From a virus, in the IMG/VR virus record IMGVR_UViG_3300046673_000114, positions 16,484 to 80,483 of that record: DNA of 64,000 bases. The stretch is one strand, 5' to 3'. Below are positions 1 through 64,000 of the stretch, piece after piece. The position numbers and the translations under genes were made by a program. Every line of letters starts with the position of its first letter. The first letter of the stretch is position 1. The notes under the pieces were generated by a model. That model was given only the letters and a program-made list of their open reading frames with translations, did no database searches and was not told the origin of the DNA.

Positions 1-1
1 G

Positions 2-3000
2 TCTATACAGTTTAATTCCACAAGTAACTGCCTACAAGTTAATAAAGTCGCTTCTACTGGCACGCGTTGGAATACGTGGTTTACAACTACTACACCAGTA
101 ACGGCCGGTAACTGGTATTTTATTCAGATAACGTGGAACGTCGGCACAACTGAAGGAACTGCAAATCCGATTTGTTATATTAATAATGTTAATCAAACGA
201 TTTCTCAGGCGCTAACGAACACTGGAAGTTGGACTACCGATGCAGGGGGTATCATATGTATCGGGAATGAGTACCCCGCTGCAAATCCGAGTCAGTTCTA
301 CGGGACTCTAGTAGTAGCTAGAATTCATAACGTTATCCTTACCTCCGGTGCAGGTAGTCAGCTAGAAGGTAATTATAACGCGAGTAAATGGCGCGCACCT
401 ACAATTAAAAACGCATATGTAAACGTTGATGTGCCGGGTGCCGCTGCTGCACTAATCACACTAAGCAAAATACGAACCGACGCGAAGCTTAACGTTTCAT
501 CTATCGTTTCTAATGCGACAGCAGTTAGTTCCGTTGTTTCTCGCGCAGACGCGAAAATTAACGTTGCCACTATTACGAGTACGGCCGCACCTGTAACGTG
601 TATTCCGGGACTCGGGCATTCTATTACCGTAGACGTACCGGGCGCGGTAGCTGCACCCATCACGCCATCCGCGTTTACTACCGGCATTACCTCGCCGGAA
701 ACCGACTCACTCGCCGCGTCTACAGAAGCGGGAAGTTTAAGTAACGTAACCGTAACCATAGCTGAAGCCGATTCCCTAGCGCCGTCTGAAAACGTTTTAT
801 CGAATACTTCAATAGCCGAAACGGATGCGCTCATAGCGTCAGAGACGCCGAACGTCGCGCTCGAGGCCGATGAGGTTAGTACCCTTACACCAATCGAGGC
901 ACCATCAACCGTAGCTACATTAGCCTCTACCGAAATAGACACACTTATACCAATAGAAGCGTTAACGATTGAAGAAGATATAACGATAGGAGAAACCGAC
1001 GCGCTAAGCGAAGTAGAACAATCGGGAGTCGGTGGTAATTATGAGTACGTTAACGCATCAGAAGACATTATATTACTCAACCTCGAAACGCAAGCGTTAA
1101 GTGCGACCGCAGAAGCAGACGAGACGCAGGTTCTAACACCGGACGAAGAGGTTATAGATGAAGCTGATTTAACTGAAATCGATACGATTATACCCATAGA
1201 AGCGCCAGCAGGCGAGGTAGATGTCGGCGAGACTACTTTAATATCATCAACAACTGAGACTATCGATACCGAGGCGTACTATTCGCCGGTTATACACGAA
1301 ACCGTTGTACTTACGCCGATAGAAGCAACCGGCACGGATAGCGGAATCGTAGCATCGGTAATCGTTAACGAGTTTATTACACTAAAACCTCTTGAATTAA
1401 CCACCCCTCAGATTCCGGTGCTTGTCGCCGAACCGGAAATACTCGTCACTTTCGAAGAGATATTACCCGAGGTTGTTATCGATTATGCCGATAGCGATAC
1501 GCTAGACATAACCGAATCTATAAGCATCGAAGCGAAGTTCTCTCCGTTACAGGGACTCGTAGAAAGTGACGCGCTTAATCCTCTAGAAACGTCAACGTTC
1601 GCGTCGACGCTTAGTATTAATGAATCTACGAAACTCGCGCCGTCTGAAACCGCGCATCTTACACTAGCAGAAGTCGAATATATAACGCATAACGAAGTGA
1701 TATACCTCGACGCCGAGGACTCAACGCTTAACGACCCCGTTGTACTAATACAGACGCCACACGGTCCCGCGACGATAGACGCGCTTGAGGTACAAATTAA
1801 CACTACTGAATCTAACAAGCTTAATTCTATAGAAGTCGCAGATATTAATCCGAATGTCTATCACGCACCACCTCCGCTAGTTGATTATGTCTTAGAAGTT
1901 CGAAAGAAGGACGGTAAAAATTGGGATTTAGTAGGCGTATTAGAAAACCGCGTCGCACCAGAGTTACAATGTGAAGTAGGTGCGGCCGACCAGCTTACCT
2001 TTAACCTCCCACTTTCCGACCCAAAATCGCTTTTATTTAACGCATCTAACACGCGTGGATTAGAGGTATGGTATTACGGTAGAGACTCGAAGCTTAAACA
2101 AGTTTTTACGATTACCGGCGGCGGTAAGACAGAAGGCTATCGAGACTACGGCGGAAACCCAGGTGGAAGCGGTAGCACGCTCGGAACCGGCTCGGGAGAT
2201 TGGCTCTACGTTACCGCGATTGGGCCTGAGGCATATCTAACAATGTATTATGTCGCAGACTACACCGCAACGCAAAAGTATGTTTCTTCGATATTAAACG
2301 CTATTTGTGGAGAAATAATAGATGATGGATATATAACCGCCATTCTCGTTGACCCTGCTCTTAATAAACTAATTGATATTGACTTATCGTGGGAAAACCT
2401 ACAGAGTGCGTTAGGTAACATCATTCAACAAACCGGCGGCTATATGCGCGTCTTAGTAAACTCGAATAACCCGTCGAGTCGAGTACTATATCTCTCAAGT
2501 GAAGTCGCTTCAGACATATTCCCGATTAATCTCGGCGGCGTGACGGCTGATTCGGTGGGCGTTTGCTCGTGGGGGCCAAATAGATTAGACTTATTCGCGC
2601 GAGGCGAAAACTCGAGTATCTATCATAAATATTGGAACGGTACTTCGTGGTCTGGTTGGGCTACTCTTGGCGGAACCACTGATAGCGCGCCTACCGCGTG
2701 CTCGTGGGGGCCGAATAGAATAGACGTTTTCGTTCGCGGAACTGATAATATATTATATCAAAAATATTGGAACGGTGCGTGGTCTACATGGATACCACTC
2801 GGTGGCACGCTCACCTCTGCACCAGCCGCAGCTTCGTGGGGGCTAAATCGCATCGATGTAGTTGCTCGCGGAACGAACAATCAACTATACCACATATACT
2901 GGAACGGTATAAATTGGTCAACGTGGGGTACTCTAGGCGGCGACTGCACGAGCGACCCGGCTATAGTATCGTGGGGTGAAAACAGACTAGACGTCTTCGT

Positions 3001-5047
3001 GCGCGGCACCACTATGGAGTTGTATCATACGCGATGGGACGGTTCAACGTGGTCGACGTGGGAAAACCTCGGCGGTTATCTAACCACCGGCCCGGGCGCT
3101 GCGTCGTGGGGGGAGAATAGAATAGACGTTTTCGCTGGCGGAGAGGATAACGAGCTAGAATGGCAATATTGGGGTGGCGACGTTGGTACTCCAATTCACC
3201 AGCAGGGAATCGCGTTCGACGGGACGTATTATTATTATACAACGGATTCTACGATTTATAAGCTCGACGCAAGTTATAACGTCATTGCGTCTAACGCAAA
3301 CGCGGCCACGCAGTGTGGTGGTGACCACCTCGGCGGTTTAGGCATACATAGCGGAACTATATACCAATTCTGCACAACGGATGAGACGCCGCAAGTTATG
3401 ATGGTTGGATTATTTAATACGAGCGATTTAAGCTTTATAAGAAATGTCGATTTAACGAAAGTCGCCGGGAATCCGCCGACGTGGAGTACTTATAACATCG
3501 GCGGCGTGGGTGTAGACGCTGCGAATAACGAACTTGTAGCGATTCACTTCGGTGACGCCGGTAGTCTGTCAGTCGTGGCCCCAAAGGTGTTTAAATTCAA
3601 CTTGAGCACGTTTGCGTACTTAGGTTACATTACTGGAACGGGCGACTTAGGAATCTATTATCAAGGCATCTGCCCGTATGATGGGGTTTATTATTACACC
3701 GTCGATAATTCGTCAAACGCCAACTCACCTACGCATCTACTCGGCGGCGTGTATATGATGAACCCTGACGGAACGGGCCAGACGATGATAATACCTGCGT
3801 CTGTTTTCAATAATGCGGTATCCGATTTAGCGTGGAGTGGTGAGATAGAATCACTCAGCGTGACGGACGCGGGTATTGTTGTGCTTTGTGGTGGCTATAT
3901 CTTTACCTTCTCTCTTGAACCGCCATATACATTACAAAGCGTCACACCGGGACTACAAGAATTAACGCCTGTGTGGTCTGGATGGGAGTCTTTAGGTGGT
4001 TACGTTCAATCATCACCGGCCGCTTGTAGTTGGGGATATGGAAGAATCGACGTGTTTCTCGAGGGGCCGGATGGTGCAGTCTATCAAATGATATACCAAG
4101 AAGACGTGTGGCAGCTAAAGAAAAAGAATAGCCTAACTAAACACGGACGCGTAGACTGTCCTAAATGCCCGAAGGCCGTGAGAAAAGAAGCAGCCGAGCG
4201 TAAAGAAGCAGCCGGAGACGTAGAACCGCAAAACGTATGGTCTAATTGGAACGCGCTCGACGTAGACCAGATTCAGCCACCGGTCCCGATTATAAAATAC
4301 GATGTATTCCCGAGTATGGGTGACGTGATAAATAACGACTTAGGCGATAGCGCATACGACGGAGTTGCGTTTAATAACGGTTTCACACAACTTCAATGCG
4401 GCGTTGGTGCGTGGGTGTTTAACGCGCCGCAAGACGTCACGTGGACGAATAACATTCAAATTACGAGTGGGCCGGATATTACGGGATTAGCAGATATGAC
4501 CCTTAGTATGTGCGTATATATCGACGCGAATCAAACGGCGGTAAATAACCCGAGGCTATTCTCGAAACAACAGGAGAACGGCGCGTTTGAGCTAATCTAC
4601 GACACGTTTAACCAAGCACTCATACTTAGACGATACACAACAAATAACGATTATGACGAGTGGAGAAGCGCACAGAACTCAGTTCCGATAGGCGATTGGT
4701 ATTATATTCAGTTAATATGGCAAAGTAGCGTTAGCCCGGAAACAGAGAGTCCGCCGGTTATTATCGTTGATAACGAGCAGTTAACACTTGTTAATACAGA
4801 AGCCGGAACGGGATGGTGGTCGCCCGACTACTCCAACAATCTCTATATCGGTAATAGCTACTTATTAGATGGCAGCGGTGATTTCGTTGGCATAATGAGC
4901 TTCTTTAGCCTATATGGCGCGGCTATAGTAGACCCAACAGACGACTTTAACACTAACGCGTGGCGGCGAGACCCCGCCGACGTAGACGCGCAGCTTGTTT
5001 ATAATTTCTTCCCACAAATAGTAACTTCCGAGGTGGCAAGTCAGTGA
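2..5047 (+). CDS. Tail hub/lectin protein, first half (5' end outside window)
   Basis: The frame is open from base 2, so the GTG at 431 is internal and the 5' end lies outside the window. Order of modules: a ConA/LamG-like jelly roll (2-430); a low-complexity stretch of about 15 degenerate repeats around E-x-D-x-L-x-P-x-E (about 690-1840); the N-terminal half of a Tal/gp27-like tail hub (about 1885-2520, LEVRKKDG through YLSSEVASD); five PLL-like propeller blades with SWGxNRxDVF and WNGxxWSxW (about 2540-3170); an inserted Tyr/Gly-rich, possibly second, propeller (about 3180-3965); a resumed PLL blade with a Lys-rich CPKC insertion (about 3970-4260); and a final ConA-like domain (about 4290-4960). 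Likely role: tail-tip receptor binding. It overlaps the next gene by 4 bp. Fold names come from motif reading only. Confidence 0.75.
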   Translation, partial: SIQFNSTSNCLQVNKVASTGTRWNTWFTTTTPVTAGNWYFIQITWNVGTTEGTANPICYINNVNQTISQALTNTGSWTTDAGGIICIGNEYPAANPSQFYGTLVVARIHNVILTSGAGSQLEGNYNASKWRAPTIKNAYVNVDVPGAAAALITLSKIRTDAKLNVSSIVSNATAVSSVVSRADAKINVATITSTAAPVTCIPGLGHSITVDVPGAVAAPITPSAFTTGITSPETDSLAASTEAGSLSNVTVTIAEADSLAPSENVLSNTSIAETDALIASETPNVALEADEVSTLTPIEAPSTVATLASTEIDTLIPIEALTIEEDITIGETDALSEVEQSGVGGNYEYVNASEDIILLNLETQALSATAEADETQVLTPDEEVIDEADLTEIDTIIPIEAPAGEVDVGETTLISSTTETIDTEAYYSPVIHETVVLTPIEATGTDSGIVASVIVNEFITLKPLELTTPQIPVLVAEPEILVTFEEILPEVVIDYADSDTLDITESISIEAKFSPLQGLVESDALNPLETSTFASTLSINESTKLAPSETAHLTLAEVEYITHNEVIYLDAEDSTLNDPVVLIQTPHGPATIDALEVQINTTESNKLNSIEVADINPNVYHAPPPLVDYVLEVRKKDGKNWDLVGVLENRVAPELQCEVGAADQLTFNLPLSDPKSLLFNASNTRGLEVWYYGRDSKLKQVFTITGGGKTEGYRDYGGNPGGSGSTLGTGSGDWLYVTAIGPEAYLTMYYVADYTATQKYVSSILNAICGEIIDDGYITAILVDPALNKLIDIDLSWENLQSALGNIIQQTGGYMRVLVNSNNPSSRVLYLSSEVASDIFPINLGGVTADSVGVCSWGPNRLDLFARGENSSIYHKYWNGTSWSGWATLGGTTDSAPTACSWGPNRIDVFVRGTDNILYQKYWNGAWSTWIPLGGTLTSAPAAASWGLNRIDVVARGTNNQLYHIYWNGINWSTWGTLGGDCTSDPAIVSWGENRLDVFVRGTTMELYHTRWDGSTWSTWENLGGYLTTGPGAASWGENRIDVFAGGEDNELEWQYWGGDVGTPIHQQGIAFDGTYYYYTTDSTIYKLDASYNVIASNANAATQCGGDHLGGLGIHSGTIYQFCTTDETPQVMMVGLFNTSDLSFIRNVDLTKVAGNPPTWSTYNIGGVGVDAANNELVAIHFGDAGSLSVVAPKVFKFNLSTFAYLGYITGTGDLGIYYQGICPYDGVYYYTVDNSSNANSPTHLLGGVYMMNPDGTGQTMIIPASVFNNAVSDLAWSGEIESLSVTDAGIVVLCGGYIFTFSLEPPYTLQSVTPGLQELTPVWSGWESLGGYVQSSPAACSWGYGRIDVFLEGPDGAVYQMIYQEDVWQLKKKNSLTKHGRVDCPKCPKAVRKEAAERKEAAGDVEPQNVWSNWNALDVDQIQPPVPIIKYDVFPSMGDVINNDLGDSAYDGVAFNNGFTQLQCGVGAWVFNAPQDVTWTNNIQITSGPDITGLADMTLSMCVYIDANQTAVNNPRLFSKQQENGAFELIYDTFNQALILRRYTTNNDYDEWRSAQNSVPIGDWYYIQLIWQSSVSPETESPPVIIVDNEQLTLVNTEAGTGWWSPDYSNNLYIGNSYLLDGSGDFVGIMSFFSLYGAAIVDPTDDFNTNAWRRDPADVDAQLVYNFFPQIVTSEVASQ

Positions 5048-7560
5048 GTATAGTAACCGTAGAATCCGATGAGATTGCAGTTTTATTACCGTATGAACAG
5101 ATTCCTTTTTCGAGTATAGAAGCGGACGAAGTGTCTACGCTACTACTCGATGAGGTAACGCTTCCCGAATCGTGGTATCTAGAAGAAGCAGGAGTAAGCG
5201 TCGTTAGCACGCTTGTTCCGAACTTCGGTGCCGCTGGAACGGACTATCACGCTTATGGCGCGCAAAATGACTTTATAACGCTTCCGAGCGGCGCGACAGC
5301 GTGGCAGCTTAGCGGCAATATGGATTATATAGCGATTCCTCGCGGCGTTAGTATTGATAACGTAACGCAAACGACCTTCGAATGGTTGTTCATCCTTAAT
5401 GATTATAGTGGTAACCACGCCGGTAGATTATGGTCAAAACGTCAGACTCACGACGGAAGTTTTGATGTTTACGTAGACGATATAAACGGCTGTATCGTAA
5501 TTCAACGAGGCACGATTCTAAACGAGCTAGACGTGTGGCAGACGCCAAATAACGTAATAGACGTAGGTCAGTGGTGCAACCTTCAGATAACGTGGAACTG
5601 TGATATTTCGGCCGGTGGCGACGCGCCGATAATTATAATAAACGATACACCTCAAGAACTTCTTCACACGAACGTTGCGAATCCTGCTCTATGGGCGGAT
5701 GATAGTAACGACGACGCGTTTATTGGAAATGTTATAGGTGGCGGCTATAATCTAAATGCGACAATAGCGGTATTTAGACATTTTACGACCATAAAAACCC
5801 CGTCGAAGCTTACTACGGACTATCTCGCCGACGTGTGGCGCACGAGTAATAAACAATTAGGCCCGATTACCGTCTCATCGGGACCAAGTAACGACACCGA
5901 CCCGATACTCACTATTGAAAAGAATCTTAGTAACATCTACGCACAGACTGATTTCTCGACGGTCGTCACGCAATGCGAGCCGCGAGGCATAGGACAAAAG
6001 CCAGCAGAGCTTCGATTTAATAATCCTAATTATTATCCTAATGCACAAGCGTTACAGCTCTATACAACCGACACGAGTTGGGCGTATTTTAGACTTCAAA
6101 GTCCTTATGTTTATGCTAACGCTACATATTCTGGACAGCCGTTGCCTAGCACTATGCTCGTAGGAACCGGATTAACTGATTTCTGCAATATTTCGCCTAC
6201 ATTACAAGCCGATAGTACATACCCCGACCCTAACATGGGAGAGTCACCGCCAGCACCTTATGACGGTCAGCCGATTGGACGTGATGACTTTGCTGGACAC
6301 GGACTCGTTTTTAAACTAAACGCTAATACGCGTTTCACCGACGCTAGTTTTTTCTTATATAAAAAACCGGCAGCGACGGCCGGTCAAAAAGCGCATCAGT
6401 TTCTAGTAGGAATTTATTATATACAAAACACCCCCGACGCGGCCCTAAATGAATACGTTCCATCTCAGGGGCCGTTAGTTTGGTATATCGGTGACCTCGA
6501 CCAGATTCAGCCGGATACGTGGGCGTGGTACACATTCCCCTTACAACAAGCAGCGATAAGTCATACACCGTGGGATTGGTACGCTCTAGTGATTTCAGTG
6601 TATCCGACGACCGGCGCGAATTGGGAAGGCGACATTCTTTGGGTCGGTTTTAAGATGACGAATGTAGAACCGACACAAAATACCCCGTATCAGTTTATGT
6701 GGACGTTCGCAGGTAATCCCGCGTACTCTGCCGGAAGTAATGTTAAGAATTGGGCAAGCGCAGCAATGGCCGCGAAAGCACCGGGTGCTATGTCGCGCCC
6801 TGCTTGCGTTCTTCATTCAATAACAACAGATTTAACGAGCGAGTTTCAACAGAGTCTAAACGCGTGTCCGGGCTGGCAGCTTAAAATGCCGATAGCAAAA
6901 TACTCGCCGACTTCGCAATATTGGGCGCATTACCAACAAGCGCCGTGGCTTATCGATTGGGAGGCGTATTCGACAATGGGTAAAGTAGAAGGAACCTATA
7001 AATCAGACACGCTTTCCTCACACGACGCGCTCTTTAATGCCGGTGCAAATTATCTATCAACGGTGTCTAACCCGACTTATACAATTTCGCTAAGTGCATT
7101 AGACTTATACGATTTAGACCCACAGAAGAATTGGGCGGAAGAGCTTCGTCTCGGAACGACGGTTATGGTACTCGACGCCGAGCTTAATATTCAAGAACAA
7201 TGTCTCGTAACGAAAATTACTAAAGATAACCTCGAGCAGCCTCACGACATACAGATAGAATTAAACAGTTTATACGCGACTGCGGCGAGGTCGATGGCGA
7301 ACATAAATCAATCGAGTATTACCTATCCAAAGTATCTAAGCGGCCAAACGGTCTCTGCACCGTATATAATGAGTGGTGCTTGCACTGATACGACCCCGGC
7401 ATCACTCTACTTTGAGATAAAAGAAGGGAGTACGCTTGTTCCGTCGGTTACGATAAGCATAAACCCGACACCATATCAGGTGGCGACGAGCACCGGCGTT
7501 ACCTCTGATACAAGTACCTCTACCGCGTTTAAAATGAAAATAGACGGTGTAGTGGTGTAG
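5044..7560 (+). CDS. Tail hub/lectin protein, second half
   Basis: 838 aa, GTG start overlapping the upstream stop (GTGA), so translationally coupled. It opens with the same E-x-D-x-x-x-L motif seen upstream, then a ConA-like domain (about 5200-5860). From about 5900 comes text typical of the C-terminal half of Tal/minor structural tail proteins: LSNIYAQTDFSTVVT, then SLSALDLYDL, LRLGTTVMVLDAELN and a final IQIELNSLY strand (about 7060-7290). A beta-rich insert lies between (about 6050-6700), and a Thr/Ser-rich tail follows. I infer that this product pairs with the upstream protein to complete one hub fold. Confidence 0.7.
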   Translation: MSIVTVESDEIAVLLPYEQIPFSSIEADEVSTLLLDEVTLPESWYLEEAGVSVVSTLVPNFGAAGTDYHAYGAQNDFITLPSGATAWQLSGNMDYIAIPRGVSIDNVTQTTFEWLFILNDYSGNHAGRLWSKRQTHDGSFDVYVDDINGCIVIQRGTILNELDVWQTPNNVIDVGQWCNLQITWNCDISAGGDAPIIIINDTPQELLHTNVANPALWADDSNDDAFIGNVIGGGYNLNATIAVFRHFTTIKTPSKLTTDYLADVWRTSNKQLGPITVSSGPSNDTDPILTIEKNLSNIYAQTDFSTVVTQCEPRGIGQKPAELRFNNPNYYPNAQALQLYTTDTSWAYFRLQSPYVYANATYSGQPLPSTMLVGTGLTDFCNISPTLQADSTYPDPNMGESPPAPYDGQPIGRDDFAGHGLVFKLNANTRFTDASFFLYKKPAATAGQKAHQFLVGIYYIQNTPDAALNEYVPSQGPLVWYIGDLDQIQPDTWAWYTFPLQQAAISHTPWDWYALVISVYPTTGANWEGDILWVGFKMTNVEPTQNTPYQFMWTFAGNPAYSAGSNVKNWASAAMAAKAPGAMSRPACVLHSITTDLTSEFQQSLNACPGWQLKMPIAKYSPTSQYWAHYQQAPWLIDWEAYSTMGKVEGTYKSDTLSSHDALFNAGANYLSTVSNPTYTISLSALDLYDLDPQKNWAEELRLGTTVMVLDAELNIQEQCLVTKITKDNLEQPHDIQIELNSLYATAARSMANINQSSITYPKYLSGQTVSAPYIMSGACTDTTPASLYFEIKEGSTLVPSVTISINPTPYQVATSTGVTSDTSTSTAFKMKIDGVVV

Positions 7561-7564
7561 AACG

Positions 7565-8572
7565 ATGACAACATACGCAGCGTATCAATTATGTGCAGAA
7601 TCATTCTCAAACTATGCTCAACTTAAAAGTCAGGGATTTATTGACCTCGTTCTAATTGAAAATATAAATAGTAGTTGTAACGCGTGTCCGGTTCCGCAGG
7701 GCTTTATAAACGGATGTACTGCGCAGGGAATGGGTTCGCTCTTAAATAACGGTAATGACGCTGGCGGAGGTGGGGGTGGCGCGAATCAGTCATACTATGC
7801 CGGACTAAAAAAGCAGGGATTAAGTGGGGCCGGTGGTGAGTCTGAAAGTCTAGATGAAGTTAACGCCATTTTAGCAAACACAGATAGTACGTTTGTCTTT
7901 ATGAACTATGGTGGACAGGGAACCGGCGGCCCAACAGGTAATAATAACATATGGGCTTCGCAGGGTGGTCACTGCTCGTATAGTGGTGGTGCAACGATAG
8001 GCTCAGGACAAAAAGTCTCTTCGTTTATAGAACCTTACGCACCGGGACTAATGTCGACTGAAGAGGTAGAAACCGAAGCCGGGTACAATAAAGACGCTGG
8101 TTGTTTTGAGGTTGGGATTTTAATAGTAGATTGGTTCCCCGGTGCTAATTATGCGGGATATGCAGACGCGGTAATATCCTCAGGAGCTACCTTCGGGGGT
8201 TTTCAGTTCTGGTATGTAGAAGGAGACAGCGCGAGCGGAAGTAATAATTGGGGACCCGGAAGTAGCGATATAAATAATATGATGAAACAGTTTCCGCCGA
8301 ATACTAAAAACATAGTGCAGCGCGCCGGTGGGTCGTCACCCGGTGGCGGCGGAGGTGGGGGGTCGGGGCCCGGTAGTAATATTCCGGCAATCACAGGCGG
8401 TAATACGTTCGGCGGTAATAGTGAGGTTGATATTTTACCATATCTAACGCAAAATCATCAGGGTCAGCCAACGCCGGGTGTACACTACGTAGAGCTTAGT
8501 TCGGCAGATGGAATACGCGCACAAGTAACCGCTTCAGTACGCGTACGAACTTGGCAGCCAAAGGAGATGTAG
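7565..8572 (+). CDS. Modular barrel-like virion protein with C-terminal binding module
   Basis: 335 aa. The N-terminal 240 residues are homologous to the protein at 33355 (shared NNGND, AGGESE and YGGxGTGG motifs in the same order) and look like a TIM-barrel hydrolase-type fold of unknown activity. A Gly-rich linker (about 8340-8370) joins a 70-residue C-terminal module that is almost identical to the one ending the next gene. The position in the tail operon suggests a host-surface adhesin or depolymerase. No catalytic residues can be assigned with certainty. Confidence 0.6.
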   Translation: MTTYAAYQLCAESFSNYAQLKSQGFIDLVLIENINSSCNACPVPQGFINGCTAQGMGSLLNNGNDAGGGGGGANQSYYAGLKKQGLSGAGGESESLDEVNAILANTDSTFVFMNYGGQGTGGPTGNNNIWASQGGHCSYSGGATIGSGQKVSSFIEPYAPGLMSTEEVETEAGYNKDAGCFEVGILIVDWFPGANYAGYADAVISSGATFGGFQFWYVEGDSASGSNNWGPGSSDINNMMKQFPPNTKNIVQRAGGSSPGGGGGGGSGPGSNIPAITGGNTFGGNSEVDILPYLTQNHQGQPTPGVHYVELSSADGIRAQVTASVRVRTWQPKEM

Positions 8573-8580
8573 ATTAGATA

Positions 8581-9576
8581 ATGTCGCAATATATCTACTA
8601 CAAGTTTGATAAAAGTTCGACTACAATCACAAATTATGGTAGTGGTGGTGCTGGTTGGAACGGAGCCGCTGCACGAAATCAGTATGCTACCGACTCAGCA
8701 GGGCATCCGAGGTGGGGGCCGCTAACCGGTAATCAAGATGTGATACACGTTCCCGGCGGTCTTAGCAATCCATATCAGCACACGTGGCAGATTGGATTAA
8801 ATATTCAGCAGTGGTGGCCGGTTAAAGGTATAGACTCTAGTGGCATCCTTTGTGGTAACGACGGAAAGCTCTTTTCTTACGCTAATGACCAGTACTACGC
8901 CTACCTTCACGAAGAAGGGTCAACCGCAAGCGGGTCGCTAGTTGAAACAGGCATACATCATTTTACTGTTGAAATTGCGGACGTCGGTAGTGGTAGTGTT
9001 GAGTTTTGGCTTGGTGTGGGTAGTAGTAAACCCGTTCAAATATCTACTGATGGAGGCGAAGGTGACGAGGGTGGGCGACACTGGTGGGATTTCGACTACA
9101 ACTTACAGTTAAACACTAATTACTATTTTCAGATTGTGATAAACCTTAGTAGCGGCGTGACGGGAAGCGATTATTATATTGGCAATTGTGCGCCGGGGTG
9201 TGCTGATACGATGGTAGTCGGCTTTCCGTGCGGATGTTACATTTACTCGTGGCGTGAAGATAACACAGTTCTTGACCTATCGGGCGGTGGCAACTGGAAA
9301 GACGACGTTGGCTGTTGGGCTGGTGGAACGTGCGGGGGCGCAGCCGGTGGCGGCGGCGGCGGTGGTGGTGGTCCCGGTAGCGTAATTCCAGCAATTACAG
9401 GTGGTAACACGTTCGGGGGTAATAGCGAGATTAACATTCTACCTTATCTAACGCAAAATCATCAGGGTCAGCCAACGCCGGGTATGCACTCTGTCGAGCT
9501 TAGTTCAGCAGATGGAATACGCTCGCAAGTAACCGCTTCGGTGCGCGTACGTGATTGGCAACCTAAGAATATGTGA
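8581..9576 (+). CDS. LamG/ConA-like virion protein with duplicated C-terminal module
   Basis: 331 aa. Residues 1-215 are aromatic-rich beta sandwich sequence (FDKSSTTITNYG, then a region rich in W and Y) resembling a ConA/LamG lectin. A poly-Gly linker (about 9345-9375) leads to the same C-terminal module as the upstream gene (IPAITGGNTFGG to VRVRDWQP). The modules are also near identical in DNA, which points to a recent duplication. Probably part of the receptor-binding apparatus. Confidence 0.6.
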   Translation: MSQYIYYKFDKSSTTITNYGSGGAGWNGAAARNQYATDSAGHPRWGPLTGNQDVIHVPGGLSNPYQHTWQIGLNIQQWWPVKGIDSSGILCGNDGKLFSYANDQYYAYLHEEGSTASGSLVETGIHHFTVEIADVGSGSVEFWLGVGSSKPVQISTDGGEGDEGGRHWWDFDYNLQLNTNYYFQIVINLSSGVTGSDYYIGNCAPGCADTMVVGFPCGCYIYSWREDNTVLDLSGGGNWKDDVGCWAGGTCGGAAGGGGGGGGGPGSVIPAITGGNTFGGNSEINILPYLTQNHQGQPTPGMHSVELSSADGIRSQVTASVRVRDWQPKNM

Positions 9577-9680
9577 AGGTTATAAAATTGGCTTCAGACA
9601 AGAAAAGAAACGGTAAATCGGCGGGACTTCGTAAAAAGAAACGAAAACGCTCGCGGAATAGTAAACAAGATGACTTCTAA
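9573..9680 (+). CDS. Very basic 35-aa protein
   Basis: GTG start overlapping the previous stop (GTGA). Nearly half the residues are Lys or Arg, with a RKKKRKRSR core, ending QDDF. It could be a nucleic-acid-binding peptide. Too short to match to a family, but coupling and frame support it as a real gene. Confidence 0.5.
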   Translation: MKVIKLASDKKRNGKSAGLRKKKRKRSRNSKQDDF

Positions 9681-9692
9681 AGGAGAAAAGAA

Positions 9693-9821
9693 ATGGACGC
9701 TCTTACTATCACGTTTATAATAATCTGCGTCGCTGCTGGCGCGGATATTGCTATAGTTGGCACGAGTCTTTTAAGGATAATTCGACTCTTAAAACAGTAT
9801 TTAGCCGCGCAGGAGATATAA
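9693..9821 (+). CDS. Small single-pass membrane protein (42 aa)
   Basis: ATG with a good ribosome site (AAAGGAG, 9680-9686). A hydrophobic stretch at residues 5-30 is followed by a short amphipathic tail. The stop codon abuts the next ATG. By position it belongs to a lysis/membrane cassette with the two following genes. Confidence 0.55.
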   Translation: MDALTITFIIICVAAGADIAIVGTSLLRIIRLLKQYLAAQEI

Positions 9822-10190
9822 ATGGAAGACGTTGTAAAGTGCATAGACGCAAGACTCGACGAACATCAGGAAAATATCTCTCGTATTAGTACTAGCGTCG
9901 AAGACTGCGAAGTTACCATAGGGAAACAAGACGTTCGTATCGACCATCTCGAAGAGGGACTTAACGACGTGAAAGCGCACCTCGACCTACAAGATGAGAC
10001 GACGGACAACCGCTTTAACGAATTAAGCGATAAGATAGATTCAATCCAAGTTAATAACGTACAAGCAGAGTCAAACACGCGAAACGCATTACTCACTAAG
10101 CAAAACGCGTTTTATGTCTCACTAATCCTAGCGCTTATCTCACTCATCGGCTACTTACTCTATAACTCGATAAACATAGCGCATATCTAA
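9822..10190 (+). CDS. Coiled-coil protein with C-terminal membrane anchor
   Basis: 122 aa. Residues 1-90 are highly charged with heptad-like spacing (coiled coil), and residues 97-118 form one transmembrane helix. Architecture resembles haemolysin XhlA-type phage lysis accessory proteins, but sequence identity cannot be claimed. It starts directly after the preceding stop. Confidence 0.6.
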   Translation: MEDVVKCIDARLDEHQENISRISTSVEDCEVTIGKQDVRIDHLEEGLNDVKAHLDLQDETTDNRFNELSDKIDSIQVNNVQAESNTRNALLTKQNAFYVSLILALISLIGYLLYNSINIAHI

Positions 10191-10238
10191 ATTGGTATTC
10201 GGTGTTAAATTATAAAATAAAAGGTGGTGATAAAAAAA

Positions 10239-10433
10239 ATGGGTATAAAGTTAAGTTTAGGTGGTTCGCTTCCGAGCACGGCCGAGTGGCTTCTAATTAT
10301 CGGTTTTATAGTCGGCGCACTTGGAATTGCCTCGCAGACGTTTTCATTTAGCGGACAAGACAGCGCAATAATCCTATTTGTGGTCGGCGTTCTGACGTTG
10401 CTCGCGAAGACCATTACCTCTACATCTGCTTAA
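10239..10433 (+). CDS. Holin-like small membrane protein
   Basis: 64 aa from the ATG at 10239, preferred over the GTG at 10224 because AAGGTGGTGA (10221-10230) then sits as a ribosome site. Two hydrophobic helices (about 16-35 and 43-60) separated by a short SGQD turn. With the coiled-coil/anchor protein upstream, the arrangement recalls phage holin pairs. Last gene before a strong terminator. Confidence 0.5.
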   Translation: MGIKLSLGGSLPSTAEWLLIIGFIVGALGIASQTFSFSGQDSAIILFVVGVLTLLAKTITSTSA

Positions 10434-10472
10434 GCGTTAGACTTCATTCTAACGCCCTTCTCTCTTTTTTTT
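10434..10472 (+). terminator. Terminator of the tail operon
   Basis: A perfect 7-bp hairpin GCGTTAG/CTAACGC with an 8-nt loop follows the stop codon at once and is trailed by a pyrimidine-rich T-run (10456-10472). Confidence 0.7.
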
Positions 10473-10562
10473 AATACCTACATACTTTAACACATACGTT
10501 ATAGTTACTATGTTTACATATTTTGACATAACTAAACATAATGGGTAGCTACCACGGCCTAA

Positions 10563-10576
10563 TTAACAACTGTTAA
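10563..10576. promoter_or_regulatory. Palindrome TTAACAACTGTTAA
   Basis: One of six copies of TTAACANNTGTTAA in the window, here in a noncoding region. Candidate operator for a dimeric DNA-binding protein. Confidence 0.45.
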
Positions 10577-10805
10577 TCTACAAACCGCTCGGTTTCGCGC
10601 TAAAGTATGTTGCGGAGTATGGTTTCAACGCACTAAATAGGGGGGGGTTAGACGCTTGAAACATAGCTGCAAGCACTTTTCCATTTAGAGCGTGTTATGT
10701 TGTTTATTAAGCTTCTAAACCAATATTAACGCGCCGTTTCGAAATGTGGATAATTGCGTGGTAACGGCCGATTATTTTTCATCATTTTATGCTCTTTTCT
10801 TTATG

Positions 10806-10846
10806 GTTACATAGTTATATATAGTTAGACATAGTAGTATATACTA
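10806..10846 (+). promoter_or_regulatory. TATA-type promoter motif (copy 1)
   Basis: TTATATATAGTTAGACATAG followed by AGTATATAC matches the motif at 12150, 17745 and 61773. It lies directly left of the TnpB element end, so the gene it served was either displaced or the promoter is orphaned. Confidence 0.5.
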
Positions 10847-10847
10847 G

Positions 10848-12045
10848 GTCAATTACCCACGCTAAAGCGATGGGCTTGTATCTCCTTCAACTTTTAGGGA
10901 TACAATAGGCTGATTGACGGCAGCCCTCGAAGCGATGTTCTTTGCCGCATTTATATCGGCGTTTTCAGTGTATCCACACGCAACGCAAACAAACTCGCTC
11001 TGTGTCTTGCGGTTCTTCTTGTCAATGTGTCCACACTCTGAACACTGCTTCGACGTGTTTCGCGGGTCGATTAGATGGACGGGAACGCCGTTGAGTTTCG
11101 CTTTGTAGTCTACGAACCATCTCAACTGGCCGAACGCCCACTTACCGAGTCTACCACGCTGTGCCTTTCTAACCGTTGTCCGAGAGCGTATGTGCGTCAA
11201 GTCCTCTAATACAATCGCTCTCTTTGTGTCTTTGGCTATTCCAACAATAACTTTTGAAATACAATGATTGAGATTCGTCTTAAACTTCCGTTCTTTGCCG
11301 CTCGTCCGCTTCAGATGCCGCTTCGCGCTCTTGGTTCCTTTCGACTGAAGTGCTGACTTTAGCTTCGTGTAGCGCGTTCTAACAGCATCGGCCTTATCGC
11401 CACTGAAGTGCTGACCGTCGCTTGTGGTTGCGATATTGACAATTCCCAAGTCTACACCTAAGTAGCCTTCCGCGTTGTATTCTGTCACCCCTTCAACTTC
11501 CACGACCACGCAGAGATAGAACGTTCCCTTTTGAAGTATCAAGTCGGCTTGTCCTCTGACTCGTCGCTGTTCAAGTTGGGCGTAGTCCCCGATTGAGAAC
11601 GGTATGAGCTTTCGACCGTCGAGAGTCAAGATTGAAACCGAATCGAGAGACTTGAACGATAATATTCTTTGGTCATAGACAACAGCGCTGTGTGGTTTGA
11701 ACGTGTGTAGCTCTTGCCGGTGTCCTTTGCCACGGTATGACTCTGAGACTTTGGCTATCGCTCTGACTGCTAACTGTGCCGATAAACCGTAGGTATCTCG
11801 AATATAACGATAATGCTGCTTTTGAAGCGTCCGTTTACCGAATACTCCTTCTTGATAGGAGACTGACGAAACGTAGTTGCACGCTTCGTTGAACCGTTCC
11901 ATTGTGGTTAAGAGGGCAGCATATTGCTCGTCGGTCGGATTGAGCTTTGCTTTAACGGTTAGCAGCATCATAGAATATATGGCTCTATTCTTAGTTAAGT
12001 TTTGTGTTAGACGCGATTCCTCTCAACGCTAAAGCAGTTGAGCTT
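10848..12045 (-). mobile_element. IS200/IS605-type TnpB-only element 1
   Basis: Contains a tnpB but no tnpA. The end after the tnpB stop has a hairpin (10856-10874, CCCA/TGGG arms around GCTAAAGC) followed outward by TAATTGAC, the same outer sequence as element 2. The other end has a similar hairpin (12022-12042, CTCAAC/GTTGAG). Limits are approximate. The 3' end should carry the omega RNA. Confidence 0.7.
10862..11971 (-). CDS. tnpB: TnpB RNA-guided nuclease (IS605 OrfB family)
   Basis: 369 aa, usual TnpB length. RuvC-like acidic residues are in GVDLGIVNIA, VLEDLTHIRS and the NADINAAKNI motif. The zinc finger is CSECGH...CVACGY. Family role: omega-RNA-guided DNA cleavage that helps retain the element. 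No tnpA is adjacent, so movement would need TnpA in trans, for example from the copy at 62487. Closest in-window relative is the TnpB at 15423. Confidence 0.9.
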   Translation of the reverse strand: MMLLTVKAKLNPTDEQYAALLTTMERFNEACNYVSSVSYQEGVFGKRTLQKQHYRYIRDTYGLSAQLAVRAIAKVSESYRGKGHRQELHTFKPHSAVVYDQRILSFKSLDSVSILTLDGRKLIPFSIGDYAQLEQRRVRGQADLILQKGTFYLCVVVEVEGVTEYNAEGYLGVDLGIVNIATTSDGQHFSGDKADAVRTRYTKLKSALQSKGTKSAKRHLKRTSGKERKFKTNLNHCISKVIVGIAKDTKRAIVLEDLTHIRSRTTVRKAQRGRLGKWAFGQLRWFVDYKAKLNGVPVHLIDPRNTSKQCSECGHIDKKNRKTQSEFVCVACGYTENADINAAKNIASRAAVNQPIVSLKVEGDTSPSL

Positions 12046-12134
12046 CCTCGCTCGAATAAATGTGACGAGCCCGACGGCGACGAAAAGTTAAAACGTCGCC
12101 TTATCTTTCTTTTTCGATTTAAAGCTTAATACGT

Positions 12135-12194
12135 AACGCATAGTAGCATATAGCTTTATATAGTTAAACATCTATCTATAATATGTCGAAAGAC
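12135..12194 (+). promoter_or_regulatory. TATA-type promoter with GTCGAAAGAC leader (copy 2)
   Basis: TTTATATAGTTAAACAT (12155-12171) is followed by ATATGTCGAAAGAC (12181-12194), a mini-hairpin with GAAA loop, then the GAGGTGACT ribosome site of the first gene. The same TATA plus GTCGAAAGAC pair occurs at 61773-61815. Confidence 0.6.
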
Positions 12195-12209
12195 GAGGTG
12201 ACTACAAAA

Positions 12210-12338
12210 ATGCAAGAACGTGAATCCGTTTATCAACGCGCGATGCGCGAGGGCTACAAGCCGTGGAAGGGTTCGAACGCTACGAAGCCTGCAAACTACT
12301 GGTTCGCGCCGAGAGAAGCGAAGAATACAAGGCGTTAA
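12210..12338 (+). CDS. Small hypothetical protein (42 aa)
   Basis: ATG behind GAGGTGAC (12195-12202), the strongest ribosome site of this block. Polar peptide with YKPWKGSNATKP, perhaps zinc-free nucleic-acid-binding. Its stop is 2 bp before the next ATG. First gene of the 12.2-15.4 kb row. Confidence 0.5.
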   Translation: MQERESVYQRAMREGYKPWKGSNATKPANYWFAPREAKNTRR

Positions 12339-12340
12339 AA

Positions 12341-12871
12341 ATGACCGTATCAGATGAAGAACTACACGTCCGCACGCACGGACGGCTTTTTTACTGTAAA
12401 GCGTGCGGATATAAAGTTATCGCGCTCGAGGACGAAGCGCGCGGTAGTCTCTGTCCGAAGTGTAATAAGAGAAAACTTGTAGTAGAAGACGAAGAGCAGG
12501 CCGAGAAGCAGAAGAAAACGACCGATACGCGGATGAATAAAGCAAAGAAGATGTACAACTCGGGAATGAGGGCATACCCCGCAGCAGAGAATATGTGGTA
12601 TGTTAAGGGAAGTAAAGGAGACGTCTACAGCGTAGCGCGAAAAGGAGACGAAGACTTTTCTTGCACGTGTACCGACTTCACCATTCGCGGCGGTAACTGC
12701 AAACACATTTACTTAGTTAAACTATGTTTACCTATACAAGAATTAGACGGGCTTATTATCCTCCCTAAAAATGAAACAAAAGAGGCTAGAGCCGAATTTG
12801 GCGCAAACGAAGCGATGAGTTTCTATGAGAATAAGAAACTTAAAAAACTACATCACGGAATCGATTGGTGA
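12341..12871 (+). CDS. Zinc-ribbon plus SWIM zinc-finger protein
   Basis: 176 aa from the ATG at 12341; an in-frame GTG at 12263 would overlap the upstream gene and lacks a ribosome site. Residues about 20-46 form a zinc ribbon (CKACG...CPKCNKR). About residues 105-125 hold a SWIM signature CxCxxF...NCKHIY. SWIM domains bind DNA or proteins in many transposase- and ATPase-associated proteins. Probably a DNA-binding regulator or replication accessory. Confidence 0.65.
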   Translation: MTVSDEELHVRTHGRLFYCKACGYKVIALEDEARGSLCPKCNKRKLVVEDEEQAEKQKKTTDTRMNKAKKMYNSGMRAYPAAENMWYVKGSKGDVYSVARKGDEDFSCTCTDFTIRGGNCKHIYLVKLCLPIQELDGLIILPKNETKEARAEFGANEAMSFYENKKLKKLHHGIDW

Positions 12872-12877
12872 GTTAAG

Positions 12878-13420
12878 ATGGATATACGGGCAGAACGAAT
12901 AAAAAATGGATTATGTATGTATTGCGGGGTCGAACCTGCGCGTAAAGGAGTAAAGACTTGCGTAGTATGTTACAATAAATTTAAAGCTACACGCGAATCT
13001 TTAAAATCTAGAGGAATATGTCCTAGATGTCAAAAAAACCCTATAAAAAAGGGGCGCGGCACCTGCGAAGTATGTCTTAAACGGCAATTAGATATACGAA
13101 ACCGTGATGCGAAAAAAGAGAGATACGATTCTCTTTACGGTCTTACTAACGGTCAATTACGCTGTACAAATTGTGGTTTACCATTTTATGAGGTATTACA
13201 AGTACATCATTTAGGAAATAATGGTAAGAAACATAGAGAGAAGATTCATAAAGGTACATCGATACATCGTTTTATTATAAAACAAAACTTCCCAACCGAC
13301 TATCTCGTTCTCTGCTCTAACTGTCACGATTTTTGGCATAAAGAAGGGCAACTTCCAACAAAGGAAGAATTAACTAAACTATATCGTGTAGCTCTAAAAT
13401 TTTGTGAGGCTTCACAATGA
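12878..13420 (+). CDS. HNH endonuclease with N-terminal zinc knuckles
   Basis: 180 aa. Three N-terminal CxxC pairs (MYCG, VVCY, CPRC...CEVC) precede an HNH domain CTNCGLPFYEVLQVHH...GKKHR and VLCSNCHDFWH. Free-standing homing-type nuclease of the family repeated throughout the window (23130, 27325, 30581, 31498, 35421). Confidence 0.8.
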   Translation: MDIRAERIKNGLCMYCGVEPARKGVKTCVVCYNKFKATRESLKSRGICPRCQKNPIKKGRGTCEVCLKRQLDIRNRDAKKERYDSLYGLTNGQLRCTNCGLPFYEVLQVHHLGNNGKKHREKIHKGTSIHRFIIKQNFPTDYLVLCSNCHDFWHKEGQLPTKEELTKLYRVALKFCEASQ

Positions 13421-13509
13421 CGCGCCTCGATAACTACGAAAAATACCTCACGCTCACGCTTGAAGAGCTAGATAACGCGATACGCGGAACCGATTTCGAG
13501 ATAATATAA
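13417..13509 (+). CDS. Tiny acidic protein (30 aa)
   Basis: ATGA overlap with the HNH stop. Acidic helix-like peptide (LTLEELDNAIRGTDFE). Unknown function; coupling is the main support. Confidence 0.4.
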   Translation: MTRLDNYEKYLTLTLEELDNAIRGTDFEII

Positions 13510-13524
13510 GACGACGAGGAAGAA

Positions 13525-13731
13525 ATGGTCTTTCTCTACGATAAGCTAAGATTTCATATAGAGGATATGACGTCTCCTTTAAATTATGATTTAGTCGATA
13601 GCGCTAGACTATGTGTCACGAATCGAGATGATATAGTCCTCGAGAAAGATATTTTAAACCACGCGAGCGCGGACTATTCGCTTGCTCACGTGAAAGGGTT
13701 ATACGAGTTTCTAGAAGTATCGAGGTGGTAA
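13525..13731 (+). CDS. Hypothetical protein (68 aa)
   Basis: ATG behind GACGAGGAAG. Soluble acidic protein with no recognised motif, lying 15 bp after the previous stop. Confidence 0.5.
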   Translation: MVFLYDKLRFHIEDMTSPLNYDLVDSARLCVTNRDDIVLEKDILNHASADYSLAHVKGLYEFLEVSRW

Positions 13732-13733
13732 AA

Positions 13734-13850
13734 ATGCCAAAAACTAAAGAATGTAGGTGCAATCCGTATCAACAAGTTCCGAAAGACGCGTATTATTTAA
13801 CGTTATATCACCTCTTTCGTTGCTCTAGATGTGGTGGAAAAAGGGGGTAA
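13734..13850 (+). CDS. Small zinc-binding protein (38 aa)
   Basis: ATG after GAGGTGGTAAAA. CRC near the N-terminus and CSRCGGK at the C-terminus could hold one zinc. Starts 3 bp after the previous stop. Confidence 0.5.
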   Translation: MPKTKECRCNPYQQVPKDAYYLTLYHLFRCSRCGGKRG

Positions 13851-13852
13851 AC

Positions 13853-14038
13853 ATGCCAGCGTGCGAAGGTTGTAAAACTAAAAAGATTTCTTTAATAGTC
13901 ACACACACAAACGAAGACGGCATAACCACCGGATTCGAGATTAATCCGTGTAACGAACTCGGCTGGAATAAGAAGGATATGGTAAAAGCCGAACGATTAG
14001 CATATTGTATAAAGAGATACCATAAAGGGGTGCGATGA
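13853..14038 (+). CDS. Small zinc-knuckle protein (61 aa)
   Basis: ATG at 13853 is preferred over an upstream in-frame GTG because GGGGGT sits 5 bp before it. CEGCKTK near the start, an NPC further on. Function unknown. Confidence 0.5.
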   Translation: MPACEGCKTKKISLIVTHTNEDGITTGFEINPCNELGWNKKDMVKAERLAYCIKRYHKGVR

Positions 14039-14041
14039 AAA

Positions 14042-14221
14042 ATGACAGAAGATAAAACACAACATATAACGTGGGACTCGTGCGAAACTGTAACTGACGC
14101 GCTTCTATTTAACATATGGAACGCGCTCGAGCGGCTTATCGACGTCGAGAAAGAACGAAATAAGATAATGCAAAATACGACATTCAACGGCGCGATACTC
14201 GTGCAGAAGCGAGGTAACTAG
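14042..14221 (+). CDS. Hypothetical helical protein (59 aa)
   Basis: Begins with the recurrent GATGAAAAATGAC junction. A mostly helical centre (ALERLIDVEKERNKI) suggests a small coiled coil. Confidence 0.5.
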   Translation: MTEDKTQHITWDSCETVTDALLFNIWNALERLIDVEKERNKIMQNTTFNGAILVQKRGN

Positions 14222-14222
14222 A

Positions 14223-14348
14223 ATGGATAGAACAAGTATAATAATTTCGAAAGACACACGCGAACGGTTAAAACATTTCGCGCGAAAGGATGAAACGTAC
14301 GACGCCGCAATACAACGAATGATTAGTCAATGCGAGGGTGAAAGATGA
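14223..14348 (+). CDS. Ribbon-helix-helix DNA-binding protein
   Basis: 41 aa. SIIISKDTRERLKHFA followed by ETYDAAIQRMI is a classic RHH layout (beta strand, two helices). Such proteins dimerise on short palindromes, so this is one candidate reader of the TTAACANNTGTTAA sites. Overlaps the next gene by ATGA. Confidence 0.65.
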   Translation: MDRTSIIISKDTRERLKHFARKDETYDAAIQRMISQCEGER

Positions 14349-14551
14349 GAGTATTTAAGCACTTTAATTCTATAACCGACGCGTCGTGTCCGATATGTAA
14401 CACGAAAGACGATAAGAAAGTCGTTTTAGTGGCGAAATGCGGCACAAAAGAAGGATGTAACGCAGAAGCGGTTCAGGTGCATCTAGATTGTTTAGAGCTA
14501 TGGTACGCGGTTACAGACGAAAATATAAATGTTATATACCAATCGTGGTGA
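14345..14551 (+). CDS. Zinc-binding protein (68 aa)
   Basis: Cys/His pattern CPICN...CGTKEGCN...HLDCLELW resembles a cross-brace or treble-clef finger. Coupled to the RHH gene upstream. Confidence 0.55.
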   Translation: MRVFKHFNSITDASCPICNTKDDKKVVLVAKCGTKEGCNAEAVQVHLDCLELWYAVTDENINVIYQSW

Positions 14552-14557
14552 TGAAAA

Positions 14558-14731
14558 ATGACTGAAAAGATTAGACCATTTGGGAGACAGCTTTCTACGT
14601 TTTGCGTTCATACTCAAGAAACGACGTTTCGGTATTGCGTAAAAGGTTACGCGAGTACGCCGTTAAAGAGAGAGTGCGAGGAATGTCTTGAGGGTTTAGA
14701 TTTAGTCGATAAAGTGAGGTTACATCAATGA
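14558..14731 (+). CDS. Cys-containing small protein (57 aa)
   Basis: Starts at a GATGAAAAATGAC junction. Four Cys (FCVH, YCVK, CEEC) could bind zinc. ATGA overlap with the next gene. Confidence 0.5.
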   Translation: MTEKIRPFGRQLSTFCVHTQETTFRYCVKGYASTPLKRECEECLEGLDLVDKVRLHQ

Positions 14732-15003
14732 ACGTCACTCAGGACGAAGAAGGAAAGAATAAACTAACGTATGAGAGCGACCCCGAAGTCGTAAAAAGAT
14801 GGGTTGATGATATTCTCCTAGAGGATAAAATGTACTACGAAAAAGGTCGGGGCTGCCCCGGTTTAACCGTCGATGAGTTAGCGATTCTTTCTACCGGCAA
14901 AAAGCCGATGTGGTTCTATCAGGAGCTATATAGGCTTATCGATACCGGAAAGTATAGAATCGTGCGAAACGAAGACCACGACGCGGAGTATGATGTGAAA
15001 TGA
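14728..15003 (+). CDS. Hypothetical protein (91 aa)
   Basis: Soluble, mixed alpha/beta, no motif recognised. Coupled on both sides (ATGA overlaps). Confidence 0.5.
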   Translation: MNVTQDEEGKNKLTYESDPEVVKRWVDDILLEDKMYYEKGRGCPGLTVDELAILSTGKKPMWFYQELYRLIDTGKYRIVRNEDHDAEYDVK

Positions 15004-15209
15004 ACTGCGGGGATTGTAAAGGTAATACGAGCTGCGAGGGTCTAAGACCGGCCGGTACGCTAGAACTCTGTAAAGAGTGTAAATGGTTTGTTTCATTCGT
15101 CGGACAACTTGAAGCGAAGCATTGTCAAATCGGCCGCGAGAAAGTAGAGATATATTGTAAAGACTACGTTCCTAAACGATGGGAAAACGAACCATGGGAG
15201 AATGAATAA
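15000..15209 (+). CDS. Cys-rich small protein (69 aa)
   Basis: Eight Cys in pairs (CGDC, CEG, CKECK, CQ, CKDY), a pattern shared by several small proteins here such as 36996 and 52604. Probably zinc-binding. ATGA overlap with the gene before. Confidence 0.55.
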   Translation: MNCGDCKGNTSCEGLRPAGTLELCKECKWFVSFVGQLEAKHCQIGREKVEIYCKDYVPKRWENEPWENE

Positions 15210-15401
15210 ATGTTAGCGTTTCAGTGTAAATACGATTTAGATGCGCGGTGTAACTTTTCGTTTATTGGTGATAAGAACACACCAACGATTGAAGAGTGTA
15301 AACTATGCGTCGAGATTAGACAGATGAAACTCGAGAAAGAAATACTAGAGTGGTCGAAACAAAAAACAACGGAAGTAGGAGAGTCAATTACCACGCCCTG
15401 A
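15210..15401 (+). CDS. Cys-containing small protein, C-terminus altered by TnpB element
   Basis: 63 aa, begins directly after the previous stop. The last residues and stop lie inside the outer hairpin of TnpB element 2 (15391-15410), so the natural C-terminus was probably cut off by insertion. Confidence 0.45.
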   Translation: MLAFQCKYDLDARCNFSFIGDKNTPTIEECKLCVEIRQMKLEKEILEWSKQKTTEVGESITTP

Positions 15402-16610
15402 CGGACGTGGCTTGTAACTGTGTCAAGAACACGCTACATTCGGCTGATTGACAGGCAGCCTACTCACATTGGATATACCATCATGAGCGATATTGCGAGA
15501 AGCGTTAAGGTCGGCATTGAGCGAGAACCCGCACTTACGGCAGCGGTAGCTAGAGCCATCCCTATTCCTTTTATAGACGTGGCCGCAGTTAGAACACTTC
15601 TGCGATGTGTAACGAGCATCGACAAGCAAAACGTGCTTACCGACGGCTTCTGCTTTATACCGCAGGAACTGTTCAAGCTGGTAGAACGCCCACGAGTTAA
15701 GAAGACCGTTGAACTTTCTACCACGCCGCTTTTGTACCCTAACCTTACTCAAGTCTTCGAGCGCATAGACACCGAAGGGCAACGAGACAAGCTCCTTACT
15801 AATGCAGTGGTTAACGTCAGTCACAAACCGAGTTTCCCGTTTACTCATACGCTTAAGCTTGCGTTTAGCGGAACGGGTGCCTTTGGACTGAAGCTCTGCA
15901 CGAAGGTGTGCATACTTTCCTCGCACGTTCTTGACCTGCTTTCCGTTGAAAAAAGAGTTGTTAGATGTAACAGCGATGTTTTTGATTCCGCGGTCGATAC
16001 CGAGGACTGCACCGTTATTAGCCGCTGGCACATTAGCAGACTCCATCGAGACGTGCATAAAAAAGCCGTTGCGATACGAGATTGTAACGCTTTTCAACAT
16101 CCATCCCAAATACTGCGAATAGCACGACGGAACCGAGAAACACGCTTTAACGCGCCCCGCAACGGTGGCGATGGTAGCAAATCCTTCGTGGACTTTGATA
16201 CGAGCAACTCTGTGGTTATACCGCAGAGCCGAACGCGGTTTCTTTTGGGGCAACGTTTTGCACTTATCCCGTTTCAGCGATTCGCAAGCGCAGTCTCTCG
16301 CACATTGCACGAGCGAAGACGGAAGCGGAGAAGTAGCACGAAATTGGTGATACGTGCCTTTGTGGTTCTCGACTTTATTCCACGAGTGGTTCTCAAAGCC
16401 CCACTGTGCCGAAGCGTTGAACGCTTTGGTGTATTCGTCCATCGTGGTAAGGAGTTTTTGAGTATCCTCATCGGCACAATGCAGCTTAAGCGTAATAGTC
16501 CGTATCACGTTCATATATTAGACACGATAGAAGATAAAGGTTTTGAGTGTATGGAAAAAGTAAAAGGAGGACAGGTACGGTCTTCTCTCCCTGCGATAGC
16601 GGGGAGTCTC
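15383..16610 (-). mobile_element. IS200/IS605-type TnpB-only element 2
   Basis: tnpB flanked by a hairpin at 15391-15410 (CCACG/CGTGG) with outer TCAATTAC, as in element 1, and by a hairpin at 16587-16606 (CTCCC/GGGGAG) on the other side. It interrupts a rightward gene row, and genes on either side appear clipped. Ends are approximate. Confidence 0.7.
15423..16514 (-). CDS. tnpB: TnpB RNA-guided nuclease
   Basis: 363 aa. Catalytic motifs GIDRGIKNIA, YALEDLSKV and NADLNASRNI are present. Zinc finger CSNCGH...CRKCGF is intact. Similar to the TnpB at 10862 in length, KGTRSAKRKLKR block and C-terminal PVNQP. A long open frame on the opposite strand here is only a shadow. Confidence 0.9.
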   Translation of the reverse strand: MNVIRTITLKLHCADEDTQKLLTTMDEYTKAFNASAQWGFENHSWNKVENHKGTYHQFRATSPLPSSLVQCARDCACESLKRDKCKTLPQKKPRSALRYNHRVARIKVHEGFATIATVAGRVKACFSVPSCYSQYLGWMLKSVTISYRNGFFMHVSMESANVPAANNGAVLGIDRGIKNIAVTSNNSFFNGKQVKNVRGKYAHLRAELQSKGTRSAKRKLKRMSKRETRFVTDVNHCISKELVSLPFGVYALEDLSKVRVQKRRGRKFNGLLNSWAFYQLEQFLRYKAEAVGKHVLLVDARYTSQKCSNCGHVYKRNRDGSSYRCRKCGFSLNADLNASRNIAHDGISNVSRLPVNQPNVACS

Positions 16611-16618
16611 CGACCTGA

Positions 16619-16819
16619 ATGGCAATGATAGACATATGTATCCGTTGCCGTGGAAACCGAGGAATACACTTTGTGCGCTCACAATACGGTAAAAAATACC
16701 TATGTGACTCGCAGCATAATAGTTGGTTAGCGTATGAGCGACGACTAGAAGACCTAAACGCCACGTGGCCGAAAGAGCGACTTTCGAGGATTTGCTTATG
16801 TCTCGGCGGTCGGTTTTAA
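16619..16819 (+). CDS. Small Cys protein, possibly 5'-truncated
   Basis: 66 aa with CIRCRGNRG and a later CLC. The start lies about 10 bp from the element 2 boundary and lacks a clear ribosome site, so the original start may have been lost on insertion. Confidence 0.4.
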   Translation: MAMIDICIRCRGNRGIHFVRSQYGKKYLCDSQHNSWLAYERRLEDLNATWPKERLSRICLCLGGRF

Positions 16820-16829
16820 GAGGTGAAAA

Positions 16830-17066
16830 ATGACTAAAAAAGAGTTAGACAAACCAAAAAGTGTGGAACCCTATGACCCCACCGAGCAAACAATTCATGC
16901 GGGGGATTGGTGGTACTCAGTCAGTTATATTGCTGAGAATGGAATGGCTGGAGATGGCTGCGAGGATTGTAAGCACCTAAAGGTTCTTGACCCGAACGAC
17001 ACGTGTCATGAAAACTATAATAACCGACCTTCGTTGCCGTGTTACTCATATGAGACAGAAGAATGA
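16830..17066 (+). CDS. Cys-rich small protein (78 aa)
   Basis: Behind an AGAGGTGAAAAATGACT junction. GCEDCKHLKV...CHENY...LPCYSY matches the CxxC...C...C small zinc-protein theme of the window. Confidence 0.55.
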   Translation: MTKKELDKPKSVEPYDPTEQTIHAGDWWYSVSYIAENGMAGDGCEDCKHLKVLDPNDTCHENYNNRPSLPCYSYETEE

Positions 17067-17074
17067 GGTGAAAA

Positions 17075-17200
17075 ATGAACTGTGACGAGACATTAGAGAC
17101 TATCAAAGGTTATCTCGATAGTGATTTAGATAGCGAAACTAAAATCGTAGCCATCAAAACCATTTTGCGAGTTTATACGGGAAAAAGAGGTGAAAAATGA
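17075..17200 (+). CDS. Tiny protein (41 aa)
   Basis: Starts and ends at GAGGTGAAAAATGA junctions. Asp/Glu-rich N-terminus (DETLETIKG). Function unknown. Confidence 0.45.
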   Translation: MNCDETLETIKGYLDSDLDSETKIVAIKTILRVYTGKRGEK

Positions 17201-17313
17201 CTAAAGACTATATGGAGTTATATTGGTTTAGTGAGAAAGAAGGAGATTACGGTTGGTGGAGAAAAAAAGAAGCTGGAGAATTTGATGTTAAAAATGAGGT
17301 GAAAAATGACTAA
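17197..17313 (+). CDS. Tiny protein (38 aa)
   Basis: ATGA-coupled to the previous gene. Trp/Tyr-rich middle (ELYWFSEKEG, GWWRKK). Ends in KNEVKND, encoded by the next junction repeat. Confidence 0.45.
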   Translation: MTKDYMELYWFSEKEGDYGWWRKKEAGEFDVKNEVKND

Positions 17314-17413
17314 TGAACCAATAGCAGTAATAGACGGCAGGGTTGAGATAATCCCGCAGTTCTTTGACGGGGTATGGATATTCGTTATGGCGGAAGAGGT
17401 GAAAAATGACTGA
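17306..17413 (+). CDS. Tiny protein (35 aa)
   Basis: Hydrophobic strand-rich peptide (PIAVIDGRVEIIP) ending EEVKND through the next junction repeat. Overlaps both neighbours by 8 bp. Confidence 0.45.
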   Translation: MTNEPIAVIDGRVEIIPQFFDGVWIFVMAEEVKND

Positions 17414-17726
17414 TTTAGAACGATTTGAATTATTAAATGAACTCATAGAACGGTTCTCTCGATTCGAGATTCCGGAATCAATAATTTGTAGTGATTTATT
17501 AAATGAACTCATAGAACGGTTCTCTCGATTCGAGATTCCGGAATCAATAATTTGTACTGAGTTACAGGAATTTCCAACAGAAGATTTACTTGCAGAACTA
17601 AAAAGACGAGAGCGAAATAATAAAAGTATGGATGATACGAAAAAAGTGGTTAGGCATATTCCACTATTAGATGAAGTTGAACAAGATGGGGTAACCCTAA
17701 AAAAGAAGAAGAAAAATGAGGTTTAA
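17406..17726 (+). CDS. Hypothetical protein with internal 22-residue duplication
   Basis: 106 aa. A 61-bp segment (17430-17490) is repeated perfectly at 17496-17556, a period of 66 bp or 22 codons, giving two LLNELIERFSRFEIPESII units. The repeat keeps frame. The rest is charged. Function unknown. Confidence 0.55.
   Translation: MTDLERFELLNELIERFSRFEIPESIICSDLLNELIERFSRFEIPESIICTELQEFPTEDLLAELKRRERNNKSMDDTKKVVRHIPLLDEVEQDGVTLKKKKKNEV
17430..17556 (+). repeat. In-frame 66-bp tandem duplication
   Basis: Two identical 61-bp copies spaced 66 bp apart inside the preceding CDS. Perfect identity indicates a recent event. Confidence 0.85.
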
Positions 17727-17740
17727 TGCTAAACGCACCC

Positions 17741-17789
17741 TATTATTATATAGTTAAACATAGTATCATATATCAATTACGAGGTGACT
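17741..17789 (+). promoter_or_regulatory. TATA-type promoter (copy 3)
   Basis: TTATATAGTTAAACATAG then GTATCATATATC, leading to GAGGTGACTTT, the ribosome site of the lipoprotein-like gene. Matches copies at 10806, 12155 and 61773. Confidence 0.6.
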
Positions 17790-17795
17790 TTAAAA

Positions 17796-18665
17796 ATGAT
17801 ACAAAAAAAGTTTTGTTTAATAGGAATTGTACTAGCGGCATTAATGCTCGTGAGTGTGTGCGGCTGTTTAACGCCTCAACCTCAGAGTGTGCCTTTAGCA
17901 CCAGAAAACGTTTCGATTAAGCCAACGACCGTAACTACGCACGTAACGGCGAAAGCGTCGGTTATACCTTCGGTTACGCCATCAGTTGCACCATCGGCGA
18001 CACCATCACCAACGGCTACGCCTACACAGACTACACTTAGCATAAGCGGCCCCACGACGATGATAGAAGGCGGCGGCGGTGTATGGATTGTTTACATTAA
18101 CGGCCAGCTACCAACCGCGTCACAATCAAACCAGATAGTGTGGAATAGCGGCGGTCTGCCCGGCGGCGAAGTTACTGCGACGGGACACCCACTCGGCCCG
18201 AGCGGACCCTACGGTTCGTGGGTTATAGACGCTAACGGCGCTGCAACTACAGCTCAGGGAACGCATACGTTAGTAGCGACGTATCAAGGTGTAAGCGCGT
18301 CTTATACTATTACGCGGCTTCCTAATTCGAATACAGCGACGCCAACGGTAGGCACGGTTCAAACCGGACTAGAGGTTATAATGAGCGCTTCGGGACCGGG
18401 GGGCAATATAATCTACATAAACCAAACAGCTACCGGAACCATAACTATCAATCCCGCAAGTGCTTCAAGTGAGGGTACCCCGACAGCTACAATTGACGGG
18501 AGTGCTTACCCCGCGGTCACCATAACACCATCTAGCATAGGTTCGTGGTCTATTAGTTTTAATCCTAGTGACCTTTCAGTTGGTCAACACGAACTCGTAG
18601 TAGTGTATCCTAGTAATTCACATTACTTATCTTCGGATATGGCCGTAGTGCTTAACGTTGTATAG
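17796..18665 (+). CDS. Secreted lipoprotein-like surface protein
   Basis: 290 aa from ATG 17796, 7 bp after GAGGTGAC. Residues 1-26 are a signal peptide with a lipobox-like VCGC. A Ser/Thr/Pro-rich linker (about 45-75) precedes two beta-rich Ig-like regions. Such proteins are anchored outside the archaeal membrane. In a virus this could be a surface-modifying or superinfection-exclusion protein. No enzyme motif seen. Confidence 0.6.
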   Translation: MIQKKFCLIGIVLAALMLVSVCGCLTPQPQSVPLAPENVSIKPTTVTTHVTAKASVIPSVTPSVAPSATPSPTATPTQTTLSISGPTTMIEGGGGVWIVYINGQLPTASQSNQIVWNSGGLPGGEVTATGHPLGPSGPYGSWVIDANGAATTAQGTHTLVATYQGVSASYTITRLPNSNTATPTVGTVQTGLEVIMSASGPGGNIIYINQTATGTITINPASASSEGTPTATIDGSAYPAVTITPSSIGSWSISFNPSDLSVGQHELVVVYPSNSHYLSSDMAVVLNVV

Positions 18666-18957
18666 TATGTGAAATAGCGACACCCTAGCAGCGACCTAAA
18701 CCTCTTTTTTTTGGCTTTCTTTTGTAATACAGCGTCCGCTATAGAAGTGGGACTAATACTCTAGGGTTTTCGTGTCGAAAAGAGTGTTGTAGAAGCGTAG
18801 AAGAATGAAAGACGAGACCCTAGAAAATAACGTGGCGGAAATGGAGGTTGTGGGATGCTACAAATTTATCTCGTCTTTGTTTCTTCTAGGGATTAGCTAA
18901 GCGGCCAAACCCTATAGGTATAGACACAGTGAAACGTTATATAGATTTAGTAATGGG

Positions 18958-18971
18958 TTAACAAGTGTTAA
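18958..18971. promoter_or_regulatory. Palindrome TTAACAAGTGTTAA
   Basis: Copy of the six-member palindrome family, placed immediately before the G-string of the candidate origin. Confidence 0.5.
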
Positions 18972-19059
18972 GACGTGAAGGGGGGGAGGGTTACTTTAGG
19001 TTGTAACACTAAAAACGACACCACCCGCTAAATCTCGAAATTGTGTGAAAGAAGAGCAT

Positions 19060-19099
19060 ACTATTATTATCTTATTATTATTATTATTATTATTAAATA
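19060..19099. repeat. ATT/TTA trinucleotide tract
   Basis: About ten near-perfect ATT units in an otherwise AT-rich stretch. Likely easily melted DNA in the candidate origin. Confidence 0.8.
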
Positions 19100-19225
19100 A
19101 AAATCTTTATTAATATATATACTACAAGCTAAACTAGACCCTAGTCGTCTACCCGTAAGCTGTTAGAACTAAAACTAACCCCCACCCCCTCGCGCAGCGA
19201 ATCTTTAAATACTTGTTTCATTCAA

Positions 19226-19242
19226 AACAAAATTATATAAGC
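19226..19242 (+). promoter_or_regulatory. TATA box of cdc6
   Basis: AAAATTATATAAGC lies about 30 bp before the ATG at 19264 with no ribosome site in between, which fits a leaderless archaeal transcript. Confidence 0.5.
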
Positions 19243-19263
19243 TAAAGTATCTAACTATTCTCT

Positions 19264-20406
19264 ATGAGTTATATCCTAGACCTAGCAAAAAGTTCGTCAC
19301 CAATCATTAAAGACGAGCATATTCTAGAATCGAATTATATTCCAGATACAATCGTCGGTCGACATAAGCAGCAAGAAGAGATGTGGCCGCCACTTTCTCA
19401 TCTTATGAAAGGTCAACCAGCGCATCATTTACTCTTAATGGGGCATAACGGTTCCGGTAAAACGGTTGTCATTCGTAGCGTTCTTCGGGACCTCGAGACG
19501 GTAACCGACTTTCAGACGATATATCTCCCAAGCGTGCGCGACCCTAAGCCTAACTCGGTAATGCGTCGACTTCTAGAAGCATCAGGCGTGGCGCTCCCAC
19601 CGAAAGACGAGTCGGTAGCGAGTCTAATAAATCTTCTTGATAAGCATTTATCCACCATAGATAAGCCCATTATATTCATATTCGACGAAATAGACTTCTT
19701 TATCTCAAAGGATATGTGGACGGTTCTTAATTATATCGTGCGCGAAAGAGATATGGCGACCGTCGTAGGCACGACGAACGACCCGAGGCTTCTAAGTAAG
19801 ATACCGGATAAAAAGTTAATCTCGGCATATAGACCCTCAACCGTAACATTTCCGCCGTATAACACAGACGAACTACGAGAAATACTCGAGTCGAGAGCTG
19901 AGAAAGCGCTTTATGCGAACGTATTAGAAGCTGAGGTTATACCTCGATGTGCTGCGTTGGCGGTTAGGTTAAATAACGGTGATGCTCGTTACGCTATCTC
20001 ATTGCTTTCGAAGGCCGCCGAGATATGTCATACAAACCTTCAAAAGAAAGTTACTAGCGAAGATGTTATACAAGCGGTGCAAGAGCTAGAGAACGAAGAA
20101 TATGATAAAATAGCCTCGTTATTATCGGAGCGGCATAAGAACATTCTACGCATATTAATTATTAAAGATAACATACGACGAGCAGAACTACAGGAAGTCT
20201 ACGAAACTAATAATTCCTATGATGTTATTTCCGATGTGTGGTTCGCGAGAGAGCTAAGAACGTTAGAAGAATTTGGTCTTATAATCCGATGGTCTAAAGG
20301 TAAGGGTCGCGGACTAGGCGTTACGTGGTTTGTTTCGTTACACGAGGACATTGATAAAGAGAAACTTAAAGAAGTTTTATACCGTGATTTAGGTGGCGGG
20401 GCGTGA
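19264..20406 (+). CDS. cdc6: Orc1/Cdc6-type replication initiator
   Basis: 380 aa, close to the family's usual 400. AAA+ features: Walker A GHNGSGKT (60-67), Walker B FIFDEID (138-144), sensor-1 VGTTND (168-173), and a C-terminal winged-helix region (about 290-370, RAELQEVYE...LRTLEEFGLI). Binds origin DNA and recruits the MCM helicase in archaea; viral copies probably direct replication to the element's own origin, here the region just upstream. The stop is followed within 10 bp by TnpB element 3. Confidence 0.9.
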   Translation: MSYILDLAKSSSPIIKDEHILESNYIPDTIVGRHKQQEEMWPPLSHLMKGQPAHHLLLMGHNGSGKTVVIRSVLRDLETVTDFQTIYLPSVRDPKPNSVMRRLLEASGVALPPKDESVASLINLLDKHLSTIDKPIIFIFDEIDFFISKDMWTVLNYIVRERDMATVVGTTNDPRLLSKIPDKKLISAYRPSTVTFPPYNTDELREILESRAEKALYANVLEAEVIPRCAALAVRLNNGDARYAISLLSKAAEICHTNLQKKVTSEDVIQAVQELENEEYDKIASLLSERHKNILRILIIKDNIRRAELQEVYETNNSYDVISDVWFARELRTLEEFGLIIRWSKGKGRGLGVTWFVSLHEDIDKEKLKEVLYRDLGGGA

Positions 20407-20407
20407 C

Positions 20408-21616
20408 TTCTCCCCCAGCTAAAGCAGGGGGCTTCTATCGATTGAACGAACAGAGGCAAGCCCACCTCTGAGTATGTTGATTGCAGCGTTCTCATCGCGG
20501 TCAGCGACATAGCCGCAGTCACACGAATGTATGCGGTCTTTCAGTTCCTTCTTGACTATTTGACCACACCTGCTACATTCCTGAGTAGTATTCTTAGGAT
20601 TCACCAGCACCACTATTGAACCAGCTTCCTCCGCTTTGTTCTGTGTTGCGTTAATGAATTGAGTCCACGCAGCGTCGCCTATCGATTTGGCGAGGTAGTG
20701 ATTCTGCTGCATACCTTTGACGTTCAAATCTTCAAAGGCGATTATGCCGAATCTGTTAACGATTGCACGGCTCAGTTGATGCGCGAAGTCGTTTCGTCTG
20801 TTAGCTATCCGTTCGTGGATTCTTGACACCACCTTTCGGGCTTTCTTCCTTTGTGGTGCGCCTTTCGCTTGAGCTGAGAGTTTACGCTGCGCTTTCGCTA
20901 ACGCTTTTTCATCGTGCCTAAAGAATCGTGGGTTCTCGACTTTCTCACCATTAGACAGCGTGGCAAACGACGTTAGTCCTACGTCTACCCCAACAACAGC
21001 CCCGTCTTTGAATGTTTGGGTCTTAGGTTCGTATTCTGTGGTGAAACAAGCAAACCACTTCCCCATAGAACGCTTGTTTATGTTCAGCCGTTTTATCACA
21101 CCTTCAATCGGGCGATGCAACACTATCTTGACGTTTCCTATCTTTGACAGCATTAAATCATCTGCTTTAAGAGCGAATCCCATTTGTGGGTAGGTGAATG
21201 AATCATAGCGCCCTTTGCCTTTGAACCTCGGATAACCTGCTTCTTTCTCTCCTGCTTTGACACGTCTAAAGAACGCTTTGAAGGCTAAGTCCACACGTTG
21301 AGAGACTTCTTGTAGCACTTGCGAATGAACGCTTGTCAGCTCCGGTCTATCACGCTTCCATATTGGTATCAACTTGTTCGTGTCATATCTGCCAAGTGTC
21401 ACACCCTTTGACTCATATGCGGTCTTTCGCGTGGCTAATACCTCATTATATACCCATCGGCACAACTCTAAGGTTTGATTCATCTTAGTTTCCTGTGCCT
21501 TTGTCGGATAGAGCCGATAGCGATAGACCTTATGCATTGTTTATCTATTGGCATTATTAGCATAAGAATGTTAGGGTTAGGAACGCTCTGTATCCCCACC
21601 TTAAAAGGTTGGGGTT
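20408..21616 (-). mobile_element. IS200/IS605-type TnpB-only element 3
   Basis: tnpB between a hairpin at 20412-20431 (CCCCC/GGGGG around AGCTAAAGCA) and one at 21594-21614 (CCCCACC/GGTTGGGG). No tnpA. Inserted just behind the cdc6 stop without breaking it. Ends approximate. Confidence 0.7.
20419..21537 (-). CDS. tnpB: TnpB RNA-guided nuclease
   Basis: 372 aa. GVDVGLTSFA, IAFEDLNVKGM and ADRDENAAINIL supply the RuvC residues, with zinc finger CSRCGQ...CDCGY. Closely related to the TnpB at 62888 (same YRLYPT start and LELCRWVYNE), a different lineage from elements 1 and 2. Confidence 0.9.
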   Translation of the reverse strand: MHKVYRYRLYPTKAQETKMNQTLELCRWVYNEVLATRKTAYESKGVTLGRYDTNKLIPIWKRDRPELTSVHSQVLQEVSQRVDLAFKAFFRRVKAGEKEAGYPRFKGKGRYDSFTYPQMGFALKADDLMLSKIGNVKIVLHRPIEGVIKRLNINKRSMGKWFACFTTEYEPKTQTFKDGAVVGVDVGLTSFATLSNGEKVENPRFFRHDEKALAKAQRKLSAQAKGAPQRKKARKVVSRIHERIANRRNDFAHQLSRAIVNRFGIIAFEDLNVKGMQQNHYLAKSIGDAAWTQFINATQNKAEEAGSIVVLVNPKNTTQECSRCGQIVKKELKDRIHSCDCGYVADRDENAAINILRGGLASVRSIDRSPLL

Positions 21617-21718
21617 TTATCGCTGCTCACTCATAAAGAAAGCATCATAGCAAAATACGGCCAAATAGGCGACGACGAGCAGGTACACATAGTTCAGTTT
21701 AGAAGAGAGTAAAAACTA

Positions 21719-21732
21719 TTAACAAGTGTTAA
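21719..21732. promoter_or_regulatory. Palindrome TTAACAAGTGTTAA
   Basis: Copy of the palindrome family, 6 bp before a predicted structured RNA. Confidence 0.5.
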
Positions 21733-21737
21733 CCTAT

Positions 21738-21802
21738 CTAAAGTGAGGGATTTCGTTCCTAGGCTCAACGAGACGGGAATGGATTCCCGTTTTTCACTTT
21801 AG
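21738..21802 (+). ncRNA. Predicted structured RNA / leader element
   Basis: A 9-bp outer stem CTAAAGTGA/TCACTTTAG encloses an inner hairpin ACGGGAA/TTCCCGT followed by a T-run (21789-21794). The 3' arm of the outer stem joins directly to the AGGAGG ribosome site of the next gene, so folding could control that gene's translation or termination. No known riboswitch or ribozyme core was recognised. Confidence 0.5.
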
Positions 21803-21814
21803 GAGGAAGACACC

Positions 21815-22072
21815 ATTCGAAAAAGAACTAAAGTTTTAATAATCGGCGTTCTCGTGCTACTTCTCATACTTGGCGTTTATCTGGTGATTAGTCCGCCGTC
21901 GGTTACCCCTACACCAACACCGTCACCAACGCCATTAGTCACACCAACGCCGACACCCACCCCGACACCATCACCAAGCCCGACACCGACACCGAACCCG
22001 CCAGCGCCAGCACCAAAACCTACACCCACTCCAACGCCAACGTGTCGACCGTGTTACGTGACTTATGGATAA
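21815..22072 (+). CDS. Membrane-anchored Pro/Thr-rich protein, possible AUU start
   Basis: 85 aa if translation begins at ATT 21815, 8 bp after a perfect AGGAGG; the next normal start is GTG 21854, which lies inside the membrane helix. The product reads basic IRKRTK, one hydrophobic helix, then TPTPTP repeats to a CRPCYV end. Looks like a surface stalk or lytic spacer protein. The non-AUG start is inferred. Confidence 0.5.
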
Positions 22073-22178
22073 GTGCGATAGCTGCGCGAACTATCTTCAT
22101 TGCGACATAAAACCTAGAGAGAACTGCGACGCGTATCGATACAGCGAGCTTCGTGATACGGCGCGGTGGGTCTGCTAA
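22065..22178 (+). CDS. Cys-rich small protein (37 aa)
   Basis: Overlaps the previous stop by 8 bp. [11 protein letters not shown]...NCDAY fits the small zinc-protein pattern common in the window. Confidence 0.5.
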
Positions 22179-22320
22179 ACTTCTAAGCTAGAAAAAGCAC
22201 CTACCGCTTTTATTCTTCTTTTTCTCTTAACTATCATAATATCAAAATAGCATTAGCTATTTATACAGGGGCGGCCTTTAGTAATTTGTGTGAAGTGTAA
22301 GCTTCACGAGGTGACTAACA

Positions 22321-22608
22321 ATGCCTACAACCGAAGAAAACTGGGAATTCCTCGAGAACCTCGTTCTTAAGGAAATCGACCGTGAAAACGAAAAACTCGC
22401 GTACTGGGTAGAAGTGCTCGCAGAATATGGCGCAGACCTTCATAAGATTAGCGAGGAAGAACTAACTTCCGTTCCCGCGCACGTCGAGGTCAACGAAAAG
22501 CTCATCGGTACTCTTACGGGTATAAAGACCGCAGTAGCCGCCGCTGAGAAGTCGAACAACGCGCTTCTTATCGCGAAGCACCAGCTTCTCGAGCTTTACA
22601 ACGCGTAA
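22321..22608 (+). CDS. Hypothetical helical protein (95 aa)
   Basis: ATG behind CACGAGGTGACTAACA, the strong leader also used at 12210 and 17796, suggesting high early expression. Acidic, helix-rich, coiled-coil-like centre. Not recognised. Confidence 0.6.
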   Translation: MPTTEENWEFLENLVLKEIDRENEKLAYWVEVLAEYGADLHKISEEELTSVPAHVEVNEKLIGTLTGIKTAVAAAEKSNNALLIAKHQLLELYNA

Positions 22609-22653
22609 CAGCAGACGAGATGGTTAAGAGGCTTATACGAACGTGGAGGTCGG

Positions 22654-23094
22654 TCACCTCATAACTTCGCGAATTAAATCCTCTTTCGTATCGTTCTCTT
22701 TTTCTTTTTCTATAACCCTAACTACATTAAGTAGGTCATAGAAAATAATACGTCGAAGGTGAATCTCTTCGTATAAAAAAGTTTTAAGGTCTTCATCGCG
22801 CACGTTGCTCGCGAGATGTTCAGCGTCTTGGATAAGTCCTAGGATATGTTCTACTTGCGCTAAGTGCGACTCGTGAGGCACATACTCCTGCGGGTCGTAC
22901 CTCGCAGGGAAGTACACCTGCCAAACGCCACCAAACTCTGAATCGATTCGTCGAAACTTAGTTATACAACGCGCGTGGCAGGTTCTATCTCTAGAATCTA
23001 GAATTATACTCTCGTCAAAGCCAGCTCTATCGGTTATTCTATGCGCCGTGCTTTCACGAATCTTAGGTTTTTCTTTCTGTGTCATAACCTGCAC
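22654..23094 (-). CDS. Hypothetical protein (146 aa)
   Basis: Leftward gene with long helices in the C-terminal half (LGLIQDAEHLASNV, EEIHLRRIIFY) and a central HARC. No family recognised. Its 3' end meets the rightward gene at 22608 across a GAGGT/ACCTC inverted repeat that may terminate both. Confidence 0.55.
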   Translation of the reverse strand: MQVMTQKEKPKIRESTAHRITDRAGFDESIILDSRDRTCHARCITKFRRIDSEFGGVWQVYFPARYDPQEYVPHESHLAQVEHILGLIQDAEHLASNVRDEDLKTFLYEEIHLRRIIFYDLLNVVRVIEKEKENDTKEDLIREVMR

Positions 23095-23129
23095 TCGATT
23101 TCATAAATGTGCGCGATTCATTATAAAGT

Positions 23130-23714
23130 CTACGGTTCACTTGTAGCCGCATCATCTTTATCGTGGGGACAAAAACCGTAGTGGCCTATTGAGGTGTTAC
23201 AGTTATGACATAAAACACGATAGCCACTCGGAAAGTTATTCTTCTTTAGCCACCTAAAGATTCCGTTTCCGCGGTAGCCTAGCTCATTTAGTTTAGCTCT
23301 ATGTTTCGCACCACCGCCGTCTTTATGGTCTATCGCTAAAAATTGAATATGAGATTCGCCACAACACGCGCATCTTAGCGTACCGTTAGAATAATGAGAA
23401 AGAACCTCTTTTCTAAGTTTTTCTCTATGTTGTTGCTTTAATTCTTTATTATTTAATACGCGGCAGCTATTACAATAGTCCGTTGTATTACTTCTTATGC
23501 TTCTTGGTCTAAACTCTACTCCACATCGCTTACATAGCTTTTGCGGTGGTTGGATTAAGTATGTATAACACTCGTCGCAATAATAAAGCGTGAAATGTGG
23601 CACAGCATTACCGTGTCTGGTAGTGGTAAAGATTGTACCACAACGTTTACATGGCTTAGGTTCTGTCCCTATGCGTCGCGATTGATTGTACTCAGCTACC
23701 TTACCTCGTTGCAT
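23130..23714 (-). CDS. HNH endonuclease with zinc knuckles
   Basis: 194 aa. CKRCGTIF and CKRCGVEF knuckles, then CACCGESHIQFLAIDHKDGGGAKHR and VLCHNCNTS. Member of the window's dominant HNH family, the only leftward one. Lies 35 bp upstream of, and co-directional with, the 146-aa gene. Confidence 0.8.
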   Translation of the reverse strand: MQRGKVAEYNQSRRIGTEPKPCKRCGTIFTTTRHGNAVPHFTLYYCDECYTYLIQPPQKLCKRCGVEFRPRSIRSNTTDYCNSCRVLNNKELKQQHREKLRKEVLSHYSNGTLRCACCGESHIQFLAIDHKDGGGAKHRAKLNELGYRGNGIFRWLKKNNFPSGYRVLCHNCNTSIGHYGFCPHDKDDAATSEP

Positions 23715-23864
23715 TATAGAGATGTATGATATACTAGCTTATAGATATTACGCGCTATCGAAATTAACCATATGTTAATTATACACGATAAATCTCACTC
23801 TCATAAAAACACTTAAATACGATATAGGCGCTCTATGTATTGAAAACTCTAAAGGAGGTAGTAT

Positions 23865-23966
23865 ATCAGGAAACGTGCAAAAGTTCGGTGCAATAGAGAA
23901 ATTCGGAGACGTGCGTCTTTAAACATTCATCTCCAAAAGATAGAGCTTTCGACACACGTCTTTTAA
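23865..23966 (+). CDS. Possible basic peptide with AUC start (33 aa)
   Basis: AAAGGAGGT (23851-23859) is followed 5 bp later by an ATC-started frame beginning IRKRAKV, strikingly like the IRKRTKV start of the gene at 21815. No AUG/GUG/UUG start fits this ribosome site. Speculative; could equally be a relic. Confidence 0.25.
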   Translation: MRKRAKVRCNREIRRRASLNIHLQKIELSTHVF

Positions 23967-23994
23967 ATTTATCGACTTTGTCACCTCAGCGCCT

Positions 23995-24037
23995 AGGGTG
24001 CGACTCTGTAACCTCACCTCCCGCAGTGTCGCGCCCT
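23995..24037. ncRNA. Hairpin with anti-Shine-Dalgarno-like loop
   Basis: AGGGTGCGAC (23995-24004) pairs with GTCGCGCCCT (24028-24037), ten pairs with one G-U. The loop contains CCTCACCTCCC, which resembles the 16S rRNA 3' tail. It lies about 50 bp upstream of the gene at 24087. Confidence 0.4.
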
Positions 24038-24086
24038 CGTATCTCAAAGAGTTTTTATCGAAACATAAAAAAAGGAAAACAATATA

Positions 24087-24593
24087 ATGCCTAAATTCTA
24101 TACCGCAGAGGAAGTTAGCGAAATGAACAGCGCAGAAACTTCCGAAGACCAATCAGACAACGACGCCCCGTCGAACGGAAGCTATGAATCTTCCTTCGAG
24201 CATCAGTCTTTTAAGCTGCAACGCCCGAAGAGAGTAGCTAAGATTCCCGTAGGCGAATACGAAGCAACGATTTCTAAGATAAAACAAACTCGAGAGCCGA
24301 GTTATGAAGACCGCGAGATTCTTGTTGATAGAGTTGCGGTTCTACTCGAGTTAGACTATAAGTCGCTCGTAACGGGAAAAGAAGAACATGGCTTCGTTCA
24401 AAAGAGAATGAATCTAAGCTTCCACGAGAAAGCTAAACTTTCCGAGTTTCTACGAGCCGCCACTGGCGACCTGCCGGATGAGGTCGATAGCGACGCACTC
24501 ATAGGAAAGAAGGTTAAAATAACTATTCTACATAACGAGTCAAAAGCAGGAGATACGTACGATAACGTAGCTAAGTTTTCGAAGGTGAAGTAA
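24087..24593 (+). CDS. Putative ssDNA-binding/replication accessory protein (DUF669-like)
   Basis: 168 aa with a disordered, acidic N-terminus (1-45) and a beta-rich body starting IPVGEYEATISKI, then VLLELDY and a terminal GKKVKITILH. The opening is typical of DUF669-type phage proteins near replication genes. The family assignment is tentative. Confidence 0.4.
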   Translation: MPKFYTAEEVSEMNSAETSEDQSDNDAPSNGSYESSFEHQSFKLQRPKRVAKIPVGEYEATISKIKQTREPSYEDREILVDRVAVLLELDYKSLVTGKEEHGFVQKRMNLSFHEKAKLSEFLRAATGDLPDEVDSDALIGKKVKITILHNESKAGDTYDNVAKFSKVK

Positions 24594-24862
24594 TGTCTCA
24601 GCTCAAATACGACGATGTAATGGGTAAAGAGGCACAAGATAAGCTAACCGGGCTTAAAGGGATTATTGTAGCCGTAGGGGAATACTATAACGGCTGCGTT
24701 CAGTACCTCGTTAAACCGGCAGAGATAAAGGACGGTAAACGCATCGAGGGCGAATGGATTGATAGAGAATTCTTAGAAATTCTCGGTCAGAAGCTCACAC
24801 GCGAGAACGTTAAACCGGCCGGTGGTCCTAGTTCTAGTGACCCGCCGTTGGGTGTTATTTAA
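24593..24862 (+). CDS. Small SH3/KOW-like phage protein
   Basis: 89 aa overlapping the previous gene by one base. DKLTGLKGIIVAVGEYYNGCVQYLV followed by DGKRIEGEWID matches a widespread small phage protein of beta-barrel type, unknown role. Directly after its stop begins an IS605 left end. Confidence 0.5.
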   Translation: MSQLKYDDVMGKEAQDKLTGLKGIIVAVGEYYNGCVQYLVKPAEIKDGKRIEGEWIDREFLEILGQKLTRENVKPAGGPSSSDPPLGVI

Positions 24863-25046
24863 CGTTTCAGGCGGGAAGTCTCCTTCCGAAAGGTGGGAGA
24901 TGAGAGCCGCTCTTATCCAACACAAACCTTTATAGTTATAGAAAACAATGAGGAACTATGAAATATCAACTAAGCAAAGGCGCTCATTCCGTCTACGCAC
25001 TCCAATACCACTTCGTTCAGTGTGTCAAATATAGGCGCGATGCTTT
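24861..25046 (+). mobile_element. IS605 left-end remnant
   Basis: From AACGTTTCAGG (24861) the sequence follows the IS605 at 62391 through the left-end hairpin and the first 30 codons of tnpA, then breaks off near 25046. The hairpin differs by compensating changes (TCTCC/GGAGA against TCTAC/GTAGA). Confidence 0.75.
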
Positions 25047-25146
25047 GGTTGAGCCATGGCTCAGTGAGAACGATTATCCTGTCTTGAAAAAAGTAGACGG
25101 CGTTCTTAACTGGGAATGGGTTATGTGGCAACTTAGGCAATTATGA
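24958..25146 (+). pseudogene. TnpA fragment fused to a foreign C-terminus
   Basis: 62-aa ORF. Residues 1-30 equal the start of the TnpA at 62487 except for one residue, but the HUH motif and tyrosine are missing. The remaining 32 residues (WLSENDYPVLKKV onward) are unrelated and look like the end of another viral gene. The stop overlaps the methyltransferase ATG (ATGA). Chimera from a deletion; probably not a transposase. Confidence 0.7.
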
Positions 25147-25832
25147 TAGACACAATAATCTGCGGCGACTGCCTTGAGGTTTTAGAAGAGATGCCTGATA
25201 ACTATGTGGATGCAATTATAACTGACCCCCCTTACTCAAGCGGTGCGCGACGTGACGCAAACGCGAATCTGCGACAGGCGCGTCGTCGAGGGGAAGATAA
25301 GCGCGCGTTCAGCAATGATACACTCACAAGCAAAACGTTCGCGTGGTTTATGCGGGCGTGCGGCTTACAATGGGCGCGCGTCTTAAAACCAGACGGCCAT
25401 TTATTAATATTTATTGACTGGTATCACGGATATAATATAGCAAACGCATTAGAAACGGCTGGGCTGAAACAGGTTAATTTAGTTGTATGGGACAAGCAGT
25501 ACTTTGGTATGGGGCATTACTTCCGCAATCAGCATGAACTAATATTACATTTTTTAAACTACGAACGTCCAAAACCGTTTGCGCAGAACGTAGGAAACGT
25601 TATCTCAATAAAACCAATCCGTAACGGAATACACCCAACGGAAAAACCAGTTGAGTTGATAGAACGTATGTTACCCGTGGTAACTAATGAATACGACACC
25701 GTTCTCGACCCCTTTGCGGGCAGCGGCACAATCGCAGTCGCATGCCGTCGCAGCAACCGCCACTATATCTGCATCGAAAAAGAACCAGAATACTGCGCGA
25801 TTGCTGAGAAACGAATCGCGGAGATGTTGTGA
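25143..25832 (+). CDS. DNA methyltransferase (N4-cytosine/N6-adenine type)
   Basis: 229 aa. Motif IV DPPY at 28-31 precedes motif I DPFAGSGT near 193, the beta-class order, with HPTEKP before it. A short linker of Arg/Gln-rich sequence follows DPPY. No restriction partner adjoins, so it is a solitary viral methylase that could protect DNA from host restriction. Target sequence cannot be read from the protein. GATC is missing from this DNA, so that site would not need protection. Confidence 0.85.
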   Translation: MIDTIICGDCLEVLEEMPDNYVDAIITDPPYSSGARRDANANLRQARRRGEDKRAFSNDTLTSKTFAWFMRACGLQWARVLKPDGHLLIFIDWYHGYNIANALETAGLKQVNLVVWDKQYFGMGHYFRNQHELILHFLNYERPKPFAQNVGNVISIKPIRNGIHPTEKPVELIERMLPVVTNEYDTVLDPFAGSGTIAVACRRSNRHYICIEKEPEYCAIAEKRIAEML

Positions 25833-25924
25833 ACGCGCGATAAAATCGGAATGGAGCGTATTCCAGAATATAAAGAACTAATGATAGAAACAAATAAAAG
25901 AACGAACGTGTTAAAGCATTAGCT

Positions 25925-26012
25925 GTTATCGGTGGGTTCTCCGTCGCTGGTCAGCTCACCAATAACGTCGACCGCCGACTTACATTCGGTTAGTCACCTC
26001 GTAAGCGGCGGT
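25925..26012. ncRNA. Two-hairpin structured element
   Basis: Stem 1: GTTATCGGTG (25925-25934) with CACCAATAAC (25957-25966), one mismatch. Stem 2: ACCGCCGACTTAC (25971-25983) with GTAAGCGGCGGT (26001-26012), 12 pairs with a bulged A, loop carrying GTCACCTC, then ACTTTTATT. Could be a small RNA, terminator or leader of the regulator gene at 26027. On the minus strand the loop reads GAGGTGAC, the ribosome-site motif. Confidence 0.5.
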
Positions 26013-26026
26013 TAACTTTTATTCAT

Positions 26027-26395
26027 ATGAAAAAACAATGCGCGTGCGGGACGGTTTTGCTCTATGCTAAAGAGCGGGGTATTGTTATTCTTCAGTGTCC
26101 TAACTGTGGTCGACACTATTCTCTTGGATATATCTATAACGAGATAGAAACCTCATTACCGCTCGACGTCACCGATAGAAAAATACTATCGTATCTATGC
26201 GCGAAACCGTGTTGCACACCCCTAGAGATATGCGCGCTCTTCGACGACGAAGCACCGTCATATGATACGATTCTACGTAAAGTGCAAAGACTAGCTAGAC
26301 ACGGCTACGTTGAAGCGCAGAAAAGAAAGAACGGCCGGTGGATTTACTACGCCACCGAAAAGCTAGAGAGTTTAAATCGAGGTGAAAGGCGCTGA
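26027..26395 (+). CDS. Zinc-ribbon/winged-helix transcription regulator
   Basis: 122 aa. Zinc ribbon CACG...CPNCGRHY (residues 4-28), then a winged-helix domain (about 45-115) with LDVTDRKILSYL and a wing containing RKNGRWIYYATE. Typical archaeal phage-type regulator. Starts about 15 bp after the structured element. Confidence 0.65.
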   Translation: MKKQCACGTVLLYAKERGIVILQCPNCGRHYSLGYIYNEIETSLPLDVTDRKILSYLCAKPCCTPLEICALFDDEAPSYDTILRKVQRLARHGYVEAQKRKNGRWIYYATEKLESLNRGERR

Positions 26396-26476
26396 GTTGC
26401 CACTAAGAAACAGCTTAGAAAACCCTTTATACGTAACCTTTAAAGAATTAAGCAGCTCATCGCCCACCAAATATAT

Positions 26477-27013
26477 ATGCAAAAACCAAACTTCTCGGAA
26501 GACCTCGCATTTTCATTAGACCCATTACACGCTGAGATGATGGATACATTTTATATCGATTTCTTCGGCGCGATGGGTCTAGAAGTAGTAGAGGTTAAAC
26601 ACATCACCGACCGAGCAGAACAGAAAAAAGGCTACGATAAGCTCATTAAGCTCGATAACGGGCAGTTTATCCGCGTGGAAGAAAAACGAGATAGATACGT
26701 TACAGGAAATTTAGTACTAGAGTTATGGTCGGACTCGGATAGAAAAAGAGGGTGGTTGTACACCAGTACTGCCGATTTTCTTTGTTATCATTTCATTAAT
26801 ACGGGAATCACTCATATGCTTCCAATGCCGCTATTACGGCGCGCGTGGATGCTTAACGAAAAGTTATGGCTAGACGTCTACGACGAGAAACATATTAAAA
26901 ATCGCGCATGGACGACGATAATACTTCCCGTACCTGTGACCGTTCTTCGTGCTGCGCTTATGGAAGCGATGGAGCACGACCACGTTTTAATAGCTGAGAA
27001 GTGTTTAGTTTAA
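26477..27013 (+). CDS. Putative PD-(D/E)XK-like nuclease
   Basis: 178 aa. KLDNGQFIRVEEKRD followed by GNLVLEL and GWLYTSTADFLCYHF resembles the E-x-K core and the trailing helix of restriction-like folds found in phages. The ATG follows AAATATAT directly, so the transcript may be leaderless. Catalysis not established. Confidence 0.45.
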   Translation: MQKPNFSEDLAFSLDPLHAEMMDTFYIDFFGAMGLEVVEVKHITDRAEQKKGYDKLIKLDNGQFIRVEEKRDRYVTGNLVLELWSDSDRKRGWLYTSTADFLCYHFINTGITHMLPMPLLRRAWMLNEKLWLDVYDEKHIKNRAWTTIILPVPVTVLRAALMEAMEHDHVLIAEKCLV

Positions 27014-27325
27014 ATGATTCACCCACGACCTAAACCACTATCGTCATATCCTGCTCACGAGAAAAACAGCCTAGAGCAGATACCGATATTAACCTATGAA
27101 GTAGGCGATTTGGCTAAGATGTTTGCTTATGCTCATCGCTATAGGTTGGTCGATAAAGAGAGAAGTAAAGGCTATAGAATCGAAGCGCGAATAGCCGCTT
27201 CTGATGTTATAGCTCAAATGGTCGTGATGTGTGAGCGCGAAGGCTGGAATTTTTATGAAGTGAAGAAGCTCGGCGAGGAACGCTTTAGGGAGAAAATAGA
27301 GCGGCATAGGCTCTATAAAGAATAA
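27014..27325 (+). CDS. Hypothetical protein (103 aa)
   Basis: Starts immediately after the preceding stop and overlaps the next ATG by one base. Helical; EVGDLAKMFAYAHRYRL. Reads like an accessory subunit of the nuclease upstream, without proof. Confidence 0.5.
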   Translation: MIHPRPKPLSSYPAHEKNSLEQIPILTYEVGDLAKMFAYAHRYRLVDKERSKGYRIEARIAASDVIAQMVVMCEREGWNFYEVKKLGEERFREKIERHRLYKE

Positions 27326-27891
27326 TGGCATACAAAGACCCCGAGAAGAAAAAGGAACGCGATAAAGCGTATCACATAGCGAATAGAGAAAAACGAAACG
27401 CGTATGCTCGGCAATGGCGTGAGAAAAATCGAGAGAAACTTTATATAACTCAAAAAGCGTGGCGAGATTCTCATAGAGAGCACATCTTACAAAATAAAAA
27501 GGAGTATTATCAGAAGAACCGCGAGAAAATTCTAGAACGTGAAAAAGAGCGCTATAACGAGAAGCGGGGTAATCCGAAATATATCGCGAAGCATAGAGAG
27601 TACGGTCGTAAGCATCGTCAAAAAATACGCGATATAGTTATTGCGCACTACGGTGGCGATTCACCCCACTGTATGTGTTGCGGCGAAACAACTCTACAGT
27701 TCTTAACAGTGCATCATATTAATGGAGATGGTGCGGCCCATAGGCGCTCGATTGGTAATTCTGGTTTATATGAGTGGATTATAAAGCATAACTATCCTAC
27801 GGGGTTAGAATTACAATGTTGGAACTGTAATCTAGCAAGTTATCAGTATGGGATATGTCCTCATAAAATAAAAGAAGGCGATAAATTTTGA
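27325..27891 (+). CDS. HNH endonuclease with charged helical N-terminus
   Basis: 188 aa. Residues 1-100 are Lys/Arg/Glu-rich repeats around NREKxxxY, a DNA-binding style common in homing HNH genes. HNH core CMCCGETTLQFLTVHHINGDGAAHR and LQCWNCN. Overlaps the glycosyltransferase by 4 bp. Confidence 0.8.
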   Translation: MAYKDPEKKKERDKAYHIANREKRNAYARQWREKNREKLYITQKAWRDSHREHILQNKKEYYQKNREKILEREKERYNEKRGNPKYIAKHREYGRKHRQKIRDIVIAHYGGDSPHCMCCGETTLQFLTVHHINGDGAAHRRSIGNSGLYEWIIKHNYPTGLELQCWNCNLASYQYGICPHKIKEGDKF

Positions 27892-28880
27892 AAATATTAT
27901 TTGTATGCAGAAAGCGCGGCCCCTACGGATACTTATCATCGGGGCTTTTTAATTCGGTGAAGTTTCTCGTCGATATGCTCGACGATATGGGGATAGACTC
28001 GAGAATGGTCGACGTGGTTAATAACAACCAAATCGATAAAGAAGTTAAGTCGTACCAGCCGACTCATGTTATAATAGAAGCGCTATGGGTCGTTCCTAAG
28101 AAGTTTAAAGTTCTCATGGAACTTTACCCTAATGTGGAGTGGGTCGTGAGACTTCATTCGGACATACCATTCCTAGCAAACGAGGGTATAGCTTTTGAAT
28201 GGTTATTCGAGTATATAACAAACGGGGTAACAATCGCTTCGAATAAAGAAAGCGTGGCTAAGTTGCTTACGAAGGTTCTTCGAACGGAAGTAAAGTACCT
28301 ACCGAATTATTATCCCGTCACGAATGAACCCTTCGAGCACGGTGCTAAGCACGGCGACACGCTAAACGTGGGTTGTTTCGGCGCGATTCGCCCCCTAAAG
28401 AATCAGCTCGCACAGGCGTTCGCGGCCATTCGATTCGCCGATGAACAAAATAGAAGACTAAGATTCCATATGAACGTCGGGAGGGTCGAGGCGTGCGGCG
28501 AGACAATCGAGAGAAACATACGTGCCGTTTTTAAGAACCTTCCGGGGCATCACGAGCTTATAACTCATAAATGGTACGACCACGACGAATTCACGAAATT
28601 ATGTAAAAAGATGAATGTAGGTATGCAGGTTTCTTTTTCTGAGACCTATAATCTAGTTACTGCTGATTTCGTAAACGTAAATGTGCCAGTGGTGGTTTCT
28701 AGTGAAGTGCGGTGGGTTTCTAAAGAGTGCGTAACGAGTCCGAATAACATAGAGAGCATAGTTAAAACGATGAGTCGAGTATTCAACGATGGTAAACTCG
28801 TTCGCGCGAATCGTGAGTTGCTCATTTGGGAAGACGTAAAAACTAAAACCGCGTGGGCGGCATTTTCACTCGAGGGATAA
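27888..28880 (+). CDS. Glycosyltransferase (GT-B fold, GT4-like)
   Basis: 330 aa. N-terminal Rossmann start MKILFVCRKRGPYG with a DDMGIDSRMVD loop; C-terminal half begins NVGCFGAIRPLKNQ and runs to SETYNLVTADF, the usual donor-binding region. Likely transfers a sugar onto virion or host surface glycans. Coupled to a UDP-sugar dehydrogenase, so the donor may be a uronic acid sugar. Confidence 0.7.
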   Translation: MKILFVCRKRGPYGYLSSGLFNSVKFLVDMLDDMGIDSRMVDVVNNNQIDKEVKSYQPTHVIIEALWVVPKKFKVLMELYPNVEWVVRLHSDIPFLANEGIAFEWLFEYITNGVTIASNKESVAKLLTKVLRTEVKYLPNYYPVTNEPFEHGAKHGDTLNVGCFGAIRPLKNQLAQAFAAIRFADEQNRRLRFHMNVGRVEACGETIERNIRAVFKNLPGHHELITHKWYDHDEFTKLCKKMNVGMQVSFSETYNLVTADFVNVNVPVVVSSEVRWVSKECVTSPNNIESIVKTMSRVFNDGKLVRANRELLIWEDVKTKTAWAAFSLEG

Positions 28881-30199
28881 TGGACGCGTTTAAAGGGCTT
28901 ATTTCTGAAAAATCCGCGAGAATAGCGGTAATTGGATTAGGCTACGTCGGCTTATCTACTGCTGTTGCGTTCGCAGACGCTGGCTTTCAAACGGTCGGCG
29001 TCACGCGCACACAGAGCAAAGTAGACACATTAAACGCCGGGAATAGTTACCTACCCGACGTGCAGCGGGACACTATAATTAGCTCACTCGTCGGTAGCGG
29101 ATTATTAAAGGCAACAACTAATGTAGAAGAAGCAGTTGAATGTAGCGATGTTATTATTATTACGGTTCCTACGCCGCTCACGAAGTCAATGGAACCCGAC
29201 CTAACGGCGATTAAAGATGTAGGTAAACAAATAGGTAAAACATTAGATACGGGGCAGCTTATCATCCTAGAATCGACCGTCTATCCCGGCGTTACCGAAG
29301 ACGTGTTAGCACCACTTCTCGAAGAATCGGGGCTTAAAGCAGGTAAAGATTTCGGATTAGCCTATTGTCCCGAGAGATATAACGTAGGAGATATAGCTCA
29401 TTCTATATCGAATACGCCTCGAATCGTGGGCGGCATAACCGATGAATGGGGTAGCTTAGCGGTAGAGCTGTATCTTCATATTACAAAATACGTGTCTCTC
29501 GTTAAGAACATTAAGACCGCAGAAGCCACGAAGTTAACAGAGAACATTCAACGAGACGTAAACATTGCCTTAATGAACGAACTAGCGGTAGCATATCCAG
29601 AGATGGGGGTTGACATAGAAGACGTCATAGACGCAGCGAGCACGAAATGGAACTTTAACGTTTATAATCCGGGCGCAGGGGTTGGTGGAGAATGTTTACC
29701 AGTTAACGCGTATTATCTCACCTACCGCGCGCAGCAGCTCGGGCATTATCTCCCACTCATACGAACCGCGCGATTAGCGAATGATGCTATGCCTTATCAT
29801 GTCGTTAAACTCACACTCGACGCACTACGACAACATCAGTGTAAGATAGACGATTCGCGCGTAACGGTTCTAGGGGTGTCATACAAACCAAACATTGCAG
29901 ACCGGCGCGGAAGCCCGAGCTATGAAGTTATAGATACGTTAAAGAACCACGGTGTTGAGGTGCGCGTTAGCGACCCGTACCTTCCATATAATGAGATAGA
30001 AGTTGACGTTCTCGACGACACCGATGTAATAATTCTTATGACCGCGCATATGGAATACCTAACGCTCGATTTTAAAGAAATAAAAGAATGGGTAAGAACG
30101 CCGATTATCATCGACGGGCGTCGAAGGCTTAATGGTGAATATCTAAAAAGTTTAGGATTTACGTATAAAGGGGTAGGCGTGGTAAATGGAAGTTATTGA
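28880..30199 (+). CDS. UDP-sugar 6-dehydrogenase (UDP-GlcNAc/ManNAc type)
   Basis: 439 aa from ATG 28880, overlapping the previous stop by one base and behind GAGGGA; an in-frame start at 28853 is less likely. NAD-binding GLGYVGLS (19-26), VPTPLT, the ESTVYPGVT block, catalytic Cys in GVGGECLPV near residue 265, and a C-terminal domain VLGVSYKPNIADRRGSP. Oxidises the C6 hydroxyl of a UDP-sugar to the acid, with two NAD+. Full length and intact. Rare in viruses, suggests glycan remodelling. Confidence 0.85.
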   Translation: MDAFKGLISEKSARIAVIGLGYVGLSTAVAFADAGFQTVGVTRTQSKVDTLNAGNSYLPDVQRDTIISSLVGSGLLKATTNVEEAVECSDVIIITVPTPLTKSMEPDLTAIKDVGKQIGKTLDTGQLIILESTVYPGVTEDVLAPLLEESGLKAGKDFGLAYCPERYNVGDIAHSISNTPRIVGGITDEWGSLAVELYLHITKYVSLVKNIKTAEATKLTENIQRDVNIALMNELAVAYPEMGVDIEDVIDAASTKWNFNVYNPGAGVGGECLPVNAYYLTYRAQQLGHYLPLIRTARLANDAMPYHVVKLTLDALRQHQCKIDDSRVTVLGVSYKPNIADRRGSPSYEVIDTLKNHGVEVRVSDPYLPYNEIEVDVLDDTDVIILMTAHMEYLTLDFKEIKEWVRTPIIIDGRRRLNGEYLKSLGFTYKGVGVVNGSY

Positions 30200-30578
30200 A
30201 CCGAATCTAGTTACTATCCCCGCTGAAGACCAAATCTATGAGCTAATTAAGCTCATTAAAGATAGTCGCGGTAATAAAGTTGATTTTCTAATGGGGCCTC
30301 TATGGCGCGAAGATACGATAACATATGATGGAAAGCTCGTATCGCGTATCTATCATTTAATAAACCACCATATTTACATTGTGCAGACTCTCGGCGTAGC
30401 GGGTAAGAATGTTTACCTACGTGTCTCAGGCCGTGGAAACGTGAATGAGATTACAAAAGAAGAAGCAATAGAAATAATAGGTCTACGTAAAGGCTACATT
30501 GAAGACAGCGACTTAAGGGATATTGGGCCGAATGATGACCCCGAAATACCATATCTAACATCGACATGCGACTGGTGA
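30186..30578 (+). CDS. Hypothetical protein (130 aa)
   Basis: Overlaps the dehydrogenase by 14 bp. Mixed alpha/beta with YELIKLIKDSRGNKV and a long strand-rich centre. No motif recognised. Confidence 0.55.
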   Translation: MEVIEPNLVTIPAEDQIYELIKLIKDSRGNKVDFLMGPLWREDTITYDGKLVSRIYHLINHHIYIVQTLGVAGKNVYLRVSGRGNVNEITKEEAIEIIGLRKGYIEDSDLRDIGPNDDPEIPYLTSTCDW

Positions 30579-30580
30579 AA

Positions 30581-31162
30581 ATGACGGAAAGGGTTTGTTC
30601 TAATTGTCATAAGCCGTTCGACGAACCTCACGAGTTTAAGCAGTGTGATAGGTGCCGCAAAATAGGGCGCGAAACTAAGCTCAAATGGTGGCACGAAAAA
30701 AGAAGAACGGCGGCAGGTCCCGTGTGCTCAATATGTCTTAAACCACACGACGGAAAATACAAAACTTGTGAGCGATGCCTTAGCTATAAGCGAAAATTTC
30801 GTAAAGAGCATCCAGAAGCCGACAATGAATGGTATCTAGCGCACCGGGACGAACTGCTTAAGAAATCTAAAGAATACCGTGAACAGACCCGCTTGATGGT
30901 TTTGACACATTATTCTAACGGGGAAACTCCGCGCTGCGCTTGTTGTAACGAACAAAATATTGAGTTTCTTTGTATAGACCATATAAACGGAGGGGGGCGT
31001 CAGCATAGAAAACAGCTAATAAAGAGCGGGATAACCCCGTATCTTTGGCTTGTTAGGAATGATTTTCCAGAAGGTTATCGGGTTCTTTGTTGGAACTGTA
31101 ACTCATCACTCGGACTTTACGGATATTGTCCCCACGATAAGGTGCCAAACTGTGATTTTTAA
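30581..31162 (+). CDS. HNH endonuclease with zinc knuckles
   Basis: 193 aa from ATG 30581 (GGTGAAA ribosome site) rather than the ATG at 30566. Knuckles CSNCHK...CDRCRK and CSICLK...CERC, HNH core CACCNEQNIEFLCIDHINGGGRQHR and VLCWNCNSSLG. Close paralog of the next HNH gene at 31498. Confidence 0.8.
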   Translation: MTERVCSNCHKPFDEPHEFKQCDRCRKIGRETKLKWWHEKRRTAAGPVCSICLKPHDGKYKTCERCLSYKRKFRKEHPEADNEWYLAHRDELLKKSKEYREQTRLMVLTHYSNGETPRCACCNEQNIEFLCIDHINGGGRQHRKQLIKSGITPYLWLVRNDFPEGYRVLCWNCNSSLGLYGYCPHDKVPNCDF

Positions 31163-31163
31163 A

Positions 31164-31361
31164 ATGCAAGAGCTAAGATTAATCGGTGAAGAACTACACG
31201 AGGTCCCGATACAGTGGGAGGGACACATCGGTAGGCTACGTTGTCGAAAAAGTTGTTGGCAGCCTATTCGTGGTATTACGCTTCGACGCTGCTACGATTG
31301 TAAAAACTATGCCGGTCGGACTAAAAAGGTGGTATTTTGCGTGCTAAAAGTAAAAGAGTGA
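31164..31361 (+). CDS. Zinc-binding small protein (65 aa)
   Basis: ATG 31164, one base after the HNH stop. RCRKSCWQ, RRCYDCKNY and VFCVL suggest one zinc site of the CxxC...C theme. Confidence 0.5.
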   Translation: MQELRLIGEELHEVPIQWEGHIGRLRCRKSCWQPIRGITLRRCYDCKNYAGRTKKVVFCVLKVKE

Positions 31362-31498
31362 ATAGAATAAAGTGTGAGTGTGAGGCGAGCCACAATTTTA
31401 ATTATATTTACGTTAGTGGTTTTACGGTAGATGATAAAAAGTCGGGCATCCGGCAGCATTGTGAAAAATGCGTACGCGCACAAAAAGATGAGGATTAA
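31337..31498 (+). CDS. Zinc-binding small protein with UUG start (53 aa)
   Basis: TTG at 31337 preceded by AAGGTGG (31326-31332). CECEASHNFNYIYV...HCEKC. Overlaps the gene before by 25 bp in another frame and the next ATG by 1 bp. Confidence 0.45.
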   Translation: MRAKSKRVNRIKCECEASHNFNYIYVSGFTVDDKKSGIRQHCEKCVRAQKDED

Positions 31499-32019
31499 TG
31501 AATATCTGTTCTCAGTGTCATAAGTCACACGACGGTAAGTTTAAAACGTGCGAGCCGTGTTTAGACCACACTCGTAAATGGCGAAAGGAGAATCTTAGAA
31601 GAAATCGAGAGATAGGTCTTACGTATTATTATGCACATCAAAAAGAAATATTAGAGAAAGGCCACATATACCGTCAAGTAAATCGAGAGAAAGAAAACGC
31701 ACGTCAGCAACGGTGGCGCAAAGAGAATCCAGAACGATTAAAAGAACAGAGACAAGATAAACGATTTATGGTGCTACAGTACTATTCGCGTAGTGATATA
31801 CCCTTCTGCGACTGCTGCGGCGAAAAAACATTAGAGTTTCTATGTATCGACCATATAAGTGGAAATGGTAATGAGCATAGGCGCGAAACTAAAAAAGCGC
31901 CGATTTATGCTTGGTTAATTCAGCATAACTTTCCAGACGGATTTCGAGTTTTATGTCATAATTGTAATCTATCATTAGGTTTTTATGGCTATTGTCCGCA
32001 TAAGAGTAAAGAGGTATAA
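31498..32019 (+). CDS. HNH endonuclease
   Basis: 173 aa. N-terminal CSQCHK...CEPC, charged helices, then CDCCGEKTLEFLCIDHISGNGNEHR and VLCHNCNLSLG. Ends YGYCPHKSKEV, as in the paralog 30581 (YGYCPHDK). Confidence 0.8.
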   Translation: MNICSQCHKSHDGKFKTCEPCLDHTRKWRKENLRRNREIGLTYYYAHQKEILEKGHIYRQVNREKENARQQRWRKENPERLKEQRQDKRFMVLQYYSRSDIPFCDCCGEKTLEFLCIDHISGNGNEHRRETKKAPIYAWLIQHNFPDGFRVLCHNCNLSLGFYGYCPHKSKEV

Positions 32020-32020
32020 A

Positions 32021-32815
32021 ATGGTGCTTAGAAGAGAATATAAGGGAGGGATAGGTCGCGTTTATGTGGATGAGAATGACCGAGAGTACCCCTCAGTAAC
32101 TACCGTCTTACAGACGCTCTCAAAGGGGCCGTGGTTAGAACGGTGGCAAGACACGATGCGCGTTAACCACTTTACAGAGACATTCGATAAACACATTGAA
32201 AGCCTCGACGGAGATACGCGTAATAAAGTAAATAAAGAAAAGGTTCATCGTATCTTTAAAAGCGCACTAGCCGCGCCTAATAATTATAGAGATATGAAGG
32301 GCGCACAGGGTGACTTTTATCATAAGATGCTCGAGTCGTATTTAAAAGACGATAAAGGCGAACATCCGGTAGAGTGGTATCTCGCGCAGGACGAGAGAGC
32401 GGAAAAGGTATTAAATAACTTTAAAAAATGGGTGTGGAAGACGCAGTTAAAACCGATAAAGGTCGAACATTATCTACACTCAACGAAATACGGTTTCGCT
32501 GGAACCGTTGATTTAGTTGGTACGCAGACAACAAAAGACGGCGATAAGGAGTTAGTTCTAGTAGATTTTAAGACGGGAAGCGTGCAGAAAGACCAGTTGC
32601 TTCAATTAGCCGCGTATGCTAAAGCATACGAAGAACGATTCTTCTTACGACCTAAACGAGCTTTCTTTTTAAAGGTCGACGTCGATGCGGGGTCGGTAGG
32701 TGAACAATTACGGGTAGAAAATGGCACCCTAGAACAATTATTTGAGCTATATATGTGCTCATTTAGATTATGGTGCTGGCGGAATGATGTTAAGTTTCAA
32801 GTGTTAGATGAGTGA
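32021..32815 (+). CDS. RecB/Cas4-like PD-(D/E)XK exonuclease
   Basis: 264 aa from ATG 32021 behind GAGGTAT. Motif D in GFAGTVDLVG, ELVLVDFKTGS (D-x-K) and LLQLAAYAKAY (Q-x-x-x-Y), the arrangement of phage-type RecB-family exonucleases. Likely acts in recombination or DNA end processing. Confidence 0.75.
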   Translation: MVLRREYKGGIGRVYVDENDREYPSVTTVLQTLSKGPWLERWQDTMRVNHFTETFDKHIESLDGDTRNKVNKEKVHRIFKSALAAPNNYRDMKGAQGDFYHKMLESYLKDDKGEHPVEWYLAQDERAEKVLNNFKKWVWKTQLKPIKVEHYLHSTKYGFAGTVDLVGTQTTKDGDKELVLVDFKTGSVQKDQLLQLAAYAKAYEERFFLRPKRAFFLKVDVDAGSVGEQLRVENGTLEQLFELYMCSFRLWCWRNDVKFQVLDE

Positions 32816-33029
32816 ATTCGATAATTTGGATAGGCTTTCTATCGAGGAATTCAATAAACTATTAAACGATTTAGCGCGTAGTAACATAACGAGTAAAACA
32901 AAAGTAAGAGTATATGACGCACGATTTACGGTCGACCACACAATTAACACGTGTAAATATGACACTAAGGCTATGCAGAGGCTCGAGCGAAGAGTAGTTC
33001 GTGAGAGCTGGAACTTTAAAGGGGTGTAA
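32808..33029 (+). CDS. Hypothetical protein (73 aa)
   Basis: ATG overlaps the exonuclease by 8 bp. Charged, LSIEEFNKLLNDLARS helix then a strand-rich end. Not recognised. Confidence 0.5.
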   Translation: MSEFDNLDRLSIEEFNKLLNDLARSNITSKTKVRVYDARFTVDHTINTCKYDTKAMQRLERRVVRESWNFKGV

Positions 33030-33030
33030 G

Positions 33031-33255
33031 ATGGCTAAAGAGTATGTGGTTCAGGATTTAGAAGACGAGAACCGTACCTTAAAAGAAGATGTGGAGTTTT
33101 TAGGGGCGATTCACGAAACCGATAGAAAACGAATCGAAAAACTCGAAGAAACAATTTCTATACTACGTAGTCAGCTCGAGGACGAGGCCGATAAGAAATG
33201 GGAGCTTCAACAAGAATTAAATCGACTTAAACCTGATACGGGGATGAAGATATGA
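33031..33255 (+). CDS. Coiled-coil protein (74 aa)
   Basis: ATG 33031 after GGGGTGTAAG. Continuous heptads from residue 9 to 65 (LEDENRTLKEDVEFL onward). Probably a dimerising structural or regulatory peptide. Confidence 0.55.
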   Translation: MAKEYVVQDLEDENRTLKEDVEFLGAIHETDRKRIEKLEETISILRSQLEDEADKKWELQQELNRLKPDTGMKI

Positions 33256-33332
33256 GCTGGTTTAGTAATAAGGGAAAAGAATTAAAGATAGTGGAATGTA
33301 AAAAAATGCCGGAATTAACCGAAGAAGAATAA
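33252..33332 (+). CDS. Tiny protein (26 aa)
   Basis: ATGA overlap. Lys/Glu-rich with a terminal PELTEEE. Supported by coupling only. Confidence 0.35.
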   Translation: MSWFSNKGKELKIVECKKMPELTEEE

Positions 33333-33354
33333 TAAAAGTTGGAGAACATAAAAC

Positions 33355-34524
33355 ATGAATCATACGTGTGTTTACTTCATCGCGGGGGATTCGTATTCGA
33401 ACCTTCCCGAGATTAGAAGTGCAGGAATTATAGACGCCCACCTAGTTATTCATGGTGGGGGCGTAACACCGCCAAGCCAATTCGTAAAAGACTGCATTGC
33501 AGCCGGTCTAAGCCCGATATGCAATAACGGGAACGATGGTGGTGCAGGTTGGGATGGCTCAGCTAGTTACTACCCTAATCTATTTAATATGGGCTATCAC
33601 GCGGCCGGTGGCGAATCCGAGCAAGCAAACGAGATTGATGCGATAATGAATTCTGGTATATTCCTCGACTACGGTGGAGAAGGAACCGGCGGGGGAACCA
33701 ACGACGATGTTTGGAAGGAAACACATACCGCGCCCGTTCACGGCGGGGGCTGTGCCGGTTACTACGAAACCTACGATGGTTCCGATAACTTTTGGGGTTG
33801 GGACGTCGTAGGTAGTGGAATGAAAGACGCGAAAGCGCACGGCGTGAAAGAAATAGGCATAATGATTGGCTCGTGGATGCTAGACCACTCGACTGTGCAA
33901 GACTACATAACACTCGCGCAGACGATGGAATCTAACGGAATCACTTGTGCGGGTTTCGGGGTGTGGTCGGGCTATAATAATAACATGAATAACGTCTATA
34001 ACGAGTTTGCGAGCTGGTATCAACAGCTAATGGCGATTTGGCCGCCAACAAGCATCACAATGAAGAATCGGTTTAGTGGTCCGACACCAACGCCAACACC
34101 CACACCGGCACCAGTAGCCGCCGACGGCTCTAATCCCGCAGTAACGTATCTAAACGGCGTGAAGTATTCATTCGCTCGTGGCCTAAGTAACGCGCTATAT
34201 TACCTCACCGATGGCGCGACGAAGTGGCTCTCTCTCGGTGGTACGTTAACCTCGGGAGTAGCGGCCGAAACAGTCGGTAACGAGATTTACATATTCGGTA
34301 GAGGGGCCGATAAGAAAACAACATACTATCGAACACTCACGAAAGAATGGACTTCAATCGGTGGAATCGCTACGAGTTCGCCCGGCTTAACACTCGACAG
34401 CAACGGTAAGACACTTCTCGTAGAAGTTCGCGGTGGTGATAAAGCAGTCTGGTATAGGACTCTCGATACCACAACAGGCGCAGTATCGCCGGAGTGGCTT
34501 TCTCTCGGTGGGGTGCTTAATTGA
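33355..34524 (+). CDS. Barrel-like protein with C-terminal PLL-type lectin domain
   Basis: 389 aa. Residues 1-240 are homologous to the N-terminal domain at 7565 (shared NNGND, AGGESE, YGGxGTGG). [11 protein letters not shown] linker leads to a beta-propeller-like domain (about 258-389; SLGGTLTSGVAAETVG, FGRGADKKT, EVRGGDKAVWYR), almost the same as that of the protease at 55121. Likely a virion or secreted hydrolase/adhesin. Own ribosome site GTTGGAGAA. Confidence 0.65.
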   Translation: MNHTCVYFIAGDSYSNLPEIRSAGIIDAHLVIHGGGVTPPSQFVKDCIAAGLSPICNNGNDGGAGWDGSASYYPNLFNMGYHAAGGESEQANEIDAIMNSGIFLDYGGEGTGGGTNDDVWKETHTAPVHGGGCAGYYETYDGSDNFWGWDVVGSGMKDAKAHGVKEIGIMIGSWMLDHSTVQDYITLAQTMESNGITCAGFGVWSGYNNNMNNVYNEFASWYQQLMAIWPPTSITMKNRFSGPTPTPTPTPAPVAADGSNPAVTYLNGVKYSFARGLSNALYYLTDGATKWLSLGGTLTSGVAAETVGNEIYIFGRGADKKTTYYRTLTKEWTSIGGIATSSPGLTLDSNGKTLLVEVRGGDKAVWYRTLDTTTGAVSPEWLSLGGVLN

Positions 34525-34646
34525 GTTCAGTAGAAGAGATGCTAAAGCGCGAGCCGAGTTGGCGACCAACAAAATGGTATGAGGAAGCCGTGATGAAAGA
34601 CGAGATTCGCAAACGAATCGTTAATAGAAAGAAAAATGACGGCTGA
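34521..34646 (+). CDS. Small basic protein (41 aa)
   Basis: TTGA overlap with the lectin gene stop. Basic helix (EEAVMKDEIRKRIVNRKK). The reading is supported by coupling. Confidence 0.45.
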   Translation: MSSVEEMLKREPSWRPTKWYEEAVMKDEIRKRIVNRKKNDG

Positions 34647-34752
34647 GATATACTATACTCGAGATGGGGTGCGCTATCGGCGCGTCCCGCCTTTTTTTAA
34701 AGAAGAGGAAGATGAGCAACAAAAAGAAGATACCGACGAGAACGCCGTGTAG
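34636..34752 (+). CDS. Small protein with acidic tail (38 aa)
   Basis: Starts at GAAAAATGAC, another instance of that junction. Basic first half, acidic second half (EEEDEQQKEDTDE). Confidence 0.45.
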   Translation: MTAEIYYTRDGVRYRRVPPFFKEEEDEQQKEDTDENAV

Positions 34753-34894
34753 GTGTGAATCCTGCGGGAGAGTTAACGGAGATATGGGAATTATAATATT
34801 CGAAGATTGGGGCGAATCGGTGTATTGTCAACTAAAAGACGCGTGGTTTCCGATGGGCTACACGTGTTATAGCTTTTTATCGTCTGCGTGGTGA
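34712..34894 (+). CDS. Zinc-ribbon-like small protein (60 aa)
   Basis: ATG 34712 behind AAGAGGAAG, nested 41 bp into the previous gene. CRCESCGRVNGD then CQLK and a C-terminal CYSF. Zinc-binding likely. Confidence 0.45.
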   Translation: MSNKKKIPTRTPCRCESCGRVNGDMGIIIFEDWGESVYCQLKDAWFPMGYTCYSFLSSAW

Positions 34895-34897
34895 ACT

Positions 34898-35035
34898 ATG
34901 GGAAGTGTGTACTATAGAGTACCCGTATGCGACGACATACTTAAGTCGATTAAGATAAAAGCCAACGAAGAAATGGCCACGGTTTCGGCGGTAGCAGAAA
35001 AGCTCATTGACCAATTTATCGCGGAGCTTGAATGA
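34898..35035 (+). CDS. Ribbon-helix-helix-like protein (45 aa)
   Basis: VYYRVPVCDDILKSIKIKA followed by helix SAVAEKLIDQFI fits the RHH pattern. ATGA overlap with a gene that itself carries an RHH-like C-terminus. Confidence 0.5.
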   Translation: MGSVYYRVPVCDDILKSIKIKANEEMATVSAVAEKLIDQFIAELE

Positions 35036-35424
35036 GAAAATGTACTAAATGTAGTAATATGATTAATGCCGACGATAGGCATAAGCTATGTCCTCGTTGT
35101 CGTGAAAAGAATAAAGAAATAAAGCTTAGAGTAAGAAAAGGCCGCGAAGAAAGAGGCGTCTGTACGCAATGCGGTAAAAAAAGAGATAGTGAGTTGTACC
35201 TCTTATGCGCTAAATGTCGTGATAAAAAAAGTCATAGTCCCTCTCGCGTAAAGCGTGGCGTTAATAAAACAAATCCAGTTCGCGTGTATCCTACACACAT
35301 TAACCTAAGTAAAGCGTATATCATCAAAGTAGACGAGGTGGCCGCGAGAGCGCACCTAACTAGAACGGATATAATGGAAACGCTCATCTCGAAATATATA
35401 AATCGCGTTGAGGTCTGGAAGTGA
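35032..35424 (+). CDS. Zinc-knuckle plus RHH-like regulator
   Basis: 130 aa. Three CxxC knuckles (CTKC, CPRC, CTQC...CAKC) in the first 65 residues, then an RHH-like end HINLSKAYIIKVDEVAARAHLT. Combines the HNH-type N-terminus with a DNA-binding C-terminus; possibly derived from an HNH gene that lost its nuclease. Confidence 0.5.
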   Translation: MRKCTKCSNMINADDRHKLCPRCREKNKEIKLRVRKGREERGVCTQCGKKRDSELYLLCAKCRDKKSHSPSRVKRGVNKTNPVRVYPTHINLSKAYIIKVDEVAARAHLTRTDIMETLISKYINRVEVWK

Positions 35425-36083
35425 GTTCTAATTCGCAAGAATATAATCAACGGTGGCGGGAAGCAAATAAAGAGGCCATACGCGACTCAAACCAAAAATA
35501 TCGTTTAGCTCACGCAGAAAAGATTTCTAAGCAAATTAAGATACGGTATCAACGGCTTCGCGATAGTGGGTTATGTGTCAGGTGCACTAATCCGCGCGAA
35601 AAACATAAGCAGTATTGTGATAGCTGTCTTAAAAAGCATAACGCCGAAGTTAAAAAATGTCGAGAAAAACATATTAAAAGTGGATTATGTCGCGCTTGCG
35701 GCCTCCCGCGCGAACAAGAAAATAAAGTACATTGTAATAAATGTCTTATGAAGTATCGCGACGATACAAGAAAGAATCAGGAACGATTTAGACACACCGC
35801 GCTTTCTTTTTTAACGGACGGAAAAATGTGCTGTAGTAACTGCGGGTTGCCTATCTATCAAACTCTTGAGTTCGACCATATAAATAACGACGGGGCTGAG
35901 CATAGACGACGAGAAGCTGGTAGGTGGTTCAGTTTTCCTAAATGGCTTATCGATAATAACTTTCCTAATGGCTTTCAGGTTCTTTGTGCGAATTGTCATA
36001 GTTTTAAAACAAAAGGGGGTAAGTTACCAACTAAAAATGAACTTATCGCGGCGTATGAAACCGCGATTAAGTTTTTGGAGTAA
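35421..36083 (+). CDS. HNH endonuclease with multiple zinc knuckles
   Basis: 220 aa, GTGA overlap. Knuckles CVRC...CDSC and CRACG...CNKC, HNH core CSNCGLPIYQTLEFDHINNDGAEHR and VLCANCHSFK. Most similar in layout to the HNH at 12878. Confidence 0.8.
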   Translation: MSSNSQEYNQRWREANKEAIRDSNQKYRLAHAEKISKQIKIRYQRLRDSGLCVRCTNPREKHKQYCDSCLKKHNAEVKKCREKHIKSGLCRACGLPREQENKVHCNKCLMKYRDDTRKNQERFRHTALSFLTDGKMCCSNCGLPIYQTLEFDHINNDGAEHRRREAGRWFSFPKWLIDNNFPNGFQVLCANCHSFKTKGGKLPTKNELIAAYETAIKFLE

Positions 36084-36087
36084 GAAA

Positions 36088-36252
36088 ATGAAATTAAGCG
36101 ACATTCTAGAGTTTATAACGTTATTCGAATTAGAGCGACTTAGTGAGGGGATTGTGGAAGTTAAAACAGAGAATGACATTTTAGCGGTTTATCACGTGTA
36201 TGTAATGATATACAGCGCTTGGGAACATTATTTTAAAAACGGTAATGTATAG
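36088..36252 (+). CDS. Hypothetical protein (54 aa)
   Basis: ATG 36088, shortly after the HNH stop. Hydrophobic helix (LEFITLFELERL), YHVYVMIYSAWEHYF. Might be membrane-associated. Confidence 0.45.
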   Translation: MKLSDILEFITLFELERLSEGIVEVKTENDILAVYHVYVMIYSAWEHYFKNGNV

Positions 36253-36469
36253 TTATTTCATAGGTAACGATAAGCGAGAAGCTACCGGCTTCTGCACGAA
36301 GTGTCAGGTTCCGCTTAGTATGCGAGCTTCAACGATAGAGGGGCAGTTCTATTGTCCTTTCTGCGCGGACTTACTTATTAGACAATATCTAGAAACGTAT
36401 GGGTTCGGCTTAGCTCTCGAGAAAGACTTTAGCACAGAAAAAACGGAAAACGTGAGTCACTATGGATAA
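36245..36469 (+). CDS. Zinc-ribbon protein (74 aa)
   Basis: CTKCQVPLS...YCPFCADLL is a complete rubredoxin-like ribbon. Overlaps the neighbours at both ends. Confidence 0.55.
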   Translation: MYSYFIGNDKREATGFCTKCQVPLSMRASTIEGQFYCPFCADLLIRQYLETYGFGLALEKDFSTEKTENVSHYG

Positions 36470-36605
36470 GAAGAGCGAATATTGTAGAACCGGCTGCATG
36501 TGGCTTCTTTGGACTAAACTGGGGAATCATAATAAATGTCTCTTAGATACAGAGCCGACACGGGCCGATAACGGTTACATTTACTGCGACGATTATAAAA
36601 CTTAG
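36462..36605 (+). CDS. Cys-containing small protein (47 aa)
   Basis: YCRTGCMW, CLLD and YCDDY give four Cys. Overlaps the stop upstream by 8 bp. Confidence 0.45.
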   Translation: MDKKSEYCRTGCMWLLWTKLGNHNKCLLDTEPTRADNGYIYCDDYKT

Positions 36606-36611
36606 AAGGAG

Positions 36612-36785
36612 ATGAGTAAGATACCCGCACACTATCATCCTTGTGCCAACTGTGCTAAGGCCCGAGAGTCGGGCTATCCGACTATGTTCTATTGTGAAGC
36701 AAAAAGCATACAAATTCCGAATGAAGAAACGATGCACGGTTGCATAACCTACGCGCCGAGAACGGACGGGCAGGTATACATATGA
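36612..36785 (+). CDS. Cys-rich small protein (57 aa)
   Basis: ATG after AGAAGGAGATG. CANCAKARESG...FYCEAK...GCITY repeats the four-Cys theme of 15000, 52604 and 57706. Confidence 0.5.
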   Translation: MSKIPAHYHPCANCAKARESGYPTMFYCEAKSIQIPNEETMHGCITYAPRTDGQVYI

Positions 36786-37003
36786 AACGCGACATTCTTG
36801 GCGAAACTAAGTTTTGTGTTGTATGTAAAAACGAGTTTCGAGATACGCTCGCACACTGGAATGGAAGACTTCTCGTGTGGAAGCGCGGCCGGTCACGAAC
36901 AAACTGTTGCTCAGACGTGTGTGCAAAGAAACGTAAAGCCGCACGAGACTTAGCCTATAAACGCGCGCGAACCGTAAAAAATCGCGCGAGAGAATATGAG
37001 TGA
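36782..37003 (+). CDS. Zinc-finger basic protein (73 aa)
   Basis: ATG 36782 with ATGA overlap. CVVCKNEF...NCCSDVCAKKRKAARD resembles a MYND/zinc-knuckle layout with a very basic tail. Confidence 0.5.
   Translation: MKRDILGETKFCVVCKNEFRDTLAHWNGRLLVWKRGRSRTNCCSDVCAKKRKAARDLAYKRARTVKNRAREYE
36974..36995 (+). repeat. Isolated copy of the AAAAATCCGCG-type leader repeat
   Basis: TAAAAAATCGCGCGAGAGAAT directly before ATG 36996 matches the leader array at 43.2-45.2 kb. Here it is also the coding end of the gene before. Confidence 0.6.
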
Positions 37004-37232
37004 AGAAAAGCGGCATATGTGTAGAGACTGCCTAAAGGCGCTTCGCACAAGAGAAGACACAAAGAGTAGACGGTCTGAAATAAAATGTACGGTTACTAAT
37101 ACGTGGCTTAGTCCTTTCGCGGACACGTGTAAGCATTTTAAGCTGCGCGGCGAAGACCGAGGCATAGGTAGGGCGCTTAAGACCCTAATAGACGGAAGAG
37201 TTCAATTAAAAGATGAGCGAAATAAATACTAA
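36996..37232 (+). CDS. Cys-rich small protein (78 aa)
   Basis: CRDCLKALR...KCTVTNTW...DTCKHFK matches the common small zinc-protein pattern. Overlaps ParB-like gene start by 20 bp. Confidence 0.5.
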   Translation: MSEEKRHMCRDCLKALRTREDTKSRRSEIKCTVTNTWLSPFADTCKHFKLRGEDRGIGRALKTLIDGRVQLKDERNKY

Positions 37233-37797
37233 GGATAATCCTTATTTCATTCGTGAAGAGGAAGTTTCGTTAGACAAGCTTAAGCCTAACGAGAAAAACC
37301 CGCGAAAGCATCCCGAAGACCTTATAAAACGATTAGTCGCGAGTATAAAAGAATTCGGTAAGACCATGCCGATGATTGTCGACGAGGATTATAATATCAT
37401 TGCGGGTCACGCGCGGCTTAAAGCAGCGCAGAGAATGGGCTTAACAACCTTTCCGGTTAGAGTATTCAAGTTTCCGGCCGGAAAGGATAGGGCGTATCTA
37501 ATTGCCGATAATAAACTAGCCGAGATGAGTGAGTGGGATACCCCTCTTTTAGCAGATATGTTCGAAGAGCTATTAGAAGCAGGTATTCATCTCGATATAA
37601 CCGCGTTTACCATAGAGGAACGCGATGAGATTATGGCCGAGCCTATGATGGCTCCCGATAGCGAATTCGGCGCGGGAGAAAAGGACTTCGTTATAGTCTC
37701 CTTTAGAATGACGAAGGACGAATTCGAGTTATATAAAGCTGATGTTGATGAGTTCATAGGAAAAACCAATTTAACGCCCCACATACAGGAGATATAA
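37213..37797 (+). CDS. ParB/Srx-type nuclease-domain protein
   Basis: 194 aa. The ParB N-terminal fold is clear: EEVSLDKLKPNEKNPRKHP, LVASIKEFGKTMPMIV, IIAGHARLKAAQRMG and LIADNKLAE. No helix-turn-helix or centromere domain follows. In phages such proteins sit near terminase genes and may act as CTP-dependent switches or nucleases. Confidence 0.8.
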   Translation: MSEINTKDNPYFIREEEVSLDKLKPNEKNPRKHPEDLIKRLVASIKEFGKTMPMIVDEDYNIIAGHARLKAAQRMGLTTFPVRVFKFPAGKDRAYLIADNKLAEMSEWDTPLLADMFEELLEAGIHLDITAFTIEERDEIMAEPMMAPDSEFGAGEKDFVIVSFRMTKDEFELYKADVDEFIGKTNLTPHIQEI

Positions 37798-37971
37798 ATG
37801 AGACTTACGGCGAGCCGAGTAGAAGAGTTAAACGTCTTCGTGTTTGTATTTTGTATGACCGTTGGAACGCTCGAATTAGTTCTAAATGTCCCTATTCTTT
37901 CGCCGGTGTTCGCGTCGCTCGTGTATTCTCTAGGAATTCTAAATCTTGTGTGCTTTATACAAGGATACTAA
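37798..37971 (+). CDS. Two-helix membrane protein (57 aa)
   Basis: Abuts the ParB-like stop. Two hydrophobic segments (about 13-32 and 33-54). Function unknown. Confidence 0.5.
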   Translation: MRLTASRVEELNVFVFVFCMTVGTLELVLNVPILSPVFASLVYSLGILNLVCFIQGY

Positions 37972-38013
37972 AAAATGCCGATTAAAGGCTGGCCGCTACC
38001 GTGGGAATAAATT

Positions 38014-38193
38014 ATGAAGCGAAACATTCATCAAAATACGGTTAAACGAATCATAAAAGGAAGCTCGACTATCGAGGATTGTCCTCTCTGCAAAGAGAAA
38101 GATTATATGTACCTAACATTCTGCTTAACGTGCCTCGATAACGAAGGCGTTAACCGCGAGAAAGGCTATGTCGAGTGCGGCCGGAAGAAATAA
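38014..38193 (+). CDS. Zinc-binding small protein (59 aa)
   Basis: CPLCKEKDYMYLTFCLTCL is a compact zinc-ribbon. The stop overlaps the terminase small subunit ATG by one base. Confidence 0.5.
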   Translation: MKRNIHQNTVKRIIKGSSTIEDCPLCKEKDYMYLTFCLTCLDNEGVNREKGYVECGRKK

Positions 38194-38789
38194 TGAAATC
38201 AATAAAAAAAGAAAAGAGACTAACTAAAAAAGAGCAGCTTCAAAAAAGAAGATATGATTTTTGGAGACTTATGTCTCACGGCGCAACTCTAGCCGACGCC
38301 GTTAAGATGATTTCAGAGAAATACGGTGTCGGTAAAGCCGTTTTATATAGCGATTGGGCTAAACGAGAGGAATGGGGTGTCGTCGAGGAACCAGAGAAAA
38401 ATAGAATAGTAAAAGATGGTCTGTTTTCATTACAAGAAACAAGACGTTATCTTTGGAATCTTATTAACGCTTCACCAGAACAGCTTAACGAAGACGGGGT
38501 ATTAGTCGACTCTCGAGGCGTGCCGATGTGGCCGTTTGAATTACCAGATGTTAAGTTAAGAGCTACTACGATAGCGAAGATTATAGAAACAGATTTCGCG
38601 GTTATCCGAATGACGCAAAGCATAGGCATCGTTCCGCAAAAGGGAATGACTATTTCTATGTTATCCGAAAACTCTGCTGAAATAGAAAAGAACCTAGACG
38701 CGTATTGCGGTGACGATGTAGAGCTAAAAAGAGCGGTATTAGTCGCACTCGATACGATGGCGAGGGGTGTAAGTGGCGAAGACTCCTAA
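38193..38789 (+). CDS. terS: Terminase small subunit-like protein
   Basis: 198 aa from ATG 38193. Residues about 18-60 carry a helix-turn-helix-like region (LMSHGATLADAVKMISEKYGV...LYSDWAKREEW), the rest is helical. Position directly upstream of, and overlapping, the terminase ATPase supports the role of DNA recognition for packaging. Confidence 0.6.
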   Translation: MKSIKKEKRLTKKEQLQKRRYDFWRLMSHGATLADAVKMISEKYGVGKAVLYSDWAKREEWGVVEEPEKNRIVKDGLFSLQETRRYLWNLINASPEQLNEDGVLVDSRGVPMWPFELPDVKLRATTIAKIIETDFAVIRMTQSIGIVPQKGMTISMLSENSAEIEKNLDAYCGDDVELKRAVLVALDTMARGVSGEDS

Positions 38790-39651
38790 ATACACACTAA
38801 AGAAAAGACCGCGCGGTAGGCCGCGTAAAGAGAAACCGGCAGCGAAAGAGAAGAAAGAATACTCTACCGATGCAGTTCGTTATCTAAAGTATAAGATGGC
38901 CCCGGACGTGTGGGTAGAAGAAAACTATGATATAACGCTCGATTCGTGGCAGAAAGAAGCATTAAACACCCAATCGAATCGCCTACTACTTAATTGTTCA
39001 AGACAGGCGGGAAAATCGACCGTTGTTTCTCTATTAGCGCTACACCATGCGTTATTTACACCTAAAGCATTAGTCCTCGTCGTCTCACATACGGATATTC
39101 AAGCGAAAGAAACGTTTAAGAAAATAGCCGATAGCTTCCACGACCTAAAGACCGAATGGTATAAAAGCGAAGTAGACACCGTTTATGAGATTAGGTTTAA
39201 CAATAAAAGTCGTATCATAGCACGAACGGGACAACAACCAGATAGCTTACGAGGGTATAGTGGTGTTACGCTTTTAATCATCGACGAAGCTGCATCAGTT
39301 TTAGAAGAAAGTTATATGGTTCTTAAACCAATGCTTGCCGTCTCGAAAGGAAAGGTAGTTTTGCTTTCTACGCCTAAAGGTAAACGAGGTTTCTTCTATG
39401 ATGCGTATAAAGACGCGCACGAGAATAACCGAGAGAGCTGGCATTACTTAGAAATAAAAGCCGACGATTGTCCTAGAATCACGCAAGAATACTTACTAAG
39501 TGAAAAAGAGCGCAATCCCGATTGGGTATTCGAGCAAGAATACTATTGTGTCTTCATTTCGAATGTGAGCAACATTTTTCCAAACGTTGCCGACTTATTT
39601 ATAGAAATGCCCCTAGACGACCACTGGTCATTCGATTTAGACTTGGATTAA
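38773..39651 (+). CDS. terL: Terminase large subunit, ATPase half
   Basis: 292 aa, GTG start inside the end of terS. Walker A SRQAGKST (76-83), Walker B LLIIDEA (167-173), coupling motif LLSTPKG (about 196-202), then FEQEYYCVF that normally precedes the nuclease domain. An AT-hook-like RPRGRPRK is at residues 12-19. The protein stops here without a nuclease; that half is encoded at 47433. Motor of DNA packaging. Confidence 0.85.
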   Translation: MAKTPKYTLKKRPRGRPRKEKPAAKEKKEYSTDAVRYLKYKMAPDVWVEENYDITLDSWQKEALNTQSNRLLLNCSRQAGKSTVVSLLALHHALFTPKALVLVVSHTDIQAKETFKKIADSFHDLKTEWYKSEVDTVYEIRFNNKSRIIARTGQQPDSLRGYSGVTLLIIDEAASVLEESYMVLKPMLAVSKGKVVLLSTPKGKRGFFYDAYKDAHENNRESWHYLEIKADDCPRITQEYLLSEKERNPDWVFEQEYYCVFISNVSNIFPNVADLFIEMPLDDHWSFDLDLD

Positions 39652-39653
39652 GA

Positions 39654-39675
39654 ATAAATATATAAGGTTATACGT
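39654..39675 (+). promoter_or_regulatory. TATA box of the HNH gene
   Basis: AAATATATAAGG about 25-30 bp before ATG 39688, with no ribosome site, giving the HNH gene its own leaderless promoter. Confidence 0.5.
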
Positions 39676-39687
39676 CCTTTTGATATT

Positions 39688-40308
39688 ATGGATAAAAAAG
39701 AGTACCAAAAGCAGTATCGAGCTAGGCATAGAGATAAGCTAGCCGAGTACAGCAAGCGGTACTACGCCGAGAACAAGGATAAATTTGCTAAATTAAATAA
39801 GCAATACCGCGAAGAGCATAAGGAAGAGTTAGCTGCTAAGGCAAAAGAGTACAATAAGCATTACTACGTTGAGAATAGAGAGCAGGTACTAGAGCGTTCG
39901 AATAAATGGAAAGCCGAGCATAAAGAAGAGTTAAAAGTAAAGTCTAGAGAATATTATCTTAAGCATTACGAAGATACGTTAAAATGGAACGTCGAGCATC
40001 GAAAGAAAAAAGCAGAAATCGCTAAACGTTATCGTGAGACTCTTAATAAACGAGTAGAAGAGATTAGTCCTAATATCTGTTTTTTTAATGACGAACACGC
40101 TTGTAGAAGTCGTAAAGGCTGGAAGCTAGACCTACACGAAAAAAGTGGAAACGGTCATAATAAATGGGCCGTTAGGATTATTCTCGACGATACATCGAAA
40201 GCTAATGATTTTGTACGCTTATGCTCAAAACATCACGATATGGTACACGCTTTAATGGAGCTAGGCCGAACGTGGGATGAGATAGAGACGTTTATTAACA
40301 TATGTTAA
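39688..40308 (+). CDS. Divergent HNH-type endonuclease
   Basis: 206 aa. Residues 1-120 are Lys/Glu/Tyr repeats (EHKEEL, YYxENRE). C-terminal domain KLDLHEKSGNGHNKWAVRI...VRLCSKHHDMVHAL fits a degenerate HNH. It sits exactly behind the break in the terminase gene, with its own promoter. The stop lies in a palindrome TTAACATATGTTAA. Confidence 0.6.
   Translation: MDKKEYQKQYRARHRDKLAEYSKRYYAENKDKFAKLNKQYREEHKEELAAKAKEYNKHYYVENREQVLERSNKWKAEHKEELKVKSREYYLKHYEDTLKWNVEHRKKKAEIAKRYRETLNKRVEEISPNICFFNDEHACRSRKGWKLDLHEKSGNGHNKWAVRIILDDTSKANDFVRLCSKHHDMVHALMELGRTWDEIETFINIC
40295..40308. promoter_or_regulatory. Palindrome TTAACATATGTTAA
   Basis: Copy of the palindrome family at the 3' end of the HNH gene. 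Confidence 0.45.
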
Positions 40309-40321
40309 CATAGGTGAAGAA

Positions 40322-40453
40322 ATGACCTGCTACGAAGACTACGACTTTGGGCGCAGTGCTTCTCTCACCGCGTCAAGGGTGGGCTTTCGCTTGTCGCTAA
40401 ACCGTCCCAAGACGAGCACGACTTTCGAGGTCAGGGCATCAATGATATTGTGA
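40322..40453 (+). CDS. Possible small protein (43 aa)
   Basis: ATG after TAGGTGAAGAA, the only frame with a ribosome site in the 280 bp between HNH and the next gene. Ser/Arg-rich, composition unlike its neighbours. Weak call. Confidence 0.25.
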   Translation: MTCYEDYDFGRSASLTASRVGFRLSLNRPKTSTTFEVRASMIL

Positions 40454-40588
40454 GGCCTCTCATATGTTGTTAATAAGAAAATAAACTGAGCCATCTCAAA
40501 CCCACACGTGGATAGCGGTAATTGAGAAAGAGCATAAGAAAATAGGCTATATTCTTATCACGAAGGAGATTATGAGAAAATTTAGTGG

Positions 40589-40804
40589 GTGATAATATTG
40601 GACGATAAAGAGATATTAGATAACGTACTAGAGCTAGCAAAAGTTTACGCTATGCCGGGTATGCCCGGCGCACATCGCTTTACGCAAGTGTGTGAGTTTA
40701 TCGTTGGGAGTAGAGCGGAGAACATACCTAAAATTGATAAGCGGTTAACTGCGCTAGAAGCTGAAATAGGTGCACTTCGCTGTTTAATTGCTAAGAAAGA
40801 ATGA
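40589..40804 (+). CDS. Hypothetical protein with coiled-coil end (71 aa)
   Basis: GTG 40589 or, with GGTGAT as ribosome site, TTG 40598. C-terminal heptads (IDKRLTALEAEIGAL). ATGA overlap with the HD gene. Confidence 0.5.
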   Translation: MIILDDKEILDNVLELAKVYAMPGMPGAHRFTQVCEFIVGSRAENIPKIDKRLTALEAEIGALRCLIAKKE

Positions 40805-41283
40805 AACAAGAAGACGCCTATAAAATCGCCGAGAAACACTGCACAGGGATTCGGTGGGACGGAAGCCCGTCAATCAGTCACATAAGACGAACCGCGCAGC
40901 TCACCGAGGACATAGTTAGGGACGTTTTTAACGAAGACTATCTTAACGTAGTTAAATGCGCGGCGATACTTCACGACGTGATTGAGGATTGTTTAGATAA
41001 AGATGAGTTTGATAACTCCGCGCTTGACGATGTTATAATTTTTGACGACGTACATAGCGGGTTATTAGAGATAGTTTCTACACTTACACATCGTAAAGAT
41101 GAACCTTATGAGAACTATATTAGTAGAGTTATTAATTCGCCCAATCTAGCCCCAACGTGTATTAAAATAGCCGATATGATAGATAACTTAACCTCTAAAG
41201 GTGTAACCCTAAAGCAGCAGGCTAAGTATCGGAGAGCGCTACCGCGGTTAATTAAACGAATGTCTGGATTAGAAAAGAGGTAG
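40801..41283 (+). CDS. HD-domain hydrolase, RelA/SpoT-like
   Basis: 160 aa, a single HD domain. H27 in ISHIRR, HD at 58-59 (AAILHDVIED), later KIADMIDNLTS and THRKDEPYENYI match the RelA/SpoT-type (p)ppGpp hydrolase family such as small alarmone hydrolases. No synthetase domain. Could remove an alarmone or another nucleotide signal during infection. Substrate is inferred. Confidence 0.65.
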   Translation: MKQEDAYKIAEKHCTGIRWDGSPSISHIRRTAQLTEDIVRDVFNEDYLNVVKCAAILHDVIEDCLDKDEFDNSALDDVIIFDDVHSGLLEIVSTLTHRKDEPYENYISRVINSPNLAPTCIKIADMIDNLTSKGVTLKQQAKYRRALPRLIKRMSGLEKR

Positions 41284-41284
41284 A

Positions 41285-42007
41285 ATGAAAGCTCTTTGTC
41301 ACGTTTCGTATGAGCTAAAACCTAAAAAACCGTCACTAGCCGCCGGAAAAGTATTCGGTAGCTTTGGGTTAGACTCGGAACAGGGTAAGCGCGAGTATGT
41401 GAAACCATTCACTCTCGAGTTTAAAGAGAGAGACATTATTGCGTTTGTTGGCACCTCTGGAACTGGTAAAACAACCTGCTTACAGCAGCTAAAAGCGCAA
41501 ACGCTCGGGCTCGACCTAAACGAGTTAGTTTTCGATAATGATAAAACCGTTATAGAACATTTTAATGATTATGACGTTGGGCTAAAGAACCTAAGCATTT
41601 GTGGTCTAGCCGAAGCGCAACTTTTTATGCGGTATCCATTCGAGCTAAGCGACGGGCAAAGGTATAGGTTTAGAATGGCTCTCGGGCTTAGCGATAAACG
41701 AAACGTGTTAGTGTGCGATGAGTTTCTAGCCACGTTAGACCGGATAAGCGCGAAAACTATTGCGTTTAGCATTAGAAAACTAATTTCGAATAGCGATAAA
41801 ATCTTAGCGATAGCCACCACACACGAAGATATTCTCGAAGACCTGCAACCGAACATAATCGTTAATTTCGGCCCCGAAGGCGTAGAAATCGCGAATAAAG
41901 AGATAATTAAAAAAAAATCTCATTTTATAATAATCTCGTCATTGCACGGGGCTCTAGAGCAGATTGGAACCGGTTTAGTAAGTGGCACTACCGAGGAAAA
42001 GAAATAG
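41285..42007 (+). CDS. ABC-type ATPase (COG2401-like, ATPase part)
   Basis: 240 aa. Walker A GTSGTGKT (56-63), signature ELSDGQRYRF, Walker B VLVCDEFLATLD. No membrane helices or partner permease. Sits directly before a GNAT acetyltransferase; together they match the archaeal/phage family in which these two domains are fused. Role unknown. Confidence 0.7.
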   Translation: MKALCHVSYELKPKKPSLAAGKVFGSFGLDSEQGKREYVKPFTLEFKERDIIAFVGTSGTGKTTCLQQLKAQTLGLDLNELVFDNDKTVIEHFNDYDVGLKNLSICGLAEAQLFMRYPFELSDGQRYRFRMALGLSDKRNVLVCDEFLATLDRISAKTIAFSIRKLISNSDKILAIATTHEDILEDLQPNIIVNFGPEGVEIANKEIIKKKSHFIIISSLHGALEQIGTGLVSGTTEEKK

Positions 42008-42012
42008 GTTTT

Positions 42013-42546
42013 TTGAAGTATGCGTATATCCTCATTCACGATGACGAACCGATTGCCTTCTGTGGCTTCTCACCACCGGGGCTCGCAAACTCAGTTAGAA
42101 TTCGTATTTTTCGCGGTAGCTATAAGAAAATGACGACACGAACGGCAGAAATCATTAATTCTAGGTTTATAAACCTAAGTCGTATCGTTATCGACCCTAG
42201 ATATAGGGGTGCCGGAATTGCTAGTGATTTCGTTAAAGCGTGCTGCTTATATGATGATTTAGTAAAAGAGCGATTCATCGAACTTATTACCTCGATGGGA
42301 CAGATAAATCAATTCTGGAAGAAAGCCGGATTTAAAGACTACGGGCAAACGATGAGCGACACCATCGGCGGAACAGTTTCAATCGGCGGTGCTTCGCGAA
42401 AGAAGAAAGCAAAGACCGGGCAACATAATTGGCCCCACGAGAATCAGGGTGGACACGTTCGCTCAGAAACGAAAGCTCAAAGTAAGTTGGCGGTCATGAG
42501 ATACTATCTACTCGATATAAAGAAGGCTAAAGGAGAGAATAAATGA
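42013..42546 (+). CDS. GNAT acetyltransferase
   Basis: 177 aa, TTG start five bases after the ATPase stop. GNAT features: NLSRIVIDPRYRGAGIASDFVKA (acetyl-CoA loop around RGAGIA) and FWKKAGFKDYG. A basic tail follows. Partner of the ABC ATPase upstream. Confidence 0.7.
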   Translation: MKYAYILIHDDEPIAFCGFSPPGLANSVRIRIFRGSYKKMTTRTAEIINSRFINLSRIVIDPRYRGAGIASDFVKACCLYDDLVKERFIELITSMGQINQFWKKAGFKDYGQTMSDTIGGTVSIGGASRKKKAKTGQHNWPHENQGGHVRSETKAQSKLAVMRYYLLDIKKAKGENK

Positions 42547-42791
42547 TAAAAATATATTCACTGCCGGTATGTCCGAATTGTAAAGTATTAAAAACCACCT
42601 TAAAAGAACGTAACATTACGTTCGAAGAGGAAGAACTCGGAACACCCAAAGTAAAAACAGAAATGCTTATGCACCACGTTTTTACAGACATGGCACCAGT
42701 ACTTCGTGTTGATGATAAATATTATACCTCTATAGAAATCTTTAATGAAAAAGGAGATGTAAAGGTAGACATACTAAATACGCTATCGTAA
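42543..42791 (+). CDS. Glutaredoxin-like protein
   Basis: 82 aa. Redox motif CPNC at 10-13 in YSLPVCPNCKVLK, then MAPVLRVDDKYY (cis-Pro region). Reduces disulfides, perhaps of a host ribonucleotide reductase. ATGA overlap with GNAT gene. Confidence 0.75.
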   Translation: MIKIYSLPVCPNCKVLKTTLKERNITFEEEELGTPKVKTEMLMHHVFTDMAPVLRVDDKYYTSIEIFNEKGDVKVDILNTLS

Positions 42792-42792
42792 A

Positions 42793-43044
42793 ATGGCAGA
42801 CCCTAATACATTAGTAATAAACGACGGAGTAAGCGACTACTCGACTGAACCAATACTAGAACAGTGTCTAACCTGCGAGCACGTAAAACTAGACGACGTG
42901 CAGGGCGGGGGTCTAGTCTATAATGTTACGTGCGGCGCGTTTCATACGCCGTATCTTAAATTCACGGCAGAAGGAGAAGGAGATACACTTGTTGTTACCG
43001 AAGAGCATTGTAAATATCGCGTACGAATAAGAGATGAAAAATGA
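42793..43044 (+). CDS. Small Cys protein (83 aa)
   Basis: EQCLTCEHVKLDD...TCGAFH...HCKYR is again the four-Cys theme. Begins one base after the glutaredoxin stop. Confidence 0.5.
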   Translation: MADPNTLVINDGVSDYSTEPILEQCLTCEHVKLDDVQGGGLVYNVTCGAFHTPYLKFTAEGEGDTLVVTEEHCKYRVRIRDEK

Positions 43045-43197
43045 CAACATGGACATTTCCGCCGGAACTCCAAGTGGAAAAGCGATAAACTGTGGAACGA
43101 TTGGCATTGTCTAGTAGAATATTATGGTACGATGTGTTTTCAAAAGAAAAGAAGGACTATATGGCTTCCTTAGACGAAAAATCCGCGAGAGAATAGT

Positions 43198-43575
43198 ATG
43201 TGGATACTACACGACACGACATTTACCTTTTTTGATGATGTATTTATTTTTAGTAAAGCGTTCGAAGTAATAGGCCGCCCTAGTTACGTGATTCTTCATT
43301 GGCAGAACGAAAATATTGCACATTCGATTGTTGATGAAGAGTCATATCGACAAACAAAGGATAAATTACATAATTTAGCTAAGAGATTGCTATCGAGAGA
43401 TTTATGGCAAATGGCTGATTATCATAAAGCGCTTGCTAGGCCGATTATAACGCCCGAAGTCGTTGAAAGACTAGAATCGCTTGTAGGCACGCGCATATAT
43501 CGAGACTTAGTCACAGGCATAGAAACGCGCGAAGCCTACTACGGTGAAAAATCGCGAGGGAAAAGATATGACTAA
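43198..43575 (+). CDS. Hypothetical protein behind leader repeat 1 (125 aa)
   Basis: Aromatic N-terminus (TFTFFDDVFIF), helical centre. Its last residues (EKSRGK) are encoded by leader repeat 2. No family recognised. Confidence 0.55.
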   Translation: MWILHDTTFTFFDDVFIFSKAFEVIGRPSYVILHWQNENIAHSIVDEESYRQTKDKLHNLAKRLLSRDLWQMADYHKALARPIITPEVVERLESLVGTRIYRDLVTGIETREAYYGEKSRGKRYD

Positions 43576-43819
43576 ACTAATAATTAGCATAAGTGATGAA
43601 AACATAGCGTGCTGGGAAGAATATAAACTAGATTTAGCTTATGAAGCGCGAAGATGGGCCGAAAAAAGAGAAGTTAAGCTCGGTAAAATAATAATAACCG
43701 ACGATGAAGCTATCTCGGGACTTTTCGACTGCGTAGAAGAGGAAGGAATTTTCTGTTGGGACCTTCTATGGAAAATCGTAGAACGAAATGCTTTAGAAGG
43801 CGAATTAGAGCCACAATAA
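43568..43819 (+). CDS. Acidic hypothetical protein behind leader repeat 2 (83 aa)
   Basis: ATG 43568. Trp-containing acidic helices (ENIACWEEYKLDL), IFCWDLLWKIVE. Overlaps the previous gene by 8 bp. Confidence 0.5.
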   Translation: MTKLIISISDENIACWEEYKLDLAYEARRWAEKREVKLGKIIITDDEAISGLFDCVEEEGIFCWDLLWKIVERNALEGELEPQ

Positions 43820-43842
43820 CGAAAAATCCGCGCGGGAATAAC

Positions 43843-44067
43843 ATGCCGAATTGTAAAGATTGTGAAAATAACGTATTACCTAACTATTGGCCTCCGTGTG
43901 CGTTTAGCGCGCCTAAGAACATAAAGATGCACGATAAAGAGTGTTCAAAATTTACTCCTATGAAGTTTCCGCATACCTTTTGGCGCGGAATGTCTCATGG
44001 CGGCTGTTACATCATAAACGAAAAAAGAGAGGTCATAAACGACATTAAATTCGGCCCGTATGACTAA
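43843..44067 (+). CDS. Zinc-binding protein behind leader repeat 3 (74 aa)
   Basis: ATG 43843; the in-frame ATG at 43756 would overlap the gene before by 64 bp. CKDCENNV...CAFSAPK...ECSKF, then a His/Gly-rich segment. Confidence 0.5.
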   Translation: MPNCKDCENNVLPNYWPPCAFSAPKNIKMHDKECSKFTPMKFPHTFWRGMSHGGCYIINEKREVINDIKFGPYD

Positions 44068-44087
44068 AAATCCGCGTGTGAGAAGAA

Positions 44088-44333
44088 ATGACTAACGAAT
44101 CGTTTGATATAATAACAGAAATTAAATACGCCGACCGTATAACAGGGGATATCGTCGAATATGCTAAAGGCATGGACTCTACAGGAAAAATACATTATTT
44201 CTTATTAGAACCGATGGGTACTAAAACTCGCTGGACTGAATTAAACGAATATGCCTATGAGAAAAATAAATTCGATATGAAAGATTTATTTATGATTGTT
44301 CCGAACGAAATAAACCACGTAAAGACTCTCTAG
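44088..44333 (+). CDS. Hypothetical protein behind leader repeat 4 (81 aa)
   Basis: MTNESFDIITEIKY opening similar to the next gene's MTNDTQFIIKTF. Strand-rich. Unknown. Confidence 0.5.
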   Translation: MTNESFDIITEIKYADRITGDIVEYAKGMDSTGKIHYFLLEPMGTKTRWTELNEYAYEKNKFDMKDLFMIVPNEINHVKTL

Positions 44334-44359
44334 ACTAAAAAATCCGCGTGTGAGATGAA

Positions 44360-44542
44360 ATGACTAACGACACACAATTTATTATAAAAACATTCCATAA
44401 CGATAGTGTGTATATTAACGACGCTATAGACTTAGAAATATCCGACGTAGGCGAATACGACCTTTTAGCCTTAATGAGATTAATCATAATAGAACTAGAG
44501 ACTCGGCATCTAATCCCGCAAGATATGGCGTATGAATACTAA
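44360..44542 (+). CDS. Hypothetical protein behind leader repeat 5 (60 aa)
   Basis: Acidic; C-terminal helix LLALMRLIIIELETRH. Starts MTND like several genes with ATGAC starts. Confidence 0.5.
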   Translation: MTNDTQFIIKTFHNDSVYINDAIDLEISDVGEYDLLALMRLIIIELETRHLIPQDMAYEY

Positions 44543-44565
44543 AAAATCCGCGAGTGAGCTAAACG

Positions 44566-44913
44566 ATGATTAAAAAGTCTAAACGAACCGAAACTAAAGA
44601 AGTCGAGGACGTTACCTACATCTGCGACCGCTGTGGTAAGGCGGCAAAACGAGGCAATTATACTCCCGCACTTCGAGAATGTTGCATATGTGGTCGGTGG
44701 ATTTGTCGTTCCTGCGCTATCGGTTTTGACTCACTTGAATACGAGGGGTATGCTTATGACCGCCCGTATTATCGTGCCTGTCGTGAATGTTTAGATGCTG
44801 GCGATTATAGGCAACGAATAAAAGAAGCACAAGAAAACGCAGATATGATAAAGGCCGCTGTTTTAAAAGAATGGAGAATGGCGTCTAAAGTGAAAAATTT
44901 CGCGAGAGAGTAG
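44566..44913 (+). CDS. Zinc-finger protein behind leader repeat 6 (115 aa)
   Basis: CDRCGK...CCICGRWICRSCAIGF...CREC is an FYVE/RING-like row of at least four CxxC pairs. Helical C-terminus. Confidence 0.55.
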   Translation: MIKKSKRTETKEVEDVTYICDRCGKAAKRGNYTPALRECCICGRWICRSCAIGFDSLEYEGYAYDRPYYRACRECLDAGDYRQRIKEAQENADMIKAAVLKEWRMASKVKNFARE

Positions 44914-44917
44914 AATA

Positions 44918-45121
44918 ATGAGCCTAAGAGAAGTACCATGTATCACCTGTAACTATAACATGGAATATTACACTCGTAGTAACGGAAGACTAGAACACTG
45001 TGGAGCGAAATGTCTTCGATTAAGAAAAAGGAGAGCCGTGTATCTAAAAAACAATGGTTGGGTTTGTTGGCATCGTAAATGTGGCCCGAATCAACTAGAA
45101 ATCGATAAAAGAAGGCTATAG
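44918..45121 (+). CDS. Small Cys protein behind leader repeat 7 (67 aa)
   Basis: CITCNYNMEYYT...HCGAKCLRLRKRR...CWHRKCG, basic. Likely zinc and nucleic-acid-binding. Confidence 0.5.
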   Translation: MSLREVPCITCNYNMEYYTRSNGRLEHCGAKCLRLRKRRAVYLKNNGWVCWHRKCGPNQLEIDKRRL

Positions 45122-45160
45122 CGCCTCTAGACCCTAAAAAATTCGCGCGTGAGTAGAATA

Positions 45161-45304
45161 ATGAGTAAATGGAGAAACAGATTAAAGAACGAATACGGTA
45201 AGAGTATATTATTATGTTGCTATGATAGGATTCTCTCTAATGAAGAATTAGCTAAACACTACATTAAAGTTAGAAATGCTGTTAACGTATATTGGCTATC
45301 ATAA
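45161..45304 (+). CDS. Small protein behind leader repeat 8 (47 aa)
   Basis: MSKWRNRLKNEYGKS, then helix NEELAKHYIKVRNAV. Last gene before the large noncoding region. Confidence 0.5.
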   Translation: MSKWRNRLKNEYGKSILLCCYDRILSNEELAKHYIKVRNAVNVYWLS

Positions 45305-46068
45305 GCATATATAAAGAAAATCTATATTTTTATTACTAATCATACTACTATTTTTGTATATACGAAAATTATCTCTCTTTTTATTCACATTTGTTATTTA
45401 AAACGATAAAATAACTATATTTTCTTGATGAATGAGAAAAGCTTGCTAAGGCTATCATTTTAACGAAAGAAAGCTTCTGCTGTCTGCGTTATATAGAGAG
45501 CAACGCGAAGTAACAGAAGAAAAACATAGCTCAGGCGCCTCCAGCGACCTACTAAACTGAAAAAACATAGCTCGACCCTCTCGGCATACATCTTCACACA
45601 CGAAAGGTATTAGGGTGGCGTATCATCCCTATAACGGCCTTCTTTGCACTTCGAAAAAAGAAAGGATAAGGTAGTTGCTAGGTGACGCTACATATCGATA
45701 GGTAGGGGTCGAAAAAAGAAAAGAAAGAATAACATCCGGCGAAGTTTAGGTTTAGGGGCTGTGAAGCGCTTCGATACCTCTTTTTCTAGATGAGCACCTA
45801 AGGTTAATAATGAATAACGCCTACACTTCTTTCTTTTTTCTAACGAAGCAATATGTCTCGGGTAAGTTCTTTAACGAAGCCCGTAGCGGCCATTTCTGAA
45901 AATGTTGATAAAGAGAAATAACGGTGACTGCCACACCTTCCGTTAGCGCTTTATTCCCGCGATGTAGGAACAATGCTCATCGGTGCGTGTGGTCGAGGCC
46001 GTTAAGATACAAAAGAAGGGTAAGGTATCTTCATCACCACGACTCGCGCGATGAACGTGCGGGTAGGT

Positions 46069-46101
46069 AACGGACAACAGAACGGACAACCAACGGACAA
46101 C
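46069..46101 (+). repeat. Three short direct repeats AACGGACAAC
   Basis: Units start at 46069, 46081 and 46092 with nearly one helical turn spacing, suggesting an iteron-like protein binding site. Confidence 0.6.
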
Positions 46102-46106
46102 TAATC

Positions 46107-46436
46107 GGCCACTCTCAACCCGACCACCCGGCTACAACCGATGACTCATTGGGTGGTGTGGCATTGGTGGAGTGTGGGCCTAGAGGCAAGAAGGCCACTA
46201 GGGGTAGTATGTCACCCACTACACCATTAGACATAGCCACACTCTCCTTCTCTTCATCACGAGACGAGGGTGAGTCGGGTGGGTGAGGGCGAGTCGCGGG
46301 TAGAAGGCCACTCAGCGACTTGGCCACTATGCCATCCGAGAAGGTAGGTGTAGTCTATAGATAGGCGGGTGGTGTAGAGTAGACTGATGGGTGTGATAAG
46401 GTGGTGGGCTAAAGGCCACACGGCCACGTGGGCCAC
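46107..46436 (+). repeat. Seven GGCCAC motifs
   Basis: At 46107, 46193, 46306, 46322, 46414, 46422 and 46431, all in the same orientation, four preceded by AA or AAA. Far above chance for a 6-mer in 330 bp. Confidence 0.6.
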
Positions 46437-46893
46437 ATAGCAACAGAGATGAGGCTAGTCTTTGTTAGTTCGTGCATCGAAGAGACGACGAGCGATGGGC
46501 TAGGGAAAGAAATACTAGCAAGGCAACTATAGTATCATCCCTTTATTAATTCTTTAACCCAACCGAGCCACCGGCCTAGGTAGGGGGGTAGGTATACACG
46601 GAGAGTAGTTACGGGTGACATATCTTGGGCTATAGGCCGACCGACGGATAAAAGGCCGGCGTTATGGCGACCAATTAAAAGAAATCTGCTGGAAAAAATG
46701 AGTCTCGCCACCAATCAGGGCGTGCAAACAGGCAATACGCCCTTCGGGAACGGCGTCAATTTTTCGGAATTCTCTAGAATCTTCGTAGTAAATTCGAAAG
46801 TAGCAAAACGGCGATTCGGTTTCCTAGGCGGTGATAATTTTTCCGAAAATCGAGTCGAGTAAGGAATCGTGCCTTTATATACCCCTACTCGTG

Positions 46894-46907
46894 TTAACAT
46901 ATGTTAA
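46894..46907. promoter_or_regulatory. Palindrome TTAACATATGTTAA
   Basis: Copy of the palindrome family, 11 bp upstream of the TATA box of the terminase nuclease operon: a plausible operator. Confidence 0.55.
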
Positions 46908-46917
46908 TTTCCTTTAC

Positions 46918-46931
46918 GAAATATATATAAC
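46918..46931 (+). promoter_or_regulatory. TATA box of the 46.95-kb operon
   Basis: GAAATATATATAAC about 25-30 bp before ATG 46955 and no ribosome site, as for leaderless archaeal genes. Confidence 0.5.
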
Positions 46932-46954
46932 ATATTCCGCACTATAGAAATTAT

Positions 46955-47170
46955 ATGTGGACGTGCAGTTGCGGTAGAAACTTTATCGCTCGACCTGACG
47001 CTACGGGTGAACTACGAACAAAGTGCAGTACGTGTCTAAGTGAAGAGCACCGTAAACTTCCCGAAGTTATGGAACAAACGCGCGCGCGAGAAAGAAGATG
47101 GTATGCTAAACATATAGACTACCGGCGAGAGTATCAGCGAAATTATCGCGCGCGTCGTAGGGGTGCGTAA
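46955..47170 (+). CDS. Basic zinc-knuckle protein (71 aa)
   Basis: CSCGRNF...KCSTCLSE then a strongly basic helix (YRREYQRNYRARRR). The N-terminal half resembles the HNH genes' knuckle region; no nuclease follows. Confidence 0.5.
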   Translation: MWTCSCGRNFIARPDATGELRTKCSTCLSEEHRKLPEVMEQTRARERRWYAKHIDYRREYQRNYRARRRGA

Positions 47171-47172
47171 CG

Positions 47173-47325
47173 GTGGCCCACTGTGCGGGTTGCGGTAAGA
47201 CGTTTATCGCGAAGAAAAAGAAATTGGCTCGAGCTAATAAACGAATATTCGAAGCGCATACGCTATGTTCGCTATGTAAGCATAAAGAATATAATAAGGC
47301 GTGGAGAGATAAAGTTGTTATCTAA
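47173..47325 (+). CDS. Zinc-finger small protein (50 aa)
   Basis: GTG start. CAGCGKTFIAKKKK...LCSLCKHKEYNKAWRD is similar to the preceding protein's knuckle. Basic, probably nucleic-acid-binding. Confidence 0.5.
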   Translation: MAHCAGCGKTFIAKKKKLARANKRIFEAHTLCSLCKHKEYNKAWRDKVVI

Positions 47326-47332
47326 GGTAGTG

Positions 47333-47443
47333 ATGGAAATTGGAATATATTTCATAAGCGGTATTCTAGCGATAGGACTTATAATTACTGAAACTCTTTT
47401 ATTTATAGAACTAAAGCTTAAGAACCAAAAGAATGCCACGTAG
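47333..47443 (+). CDS. Single-helix membrane protein (36 aa)
   Basis: ATG 47333 after AAGGTAGTG. One hydrophobic helix (IYFISGILAIGLIITETLL). Overlaps the terminase nuclease start by 11 bp. Confidence 0.45.
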   Translation: MEIGIYFISGILAIGLIITETLLFIELKLKNQKNAT

Positions 47444-48188
47444 AGCGCCAATTTGGGGTCTTGAACATCTTTCAGATGATGAATACAAGACATCTTTAGA
47501 GGGTCGATATAAGGATAGAGAACTCCCGACAGAAGCCACACTAAAAGCGCGTAAGGAAAGCCAAGAGAAACGCGAAAAAATAGTTATAGTTGGCATAGAC
47601 CTCGGAAAGGAGGTTGATGCAACTGTTTTAGCCATCGTCGAACCAACCGAGAACTACGAAAATCCTATTTATCTAGTGCACAATGTTATCCCCGTCCGCT
47701 TAGGGACAAGTTACGCAACGATAATAAGTAGTGTTGCGGCACTCGACGAACAGCTTCGTCTCCGTAAGAACGCAATTGATGTTAAGTACGTAGTAGACGC
47801 CGGGGGTGCGGGGGGCGTCGTCGATAGTCTCGAAGAAGCGCTGCCTAAAGCGGATATTTATAAGGTGCATATAACCTCGGGGTACGAATCCACTATCCAT
47901 GATGATTTTAAAATCGGGCTCCCTAAACGCGAGTGGGTCACCACCCTTAAAAAAGTATTAGAAGCGAAAAGAGTTAGGTTTCATTATATCGACGACGACG
48001 GTAGAAGAGATTCGGGGATGAGACTCTTAGAAAACGAAATTAACAATTTTCAGATGAAGATTTCTCAAACGGGATACGATAAATACGAAGCAAGTAGCGG
48101 ACATCACGACGACGCGGTTCAAGCATTAGGGTTAGCCATCTGGTTCGGCGAGCGTGAAGCGGGGCGTGGGCCGTTACGAATATGGTAG
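47433..48188 (+). CDS. terL: Terminase large subunit, nuclease half
   Basis: 251 aa. RNase H-fold nuclease of TerL: first Asp in VGIDLGKEVDATVLA, middle VDAGGAGGVVDSLEEA, last Asp pair in HHDDAVQALGLAIW. Cuts concatemeric DNA during packaging. The ATPase half is 7.8 kb upstream at 38773; a 65-residue linker (MPRRAP...) precedes the fold and might dock the two halves. Confidence 0.85.
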   Translation: MPRRAPIWGLEHLSDDEYKTSLEGRYKDRELPTEATLKARKESQEKREKIVIVGIDLGKEVDATVLAIVEPTENYENPIYLVHNVIPVRLGTSYATIISSVAALDEQLRLRKNAIDVKYVVDAGGAGGVVDSLEEALPKADIYKVHITSGYESTIHDDFKIGLPKREWVTTLKKVLEAKRVRFHYIDDDGRRDSGMRLLENEINNFQMKISQTGYDKYEASSGHHDDAVQALGLAIWFGEREAGRGPLRIW

Positions 48189-48376
48189 TAGAAAGATGTA
48201 GAGTAGCACTTGCTAATCTTATCGATTCACAAAACACGCGATTAGCAAAACTACCGCGCGCACGAAAAGATAGAGCGCCATTTCGAAAGCGGCGGTACGC
48301 GGGGTGGATTCTCACAGGTCCCGACGTAAAAACTAAAGTCTTTATTAGACAGTATCTAAACGGCGAAGTTAGGTAA
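48182..48376 (+). CDS. Basic hypothetical protein (64 aa)
   Basis: Overlaps the nuclease by 7 bp. Arg/Lys-rich (RARKDRAPFRKRRY). Unknown. Confidence 0.5.
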   Translation: MVVERCRVALANLIDSQNTRLAKLPRARKDRAPFRKRRYAGWILTGPDVKTKVFIRQYLNGEVR

Positions 48377-48388
48377 CGCAGGTGTTAA

Positions 48389-48556
48389 ATGTTCGTCTGT
48401 GAGTATTGTAAATTCCCGATTAAACACACCGAATTCGGTTTCTCGACCGGCGATGGAAAAGTATGGCATAATGATTGTCTTGTTAAACAACTATTCGGCG
48501 AGGTAAAGGATGAACTACGAGAAGATGAACGTCCGGCAACTCTTAGAGAAAAGTAA
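48389..48556 (+). CDS. LIM/zinc-finger-like protein (55 aa)
   Basis: CEYCKFPIKHTEFG...VWHNDCLVK is a half-LIM-like finger. Overlaps the next start by 47 bp in another frame. Confidence 0.5.
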   Translation: MFVCEYCKFPIKHTEFGFSTGDGKVWHNDCLVKQLFGEVKDELREDERPATLREK

Positions 48557-48704
48557 AGAACTCGACCACGAACTACAAAATATTAATCAGGTTCTTTCTA
48601 AAAAATTAGAGCAGTTTTATAAACTCACTGAAGACGAGAATTTTGATTCTCCTTACTATTGGCAGATATATGACGCAACATTCGGCACGGCGAGTAAAGT
48701 ATAA
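48510..48704 (+). CDS. Coiled-coil small protein (64 aa)
   Basis: ATG 48510 or 48525. Residues 6-45 have heptads (VRQLLEKSKELDHELQNI). Unknown. Confidence 0.45.
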   Translation: MNYEKMNVRQLLEKSKELDHELQNINQVLSKKLEQFYKLTEDENFDSPYYWQIYDATFGTASKV

Positions 48705-48718
48705 AAGGAAATACAATA

Positions 48719-48850
48719 ATGAGAGAAGTGCGTTGTAAGTTAGACAACATCTTAGTTCAGTTCGCCGACGTCGCAGGCACGATACCTAAAAAGTGTGTTA
48801 CCTGCGAATTTCTGCGTTCCGAAGCGAAAGTTAGTTGGTGTACGCAATGA
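48719..48850 (+). CDS. Small Cys protein (43 aa)
   Basis: ATG after AAAGGAAAT. RCKLD, KCVTCEFL, SWCTQ: four-Cys theme. ATGA overlap with the next gene. Confidence 0.5.
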   Translation: MREVRCKLDNILVQFADVAGTIPKKCVTCEFLRSEAKVSWCTQ

Positions 48851-49245
48851 ACTGTTCGGGACTCTGTTGCGCGACATATGCAGTTATCCCGCTTCGAGCG
48901 GGAGAAGCTAATCGAATAGCAGAGTACCTAGAAATCCCAATAGACGAGTTTCGTGAGAACTACATTCAACCGTGGCGAAAAGAAGCACATTACGAAAGCG
49001 CTAGAAATGGCGATATGCTTGCTGAAAGCTTTAAGATTAGTCCTGCGTGCGCCTTCTGGACAACCGGACTATGCGGAATACACGAAGTAAAGCCACTCAC
49101 TTGTAAACTCTTCGCGCCTGCGTGCGTCGCGCACTCGTGGCTCGAGCGCGAAGAATGCGTACAGAAGCATAAAGACCGACTTAAAAGACAGGAACATTAT
49201 CTAAACGTAAACATTTTAAGGGACTATTATGGTAAAGGAAATTAA
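48847..49245 (+). CDS. YkgJ/UPF0153-type metal-binding protein
   Basis: 132 aa from ATG 48847. NCSGLCCATY, then CAFWTTGLCGIHEVKPLTCKLFAPAC matches the CxxxCC...C...C...C family, thought to bind a metal or Fe-S cluster; exact role unknown. Confidence 0.7.
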   Translation: MNCSGLCCATYAVIPLRAGEANRIAEYLEIPIDEFRENYIQPWRKEAHYESARNGDMLAESFKISPACAFWTTGLCGIHEVKPLTCKLFAPACVAHSWLEREECVQKHKDRLKRQEHYLNVNILRDYYGKGN

Positions 49246-49393
49246 AGTAGCACATAAGAAACTCGACATTAGCGAGTTACGAGCAACGCTTAAAGAACTA
49301 GCGGAAGACACGGTCTTCGAGGACTTCGACGATTTTACAATTTCTATAGTCGGTAAAGAAGTACCCCCTAAAGAAGTAAGGCTAGTATTCTAA
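49229..49393 (+). CDS. Acidic hypothetical protein (54 aa)
   Basis: Overlaps the YkgJ gene by 17 bp. Central helix LRATLKELAEDTVFEDF. Unknown. Confidence 0.45.
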   Translation: MVKEIKVAHKKLDISELRATLKELAEDTVFEDFDDFTISIVGKEVPPKEVRLVF

Positions 49394-49394
49394 G

Positions 49395-49601
49395 ATGGCC
49401 CCGCTAAGCACGGCAACAAGCGTAGCAATATCCTTACCAGCAATAGTAATTGCTTTTTGGTTAACAACAACGCACTTCGCGCAGCCCACTACGCTATTCG
49501 GCTTCATAGGCGCGGGTATCGTGGTATACCTACTGTTCTTAGTCTTCTGCTTAATTATCGGGGTGCCTATGTATCTACTATCGGAGCAAATAAACAAGTG
49601 A
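49395..49601 (+). CDS. Two-helix membrane protein (68 aa)
   Basis: Hydrophobic helices at about 5-28 and 32-60. Begins one base after the preceding stop. Confidence 0.55.
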   Translation: MAPLSTATSVAISLPAIVIAFWLTTTHFAQPTTLFGFIGAGIVVYLLFLVFCLIIGVPMYLLSEQINK

Positions 49602-49699
49602 GCACGAGACAAAACGATTTTTTCACCTACGCGGAGTTTATTATGATGTTGATTATTATATTCGGCATCTACTATGGTGCGATGGTGGTAGGTAGATGA
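49598..49699 (+). CDS. Single-helix membrane protein (33 aa)
   Basis: GTGA overlap with the gene before and ATGA with the next. Helix MMLIIIFGIYYGAMVV. The upstream part of this open frame is an internal shadow. Confidence 0.45.
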   Translation: MSTRQNDFFTYAEFIMMLIIIFGIYYGAMVVGR

Positions 49700-49962
49700 T
49701 AGAACTCCTTAAGCGAATCTGGTATAGAATAAAAGGATTTAAGGTATTCAAAAACACCGGCTATGAGATTCTAGCAATATCAGGTAACGATTGGATAAGC
49801 ATACAATATTCAAACCAACGCGGCGAGAAGCCGATAGACATCTTAACAGATAAAGACGCGCGGATAGTTATAGGCCCATTCCCGGCACGGAAGTTCGGTA
49901 AGAGTCTTTTCGTAGACGCTGGAAAAAATAACGTAGAGCGAATAAAAGTCCCGAGAGTATAG
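49696..49962 (+). CDS. Hypothetical protein (88 aa)
   Basis: Basic N-terminal helix (ELLKRIWYRIKGFK), then strands. Not recognised. Confidence 0.5.
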   Translation: MIELLKRIWYRIKGFKVFKNTGYEILAISGNDWISIQYSNQRGEKPIDILTDKDARIVIGPFPARKFGKSLFVDAGKNNVERIKVPRV

Positions 49963-50169
49963 ATGAGAATAACAATAACCTGTCCCGATTGTAACACCCA
50001 AATGGTGTTCTTTCACGGCGATATTATAAACAACCAGAGAGCAACAATAACCGCTCAGTCTGAATGTCCTATATGCGCGGCGCATTTCGTTGTAACGGTA
50101 ATCATAGAGCGAGAACGGTTAACAAGTGTTAACTTCGAAGAAGACGATGAGGACGAAGATGGAAGGTAA
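49963..50169 (+). CDS. Zinc-ribbon protein (68 aa)
   Basis: CPDCNTQMV...CPICAAHFVVTV ribbon and an acidic tail. A TTAACAAGTGTTAA palindrome lies inside its coding sequence. Confidence 0.6.
   Translation: MRITITCPDCNTQMVFFHGDIINNQRATITAQSECPICAAHFVVTVIIERERLTSVNFEEDDEDEDGR
50119..50132. promoter_or_regulatory. Palindrome TTAACAAGTGTTAA (intragenic)
   Basis: Identical in all 14 bases to the copies at 18958 and 21719, though it is in coding sequence. Confidence 0.4.
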
Positions 50170-50239
50170 GTATTGGATGTATTTCATCCTCGGGCTACTC
50201 GTGCTTTTAATAGCCGCTGGCGCGCTCGGGTGGAAATGA
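50159..50239 (+). CDS. Single-helix membrane peptide (26 aa)
   Basis: Overlaps neighbours at both ends (ATGA with the next gene). Helix YFILGLLVLLIAAGAL. Confidence 0.45.
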   Translation: MEGKYWMYFILGLLVLLIAAGALGWK

Positions 50240-50406
50240 AAGAGATTTGGCTCGAGAAGCCGACGTTCTCCGGTCGAATACCTAATACATTAATTAGAGG
50301 GTATGTATTTCCCGACCGATACTATGAACATACGTGGGTGCTTTGTGCAGACCTCACCGATGAAACGTTAGAAGAGGAATTCGATGGGATTTTGTCAAGA
50401 GGATGA
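50236..50406 (+). CDS. Hypothetical protein (56 aa)
   Basis: ATG 50236 with ATGA overlap; the upstream in-frame extension is a shadow of the preceding gene. Strand-rich, acidic end. Confidence 0.45.
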   Translation: MKEIWLEKPTFSGRIPNTLIRGYVFPDRYYEHTWVLCADLTDETLEEEFDGILSRG

Positions 50407-50512
50407 AGAAGAGAGAGACGGTAGCGACGATGCGTGTACCGTTGGTAAAGATGAAACCGGCGAAGAGATAGCCACGTGTGAAGAGTGCTGTTTATTCGAA
50501 GAGCGAGACTAA
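50384..50512 (+). CDS. Acidic Cys protein (42 aa)
   Basis: Very acidic (EDEEERDGSDD) with CEECCLF at the end. Abuts the next ATG. Confidence 0.45.
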   Translation: MGFCQEDEEERDGSDDACTVGKDETGEEIATCEECCLFEERD

Positions 50513-50770
50513 ATGCTAAAAGACTATAAACAACCAATCGTCTACGCGCAAAACGACTTAGCTATTCTTAGAAGTAAAAAAATGGTCATAGGGGTTTCTT
50601 ACGAACTCGAAATGGACGCCGAGGCGTGGGTATTCACCAAGACAAGTAAAAACATAATCGAAATTCGTAGTCGTAAAGACGATAAAAAAGAGAAAGGGAC
50701 TAAGAAAAAGAAAGTGAAATCAGTAAAGCCAGCAGAGATACTCAATGAAACAGACGCCGAAGCCGTGTGA
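50513..50770 (+). CDS. Hypothetical protein with Lys-rich tail (85 aa)
   Basis: SYELEMDAEAWVFTKT, IIEIRSRKDDKKEKGTKKKKVK. Possibly nucleic-acid-binding. Unknown. Confidence 0.5.
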   Translation: MLKDYKQPIVYAQNDLAILRSKKMVIGVSYELEMDAEAWVFTKTSKNIIEIRSRKDDKKEKGTKKKKVKSVKPAEILNETDAEAV

Positions 50771-50882
50771 GAGCTGTAGATTTTATAATGGGTTTAATAT
50801 GCCGCTAAGCGGAAAGCATTACTTTTGTTGGCTAAAGCATCGCCCTCGTAACGACGAATGTAATCATTTTTTAGAACTATGA
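50745..50882 (+). CDS. Cys-rich small protein (45 aa)
   Basis: CESCRFYNGF...YFCWLKHRPRNDECNHF: four-Cys theme shared with 36612 and 52604. ATGA overlap with the next gene. Confidence 0.5.
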   Translation: MKQTPKPCESCRFYNGFNMPLSGKHYFCWLKHRPRNDECNHFLEL

Positions 50883-51004
50883 CGATTTGCGAAACATGCA
50901 CAAATGAAAAGTGTCCGTATCCTAAAGATTATAGACTTCTTAAAAGTAGGTACGGAAGTTGTATTCACTTTCGAGAGAGGGAAACTAAATGGGAATCTGT
51001 ACCG
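50879..51004 (+). CDS. Cys-rich small protein (41 aa)
   Basis: CETCTNEKCPYPKDY...GSCIHF: same theme. Overlaps the next start by 16 bp. Confidence 0.5.
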
Positions 51005-51174
51005 TAGTATCACAACAAATGGAGATACACACGGCCTCGTATATCACGAGAGCCATAGATAACGAACCGGCTTTCATAGCTGAAGAAATAATTGCACGTG
51101 TTTCGAAGATGCACAACGACGTACTAGCTGGAAAACTTGAGGTAGACGAAATTAAATTTTCGTGGCCGTATTAA
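50989..51174 (+). CDS. Hypothetical protein (61 aa)
   Basis: ATG behind GAGAGGGAAACTAA. Helical, EEIIARVSKMHNDVL. Unknown. Confidence 0.45.
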   Translation: MGICTVVSQQMEIHTASYITRAIDNEPAFIAEEIIARVSKMHNDVLAGKLEVDEIKFSWPY

Positions 51175-51175
51175 A

Positions 51176-51430
51176 ATGAGATATAGCGTCGCTGGCGGAA
51201 AGGGTGTTAACGTCTCCGTTCACATCACGAAACCAGACCTTTCACACGATAAATATTATGAGTCTACCGTGTGCTTCGAAGCACCGAAAGACTTTAACGT
51301 AGGCATATACGCGGAAGCACTTTTACAACTTACTGAAAAGGCATTACGAGGTGAAGACCTCGGCGTGAGGTTTACTAAAGAAAGCATATGTCACGAAAAC
51401 ATAAAGAAACTGCCGAAGTACCGCGGGTAA
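51176..51430 (+). CDS. Hypothetical protein (84 aa)
   Basis: Strand-rich N-terminal half (RYSVAGGKGVNVSVHI), helical rest. Not recognised. Confidence 0.5.
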   Translation: MRYSVAGGKGVNVSVHITKPDLSHDKYYESTVCFEAPKDFNVGIYAEALLQLTEKALRGEDLGVRFTKESICHENIKKLPKYRG

Positions 51431-51690
51431 ATCAAGAAAAGAACGCCGTACCAATACCCTCGTCGGTTAGCGTTAGTGACTCGCTTGATGAATTAAAAGA
51501 CTTATTCGCGAAAGCTTTCGAGCACGAGCACTCAAAAAAGATACTCCTAGAAGCGATTGAGAAACTAACTGGTCAAATAGATGAGTGTAATAAACAGCAC
51601 GAGGAAGACCAAGCGATAATTAACATTCTTCTTAATACCCTCGAATACGAGCCGAAACTAACGCGGTTTAGAACATGGTTGAAGAAATAA
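51388..51690 (+). CDS. Coiled-coil protein (100 aa)
   Basis: Heptads from residue 30 to 85 (LDELKDLFAKAFEHEHS onward). Overlaps neighbours by 43 and 16 bp. Confidence 0.5.
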   Translation: MSRKHKETAEVPRVNQEKNAVPIPSSVSVSDSLDELKDLFAKAFEHEHSKKILLEAIEKLTGQIDECNKQHEEDQAIINILLNTLEYEPKLTRFRTWLKK

Positions 51691-51890
51691 CCTGCCCGTA
51701 TTGTCAAAGTCCTTTAGACATAAAGGGTGCTTTTAGAAATGCTATCGTTATCGTAAGCTGTAGTAAATGCGAGAGCTGGTGGCTTACGGTGCCGAATCGA
51801 TTTACGCGAGAACTTAAGGCTTTGCTTCTCGAGAAAGCAACGTTGCGAGAACGGCTTTTCGGTATTAAATATAAAGGAGAGAATAAATGA
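51675..51890 (+). CDS. Zinc-ribbon protein (71 aa)
   Basis: CPYCQSPLDIKG...CSKCESWWL ribbon followed by a helical RELKALLLEKATLRERL. Confidence 0.6.
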   Translation: MVEEITCPYCQSPLDIKGAFRNAIVIVSCSKCESWWLTVPNRFTRELKALLLEKATLRERLFGIKYKGENK

Positions 51891-52099
51891 TGGAGAATAT
51901 ACCTATAGACGACGCGGCGATTCGAGACGGATTTGTTCATAATCTTCTTATCGTTATCGGCGCGATTACAGCCGCGGAGATGAATAAGAACGGCCGACAG
52001 ATGGTATTCAACACGCTAATAGAGTTAATGGCGTACCTACAGAACCCTTCAAGCGTTACCGAAGTTACACCCGTAGCGCCTATGAATATGTATCAGTAA
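51887..52099 (+). CDS. Hypothetical helical protein (70 aa)
   Basis: Behind AAAGGAGAGAATAA, the same strong site used before 42543. Two helices, one mildly hydrophobic (LLIVIGAITAAEM). Confidence 0.5.
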   Translation: MMENIPIDDAAIRDGFVHNLLIVIGAITAAEMNKNGRQMVFNTLIELMAYLQNPSSVTEVTPVAPMNMYQ

Positions 52100-52100
52100 T

Positions 52101-52448
52101 ATGTCAATAATGAAATACATAGGAGTTAGAAGCCTATATAGCGGTAAGGATATGGTGGTCGATAAGAGACCCACCTTTATGAACGAAACTTGCGTAGAGT
52201 GCTGCTTTAGTACTATACGCGCGACGCCCGACCTAGACGGGAAGATTCGAGACGCGTGGCGGTGCGCGATACGACACCATGAAGAAGCCTCTAGTTGTGA
52301 GTTAATGAGAATAATAAACTACTACGACGGAATCATTCTTAAAGAGCATATGAAAGAAAAAGATAAAGAGCGCTCGAATACCTCTTCAGCGTCTACCGTC
52401 GGCTACGTAGACGACCGCGGCGAGTTACGTTTTAGCTATGTCTTTTAA
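52101..52448 (+). CDS. Cys-rich protein (115 aa)
   Basis: ETCVECCFSTIRATPD...WRCAIRHH...SCELMR: four or five Cys as in the other small zinc proteins, with a longer tail. Confidence 0.5.
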   Translation: MSIMKYIGVRSLYSGKDMVVDKRPTFMNETCVECCFSTIRATPDLDGKIRDAWRCAIRHHEEASSCELMRIINYYDGIILKEHMKEKDKERSNTSSASTVGYVDDRGELRFSYVF

Positions 52449-52602
52449 ATGGAACCTCTTCGCTGAAGGCGAGGTAGAAGATATAAAAGATTTGCCGAAG
52501 CTAGATAACGCGTTGCTCTATGTTCTAGTAAAGTGTCGCGTGTGTAACGAGACGGTCTGGATAAAACATCCCTTAACAGTGTGTTCTAATTGTATTCCAT
52601 AA
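52438..52602 (+). CDS. Zinc-binding small protein (54 aa)
   Basis: KCRVCNETVWIKHPLTVCSNC is a clear ribbon. Overlaps the previous gene by 11 bp. Confidence 0.5.
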   Translation: MSFKWNLFAEGEVEDIKDLPKLDNALLYVLVKCRVCNETVWIKHPLTVCSNCIP

Positions 52603-52603
52603 A

Positions 52604-52891
52604 ATGCTATTTAAATTCCCCGATGGAGAAGAACGGCCGTGTCCGCTCGGTAGAGCGAAAGAAAGCGCCAAACCGTGCGCGACGTGCGTGCATTGCGACG
52701 TGATAGGATTCTGTTACCATCCCGAAGAGATAGAGAAACCAAAAACACCTGTACGAGCGTGGCTTCCGGCGTTACAAAGGTATTCTGATGAGGTCGAACT
52801 GCGTGATAAGAAATTCTACGATAAAGACGGTAACGTAGTTAAGTTTGTTAAACTAAGCGAACAGAAAGATTGCCGACTAGAAGAGAAATGA
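52604..52891 (+). CDS. Cys-rich protein (95 aa)
   Basis: RPCPLGRA...PCATCVHCDVIGFCYHPEE plus a C-terminal DCRLEE. Zinc-binding likely. ATGA overlap with the next gene. Confidence 0.55.
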   Translation: MLFKFPDGEERPCPLGRAKESAKPCATCVHCDVIGFCYHPEEIEKPKTPVRAWLPALQRYSDEVELRDKKFYDKDGNVVKFVKLSEQKDCRLEEK

Positions 52892-53106
52892 AACAAGAAG
52901 AAATTAAATGCCACGACTGCTCCCACTTTCTAATGAAAGATGGAAGCGTGAAGGTCGATTTAAGTGGTTACATCGTTACGGCAACGGCCGTTTATGATTG
53001 CGACATTAGCAAAAAGCCAGATTCGTGTAATAAATACTCTAGGGCGTATATAGAAGATTTAATATATTTTACACGCGGGACACCTAGAGGTAACGATGCT
53101 CCTTAA
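52888..53106 (+). CDS. Cys-containing small protein (72 aa)
   Basis: ATG 52888. KCHDCSHFLMKD...YDCDI...DSCNKYS, same theme as its neighbour. Confidence 0.5.
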   Translation: MKQEEIKCHDCSHFLMKDGSVKVDLSGYIVTATAVYDCDISKKPDSCNKYSRAYIEDLIYFTRGTPRGNDAP

Positions 53107-53494
53107 AGAAGACCAGCCGTTACTCGATGGGCTTATCGCCGCTCGAGAAGTAATTAGCGACTATCGAAATATGGTATGCGATTATAACTCATCAGAGCAG
53201 TTTATAGCTAATAGACCCGCGTGGGATAAATTAACAGGTGTTATTGGAACGCTTTATACGGTGATTCAGCACTTCGAGAAACCAAAGGAACACATGAGAG
53301 AGGACATTCTTGAATTTCTCGATAAGAATGTATCTTTCTACGACGGCGACGAAGAGAACAGTTTTAATTTAGTTACATTTAAAAAAGATTTAAACGACTT
53401 TCTCGACCATCGAGAGAATTGGGAGCTGCATAGAGAACGATACTATAGCGGCGGTTCTCGTTACTATTACGTTAAGAAGGAGAAACAATGTTAA
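53096..53494 (+). CDS. Hypothetical helical protein (132 aa)
   Basis: Long helices, aromatic C-terminus (YYSGGSRYYYVKKEK). Overlaps both neighbours. Confidence 0.55.
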   Translation: MLLKEDQPLLDGLIAAREVISDYRNMVCDYNSSEQFIANRPAWDKLTGVIGTLYTVIQHFEKPKEHMREDILEFLDKNVSFYDGDEENSFNLVTFKKDLNDFLDHRENWELHRERYYSGGSRYYYVKKEKQC

Positions 53495-53748
53495 AAGACG
53501 TAGACGACCAATTAAAAAAGTTAGGCGTAGCGCCACCCGTTCAACCAGCGATAGACCAGCTTAAAGCGCTCGAGATGGATGATTTAGGCGATAAAGTTAC
53601 AAAGATAACCGAGTCAATTCAAGCCCTCGCTACGCGAGTCGAACGTGTAGAGGATTATATGATAAACGAAGCACTTGGCGAAGACGAGAAGGATAAAATT
53701 CTCGATGACATTCAAAACGGTCGACTCGTGATTAAGATAGGTAAATAA
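53488..53748 (+). CDS. Coiled-coil protein (86 aa)
   Basis: Heptads from residue 20 to 60 (VTKITESIQALATRVERVED). Followed by a short strand. Unknown. Confidence 0.5.
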   Translation: MLKDVDDQLKKLGVAPPVQPAIDQLKALEMDDLGDKVTKITESIQALATRVERVEDYMINEALGEDEKDKILDDIQNGRLVIKIGK

Positions 53749-53749
53749 A

Positions 53750-53887
53750 ATGCCAACGAAAGAGCTACGAGAAAAACGCAGAGTAAAGATGATTCCGCGC
53801 GAGAAAGACATTCAGTGCACGATAGGCGTAGTCATTATCTGGATTGTTCTAACTGCTCTCGCGCTCTCTTGGGGATTCATACATTAA
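53750..53887 (+). CDS. C-terminally anchored membrane protein (45 aa)
   Basis: Basic N-terminus (LREKRRVK) then one helix (IGVVIIWIVLTALALSW). Confidence 0.5.
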   Translation: MPTKELREKRRVKMIPREKDIQCTIGVVIIWIVLTALALSWGFIH

Positions 53888-53897
53888 GGAGAAATAA

Positions 53898-54056
53898 ATG
53901 AGTGTAGTTACAGTAGGCTTAGCTAATATATTCCTATGGTTAATGGTATTCACGGCCGCACTCTTCTACGGGGGAAGTCTTAACGGGGTCTTAGCACTTA
54001 CGCTAATGTTTATAGCGTTATTATTCACGCTTGCCGGTTTATTCATACGCGATTAA
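53898..54056 (+). CDS. Two-helix membrane protein (52 aa)
   Basis: Behind AAGGAGAAATAA. Almost entirely hydrophobic with a GGSLNG turn; holin-like size. Confidence 0.5.
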   Translation: MSVVTVGLANIFLWLMVFTAALFYGGSLNGVLALTLMFIALLFTLAGLFIRD

Positions 54057-54058
54057 AG

Positions 54059-54406
54059 ATGTTAGGAAACACGTACTTAAAAGACCGGCTCACTGGCAAA
54101 GTAAAGTCCGGCGAGAGTAGAAGCCCTAAATGGCCTGAGGTTAGAGATGCGTTCTTAAAAGAAAACCCTACGTGTGCGGTATGTGGCGAACGAAAGAAAC
54201 TACAAGCACATCATAAATACCCGTTTCATCTTTGGCCTAATCTAGAGCTTGAGTCAACTAATTTAATAACGCTATGCGAAACTACCTCGAATCATCATCT
54301 TTTATTCGGGCATCTAATGAACTGGCGAGCGTATAACGTAAACGTAGTTTTAGACGCTAAACAGTGGTGGATACGAATTAAATCTCGACCGTATGATAAG
54401 AGCTAA
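54059..54406 (+). CDS. HNH endonuclease (short type, copy 1)
   Basis: 115 aa. CAVCGERKKLQAHHKYPFHLWPNLELESTNLITLC...HHLLFGHLMNW is a compact phage-type HNH. The adjacent copy shares the same core, so the pair arose by tandem duplication. Might aid packaging as phage HNH proteins near terminases do. Confidence 0.8.
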   Translation: MLGNTYLKDRLTGKVKSGESRSPKWPEVRDAFLKENPTCAVCGERKKLQAHHKYPFHLWPNLELESTNLITLCETTSNHHLLFGHLMNWRAYNVNVVLDAKQWWIRIKSRPYDKS

Positions 54407-54748
54407 ATGAGCGATTCTAGAGAGATTCGGAAAGAAAAATTAGCATTAGCCACATTTACGCGAAATCGCGAATGGGATAAGCTTCAAAGAAGGTTTCTAA
54501 AGCAGCACCCATTATGTGCGGTATGTGGTACTAAACATCCAGAGGTGCACCACATAAAACCGTTTCATCTTTTTCCGAGTCTCGAGCTAGAAGAATCAAA
54601 TTTAATTGCCTTATGTTTCGAGCATCATCTTTTATTCGGGCATCTAATGAGTTATAAATCATATAATCCGAATGTGCTCGAAGATGTACAGATATATAAA
54701 GAAAAGATACGCGCGCGGCCTAAGCCGCGAATAAAAGAAGGAGTGTAA
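54407..54748 (+). CDS. HNH endonuclease (short type, copy 2)
   Basis: 113 aa, ATG immediately after the stop of copy 1. CAVCGTKHPEVHHIKPFHLFPSLELEESNLIALC...HHLLFGHLMSY. Intact catalytic His residues. Confidence 0.8.
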   Translation: MSDSREIRKEKLALATFTRNREWDKLQRRFLKQHPLCAVCGTKHPEVHHIKPFHLFPSLELEESNLIALCFEHHLLFGHLMSYKSYNPNVLEDVQIYKEKIRARPKPRIKEGV

Positions 54749-54749
54749 A

Positions 54750-54875
54750 ATGAGAGAACTAGAGTTTCTGCAATCAGTACCGCCTTATCGAGTTGGAGAG
54801 ATAGCGTGCTTCGATGACGAACACGCCGCTAAGCTCGTGAAGGTCGGTGCAGCGAAATATTATAAGAGAAAGTGA
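54750..54875 (+). CDS. Small phage-type protein (41 aa)
   Basis: PPYRVGEIACFDDEHAAKLVKVGAAKYY follows a pattern common in small phage structural-region proteins (a G-E-x-A-x-F...A-x-x-L-V-x-x-G core). Role unknown. Confidence 0.55.
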   Translation: MRELEFLQSVPPYRVGEIACFDDEHAAKLVKVGAAKYYKRK

Positions 54876-54879
54876 GACG

Positions 54880-55092
54880 ATGGCGCATAAGCATAAGGAC
54901 GAAGACTTAAGCGACCTCGGAAAGATGCGAGCTAAACAATCTAAGAGAAATAAAGAGCTTGCTAAGCAGGTCGATAAACGTTTAGCTATGGTAGATGAAC
55001 TCGATAAAAGAGTGCGTTACCTAGAAGATACGTTTAGAAAACAGAGAGGAATAAACTACCCACGTATTCCATATTTTAGCGGAAAACATTAA
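54880..55092 (+). CDS. Coiled-coil protein (70 aa)
   Basis: ATG 54880 after GTGAGACG. Lys-rich heptads (LAKQVDKRLAMVDELDKRVRYL). Possibly structural. Confidence 0.5.
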   Translation: MAHKHKDEDLSDLGKMRAKQSKRNKELAKQVDKRLAMVDELDKRVRYLEDTFRKQRGINYPRIPYFSGKH

Positions 55093-55120
55093 GGAAATGA
55101 TAAAAGGAGATACATAGAGA

Positions 55121-56368
55121 ATGAGTAAACCATTTAGAAGAGGCTTAGGCTGTAATCGTGACCCGCCCCACAAGGACGCACCGCGCCTACTAAGCCGCGA
55201 ACAGATAGAAAAACTCCCGGCGAGTTATATGATTAAAGACTTAACTCCTGTGGGTGACCAAGGAAACGAAGGGTCCTGCACAGGTAACGCTGGTGACAAC
55301 GTATATAAAATCCGCGACGCTATGATAAACGGAACGTTTGTTAACGGTGCGCGGCAGCAGATTTATCAGTGTGCCTTAGCCCACGACGGCAATCCATTTC
55401 AGGATGTGGGCTCTAGTCTATCAACAATAGCGTGGGTTCTCCAGAACGTCGGTGTTGCGCCTGAGTCGGAGTTTCCGTACACTGGGGGAATGCAGGGCGC
55501 AGTTCCAACCGCCGTACTTAACGACGCTAAGAAACACGAAGCCACAAAAGAACTACGTCTCGACGCAACAGATGAAACCACAACAATAGCTAACGTTAAA
55601 GCGGCAATCGCACCAAACGCAGTTATACAATCTAGTTACCCGGTCATGTTCGGCTTTGACGTGCCTGAGTCTTTCTTTAACACTGGTTCATCAGGTAATA
55701 TGCCCACTCCTAGCGGTGGCATTGCAGGTGGCCACGCTAACGTTTTCATAGGCTACGACGACGCACATACGGGTAACTATGACGGAAGCAAAGGCGCGTT
55801 TTATATTAAGAACAGTTGGGGCTCTGGTTGGGGTGCTAATGGGTATTGGTATATGCCCTACTCGTTTTTCCTAGATACCGACGATGGGGTCGGTGACTGT
55901 TGGGCCATAATAAATACCTCGGACTTTAACCCTAGCCCCACACCCGGTCCCGCGCCAGTAGCAGCAGATGGCTCGAATCCTGCAACGTGTGTCGTTAATG
56001 GAACAACGTATGCGTTTGGGTGGGGTTTAAGCAACGCGCTTTACTATGCCATTCTAGGTGGTAATACGTGGAAGTCTCTCGGCGGAACGCTAAGCTCTGG
56101 TGTCGCAGCGGTTACCGTGGGTAATGACGCATATATCTTCGGACGTGGCGCGAATAAAGAAACGCTTTATTATCGAACGCTTACGAAGAATTGGGTCACG
56201 GTGCCTATGGGAACCCTAGTCGCGACGTCAGCACCGGCAGTAACCGCGAGTAACGGTATCATAGCACTCGAGGTTCGTGGCGGCGATAAGGCAGTCTGGT
56301 ATGTTACGCTTAATACCGCTACTGGTGCGTTCGGTAAGTGGACAAGTCTAGGTGGTCAGCTAAACTAA
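55121..56368 (+). CDS. Papain-like cysteine protease (C1A) with lectin domain
   Basis: 415 aa. Catalytic Cys53 in DQGNEGSCTG, His205 in AGGHANVF, Asn231 in IKNSWGSGWG, the full C1A set. No obvious signal peptide or propeptide. A PSPTPGPAP linker leads to a C-terminal propeller-like domain (about 285-415) nearly identical to that of the protein at 33355 (AADGSNPA, FGRGANKET, EVRGGDKAVWY). Likely a virion protease acting on the host surface during entry or release. Confidence 0.85.
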   Translation: MSKPFRRGLGCNRDPPHKDAPRLLSREQIEKLPASYMIKDLTPVGDQGNEGSCTGNAGDNVYKIRDAMINGTFVNGARQQIYQCALAHDGNPFQDVGSSLSTIAWVLQNVGVAPESEFPYTGGMQGAVPTAVLNDAKKHEATKELRLDATDETTTIANVKAAIAPNAVIQSSYPVMFGFDVPESFFNTGSSGNMPTPSGGIAGGHANVFIGYDDAHTGNYDGSKGAFYIKNSWGSGWGANGYWYMPYSFFLDTDDGVGDCWAIINTSDFNPSPTPGPAPVAADGSNPATCVVNGTTYAFGWGLSNALYYAILGGNTWKSLGGTLSSGVAAVTVGNDAYIFGRGANKETLYYRTLTKNWVTVPMGTLVATSAPAVTASNGIIALEVRGGDKAVWYVTLNTATGAFGKWTSLGGQLN

Positions 56369-56372
56369 TTGA

Positions 56373-56609
56373 ATGAGAGAGTCAACTAAATGCGAAGGCT
56401 GTGACCGGCCGGTTTTTATCGAACCAGCGGTAGAACGCGAGACCGGTCAGCTTTATTTATTTTGTCCCTTCTGCGAACGTAATAATTTTTTACCGATTAT
56501 AGAACGCGAATCGAATCCCGAATTAAAAGACATAGCCACTGATACGGAAATAGTTGAGGAAATAGTCATAAAGAAAAGACGAAGAAGAGTTAATGGTAAG
56601 AAAAAATGA
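56373..56609 (+). CDS. Zinc-ribbon protein with basic tail (78 aa)
   Basis: CEGCDRPVFIE...LFCPFCERNNF ribbon, ending KKRRRRVNGKKK. Overlaps the HNH gene by 4 bp. Confidence 0.55.
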   Translation: MRESTKCEGCDRPVFIEPAVERETGQLYLFCPFCERNNFLPIIERESNPELKDIATDTEIVEEIVIKKRRRRVNGKKK

Positions 56610-57244
56610 GTAAAGCGTGTTCGATATGCGGGGCGTTATTCGAATCTAAGCAATTTAAAACCTGTGATAAATGTCGCGCTCGGACGCGCGATTGGAAAAA
56701 GGCCAATCATAAAAAGAATAGTGAATATAACCGTAAATATCGAATAATAAATAAGGTTAGATTAGTAGAATACGCACATAAATATTATATGATTAATCGC
56801 GAGCAGATTTGTAAAAAAGCACAAGAGTATAAGAAACTAAATCACGATGAGATACTAAAACGCGGTTTAATTTACCGCGAAGCAAATCGCGAAAGAGAAA
56901 ATAAACGTAGCTGTTTATGGTTAAAAGTTAATCGTGAGAAATGTAGAGTACAGGAACACACTCGACGCGCGAGAATTAACGGAAGTAGTGGCTCTTACTC
57001 TCTACAAGAAGAGATGGAATTGTTTACTTGGCAGGAAGGTAAATGTCATTATTGTGGTAACTTTCTATATCTCTCATACCCACAGAAATATCATATAGAC
57101 CATAAAACACCGTTATCGCGTGGCGGTTCTAATCTAATCGACAATATCGCGCTATCTTGTAAGTTCTGTAATATACGTAAAGGTACTAAAACTGAATTAG
57201 AATTCTTTAAGTTTTTAGTTAAAAACGAGGAAAAAAATGAGTAA
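56606..57244 (+). CDS. HNH endonuclease (McrA-like core)
   Basis: 212 aa. N-terminal CSICGALFE...CDKCR knuckle, Lys-rich helices, then CHYCGNFL...YHIDHKTPLSRGGSNLIDNIALSCKFCNIRKG. The core is the classical HNH/McrA type, different from the other HNH families here. Confidence 0.8.
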   Translation: MSKACSICGALFESKQFKTCDKCRARTRDWKKANHKKNSEYNRKYRIINKVRLVEYAHKYYMINREQICKKAQEYKKLNHDEILKRGLIYREANRERENKRSCLWLKVNREKCRVQEHTRRARINGSSGSYSLQEEMELFTWQEGKCHYCGNFLYLSYPQKYHIDHKTPLSRGGSNLIDNIALSCKFCNIRKGTKTELEFFKFLVKNEEKNE

Positions 57245-57452
57245 AGATAGTATTCCCATTAGGCCCGTAGACGGAAGCGACGCGCCGAAAGACGCCCCGA
57301 TAATGGTAAATCCAAATAATCTCATGGGCTTCACGATAACGGTAGAGAATCCACCCACTAATAATCGAAAAGCCTTTGTTGTTTTCTTAGTGATTCTCGC
57401 GATAACGTTTCTTATGGGTGTAATGGTGCAAGCGCAGTTTCATCTAGTATGA
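57237..57452 (+). CDS. C-terminally anchored membrane protein (71 aa)
   Basis: Soluble Pro/Asn-rich first 42 residues, one helix at 45-66 (AFVVFLVILAITFLMGVMV). Overlaps both neighbours. Confidence 0.55.
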   Translation: MSKDSIPIRPVDGSDAPKDAPIMVNPNNLMGFTITVENPPTNNRKAFVVFLVILAITFLMGVMVQAQFHLV

Positions 57453-57709
57453 GTAAAAACCCGTTTGATTACATCGTCTTTGACCTAAAATTCGCGCTAA
57501 GAAGATTCTGCGCGGCTAACGGATTAAACTACGACCTTATGACCTTCGAGACACTTAAGCACGAAGAGAAAAGAAAAGGTAGGATGGTCTTTACGCTCGA
57601 AGCGCGCTCGATTGAAACAGAGAAACACCCTAACCCGAACGGAAGGTATGTAGTAGTGCATTTCACTACACCACCGGGGTTATACGCGCGGATAAAAGGA
57701 GTGAGATGA
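57449..57709 (+). CDS. Hypothetical protein (86 aa)
   Basis: ATGA overlaps on both sides. Helix LKFALRRFCAANGL and a strand-rich end. Unknown. Confidence 0.5.
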   Translation: MSKNPFDYIVFDLKFALRRFCAANGLNYDLMTFETLKHEEKRKGRMVFTLEARSIETEKHPNPNGRYVVVHFTTPPGLYARIKGVR

Positions 57710-57858
57710 GCGAGCTAATCTGTGGCTCGTGTCAGCATTATAGGCTCTTTTATCCGCGAGCGAATACGTTTCGAACGTATTGCGAGATTCTATGGCACCT
57801 GCATAGTAATGATGTATGTTATCAGCGTTCGGATTATAGAATGAGCGATTGGTTATAA
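57706..57858 (+). CDS. Cys-containing small protein (50 aa)
   Basis: ICGSCQHYRLF...TYCEILWH...VCYQR: four-Cys theme, the typical small zinc protein of this element. Confidence 0.5.
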   Translation: MSELICGSCQHYRLFYPRANTFRTYCEILWHLHSNDVCYQRSDYRMSDWL

Positions 57859-57859
57859 A

Positions 57860-59758
57860 ATGCCACCGAAAAGCGATAAGCGAACCCCCGAACAAGAGAA
57901 CCGACACCAGCAGCTAGGGACTCTTCTTAGAAACTTTAAGCTTGTTCAGTTACGGCTAGCGAGAAACATCATAAACAACGCAATAAAGAAAGACACCGGC
58001 TACGTTCGCTCAATTTTCGCGTCGCATATGGACATAAGCCACACTCAACAAGAGCTACAAAACCATTACCGAACCGTTGCACCGCAGATTTGGGAAGAGG
58101 CTATTAAACAAATCTGGTTACAGGTCGGTAAAGAAAGCATAACACTTCATCAAGCGTTCTTTACGGGAAAAGGGGCCGTCGCGTATGAGAAAGATTATGA
58201 CGAGGCCGAGTTTGCTATTAATTATTACGATGACGAACCTCTCGCGATAGTGAAGTCAAGTGACGATGAATGGGAACCGATACCGGCGTTTAACTTCTTC
58301 GAGCCGGAACCCGAACTCGTAATTAAAACATGGTTCGGCGAAGTTGAGTGGAAAGACGTTAGCGCTATTAACGACACATGGGCTGGAACAGTTAATGATT
58401 ATATTAAAGACCAAGCGGATAACCGCCTTAGTGGTGTTGCCGACACAACGTGGGACGGGATTAAGAACACCATAGCCGACGGGATTGCGAACGGCGATAG
58501 CCATATCGATATAGGAAAAGCGGTAGAATCTCAGTTAAGCGAGACGTGGGCCGGTAGGGGTGAAACAATCGCGCGAACGGAGACCGCAGCGGCATCTAAT
58601 TACGCCTCGCTCGTGACCGCGCAAGCCTCCGCTTCGGATTTAAATAAAATATGGATATGTTCTTTTGTTAACTCTAGAGACGCACATATAGACGCGGACT
58701 CGGATTACGGTAGCGGAAGCGGAATCCCGCAGGATGAACCTTTCGAAGTAGATGGCGAAGATTTAGACTACCCCGGCGACCCGAGCGGCTCGGCCGAGAA
58801 CGTTATTAATTGTATGTGCTCTATCGGCTACGAACCCGCTTCGGAAGAAGAAACATCACCGACAACCGAAGAAAGCGGAGAAGGCGCACAAGCCGCCGAA
58901 GGCGACGAAGGCGTTTCAGCGCTTACGGGACTCACTGACGACCAGACATCTCAATTAAGCGGTCTATTCGACCAATTAGCAAGCGGTGAGGGACCATTAA
59001 GCGACGAAGCGCAGTCCGCGTTAATGAGTCAGATGCAAGATATATTAGGTATCGGGGTAGAGGCTGAAACGCCAGTAGCGGCGGCAACCGCGACCGCCGA
59101 CGTAAGCGAAGCAGTTCCAACGCTCGAGGCCCCGCAGTTTAGCTCTTCGAAGGAAGCCGTTCAGTGGCTAAAGGATAAGGGACTTGTAACCGATACGTTT
59201 AAAATAGCTAACGTAGACCCCGAGCTACTACAGGCAGTAGCGACGAGTCTTAATTCTAACCTCTCGGCAGACCTAAACTATATGCCCGACTCGATAGAGG
59301 CTCTTACTAAATACTCTGGAAAAGGCTTACCAAGTTACGGAATGGAAACAATTTCGGCGTATAGTAAATATCCTGCAATACCGGATAATTTAATAAAGAC
59401 CGATTTACGAATGGGTATAACATCAATGTCTGATTGGTATAAAGAATGGGAGATAACGTCAGCAACCTTAACAGAAACGGGTGTTCCAATAAACGCTACC
59501 GGATTTTTCGCGCAAGAAGACGCAGCGGAGGTAGCGGCCGACCACGAAGTAGGACATATGCTCTGGGCTCAGCTTCCGTCGGAAGTACAGAGCGAATATA
59601 TATCAAACGCTTATATGGACGCAAGTAAACTAACTAAGTATGGTGCATATGATATACAGGAATCGTTCGCTGATAATTATGCTGTATGGCGGCGCGACGC
59701 AAGTCTTATGAATCCTTCGGTTAAAGCATTTTATGATGGGGTGTTATTATCACACTAA
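57860..59758 (+). CDS. MuF-type head morphogenesis protein fused to a metallopeptidase-like domain
   Basis: 632 aa. Residues about 150-320 carry the SPP1 gp7/MuF signature: WAGRGETIARTETAAASN, then K-x-W, R-x-A-H, and YPGDPSGSAENVINCMC. An acidic Ser/Glu/Ala-rich linker (about 325-420) leads to a C-terminal domain with HEVGH (562-566) and E601 in ESFADNYAVW, a gluzincin-like zinc set. MuF proteins enter the capsid; those with C-terminal enzymes are known as MuF toxins/effectors. This one would be an injected or packaged protease. Confidence 0.75.
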   Translation: MPPKSDKRTPEQENRHQQLGTLLRNFKLVQLRLARNIINNAIKKDTGYVRSIFASHMDISHTQQELQNHYRTVAPQIWEEAIKQIWLQVGKESITLHQAFFTGKGAVAYEKDYDEAEFAINYYDDEPLAIVKSSDDEWEPIPAFNFFEPEPELVIKTWFGEVEWKDVSAINDTWAGTVNDYIKDQADNRLSGVADTTWDGIKNTIADGIANGDSHIDIGKAVESQLSETWAGRGETIARTETAAASNYASLVTAQASASDLNKIWICSFVNSRDAHIDADSDYGSGSGIPQDEPFEVDGEDLDYPGDPSGSAENVINCMCSIGYEPASEEETSPTTEESGEGAQAAEGDEGVSALTGLTDDQTSQLSGLFDQLASGEGPLSDEAQSALMSQMQDILGIGVEAETPVAAATATADVSEAVPTLEAPQFSSSKEAVQWLKDKGLVTDTFKIANVDPELLQAVATSLNSNLSADLNYMPDSIEALTKYSGKGLPSYGMETISAYSKYPAIPDNLIKTDLRMGITSMSDWYKEWEITSATLTETGVPINATGFFAQEDAAEVAADHEVGHMLWAQLPSEVQSEYISNAYMDASKLTKYGAYDIQESFADNYAVWRRDASLMNPSVKAFYDGVLLSH

Positions 59759-59973
59759 TATTACCACAATGTCTTATATGTAAATGGCTCGAGAAGGGGA
59801 TTAACTGTAAAGCTTTTCCGAAGCCGCAAAGGATACCGGACGAGATTTTACTTAATACGTTCGACCACCGTAAGCCATATCGCGGCGACCACGGCGTTCA
59901 GTTCGAACTAGCGGCCGGTAAAGAGCCTATGAACTTTACTCATGACGAGACGACGATTATAGAAGATAAATAA
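59746..59973 (+). CDS. Small zinc protein downstream of MuF, unclear start
   Basis: The frame reads LPQCLICKWLEKGINCKAFPKPQRIPDEIL and then HRKPYRGDHGVQFE, a small protein commonly found next to MuF/portal genes. No ATG, GTG or TTG precedes the conserved part; ATT 59746 or ATA 59758 behind GGGGTG are the only options, or re-initiation from the MuF stop. Confidence 0.55.
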   Translation: MITLILPQCLICKWLEKGINCKAFPKPQRIPDEILLNTFDHRKPYRGDHGVQFELAAGKEPMNFTHDETTIIEDK

Positions 59974-59975
59974 AA

Positions 59976-60473
59976 ATGAAACAACGATTCGAGCCGAAGC
60001 TAGTTAAGCAGTTAAATGAATTCTTCGACGTAACGAAGACAAAAGCTATTGCATATAGGCTTCGACCACAACAAGGAAGTTATGGCTACCAAAATATCGA
60101 TATATTAGTCGATGGCGAAGAGTATTACTTGGGAATAGAATGTAAAAGCGTTTTAGTACCTTCACAAAATAAAATTTATTTTAGAAGTCACTTCACCACG
60201 GACTCAAAAGGAATTCATCAAGTGACCCGCATAAACGACTTTCTCTCGAAAAGCGGCAGAAAAGGAATTTGTGCAATAGAGTTACGCGATGATACGAATA
60301 GAAAAATCGCAAAGACTGATGTTCGTTTTATGCCGTGGCGCGAAGTAGCAAGAATATATGAAAGTGGCGCTAAGGCCATCGAATACGAAGAAGTTCGCGC
60401 GTGGCCGCAATACATGAAGATTAAAGGGGTCTTTAATCTAGATGCATGTCTAGAAACGTGCTTCGAGACGTGA
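59976..60473 (+). CDS. Hjc-like resolvase/PD-(D/E)XK nuclease
   Basis: 165 aa. QNIDILVDGEEYYLGIECKS gives D...E-x-K, then QVTRINDFLSKSGRKGICAIEL as in archaeal Holliday junction resolvases and related nucleases. Probably resolves branched DNA before packaging. Followed by a noncoding gap. Confidence 0.6.
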   Translation: MKQRFEPKLVKQLNEFFDVTKTKAIAYRLRPQQGSYGYQNIDILVDGEEYYLGIECKSVLVPSQNKIYFRSHFTTDSKGIHQVTRINDFLSKSGRKGICAIELRDDTNRKIAKTDVRFMPWREVARIYESGAKAIEYEEVRAWPQYMKIKGVFNLDACLETCFET

Positions 60474-60614
60474 GAGTGGCTAACCACACTCGAAATACGG
60501 CTACAAGAGTTGCGTTTTTAGCGATTAAAGCTCTTATAGCTCTTCTTTTATAGCGCGTATCTATAACCCTACGAGTATCGTCTCGATTAGGGCCATAGAG
60601 GTAACTATAGCTAG

Positions 60615-60629
60615 ATAAATATATAAGAA
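60615..60629 (+). promoter_or_regulatory. TATA box before the T5orf172 gene
   Basis: AAATATATAAG about 25-30 bp upstream of ATG 60651, leaderless style. Confidence 0.5.
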
Positions 60630-60650
60630 ATTACGATAGTTAAATAGAAG

Positions 60651-61112
60651 ATGGTAAAAAGAAGCGCATATCAAGCGCGAAAGAATAGAATGTACGTTCG
60701 TTGTAAGAAATGCGATAGCTCCTTTATGATAGAGCCGTTTGAAGCGCATGCACATTGTCCTACTTGTGGATGTATGCGAGTAGCATTTAAAGTTAAACCA
60801 TTTGACCGCATAACTAGAGAAGAGTATAAAGCGAACGAAGCTAGAAATAGAGATAAAGGTACTTATTTTATATTATGTAGAAATGGTGGAAATCCAGATT
60901 ATGTAAAAATTGGAAAGGTTGTAGGCAATATAAAGGCCGCACAGAAAAGGGTTGTGAAGTTACAGGTTGGTTGTCCTTATGAGTTAGTCTTACTAAAATT
61001 TACACGTAATTTAAATGAACTAGAGACTCAAGAGAAATTTAAAGAAGATTTAATTCGCGGTGAATGGTTTGCGTACACCGAAGAACTACGTACTTTTATA
61101 GATAATCTATAG
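60651..61112 (+). CDS. Zinc ribbon plus T5orf172/GIY-YIG-like protein
   Basis: 153 aa. CKKCDSSF...CPTCGCM ribbon (18-43), then a GIY-YIG-related domain: TYFILCRNG, VKIGKVVGNIKAAQKR, LQVGCPYELVLLKF and GEWFAYTEELR. Likely a DNA-binding nuclease-fold protein of the T5orf172/MUG113 group. Confidence 0.65.
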   Translation: MVKRSAYQARKNRMYVRCKKCDSSFMIEPFEAHAHCPTCGCMRVAFKVKPFDRITREEYKANEARNRDKGTYFILCRNGGNPDYVKIGKVVGNIKAAQKRVVKLQVGCPYELVLLKFTRNLNELETQEKFKEDLIRGEWFAYTEELRTFIDNL

Positions 61113-61370
61113 CCCCCCGAGCGCACTTTCGTTATTATTATTTTTCTTTTTTAGCTTTTCTTCAGCTTCAGCTATGATAAATTCCCACTTATAGGATTCG
61201 TTGGGTAAGATGATATACTCCATTTTTCTTTTTCACTCTCCGTAGATAGAGAAGTCGTATAGCATAGTAGTAGTTTCGCACATAGAACATAGAGAACTCC
61301 TTTTTTTCGAGGTGAGGTTTACACGTGTTAATTTATTTCGAAACTCAAAGGTATATATACATAATGATAT
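61113..61370. other. Intergenic region
   Basis: About 260 bp. A pyrimidine/T-rich run (61126-61155) after the stop suggests termination. No gene or clear motif further on until the TATA sequence GGTATATATAC (61350-61360) of the next gene. Confidence 0.45.
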
Positions 61371-61382
61371 ATGTGCTATGTA

Positions 61383-61769
61383 ATGAAACCAATTGTAATT
61401 AGTGAAATAACGTATCGTAAAATGAATGAACTAAAAATAGAATTATTCTCGAAAAGAGGCGTACAATATACTTTTGATAGGCTTATACGAGAATCCATTG
61501 GGTTACCACCGGATGAAGTCGATGCGCGTAAAAGAGGGAGTAAAACGTATTTTATTCTATGCGATAATTTTATAAAAGTTGGTAGTTCCGATGACCCTAA
61601 ATCGCGCCGTACGCTGTTACAATGTGGTAATCCTTATAAGTTACATTTATTAAAAGTAGTTGAAGAGGATATTGAAAAAGAAGTTCAAGAAAAATTCTAT
61701 CATCTAAGAACTAACGGTGAATGGTTCTACTACGATGATAAATTAAAAGAGTTTGTTGAGAGTATCTAA
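61383..61769 (+). CDS. RHH-like plus T5orf172/GIY-YIG-like protein
   Basis: 128 aa from ATG 61383. N-terminal IVISEITYRKMNELKIEL and a second helix look RHH-like. C-terminal domain TYFILCDNFIKVGSS, LLQCGNPYKLHLLK and NGEWFYYDDKLKEF parallels the protein at 60651. Paralogs with exchanged N-terminal DNA-binding parts. Confidence 0.65.
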   Translation: MKPIVISEITYRKMNELKIELFSKRGVQYTFDRLIRESIGLPPDEVDARKRGSKTYFILCDNFIKVGSSDDPKSRRTLLQCGNPYKLHLLKVVEEDIEKEVQEKFYHLRTNGEWFYYDDKLKEFVESI

Positions 61770-61815
61770 CATAGTTATATATAGTTAAACATAGTATAAC
61801 ATATTGTCGAAAGAC
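61768..61815 (+). promoter_or_regulatory. TATA-type promoter with GTCGAAAGAC leader (copy 4)
   Basis: TTATATATAGTTAAACATAG then ATATTGTCGAAAGAC (61801-61815), same order as at 12155-12194. Drives the genes at 61883 and 62112. Confidence 0.6.
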
Positions 61816-61825
61816 AAAACGAGCG

Positions 61826-61849
61826 GCGCTCGAGCGTGAAATCGAGCGC
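61826..61849 (+). promoter_or_regulatory. Leader hairpin
   Basis: GCGCTCGA (61826-61833) pairs perfectly with TCGAGCGC (61842-61849), 8-nt loop, in the untranslated leader before the ribosome site GGAGGGTG at 61869. Confidence 0.6.
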
Positions 61850-61882
61850 GGTCAATTTAGGAGACGATGGAGGGTGCTATAG

Positions 61883-62119
61883 ATGACGCACGTGGTAACG
61901 GAAAAAGTGACATACAAACCAAATAAGACAAAACGAAATTGGGACGGTCTACCGTATCTAGAAGGACATTTTAAGCTCAGCGACGGCACGAATACGAAGT
62001 TCGCAGTCACGCACGAACAAAGCTGGCATCAATGGGGCAACTCGTATGATAACCTAGGAGTTACCATTGATAGAATCGAAGAACTAGAAGCAAAGTTACA
62101 CGAGGGATATTATGGATGA
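61883..62119 (+). CDS. Hypothetical protein (78 aa)
   Basis: ATG behind GGAGGGTGC. Strand-rich with KRNWDGLPYLEGHFKLSDG. Overlaps the next gene by 8 bp. Unknown, but a strong promoter and ribosome site suggest high expression. Confidence 0.55.
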   Translation: MTHVVTEKVTYKPNKTKRNWDGLPYLEGHFKLSDGTNTKFAVTHEQSWHQWGNSYDNLGVTIDRIEELEAKLHEGYYG

Positions 62120-62429
62120 AACGGCTAAGAGACTATTAGACACGTTAAAAGAAACGACTAAGAAAACAAAAAAGTTCAACGATGATATACGAACGTATTC
62201 GGTGGAACTCGATGAGGTACACGAATACACCAACCATATCATCGCGAACTACAAACGAGAGATAAGTTTAGTAGTAAATGAATACGGTAAACCAGCGTTC
62301 GCTAATCCTGACTCGCGAGAAGGCGAGCTACAGCATCGACTCGATAACAACGAACATTACGAAAGCTATCTAAATAAAACGAAGAAAGTTAACGTTTCAG
62401 GTGGGAAGTCTACTTGCGAAAGCTGGTAG
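62112..62429 (+). CDS. Hypothetical helical protein, C-terminus within IS605
   Basis: 105 aa, helical and Lys/Glu-rich. From residue 94 (NVSGGKSTCESW) the codons belong to the IS605 left end starting at 62391, so the original C-terminus was replaced by insertion. Confidence 0.5.
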   Translation: MDETAKRLLDTLKETTKKTKKFNDDIRTYSVELDEVHEYTNHIIANYKREISLVVNEYGKPAFANPDSREGELQHRLDNNEHYESYLNKTKKVNVSGGKSTCESW

Positions 62430-62486
62430 ATGAGAGCCGTTCTTATACACCATAAAGTTTATAGTTCTATAAAACAATGATAAACT

Positions 62487-62882
62487 ATGAAATATCAACT
62501 GAGCAAAGGCGCTCATTCAGTCTATGCACTCCAATACCACTTTGTTCAGTGTGTAAAATACCGGCGAAACGCTCTTGCTAACTCAGAAGTCGTGGCACTA
62601 CTCAAAGACAAGATACACGAAATAAGCGAGACGTTTGAGGTCGATGTGCTGAACATAGAAGCCGATAAAAACCACTTTCATATGATATTCGCAGCGAAGC
62701 CAACGCTTGACATTCCACGATACATCAACGCGCTAAAGACAATAACATCGAGAGAGATACGGCGAAACTTCCCCGAAGTCAAAGAAACGCTGAAACGGGG
62801 GACGTTCTGGTCTCGCTCGTATTTCCTAGCTACTACAGGACAAGTGACACTCGATAAGCTGAAACACTACGTTGAGAGTTAG
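62487..62882 (+). CDS. tnpA: TnpA Y1 transposase (IS200/IS605)
   Basis: 131 aa. HUH metal-binding His63 and His65 in NHFHMIF, catalytic Tyr128 near the C-terminus (KHYVES). Cuts and joins single-stranded element ends at hairpins. The only intact TnpA in the window, so it may also move the three TnpB-only elements if their ends are recognised. Confidence 0.9.
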   Translation: MKYQLSKGAHSVYALQYHFVQCVKYRRNALANSEVVALLKDKIHEISETFEVDVLNIEADKNHFHMIFAAKPTLDIPRYINALKTITSREIRRNFPEVKETLKRGTFWSRSYFLATTGQVTLDKLKHYVES

Positions 62883-62887
62883 GGACG

Positions 62888-63988
62888 ATGAATAAAGTCT
62901 TTCGTTATAGGCTGTATCCGACCGCACACCAAGAAACGGTGATGAAGCAAACGCTTGAGCTGTGCAGATGGGTCTATAACGAAACACTGGCAACACGGCG
63001 CAACGCGTATGAAGCAACAAAAGACTTCCCATATTCTCGACACGTTTTGTATTCTCGATACGACACGCAAAAACTACTGTTGCTCTGGAAACAAGAACGA
63101 CAGATACCTGTGTATTCTCAGGTGCTCCAAGAAGTTCAATATCGAGTAGACTTAGCCTTCAAAGCATTTTTCCGGCGGGTAAAAGCTGGAGAGAAAGCAG
63201 GATACCCGCGTTTCAAAGGTAGGGGCTGGTGTGATTCATTCACTTACCCACAGTCAGGTTTTGCTCTCACAGGTTCAACGCTACAGTTGTCAAAGATAGG
63301 TGATGTCAAAATCAAACTACACAGACCGATAGAGGGCGAGATAAAGCGGCTTAACATAAAGCGCAGTTCAACAGGGAAGTGGTTTGCGTGTTTCACTGTT
63401 GACGGTTGGAGAGAGATACAAATAGCACCTAACAATGCTGCGGTTGGTGTTGATGTTGGCATAAATTCGTTTGCCACACTGTCAACTGGTGAACACATAG
63501 ACAACCCACGTTTCTTTAGAGCTGAAGAAAAACAGTTAGCGAAAGCGCAGCGAAATAAGGCAAAGAAGGTAATTCCGAAGATACACGAACGCATAGCGAA
63601 CAAGCGGAGTAACTTCGCTCACCAGTTAAGCAGAAAGCTTGTCGATACATACGGCATCATCGCCTTCGAGGACTTGAATATCAAAGGGATGATGCAAAAC
63701 AGCCACCTAGCAAAGTCAATAGGCGATGTGGCGTGGAGTCAGTTCATCACATTCACGAAGAACAAAGCTGAGAACGCTGGTTCAGTAGTGGTGATGGTTG
63801 ACGCAAAGAATACAACTCAAGAATGTTCGAGATGTGGTCAGATAGTTCATAAAGAGCTGAAAGACCGCGTTCATTCGTGTGACTGCGGACTTGTCTTAGA
63901 TAGAGATGAGAACGCGGCTAAGAACATACTCGGTCGTGGGCTAGCGACCGTTCGTGGAAACACGATAGAAGCTGCTTGCGTAAGCTAG
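62888..63988 (+). CDS. tnpB: TnpB RNA-guided nuclease
   Basis: 366 aa. GVDVGINSFA, IAFEDLNIKGM, LDRDENAAKNIL, zinc finger CSRCGQ...CDCGL. Starts 5 bp after the tnpA stop. Close relative of the TnpB at 20419. Confidence 0.9.
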   Translation: MNKVFRYRLYPTAHQETVMKQTLELCRWVYNETLATRRNAYEATKDFPYSRHVLYSRYDTQKLLLLWKQERQIPVYSQVLQEVQYRVDLAFKAFFRRVKAGEKAGYPRFKGRGWCDSFTYPQSGFALTGSTLQLSKIGDVKIKLHRPIEGEIKRLNIKRSSTGKWFACFTVDGWREIQIAPNNAAVGVDVGINSFATLSTGEHIDNPRFFRAEEKQLAKAQRNKAKKVIPKIHERIANKRSNFAHQLSRKLVDTYGIIAFEDLNIKGMMQNSHLAKSIGDVAWSQFITFTKNKAENAGSVVVMVDAKNTTQECSRCGQIVHKELKDRVHSCDCGLVLDRDENAAKNILGRGLATVRGNTIEAACVS

Positions 63989-64000
63989 TAGAGTAGTCAC

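Follow-up and report, generated by a model that had tools for sequence, protein, structure and literature searches.

GATC was completely absent from the analysed parts of all five records of one virus lineage that were included in this study. This lineage probably became GATC-free through a host defence that attacks unmodified GATC, of which an orthodox Type II restriction enzyme is the most likely form. The window, which is the whole stretch of DNA that was analysed, is 64,000 b in length and corresponds to bases 16,484–80,483 of the IMG/VR record IMGVR_UViG_3300046673_000114 (80,483 b).

GATC and other palindromes in the window virus

The programmatic count of GATC in the window was 0, in agreement with an earlier note on this DNA, which had also put the number expected from base composition at about 240. 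The zero-order expectation was 237 and that of a second-order Markov model was 171. In the 16,483 b of the record that lie outside the window, GATC was absent as well, and the entire 80,483 b had 0 GATC vs. 216.8 Markov-expected. Synonymous codons were then permuted within each of 116 non-overlapping ORFs, by which the proteins and the codon usage were preserved. These codon shuffles gave 159–161 expected GATC with a minimum of 135, while the observed number was 0 (z = -14.8). The shuffle-expected GATC were spread over all three codon phases (74/28/57). Moreover, no GATC was found in the 14.2 kb outside the 116 shuffled ORFs. Thus, neither the proteins nor codon usage nor composition can account for the loss of GATC, and the latter two are excluded as its cause by the codon shuffles and by the zero in non-coding DNA. 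An assembly or library artefact is also unlikely, because the trait is common to relatives from three other metagenomes, while the contigs L226 and L228, which come from datasets with neighbouring IMG numbers, are full of GATC.

Both GAT (n = 1330) and ATC (n = 948) were frequent. The tetranucleotides that lie one step from GATC and retain ATC or GAT (AATC, CATC, TATC, GATA, GATG, and GATT) were enriched with Markov ratios of 1.17–1.40; such an enrichment would follow by construction from a conversion of GATC contexts. Given that GAT and ATC are both common, no simple mutation bias removes just their overlap. It is most improbable that a mutational process destroying GATC, or the avoidance of mismatch repair, emptied this genome of GATC without any defence. 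A precedent for the latter is phiX174, a small single-stranded-DNA phage of E. coli. Similar to the window virus, phiX174 is totally free of GATC, and sites added to it reduce the mutation rate via methyl-directed repair, mismatch repair being one proposed cause of the loss (PMC5014478); in its small genome, however, few sites are expected by chance. MutH was found in 0 of 50 candidate host genomes, and in a genome of 80 kb, repair avoidance would not be expected to make each single site intolerable.

Other 4-base palindromes had been described as plentiful in the earlier note. This was true of TCGA, GCGC, and GGCC, but CTAG and AATT were mildly reduced (Markov ratio of 0.80 each), of which CTAG, at 224 of 280 expected in the record, was nearly normal. 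The codon-shuffle scan of the window virus showed that GCGC, CGCG, and TCGA were over-represented. It also revealed avoided sites that the earlier note had overlooked, including CATG (45 vs. 161.8 expected), CCWGG (2 vs. 55.2), and the 6-base palindromes GAGCTC, CTGCAG, CAGCTG, and TTGCAA (0 vs. about 10–13 expected each). GGWCC was found 20 times vs. 61.5 expected, and GCCGGC and GATATC were also strongly avoided. GATC is the extreme case within this broader avoidance pattern, and the avoidance of CATG, CCWGG, and 6-base sites suggests several further restriction specificities.

Virus identity and gene content

The gene content identifies the contig as a tailed virus of archaea (Table 1). It encodes a Cdc6-type initiator, which indicates an archaeal host, a Prophage_tail-family protein, a DUF346-repeat protein, a Mu F-like head protein, a ParB-N protein, and a tape-measure-sized protein with a weak tail match. 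Also encoded are a large terminase that is split into two ORFs, a predicted N6/N4 DNA methyltransferase whose closest phage relatives were ~44% identical, and four TnpB genes, one of which lies next to an intact IS200-type TnpA. None of the ORFs searched matched an integrase. Nor was a near-identical phage record found for window positions 1–25000, and the best archaeal terminase match among the matches listed was Halogranum tailed virus 1 (33%).

Table 1. Predicted features of the window virus, with window coordinates.
Feature	Coordinates	Strand	Evidence
TnpB 1, GATC-free	10862..11971	-	PF07282; 0 GATC
TnpB 2, GATC-free	15423..16514	-	PF07282 2.3e-24; 0 GATC
Cdc6-type replication initiator	19264..20406	+	PF22703 Cdc6_lid 2.3e-19
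TnpB 3, GATC-free	20419..21537	-	PF01385; 0 GATC
N6/N4 DNA methyltransferase (predicted)	25143..25832	+	PF01555 5.6e-38, phrog_67
178-aa protein retained in the GATC-free lineage, with invariant GYD...EEK motif (PD-(D/E)XK-like by eye)	26477..27013	+	homologs
RecB/Cas4-like exonuclease, lineage marker	31985..32815	+	PF12705 4.6e-10, phrog_298 2.1e-33
Large terminase, ATPase part, separate ORF	38773..39651	+	PF03237 3.2e-18
Large terminase, nuclease part, separate ORF	47433..48188	+	weak PF17289 match, E = 0.0012
IS200/IS605-type element, GATC-free (TnpA 62487–62882, TnpB 62888–63988)	62487..63988	+	PF01797 6.2e-36, PF07282

The ATPase and nuclease ORFs of the terminase are 7.8 kb apart in the window virus. 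In its relatives from archaeal genomes, the two parts are likewise separate ORFs but mostly near each other, suggesting that the split is old and that the 7.8-kb gap is derived. At least seven ORFs that resemble HNH endonucleases and are related in sequence are scattered over the window (23130–23714 on the minus strand, 27325–27891, 30566–31162, 31498–32019, 35421–36083, 39688–40308, and 56606–57244), of which Pfam confirmed HNH only for the one at 56606–57244. At 27888–30199, a glycosyltransferase-like gene adjoins a gene for a UDP-glucose/GDP-mannose dehydrogenase, and a virus-encoded sugar modification is possible. In addition, a papain-family (C1) peptidase gene and another ORF (55121–56368 and 33355–34524), both conserved across the lineage, have C-terminal sequences that resemble the DUF346-repeat protein at 431–5047.

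The GATC-free lineage, TnpB elements and GATC-free islands

Relatives of the window virus were sought with several proteins by use of alignments. Such alignments were required, as single-query scans of IMG/VR with the terminase, the Prophage_tail protein, and the 26477 protein found no relative. IMGVR_UViG_3300044801_000107 (L004/L223) was 80–97% identical to the window virus in the aligned parts of window 46.7–62.4 kb, and its terminase nuclease part was 88% identical. The records 3300018003_000003 (L304/L306), 3300050026_000481 (L227/L305), and 3300050026_000388 (L308) had many homologs in common with the window virus, mostly at ~35–70% amino-acid identity. The RecB/Cas4-like exonuclease was also present in L306, L307, and L308. 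In the analysed parts of the five lineage records, the GATC count was 0 vs. 216.8, 64.6, 41.8, 90.9, and 57.2 expected, which amounts to 0 of 471.3 expected in 169 kb. Of the relatives that are 87 kb and 102 kb long, these counts covered 30 kb and 21 kb, respectively. The divergence within the lineage reaches down to roughly 45% protein identity. The avoidance of CATG and CCWGG was common to the window virus, L004, and L306 but not to L227/L305, in which GATC was the sole strongly depleted palindrome. Given that GATC is avoided in all members and CATG/CCWGG only in some, the loss of GATC is, across the records compared, a constant trait of the lineage and probably ancestral, whereas the other avoidances appear to come and go.

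The comparison between the window virus and L004, which covered 11,552 aligned columns, included 27 positions where both viruses are one base off GATC and differ at that base. GATC was gained at none of them (0/27). Most other palindromes had 18–62 copies that were found in one virus only, and CATG, which is also avoided, had 8. Thus, selection against GATC has continued after the divergence of the two viruses.

Among the viral loci from the terminase alignment, GATC was absent in only 2 of 80 (L227 and L300). L300 (IMGVR_UViG_3300031772_000163), a different terminase relative, had 0 of 55 expected GATC and 0 of 30 expected CTAG over 13.7 kb, and its AGCT and GTAC were low. The terminase relatives in archaeal genomes, which are putative proviruses or provirus fragments, had GATC near expectation, with L142 as a partial exception (GATC 22/79, CTAG 1/24). 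Their retention of GATC matches the pattern of a phage survey, in which sites were typically eliminated from non-temperate phages, whereas temperate phages showed weak elimination (PMC6286503).

The absence of GATC within the TnpB elements, which the earlier note had reported, was also found by counting. It had been taken there as a hint that the elements had shared the same host or that the host genome might avoid GATC as well; the candidate host loci do not support the latter. In Methanothrix loci, the GATC count was 2.15 times the zero-order expectation, and twelve tnpB relatives of Methanothrix/Methanocrinis had 7–17 GATC each, compared with 0 in the tested tnpB regions of the window. Either GATC was removed from the TnpB elements once they had entered, or the elements were derived from other GATC-free viruses. 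L232, a related virus that bears GATC, possesses an 82%-identical, GATC-free copy of the IS605-type element of the window, which sits in a 4.0-kb GATC-free island (L232:1623–5655; 12–15 GATC expected). Similarly, L226 contains a 4.6-kb GATC-free island (L226:3036–7596; 14–17 expected), while the rest of L226 is GATC-rich. More such islands were observed in GATC-bearing terminase relatives (L224:4920–7829 and L142:1953–7829), and the lengths of all islands ranged from ~3 to 6 kb. The simplest reading is that the islands are segments exchanged between GATC-free and GATC-bearing viruses. GATC-free stretches, such as the ~4-kb islands, may therefore serve as a tracer of segments moved from GATC-free viruses.

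Candidate hosts and the agent of selection

The best TnpB matches were from Methanothrix (~53–61%). A terminase relative was found in 20 Methanosarcinia genomes, 15 of which belonged to the Methanothrix family. Both lines point to methanogens of this family, or to relatives of them, as possible hosts. Methanothrix is not a proven host, as somewhat better terminase matches were found elsewhere in the phylum, searches for a CRISPR spacer or a provirus of the window virus found none, and CTAG usage differs (0.22 of the zero-order rate in Methanothrix loci vs. nearly normal in the window virus). A 35-base match in L078 was rejected as a CRISPR spacer because the locus has no repeats. A 38-base match to many genomes (19058–19095) was rejected as a replication-origin box; it is a TTA repeat.

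GATC is a short palindrome whose number in this virus is far under the composition- and codon-corrected expectation (0 vs. 160–217). Known Type II enzymes for GATC include DpnII, MboI, Sau3AI, and MjaIII. The hosts of this presumably non-temperate lineage of tailed archaeal viruses would long have carried a defence against unmodified GATC. Any GATC created by mutation, recombination or IS insertion would cause the genome to be cut on entry and lost, so that the site would be removed everywhere by single-base changes and then kept out. Given that the candidate chromosomes are GATC-rich, an enzyme resident in such a host would have to be paired with a methylase. The suggestion of the earlier note that the lineage was long exposed to a GATC-targeting system remains the best explanation, and it is strengthened by the lineage-wide zero and by the 0/27 gains of GATC in the comparison with L004. 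A search of 50 Methanotrichaceae genomes revealed no convincing GATC restriction gene and no member of the MutH/Sau3AI family. Two partial DpnII-family matches (L084 and L085) lie beside a beta-class-like methyltransferase. Because they align to the family model in its C-terminal part only, no GATC specificity is claimed for them. Thus, the selecting enzyme is a putative one.

Another GATC-directed host system, either a phosphorothioation-linked one of the Dnd/Pbe type or a Dam-type methylase whose mark on viral GATC would direct a modification-dependent nuclease to it, would be a close variant of this account but is an unlikely agent. The archaeal DndCDEA-PbeABCD system, which acts at GATC, blocks the replication of viral DNA (PMC6459918), and a full-length DndC was found in one Methanotrichaceae genome. 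However, this was the only one of the 50 genomes in which DndC was above the cut-off. In several archaeal groups, Dam-like methylases of GATC are persistently present (PMC10609329), and the Methanothrix genome G008 contains three D12-family genes, of which both of the two checked resemble Dam. In the phage survey, however, modification-dependent systems in general led only to weak avoidance (PMC6286503).

It is also doubtful, and rather improbable, that the virus itself encodes a GATC-specific nuclease, such as the product of 26477–27013, which would break the GATC-rich host chromosome and would require its own genome to be site-free. The loss of GATC follows the virus lineage while other avoidances vary, the candidate host loci are GATC-rich, and the 26477 protein with its invariant motif is retained in every lineage member with the region covered, its homologs in L304/L306, L227/L305, and L308 being 46–49% identical. 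Searches with this protein, however, found no family or fold match, and its structure models were of low confidence, by which its assignment as a nuclease by fold was rejected. Moreover, many other genes are conserved equally, and nothing observed points to sequence specificity of the protein. If a viral nuclease were the cause, a site-free virus genome would need no protecting methylase, and avoidance would make attack safe rather than serve to evade defence.

A host restriction system, which is the reading preferred here, agrees with what is known of other viruses. Similar to the window virus, non-temperate dsDNA phages have almost or fully eliminated short palindromic Type II sites; the host enzymes are known in that survey, whereas we infer the one that acts on the window virus (PMC6286503). 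Among archaeal tailed dsDNA viruses, GATC is also wholly absent from the HF1-group haloviruses (HF1, HF2, Serpecor1, Hardycor2, and HRTV-5/7/8), and CATG is reduced in both (Markov ratios of 0.35–0.44 in the HF1 group and 0.26 in the window virus) (PMC7230728). Different from the window virus, in which CTAG is nearly normal, the HF1 group lacks CTAG fully (PMC7230728). No near nucleotide match was found in the phage collection for window positions 1–25000, and no HF1-group record was among the 20 terminase matches listed.

To the known phenomenon of restriction-site avoidance, this lineage with its complete loss of GATC adds a new case that is unusually clean and extends over the whole lineage. 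Total site elimination, which in archaea is known from haloviruses, is thereby extended to another lineage of archaeal tailed viruses. One site can remain a constant target through divergence to roughly 45% protein identity while the other avoided sites change. A GATC-directed defence is predicted to be widespread in the hosts of this lineage.
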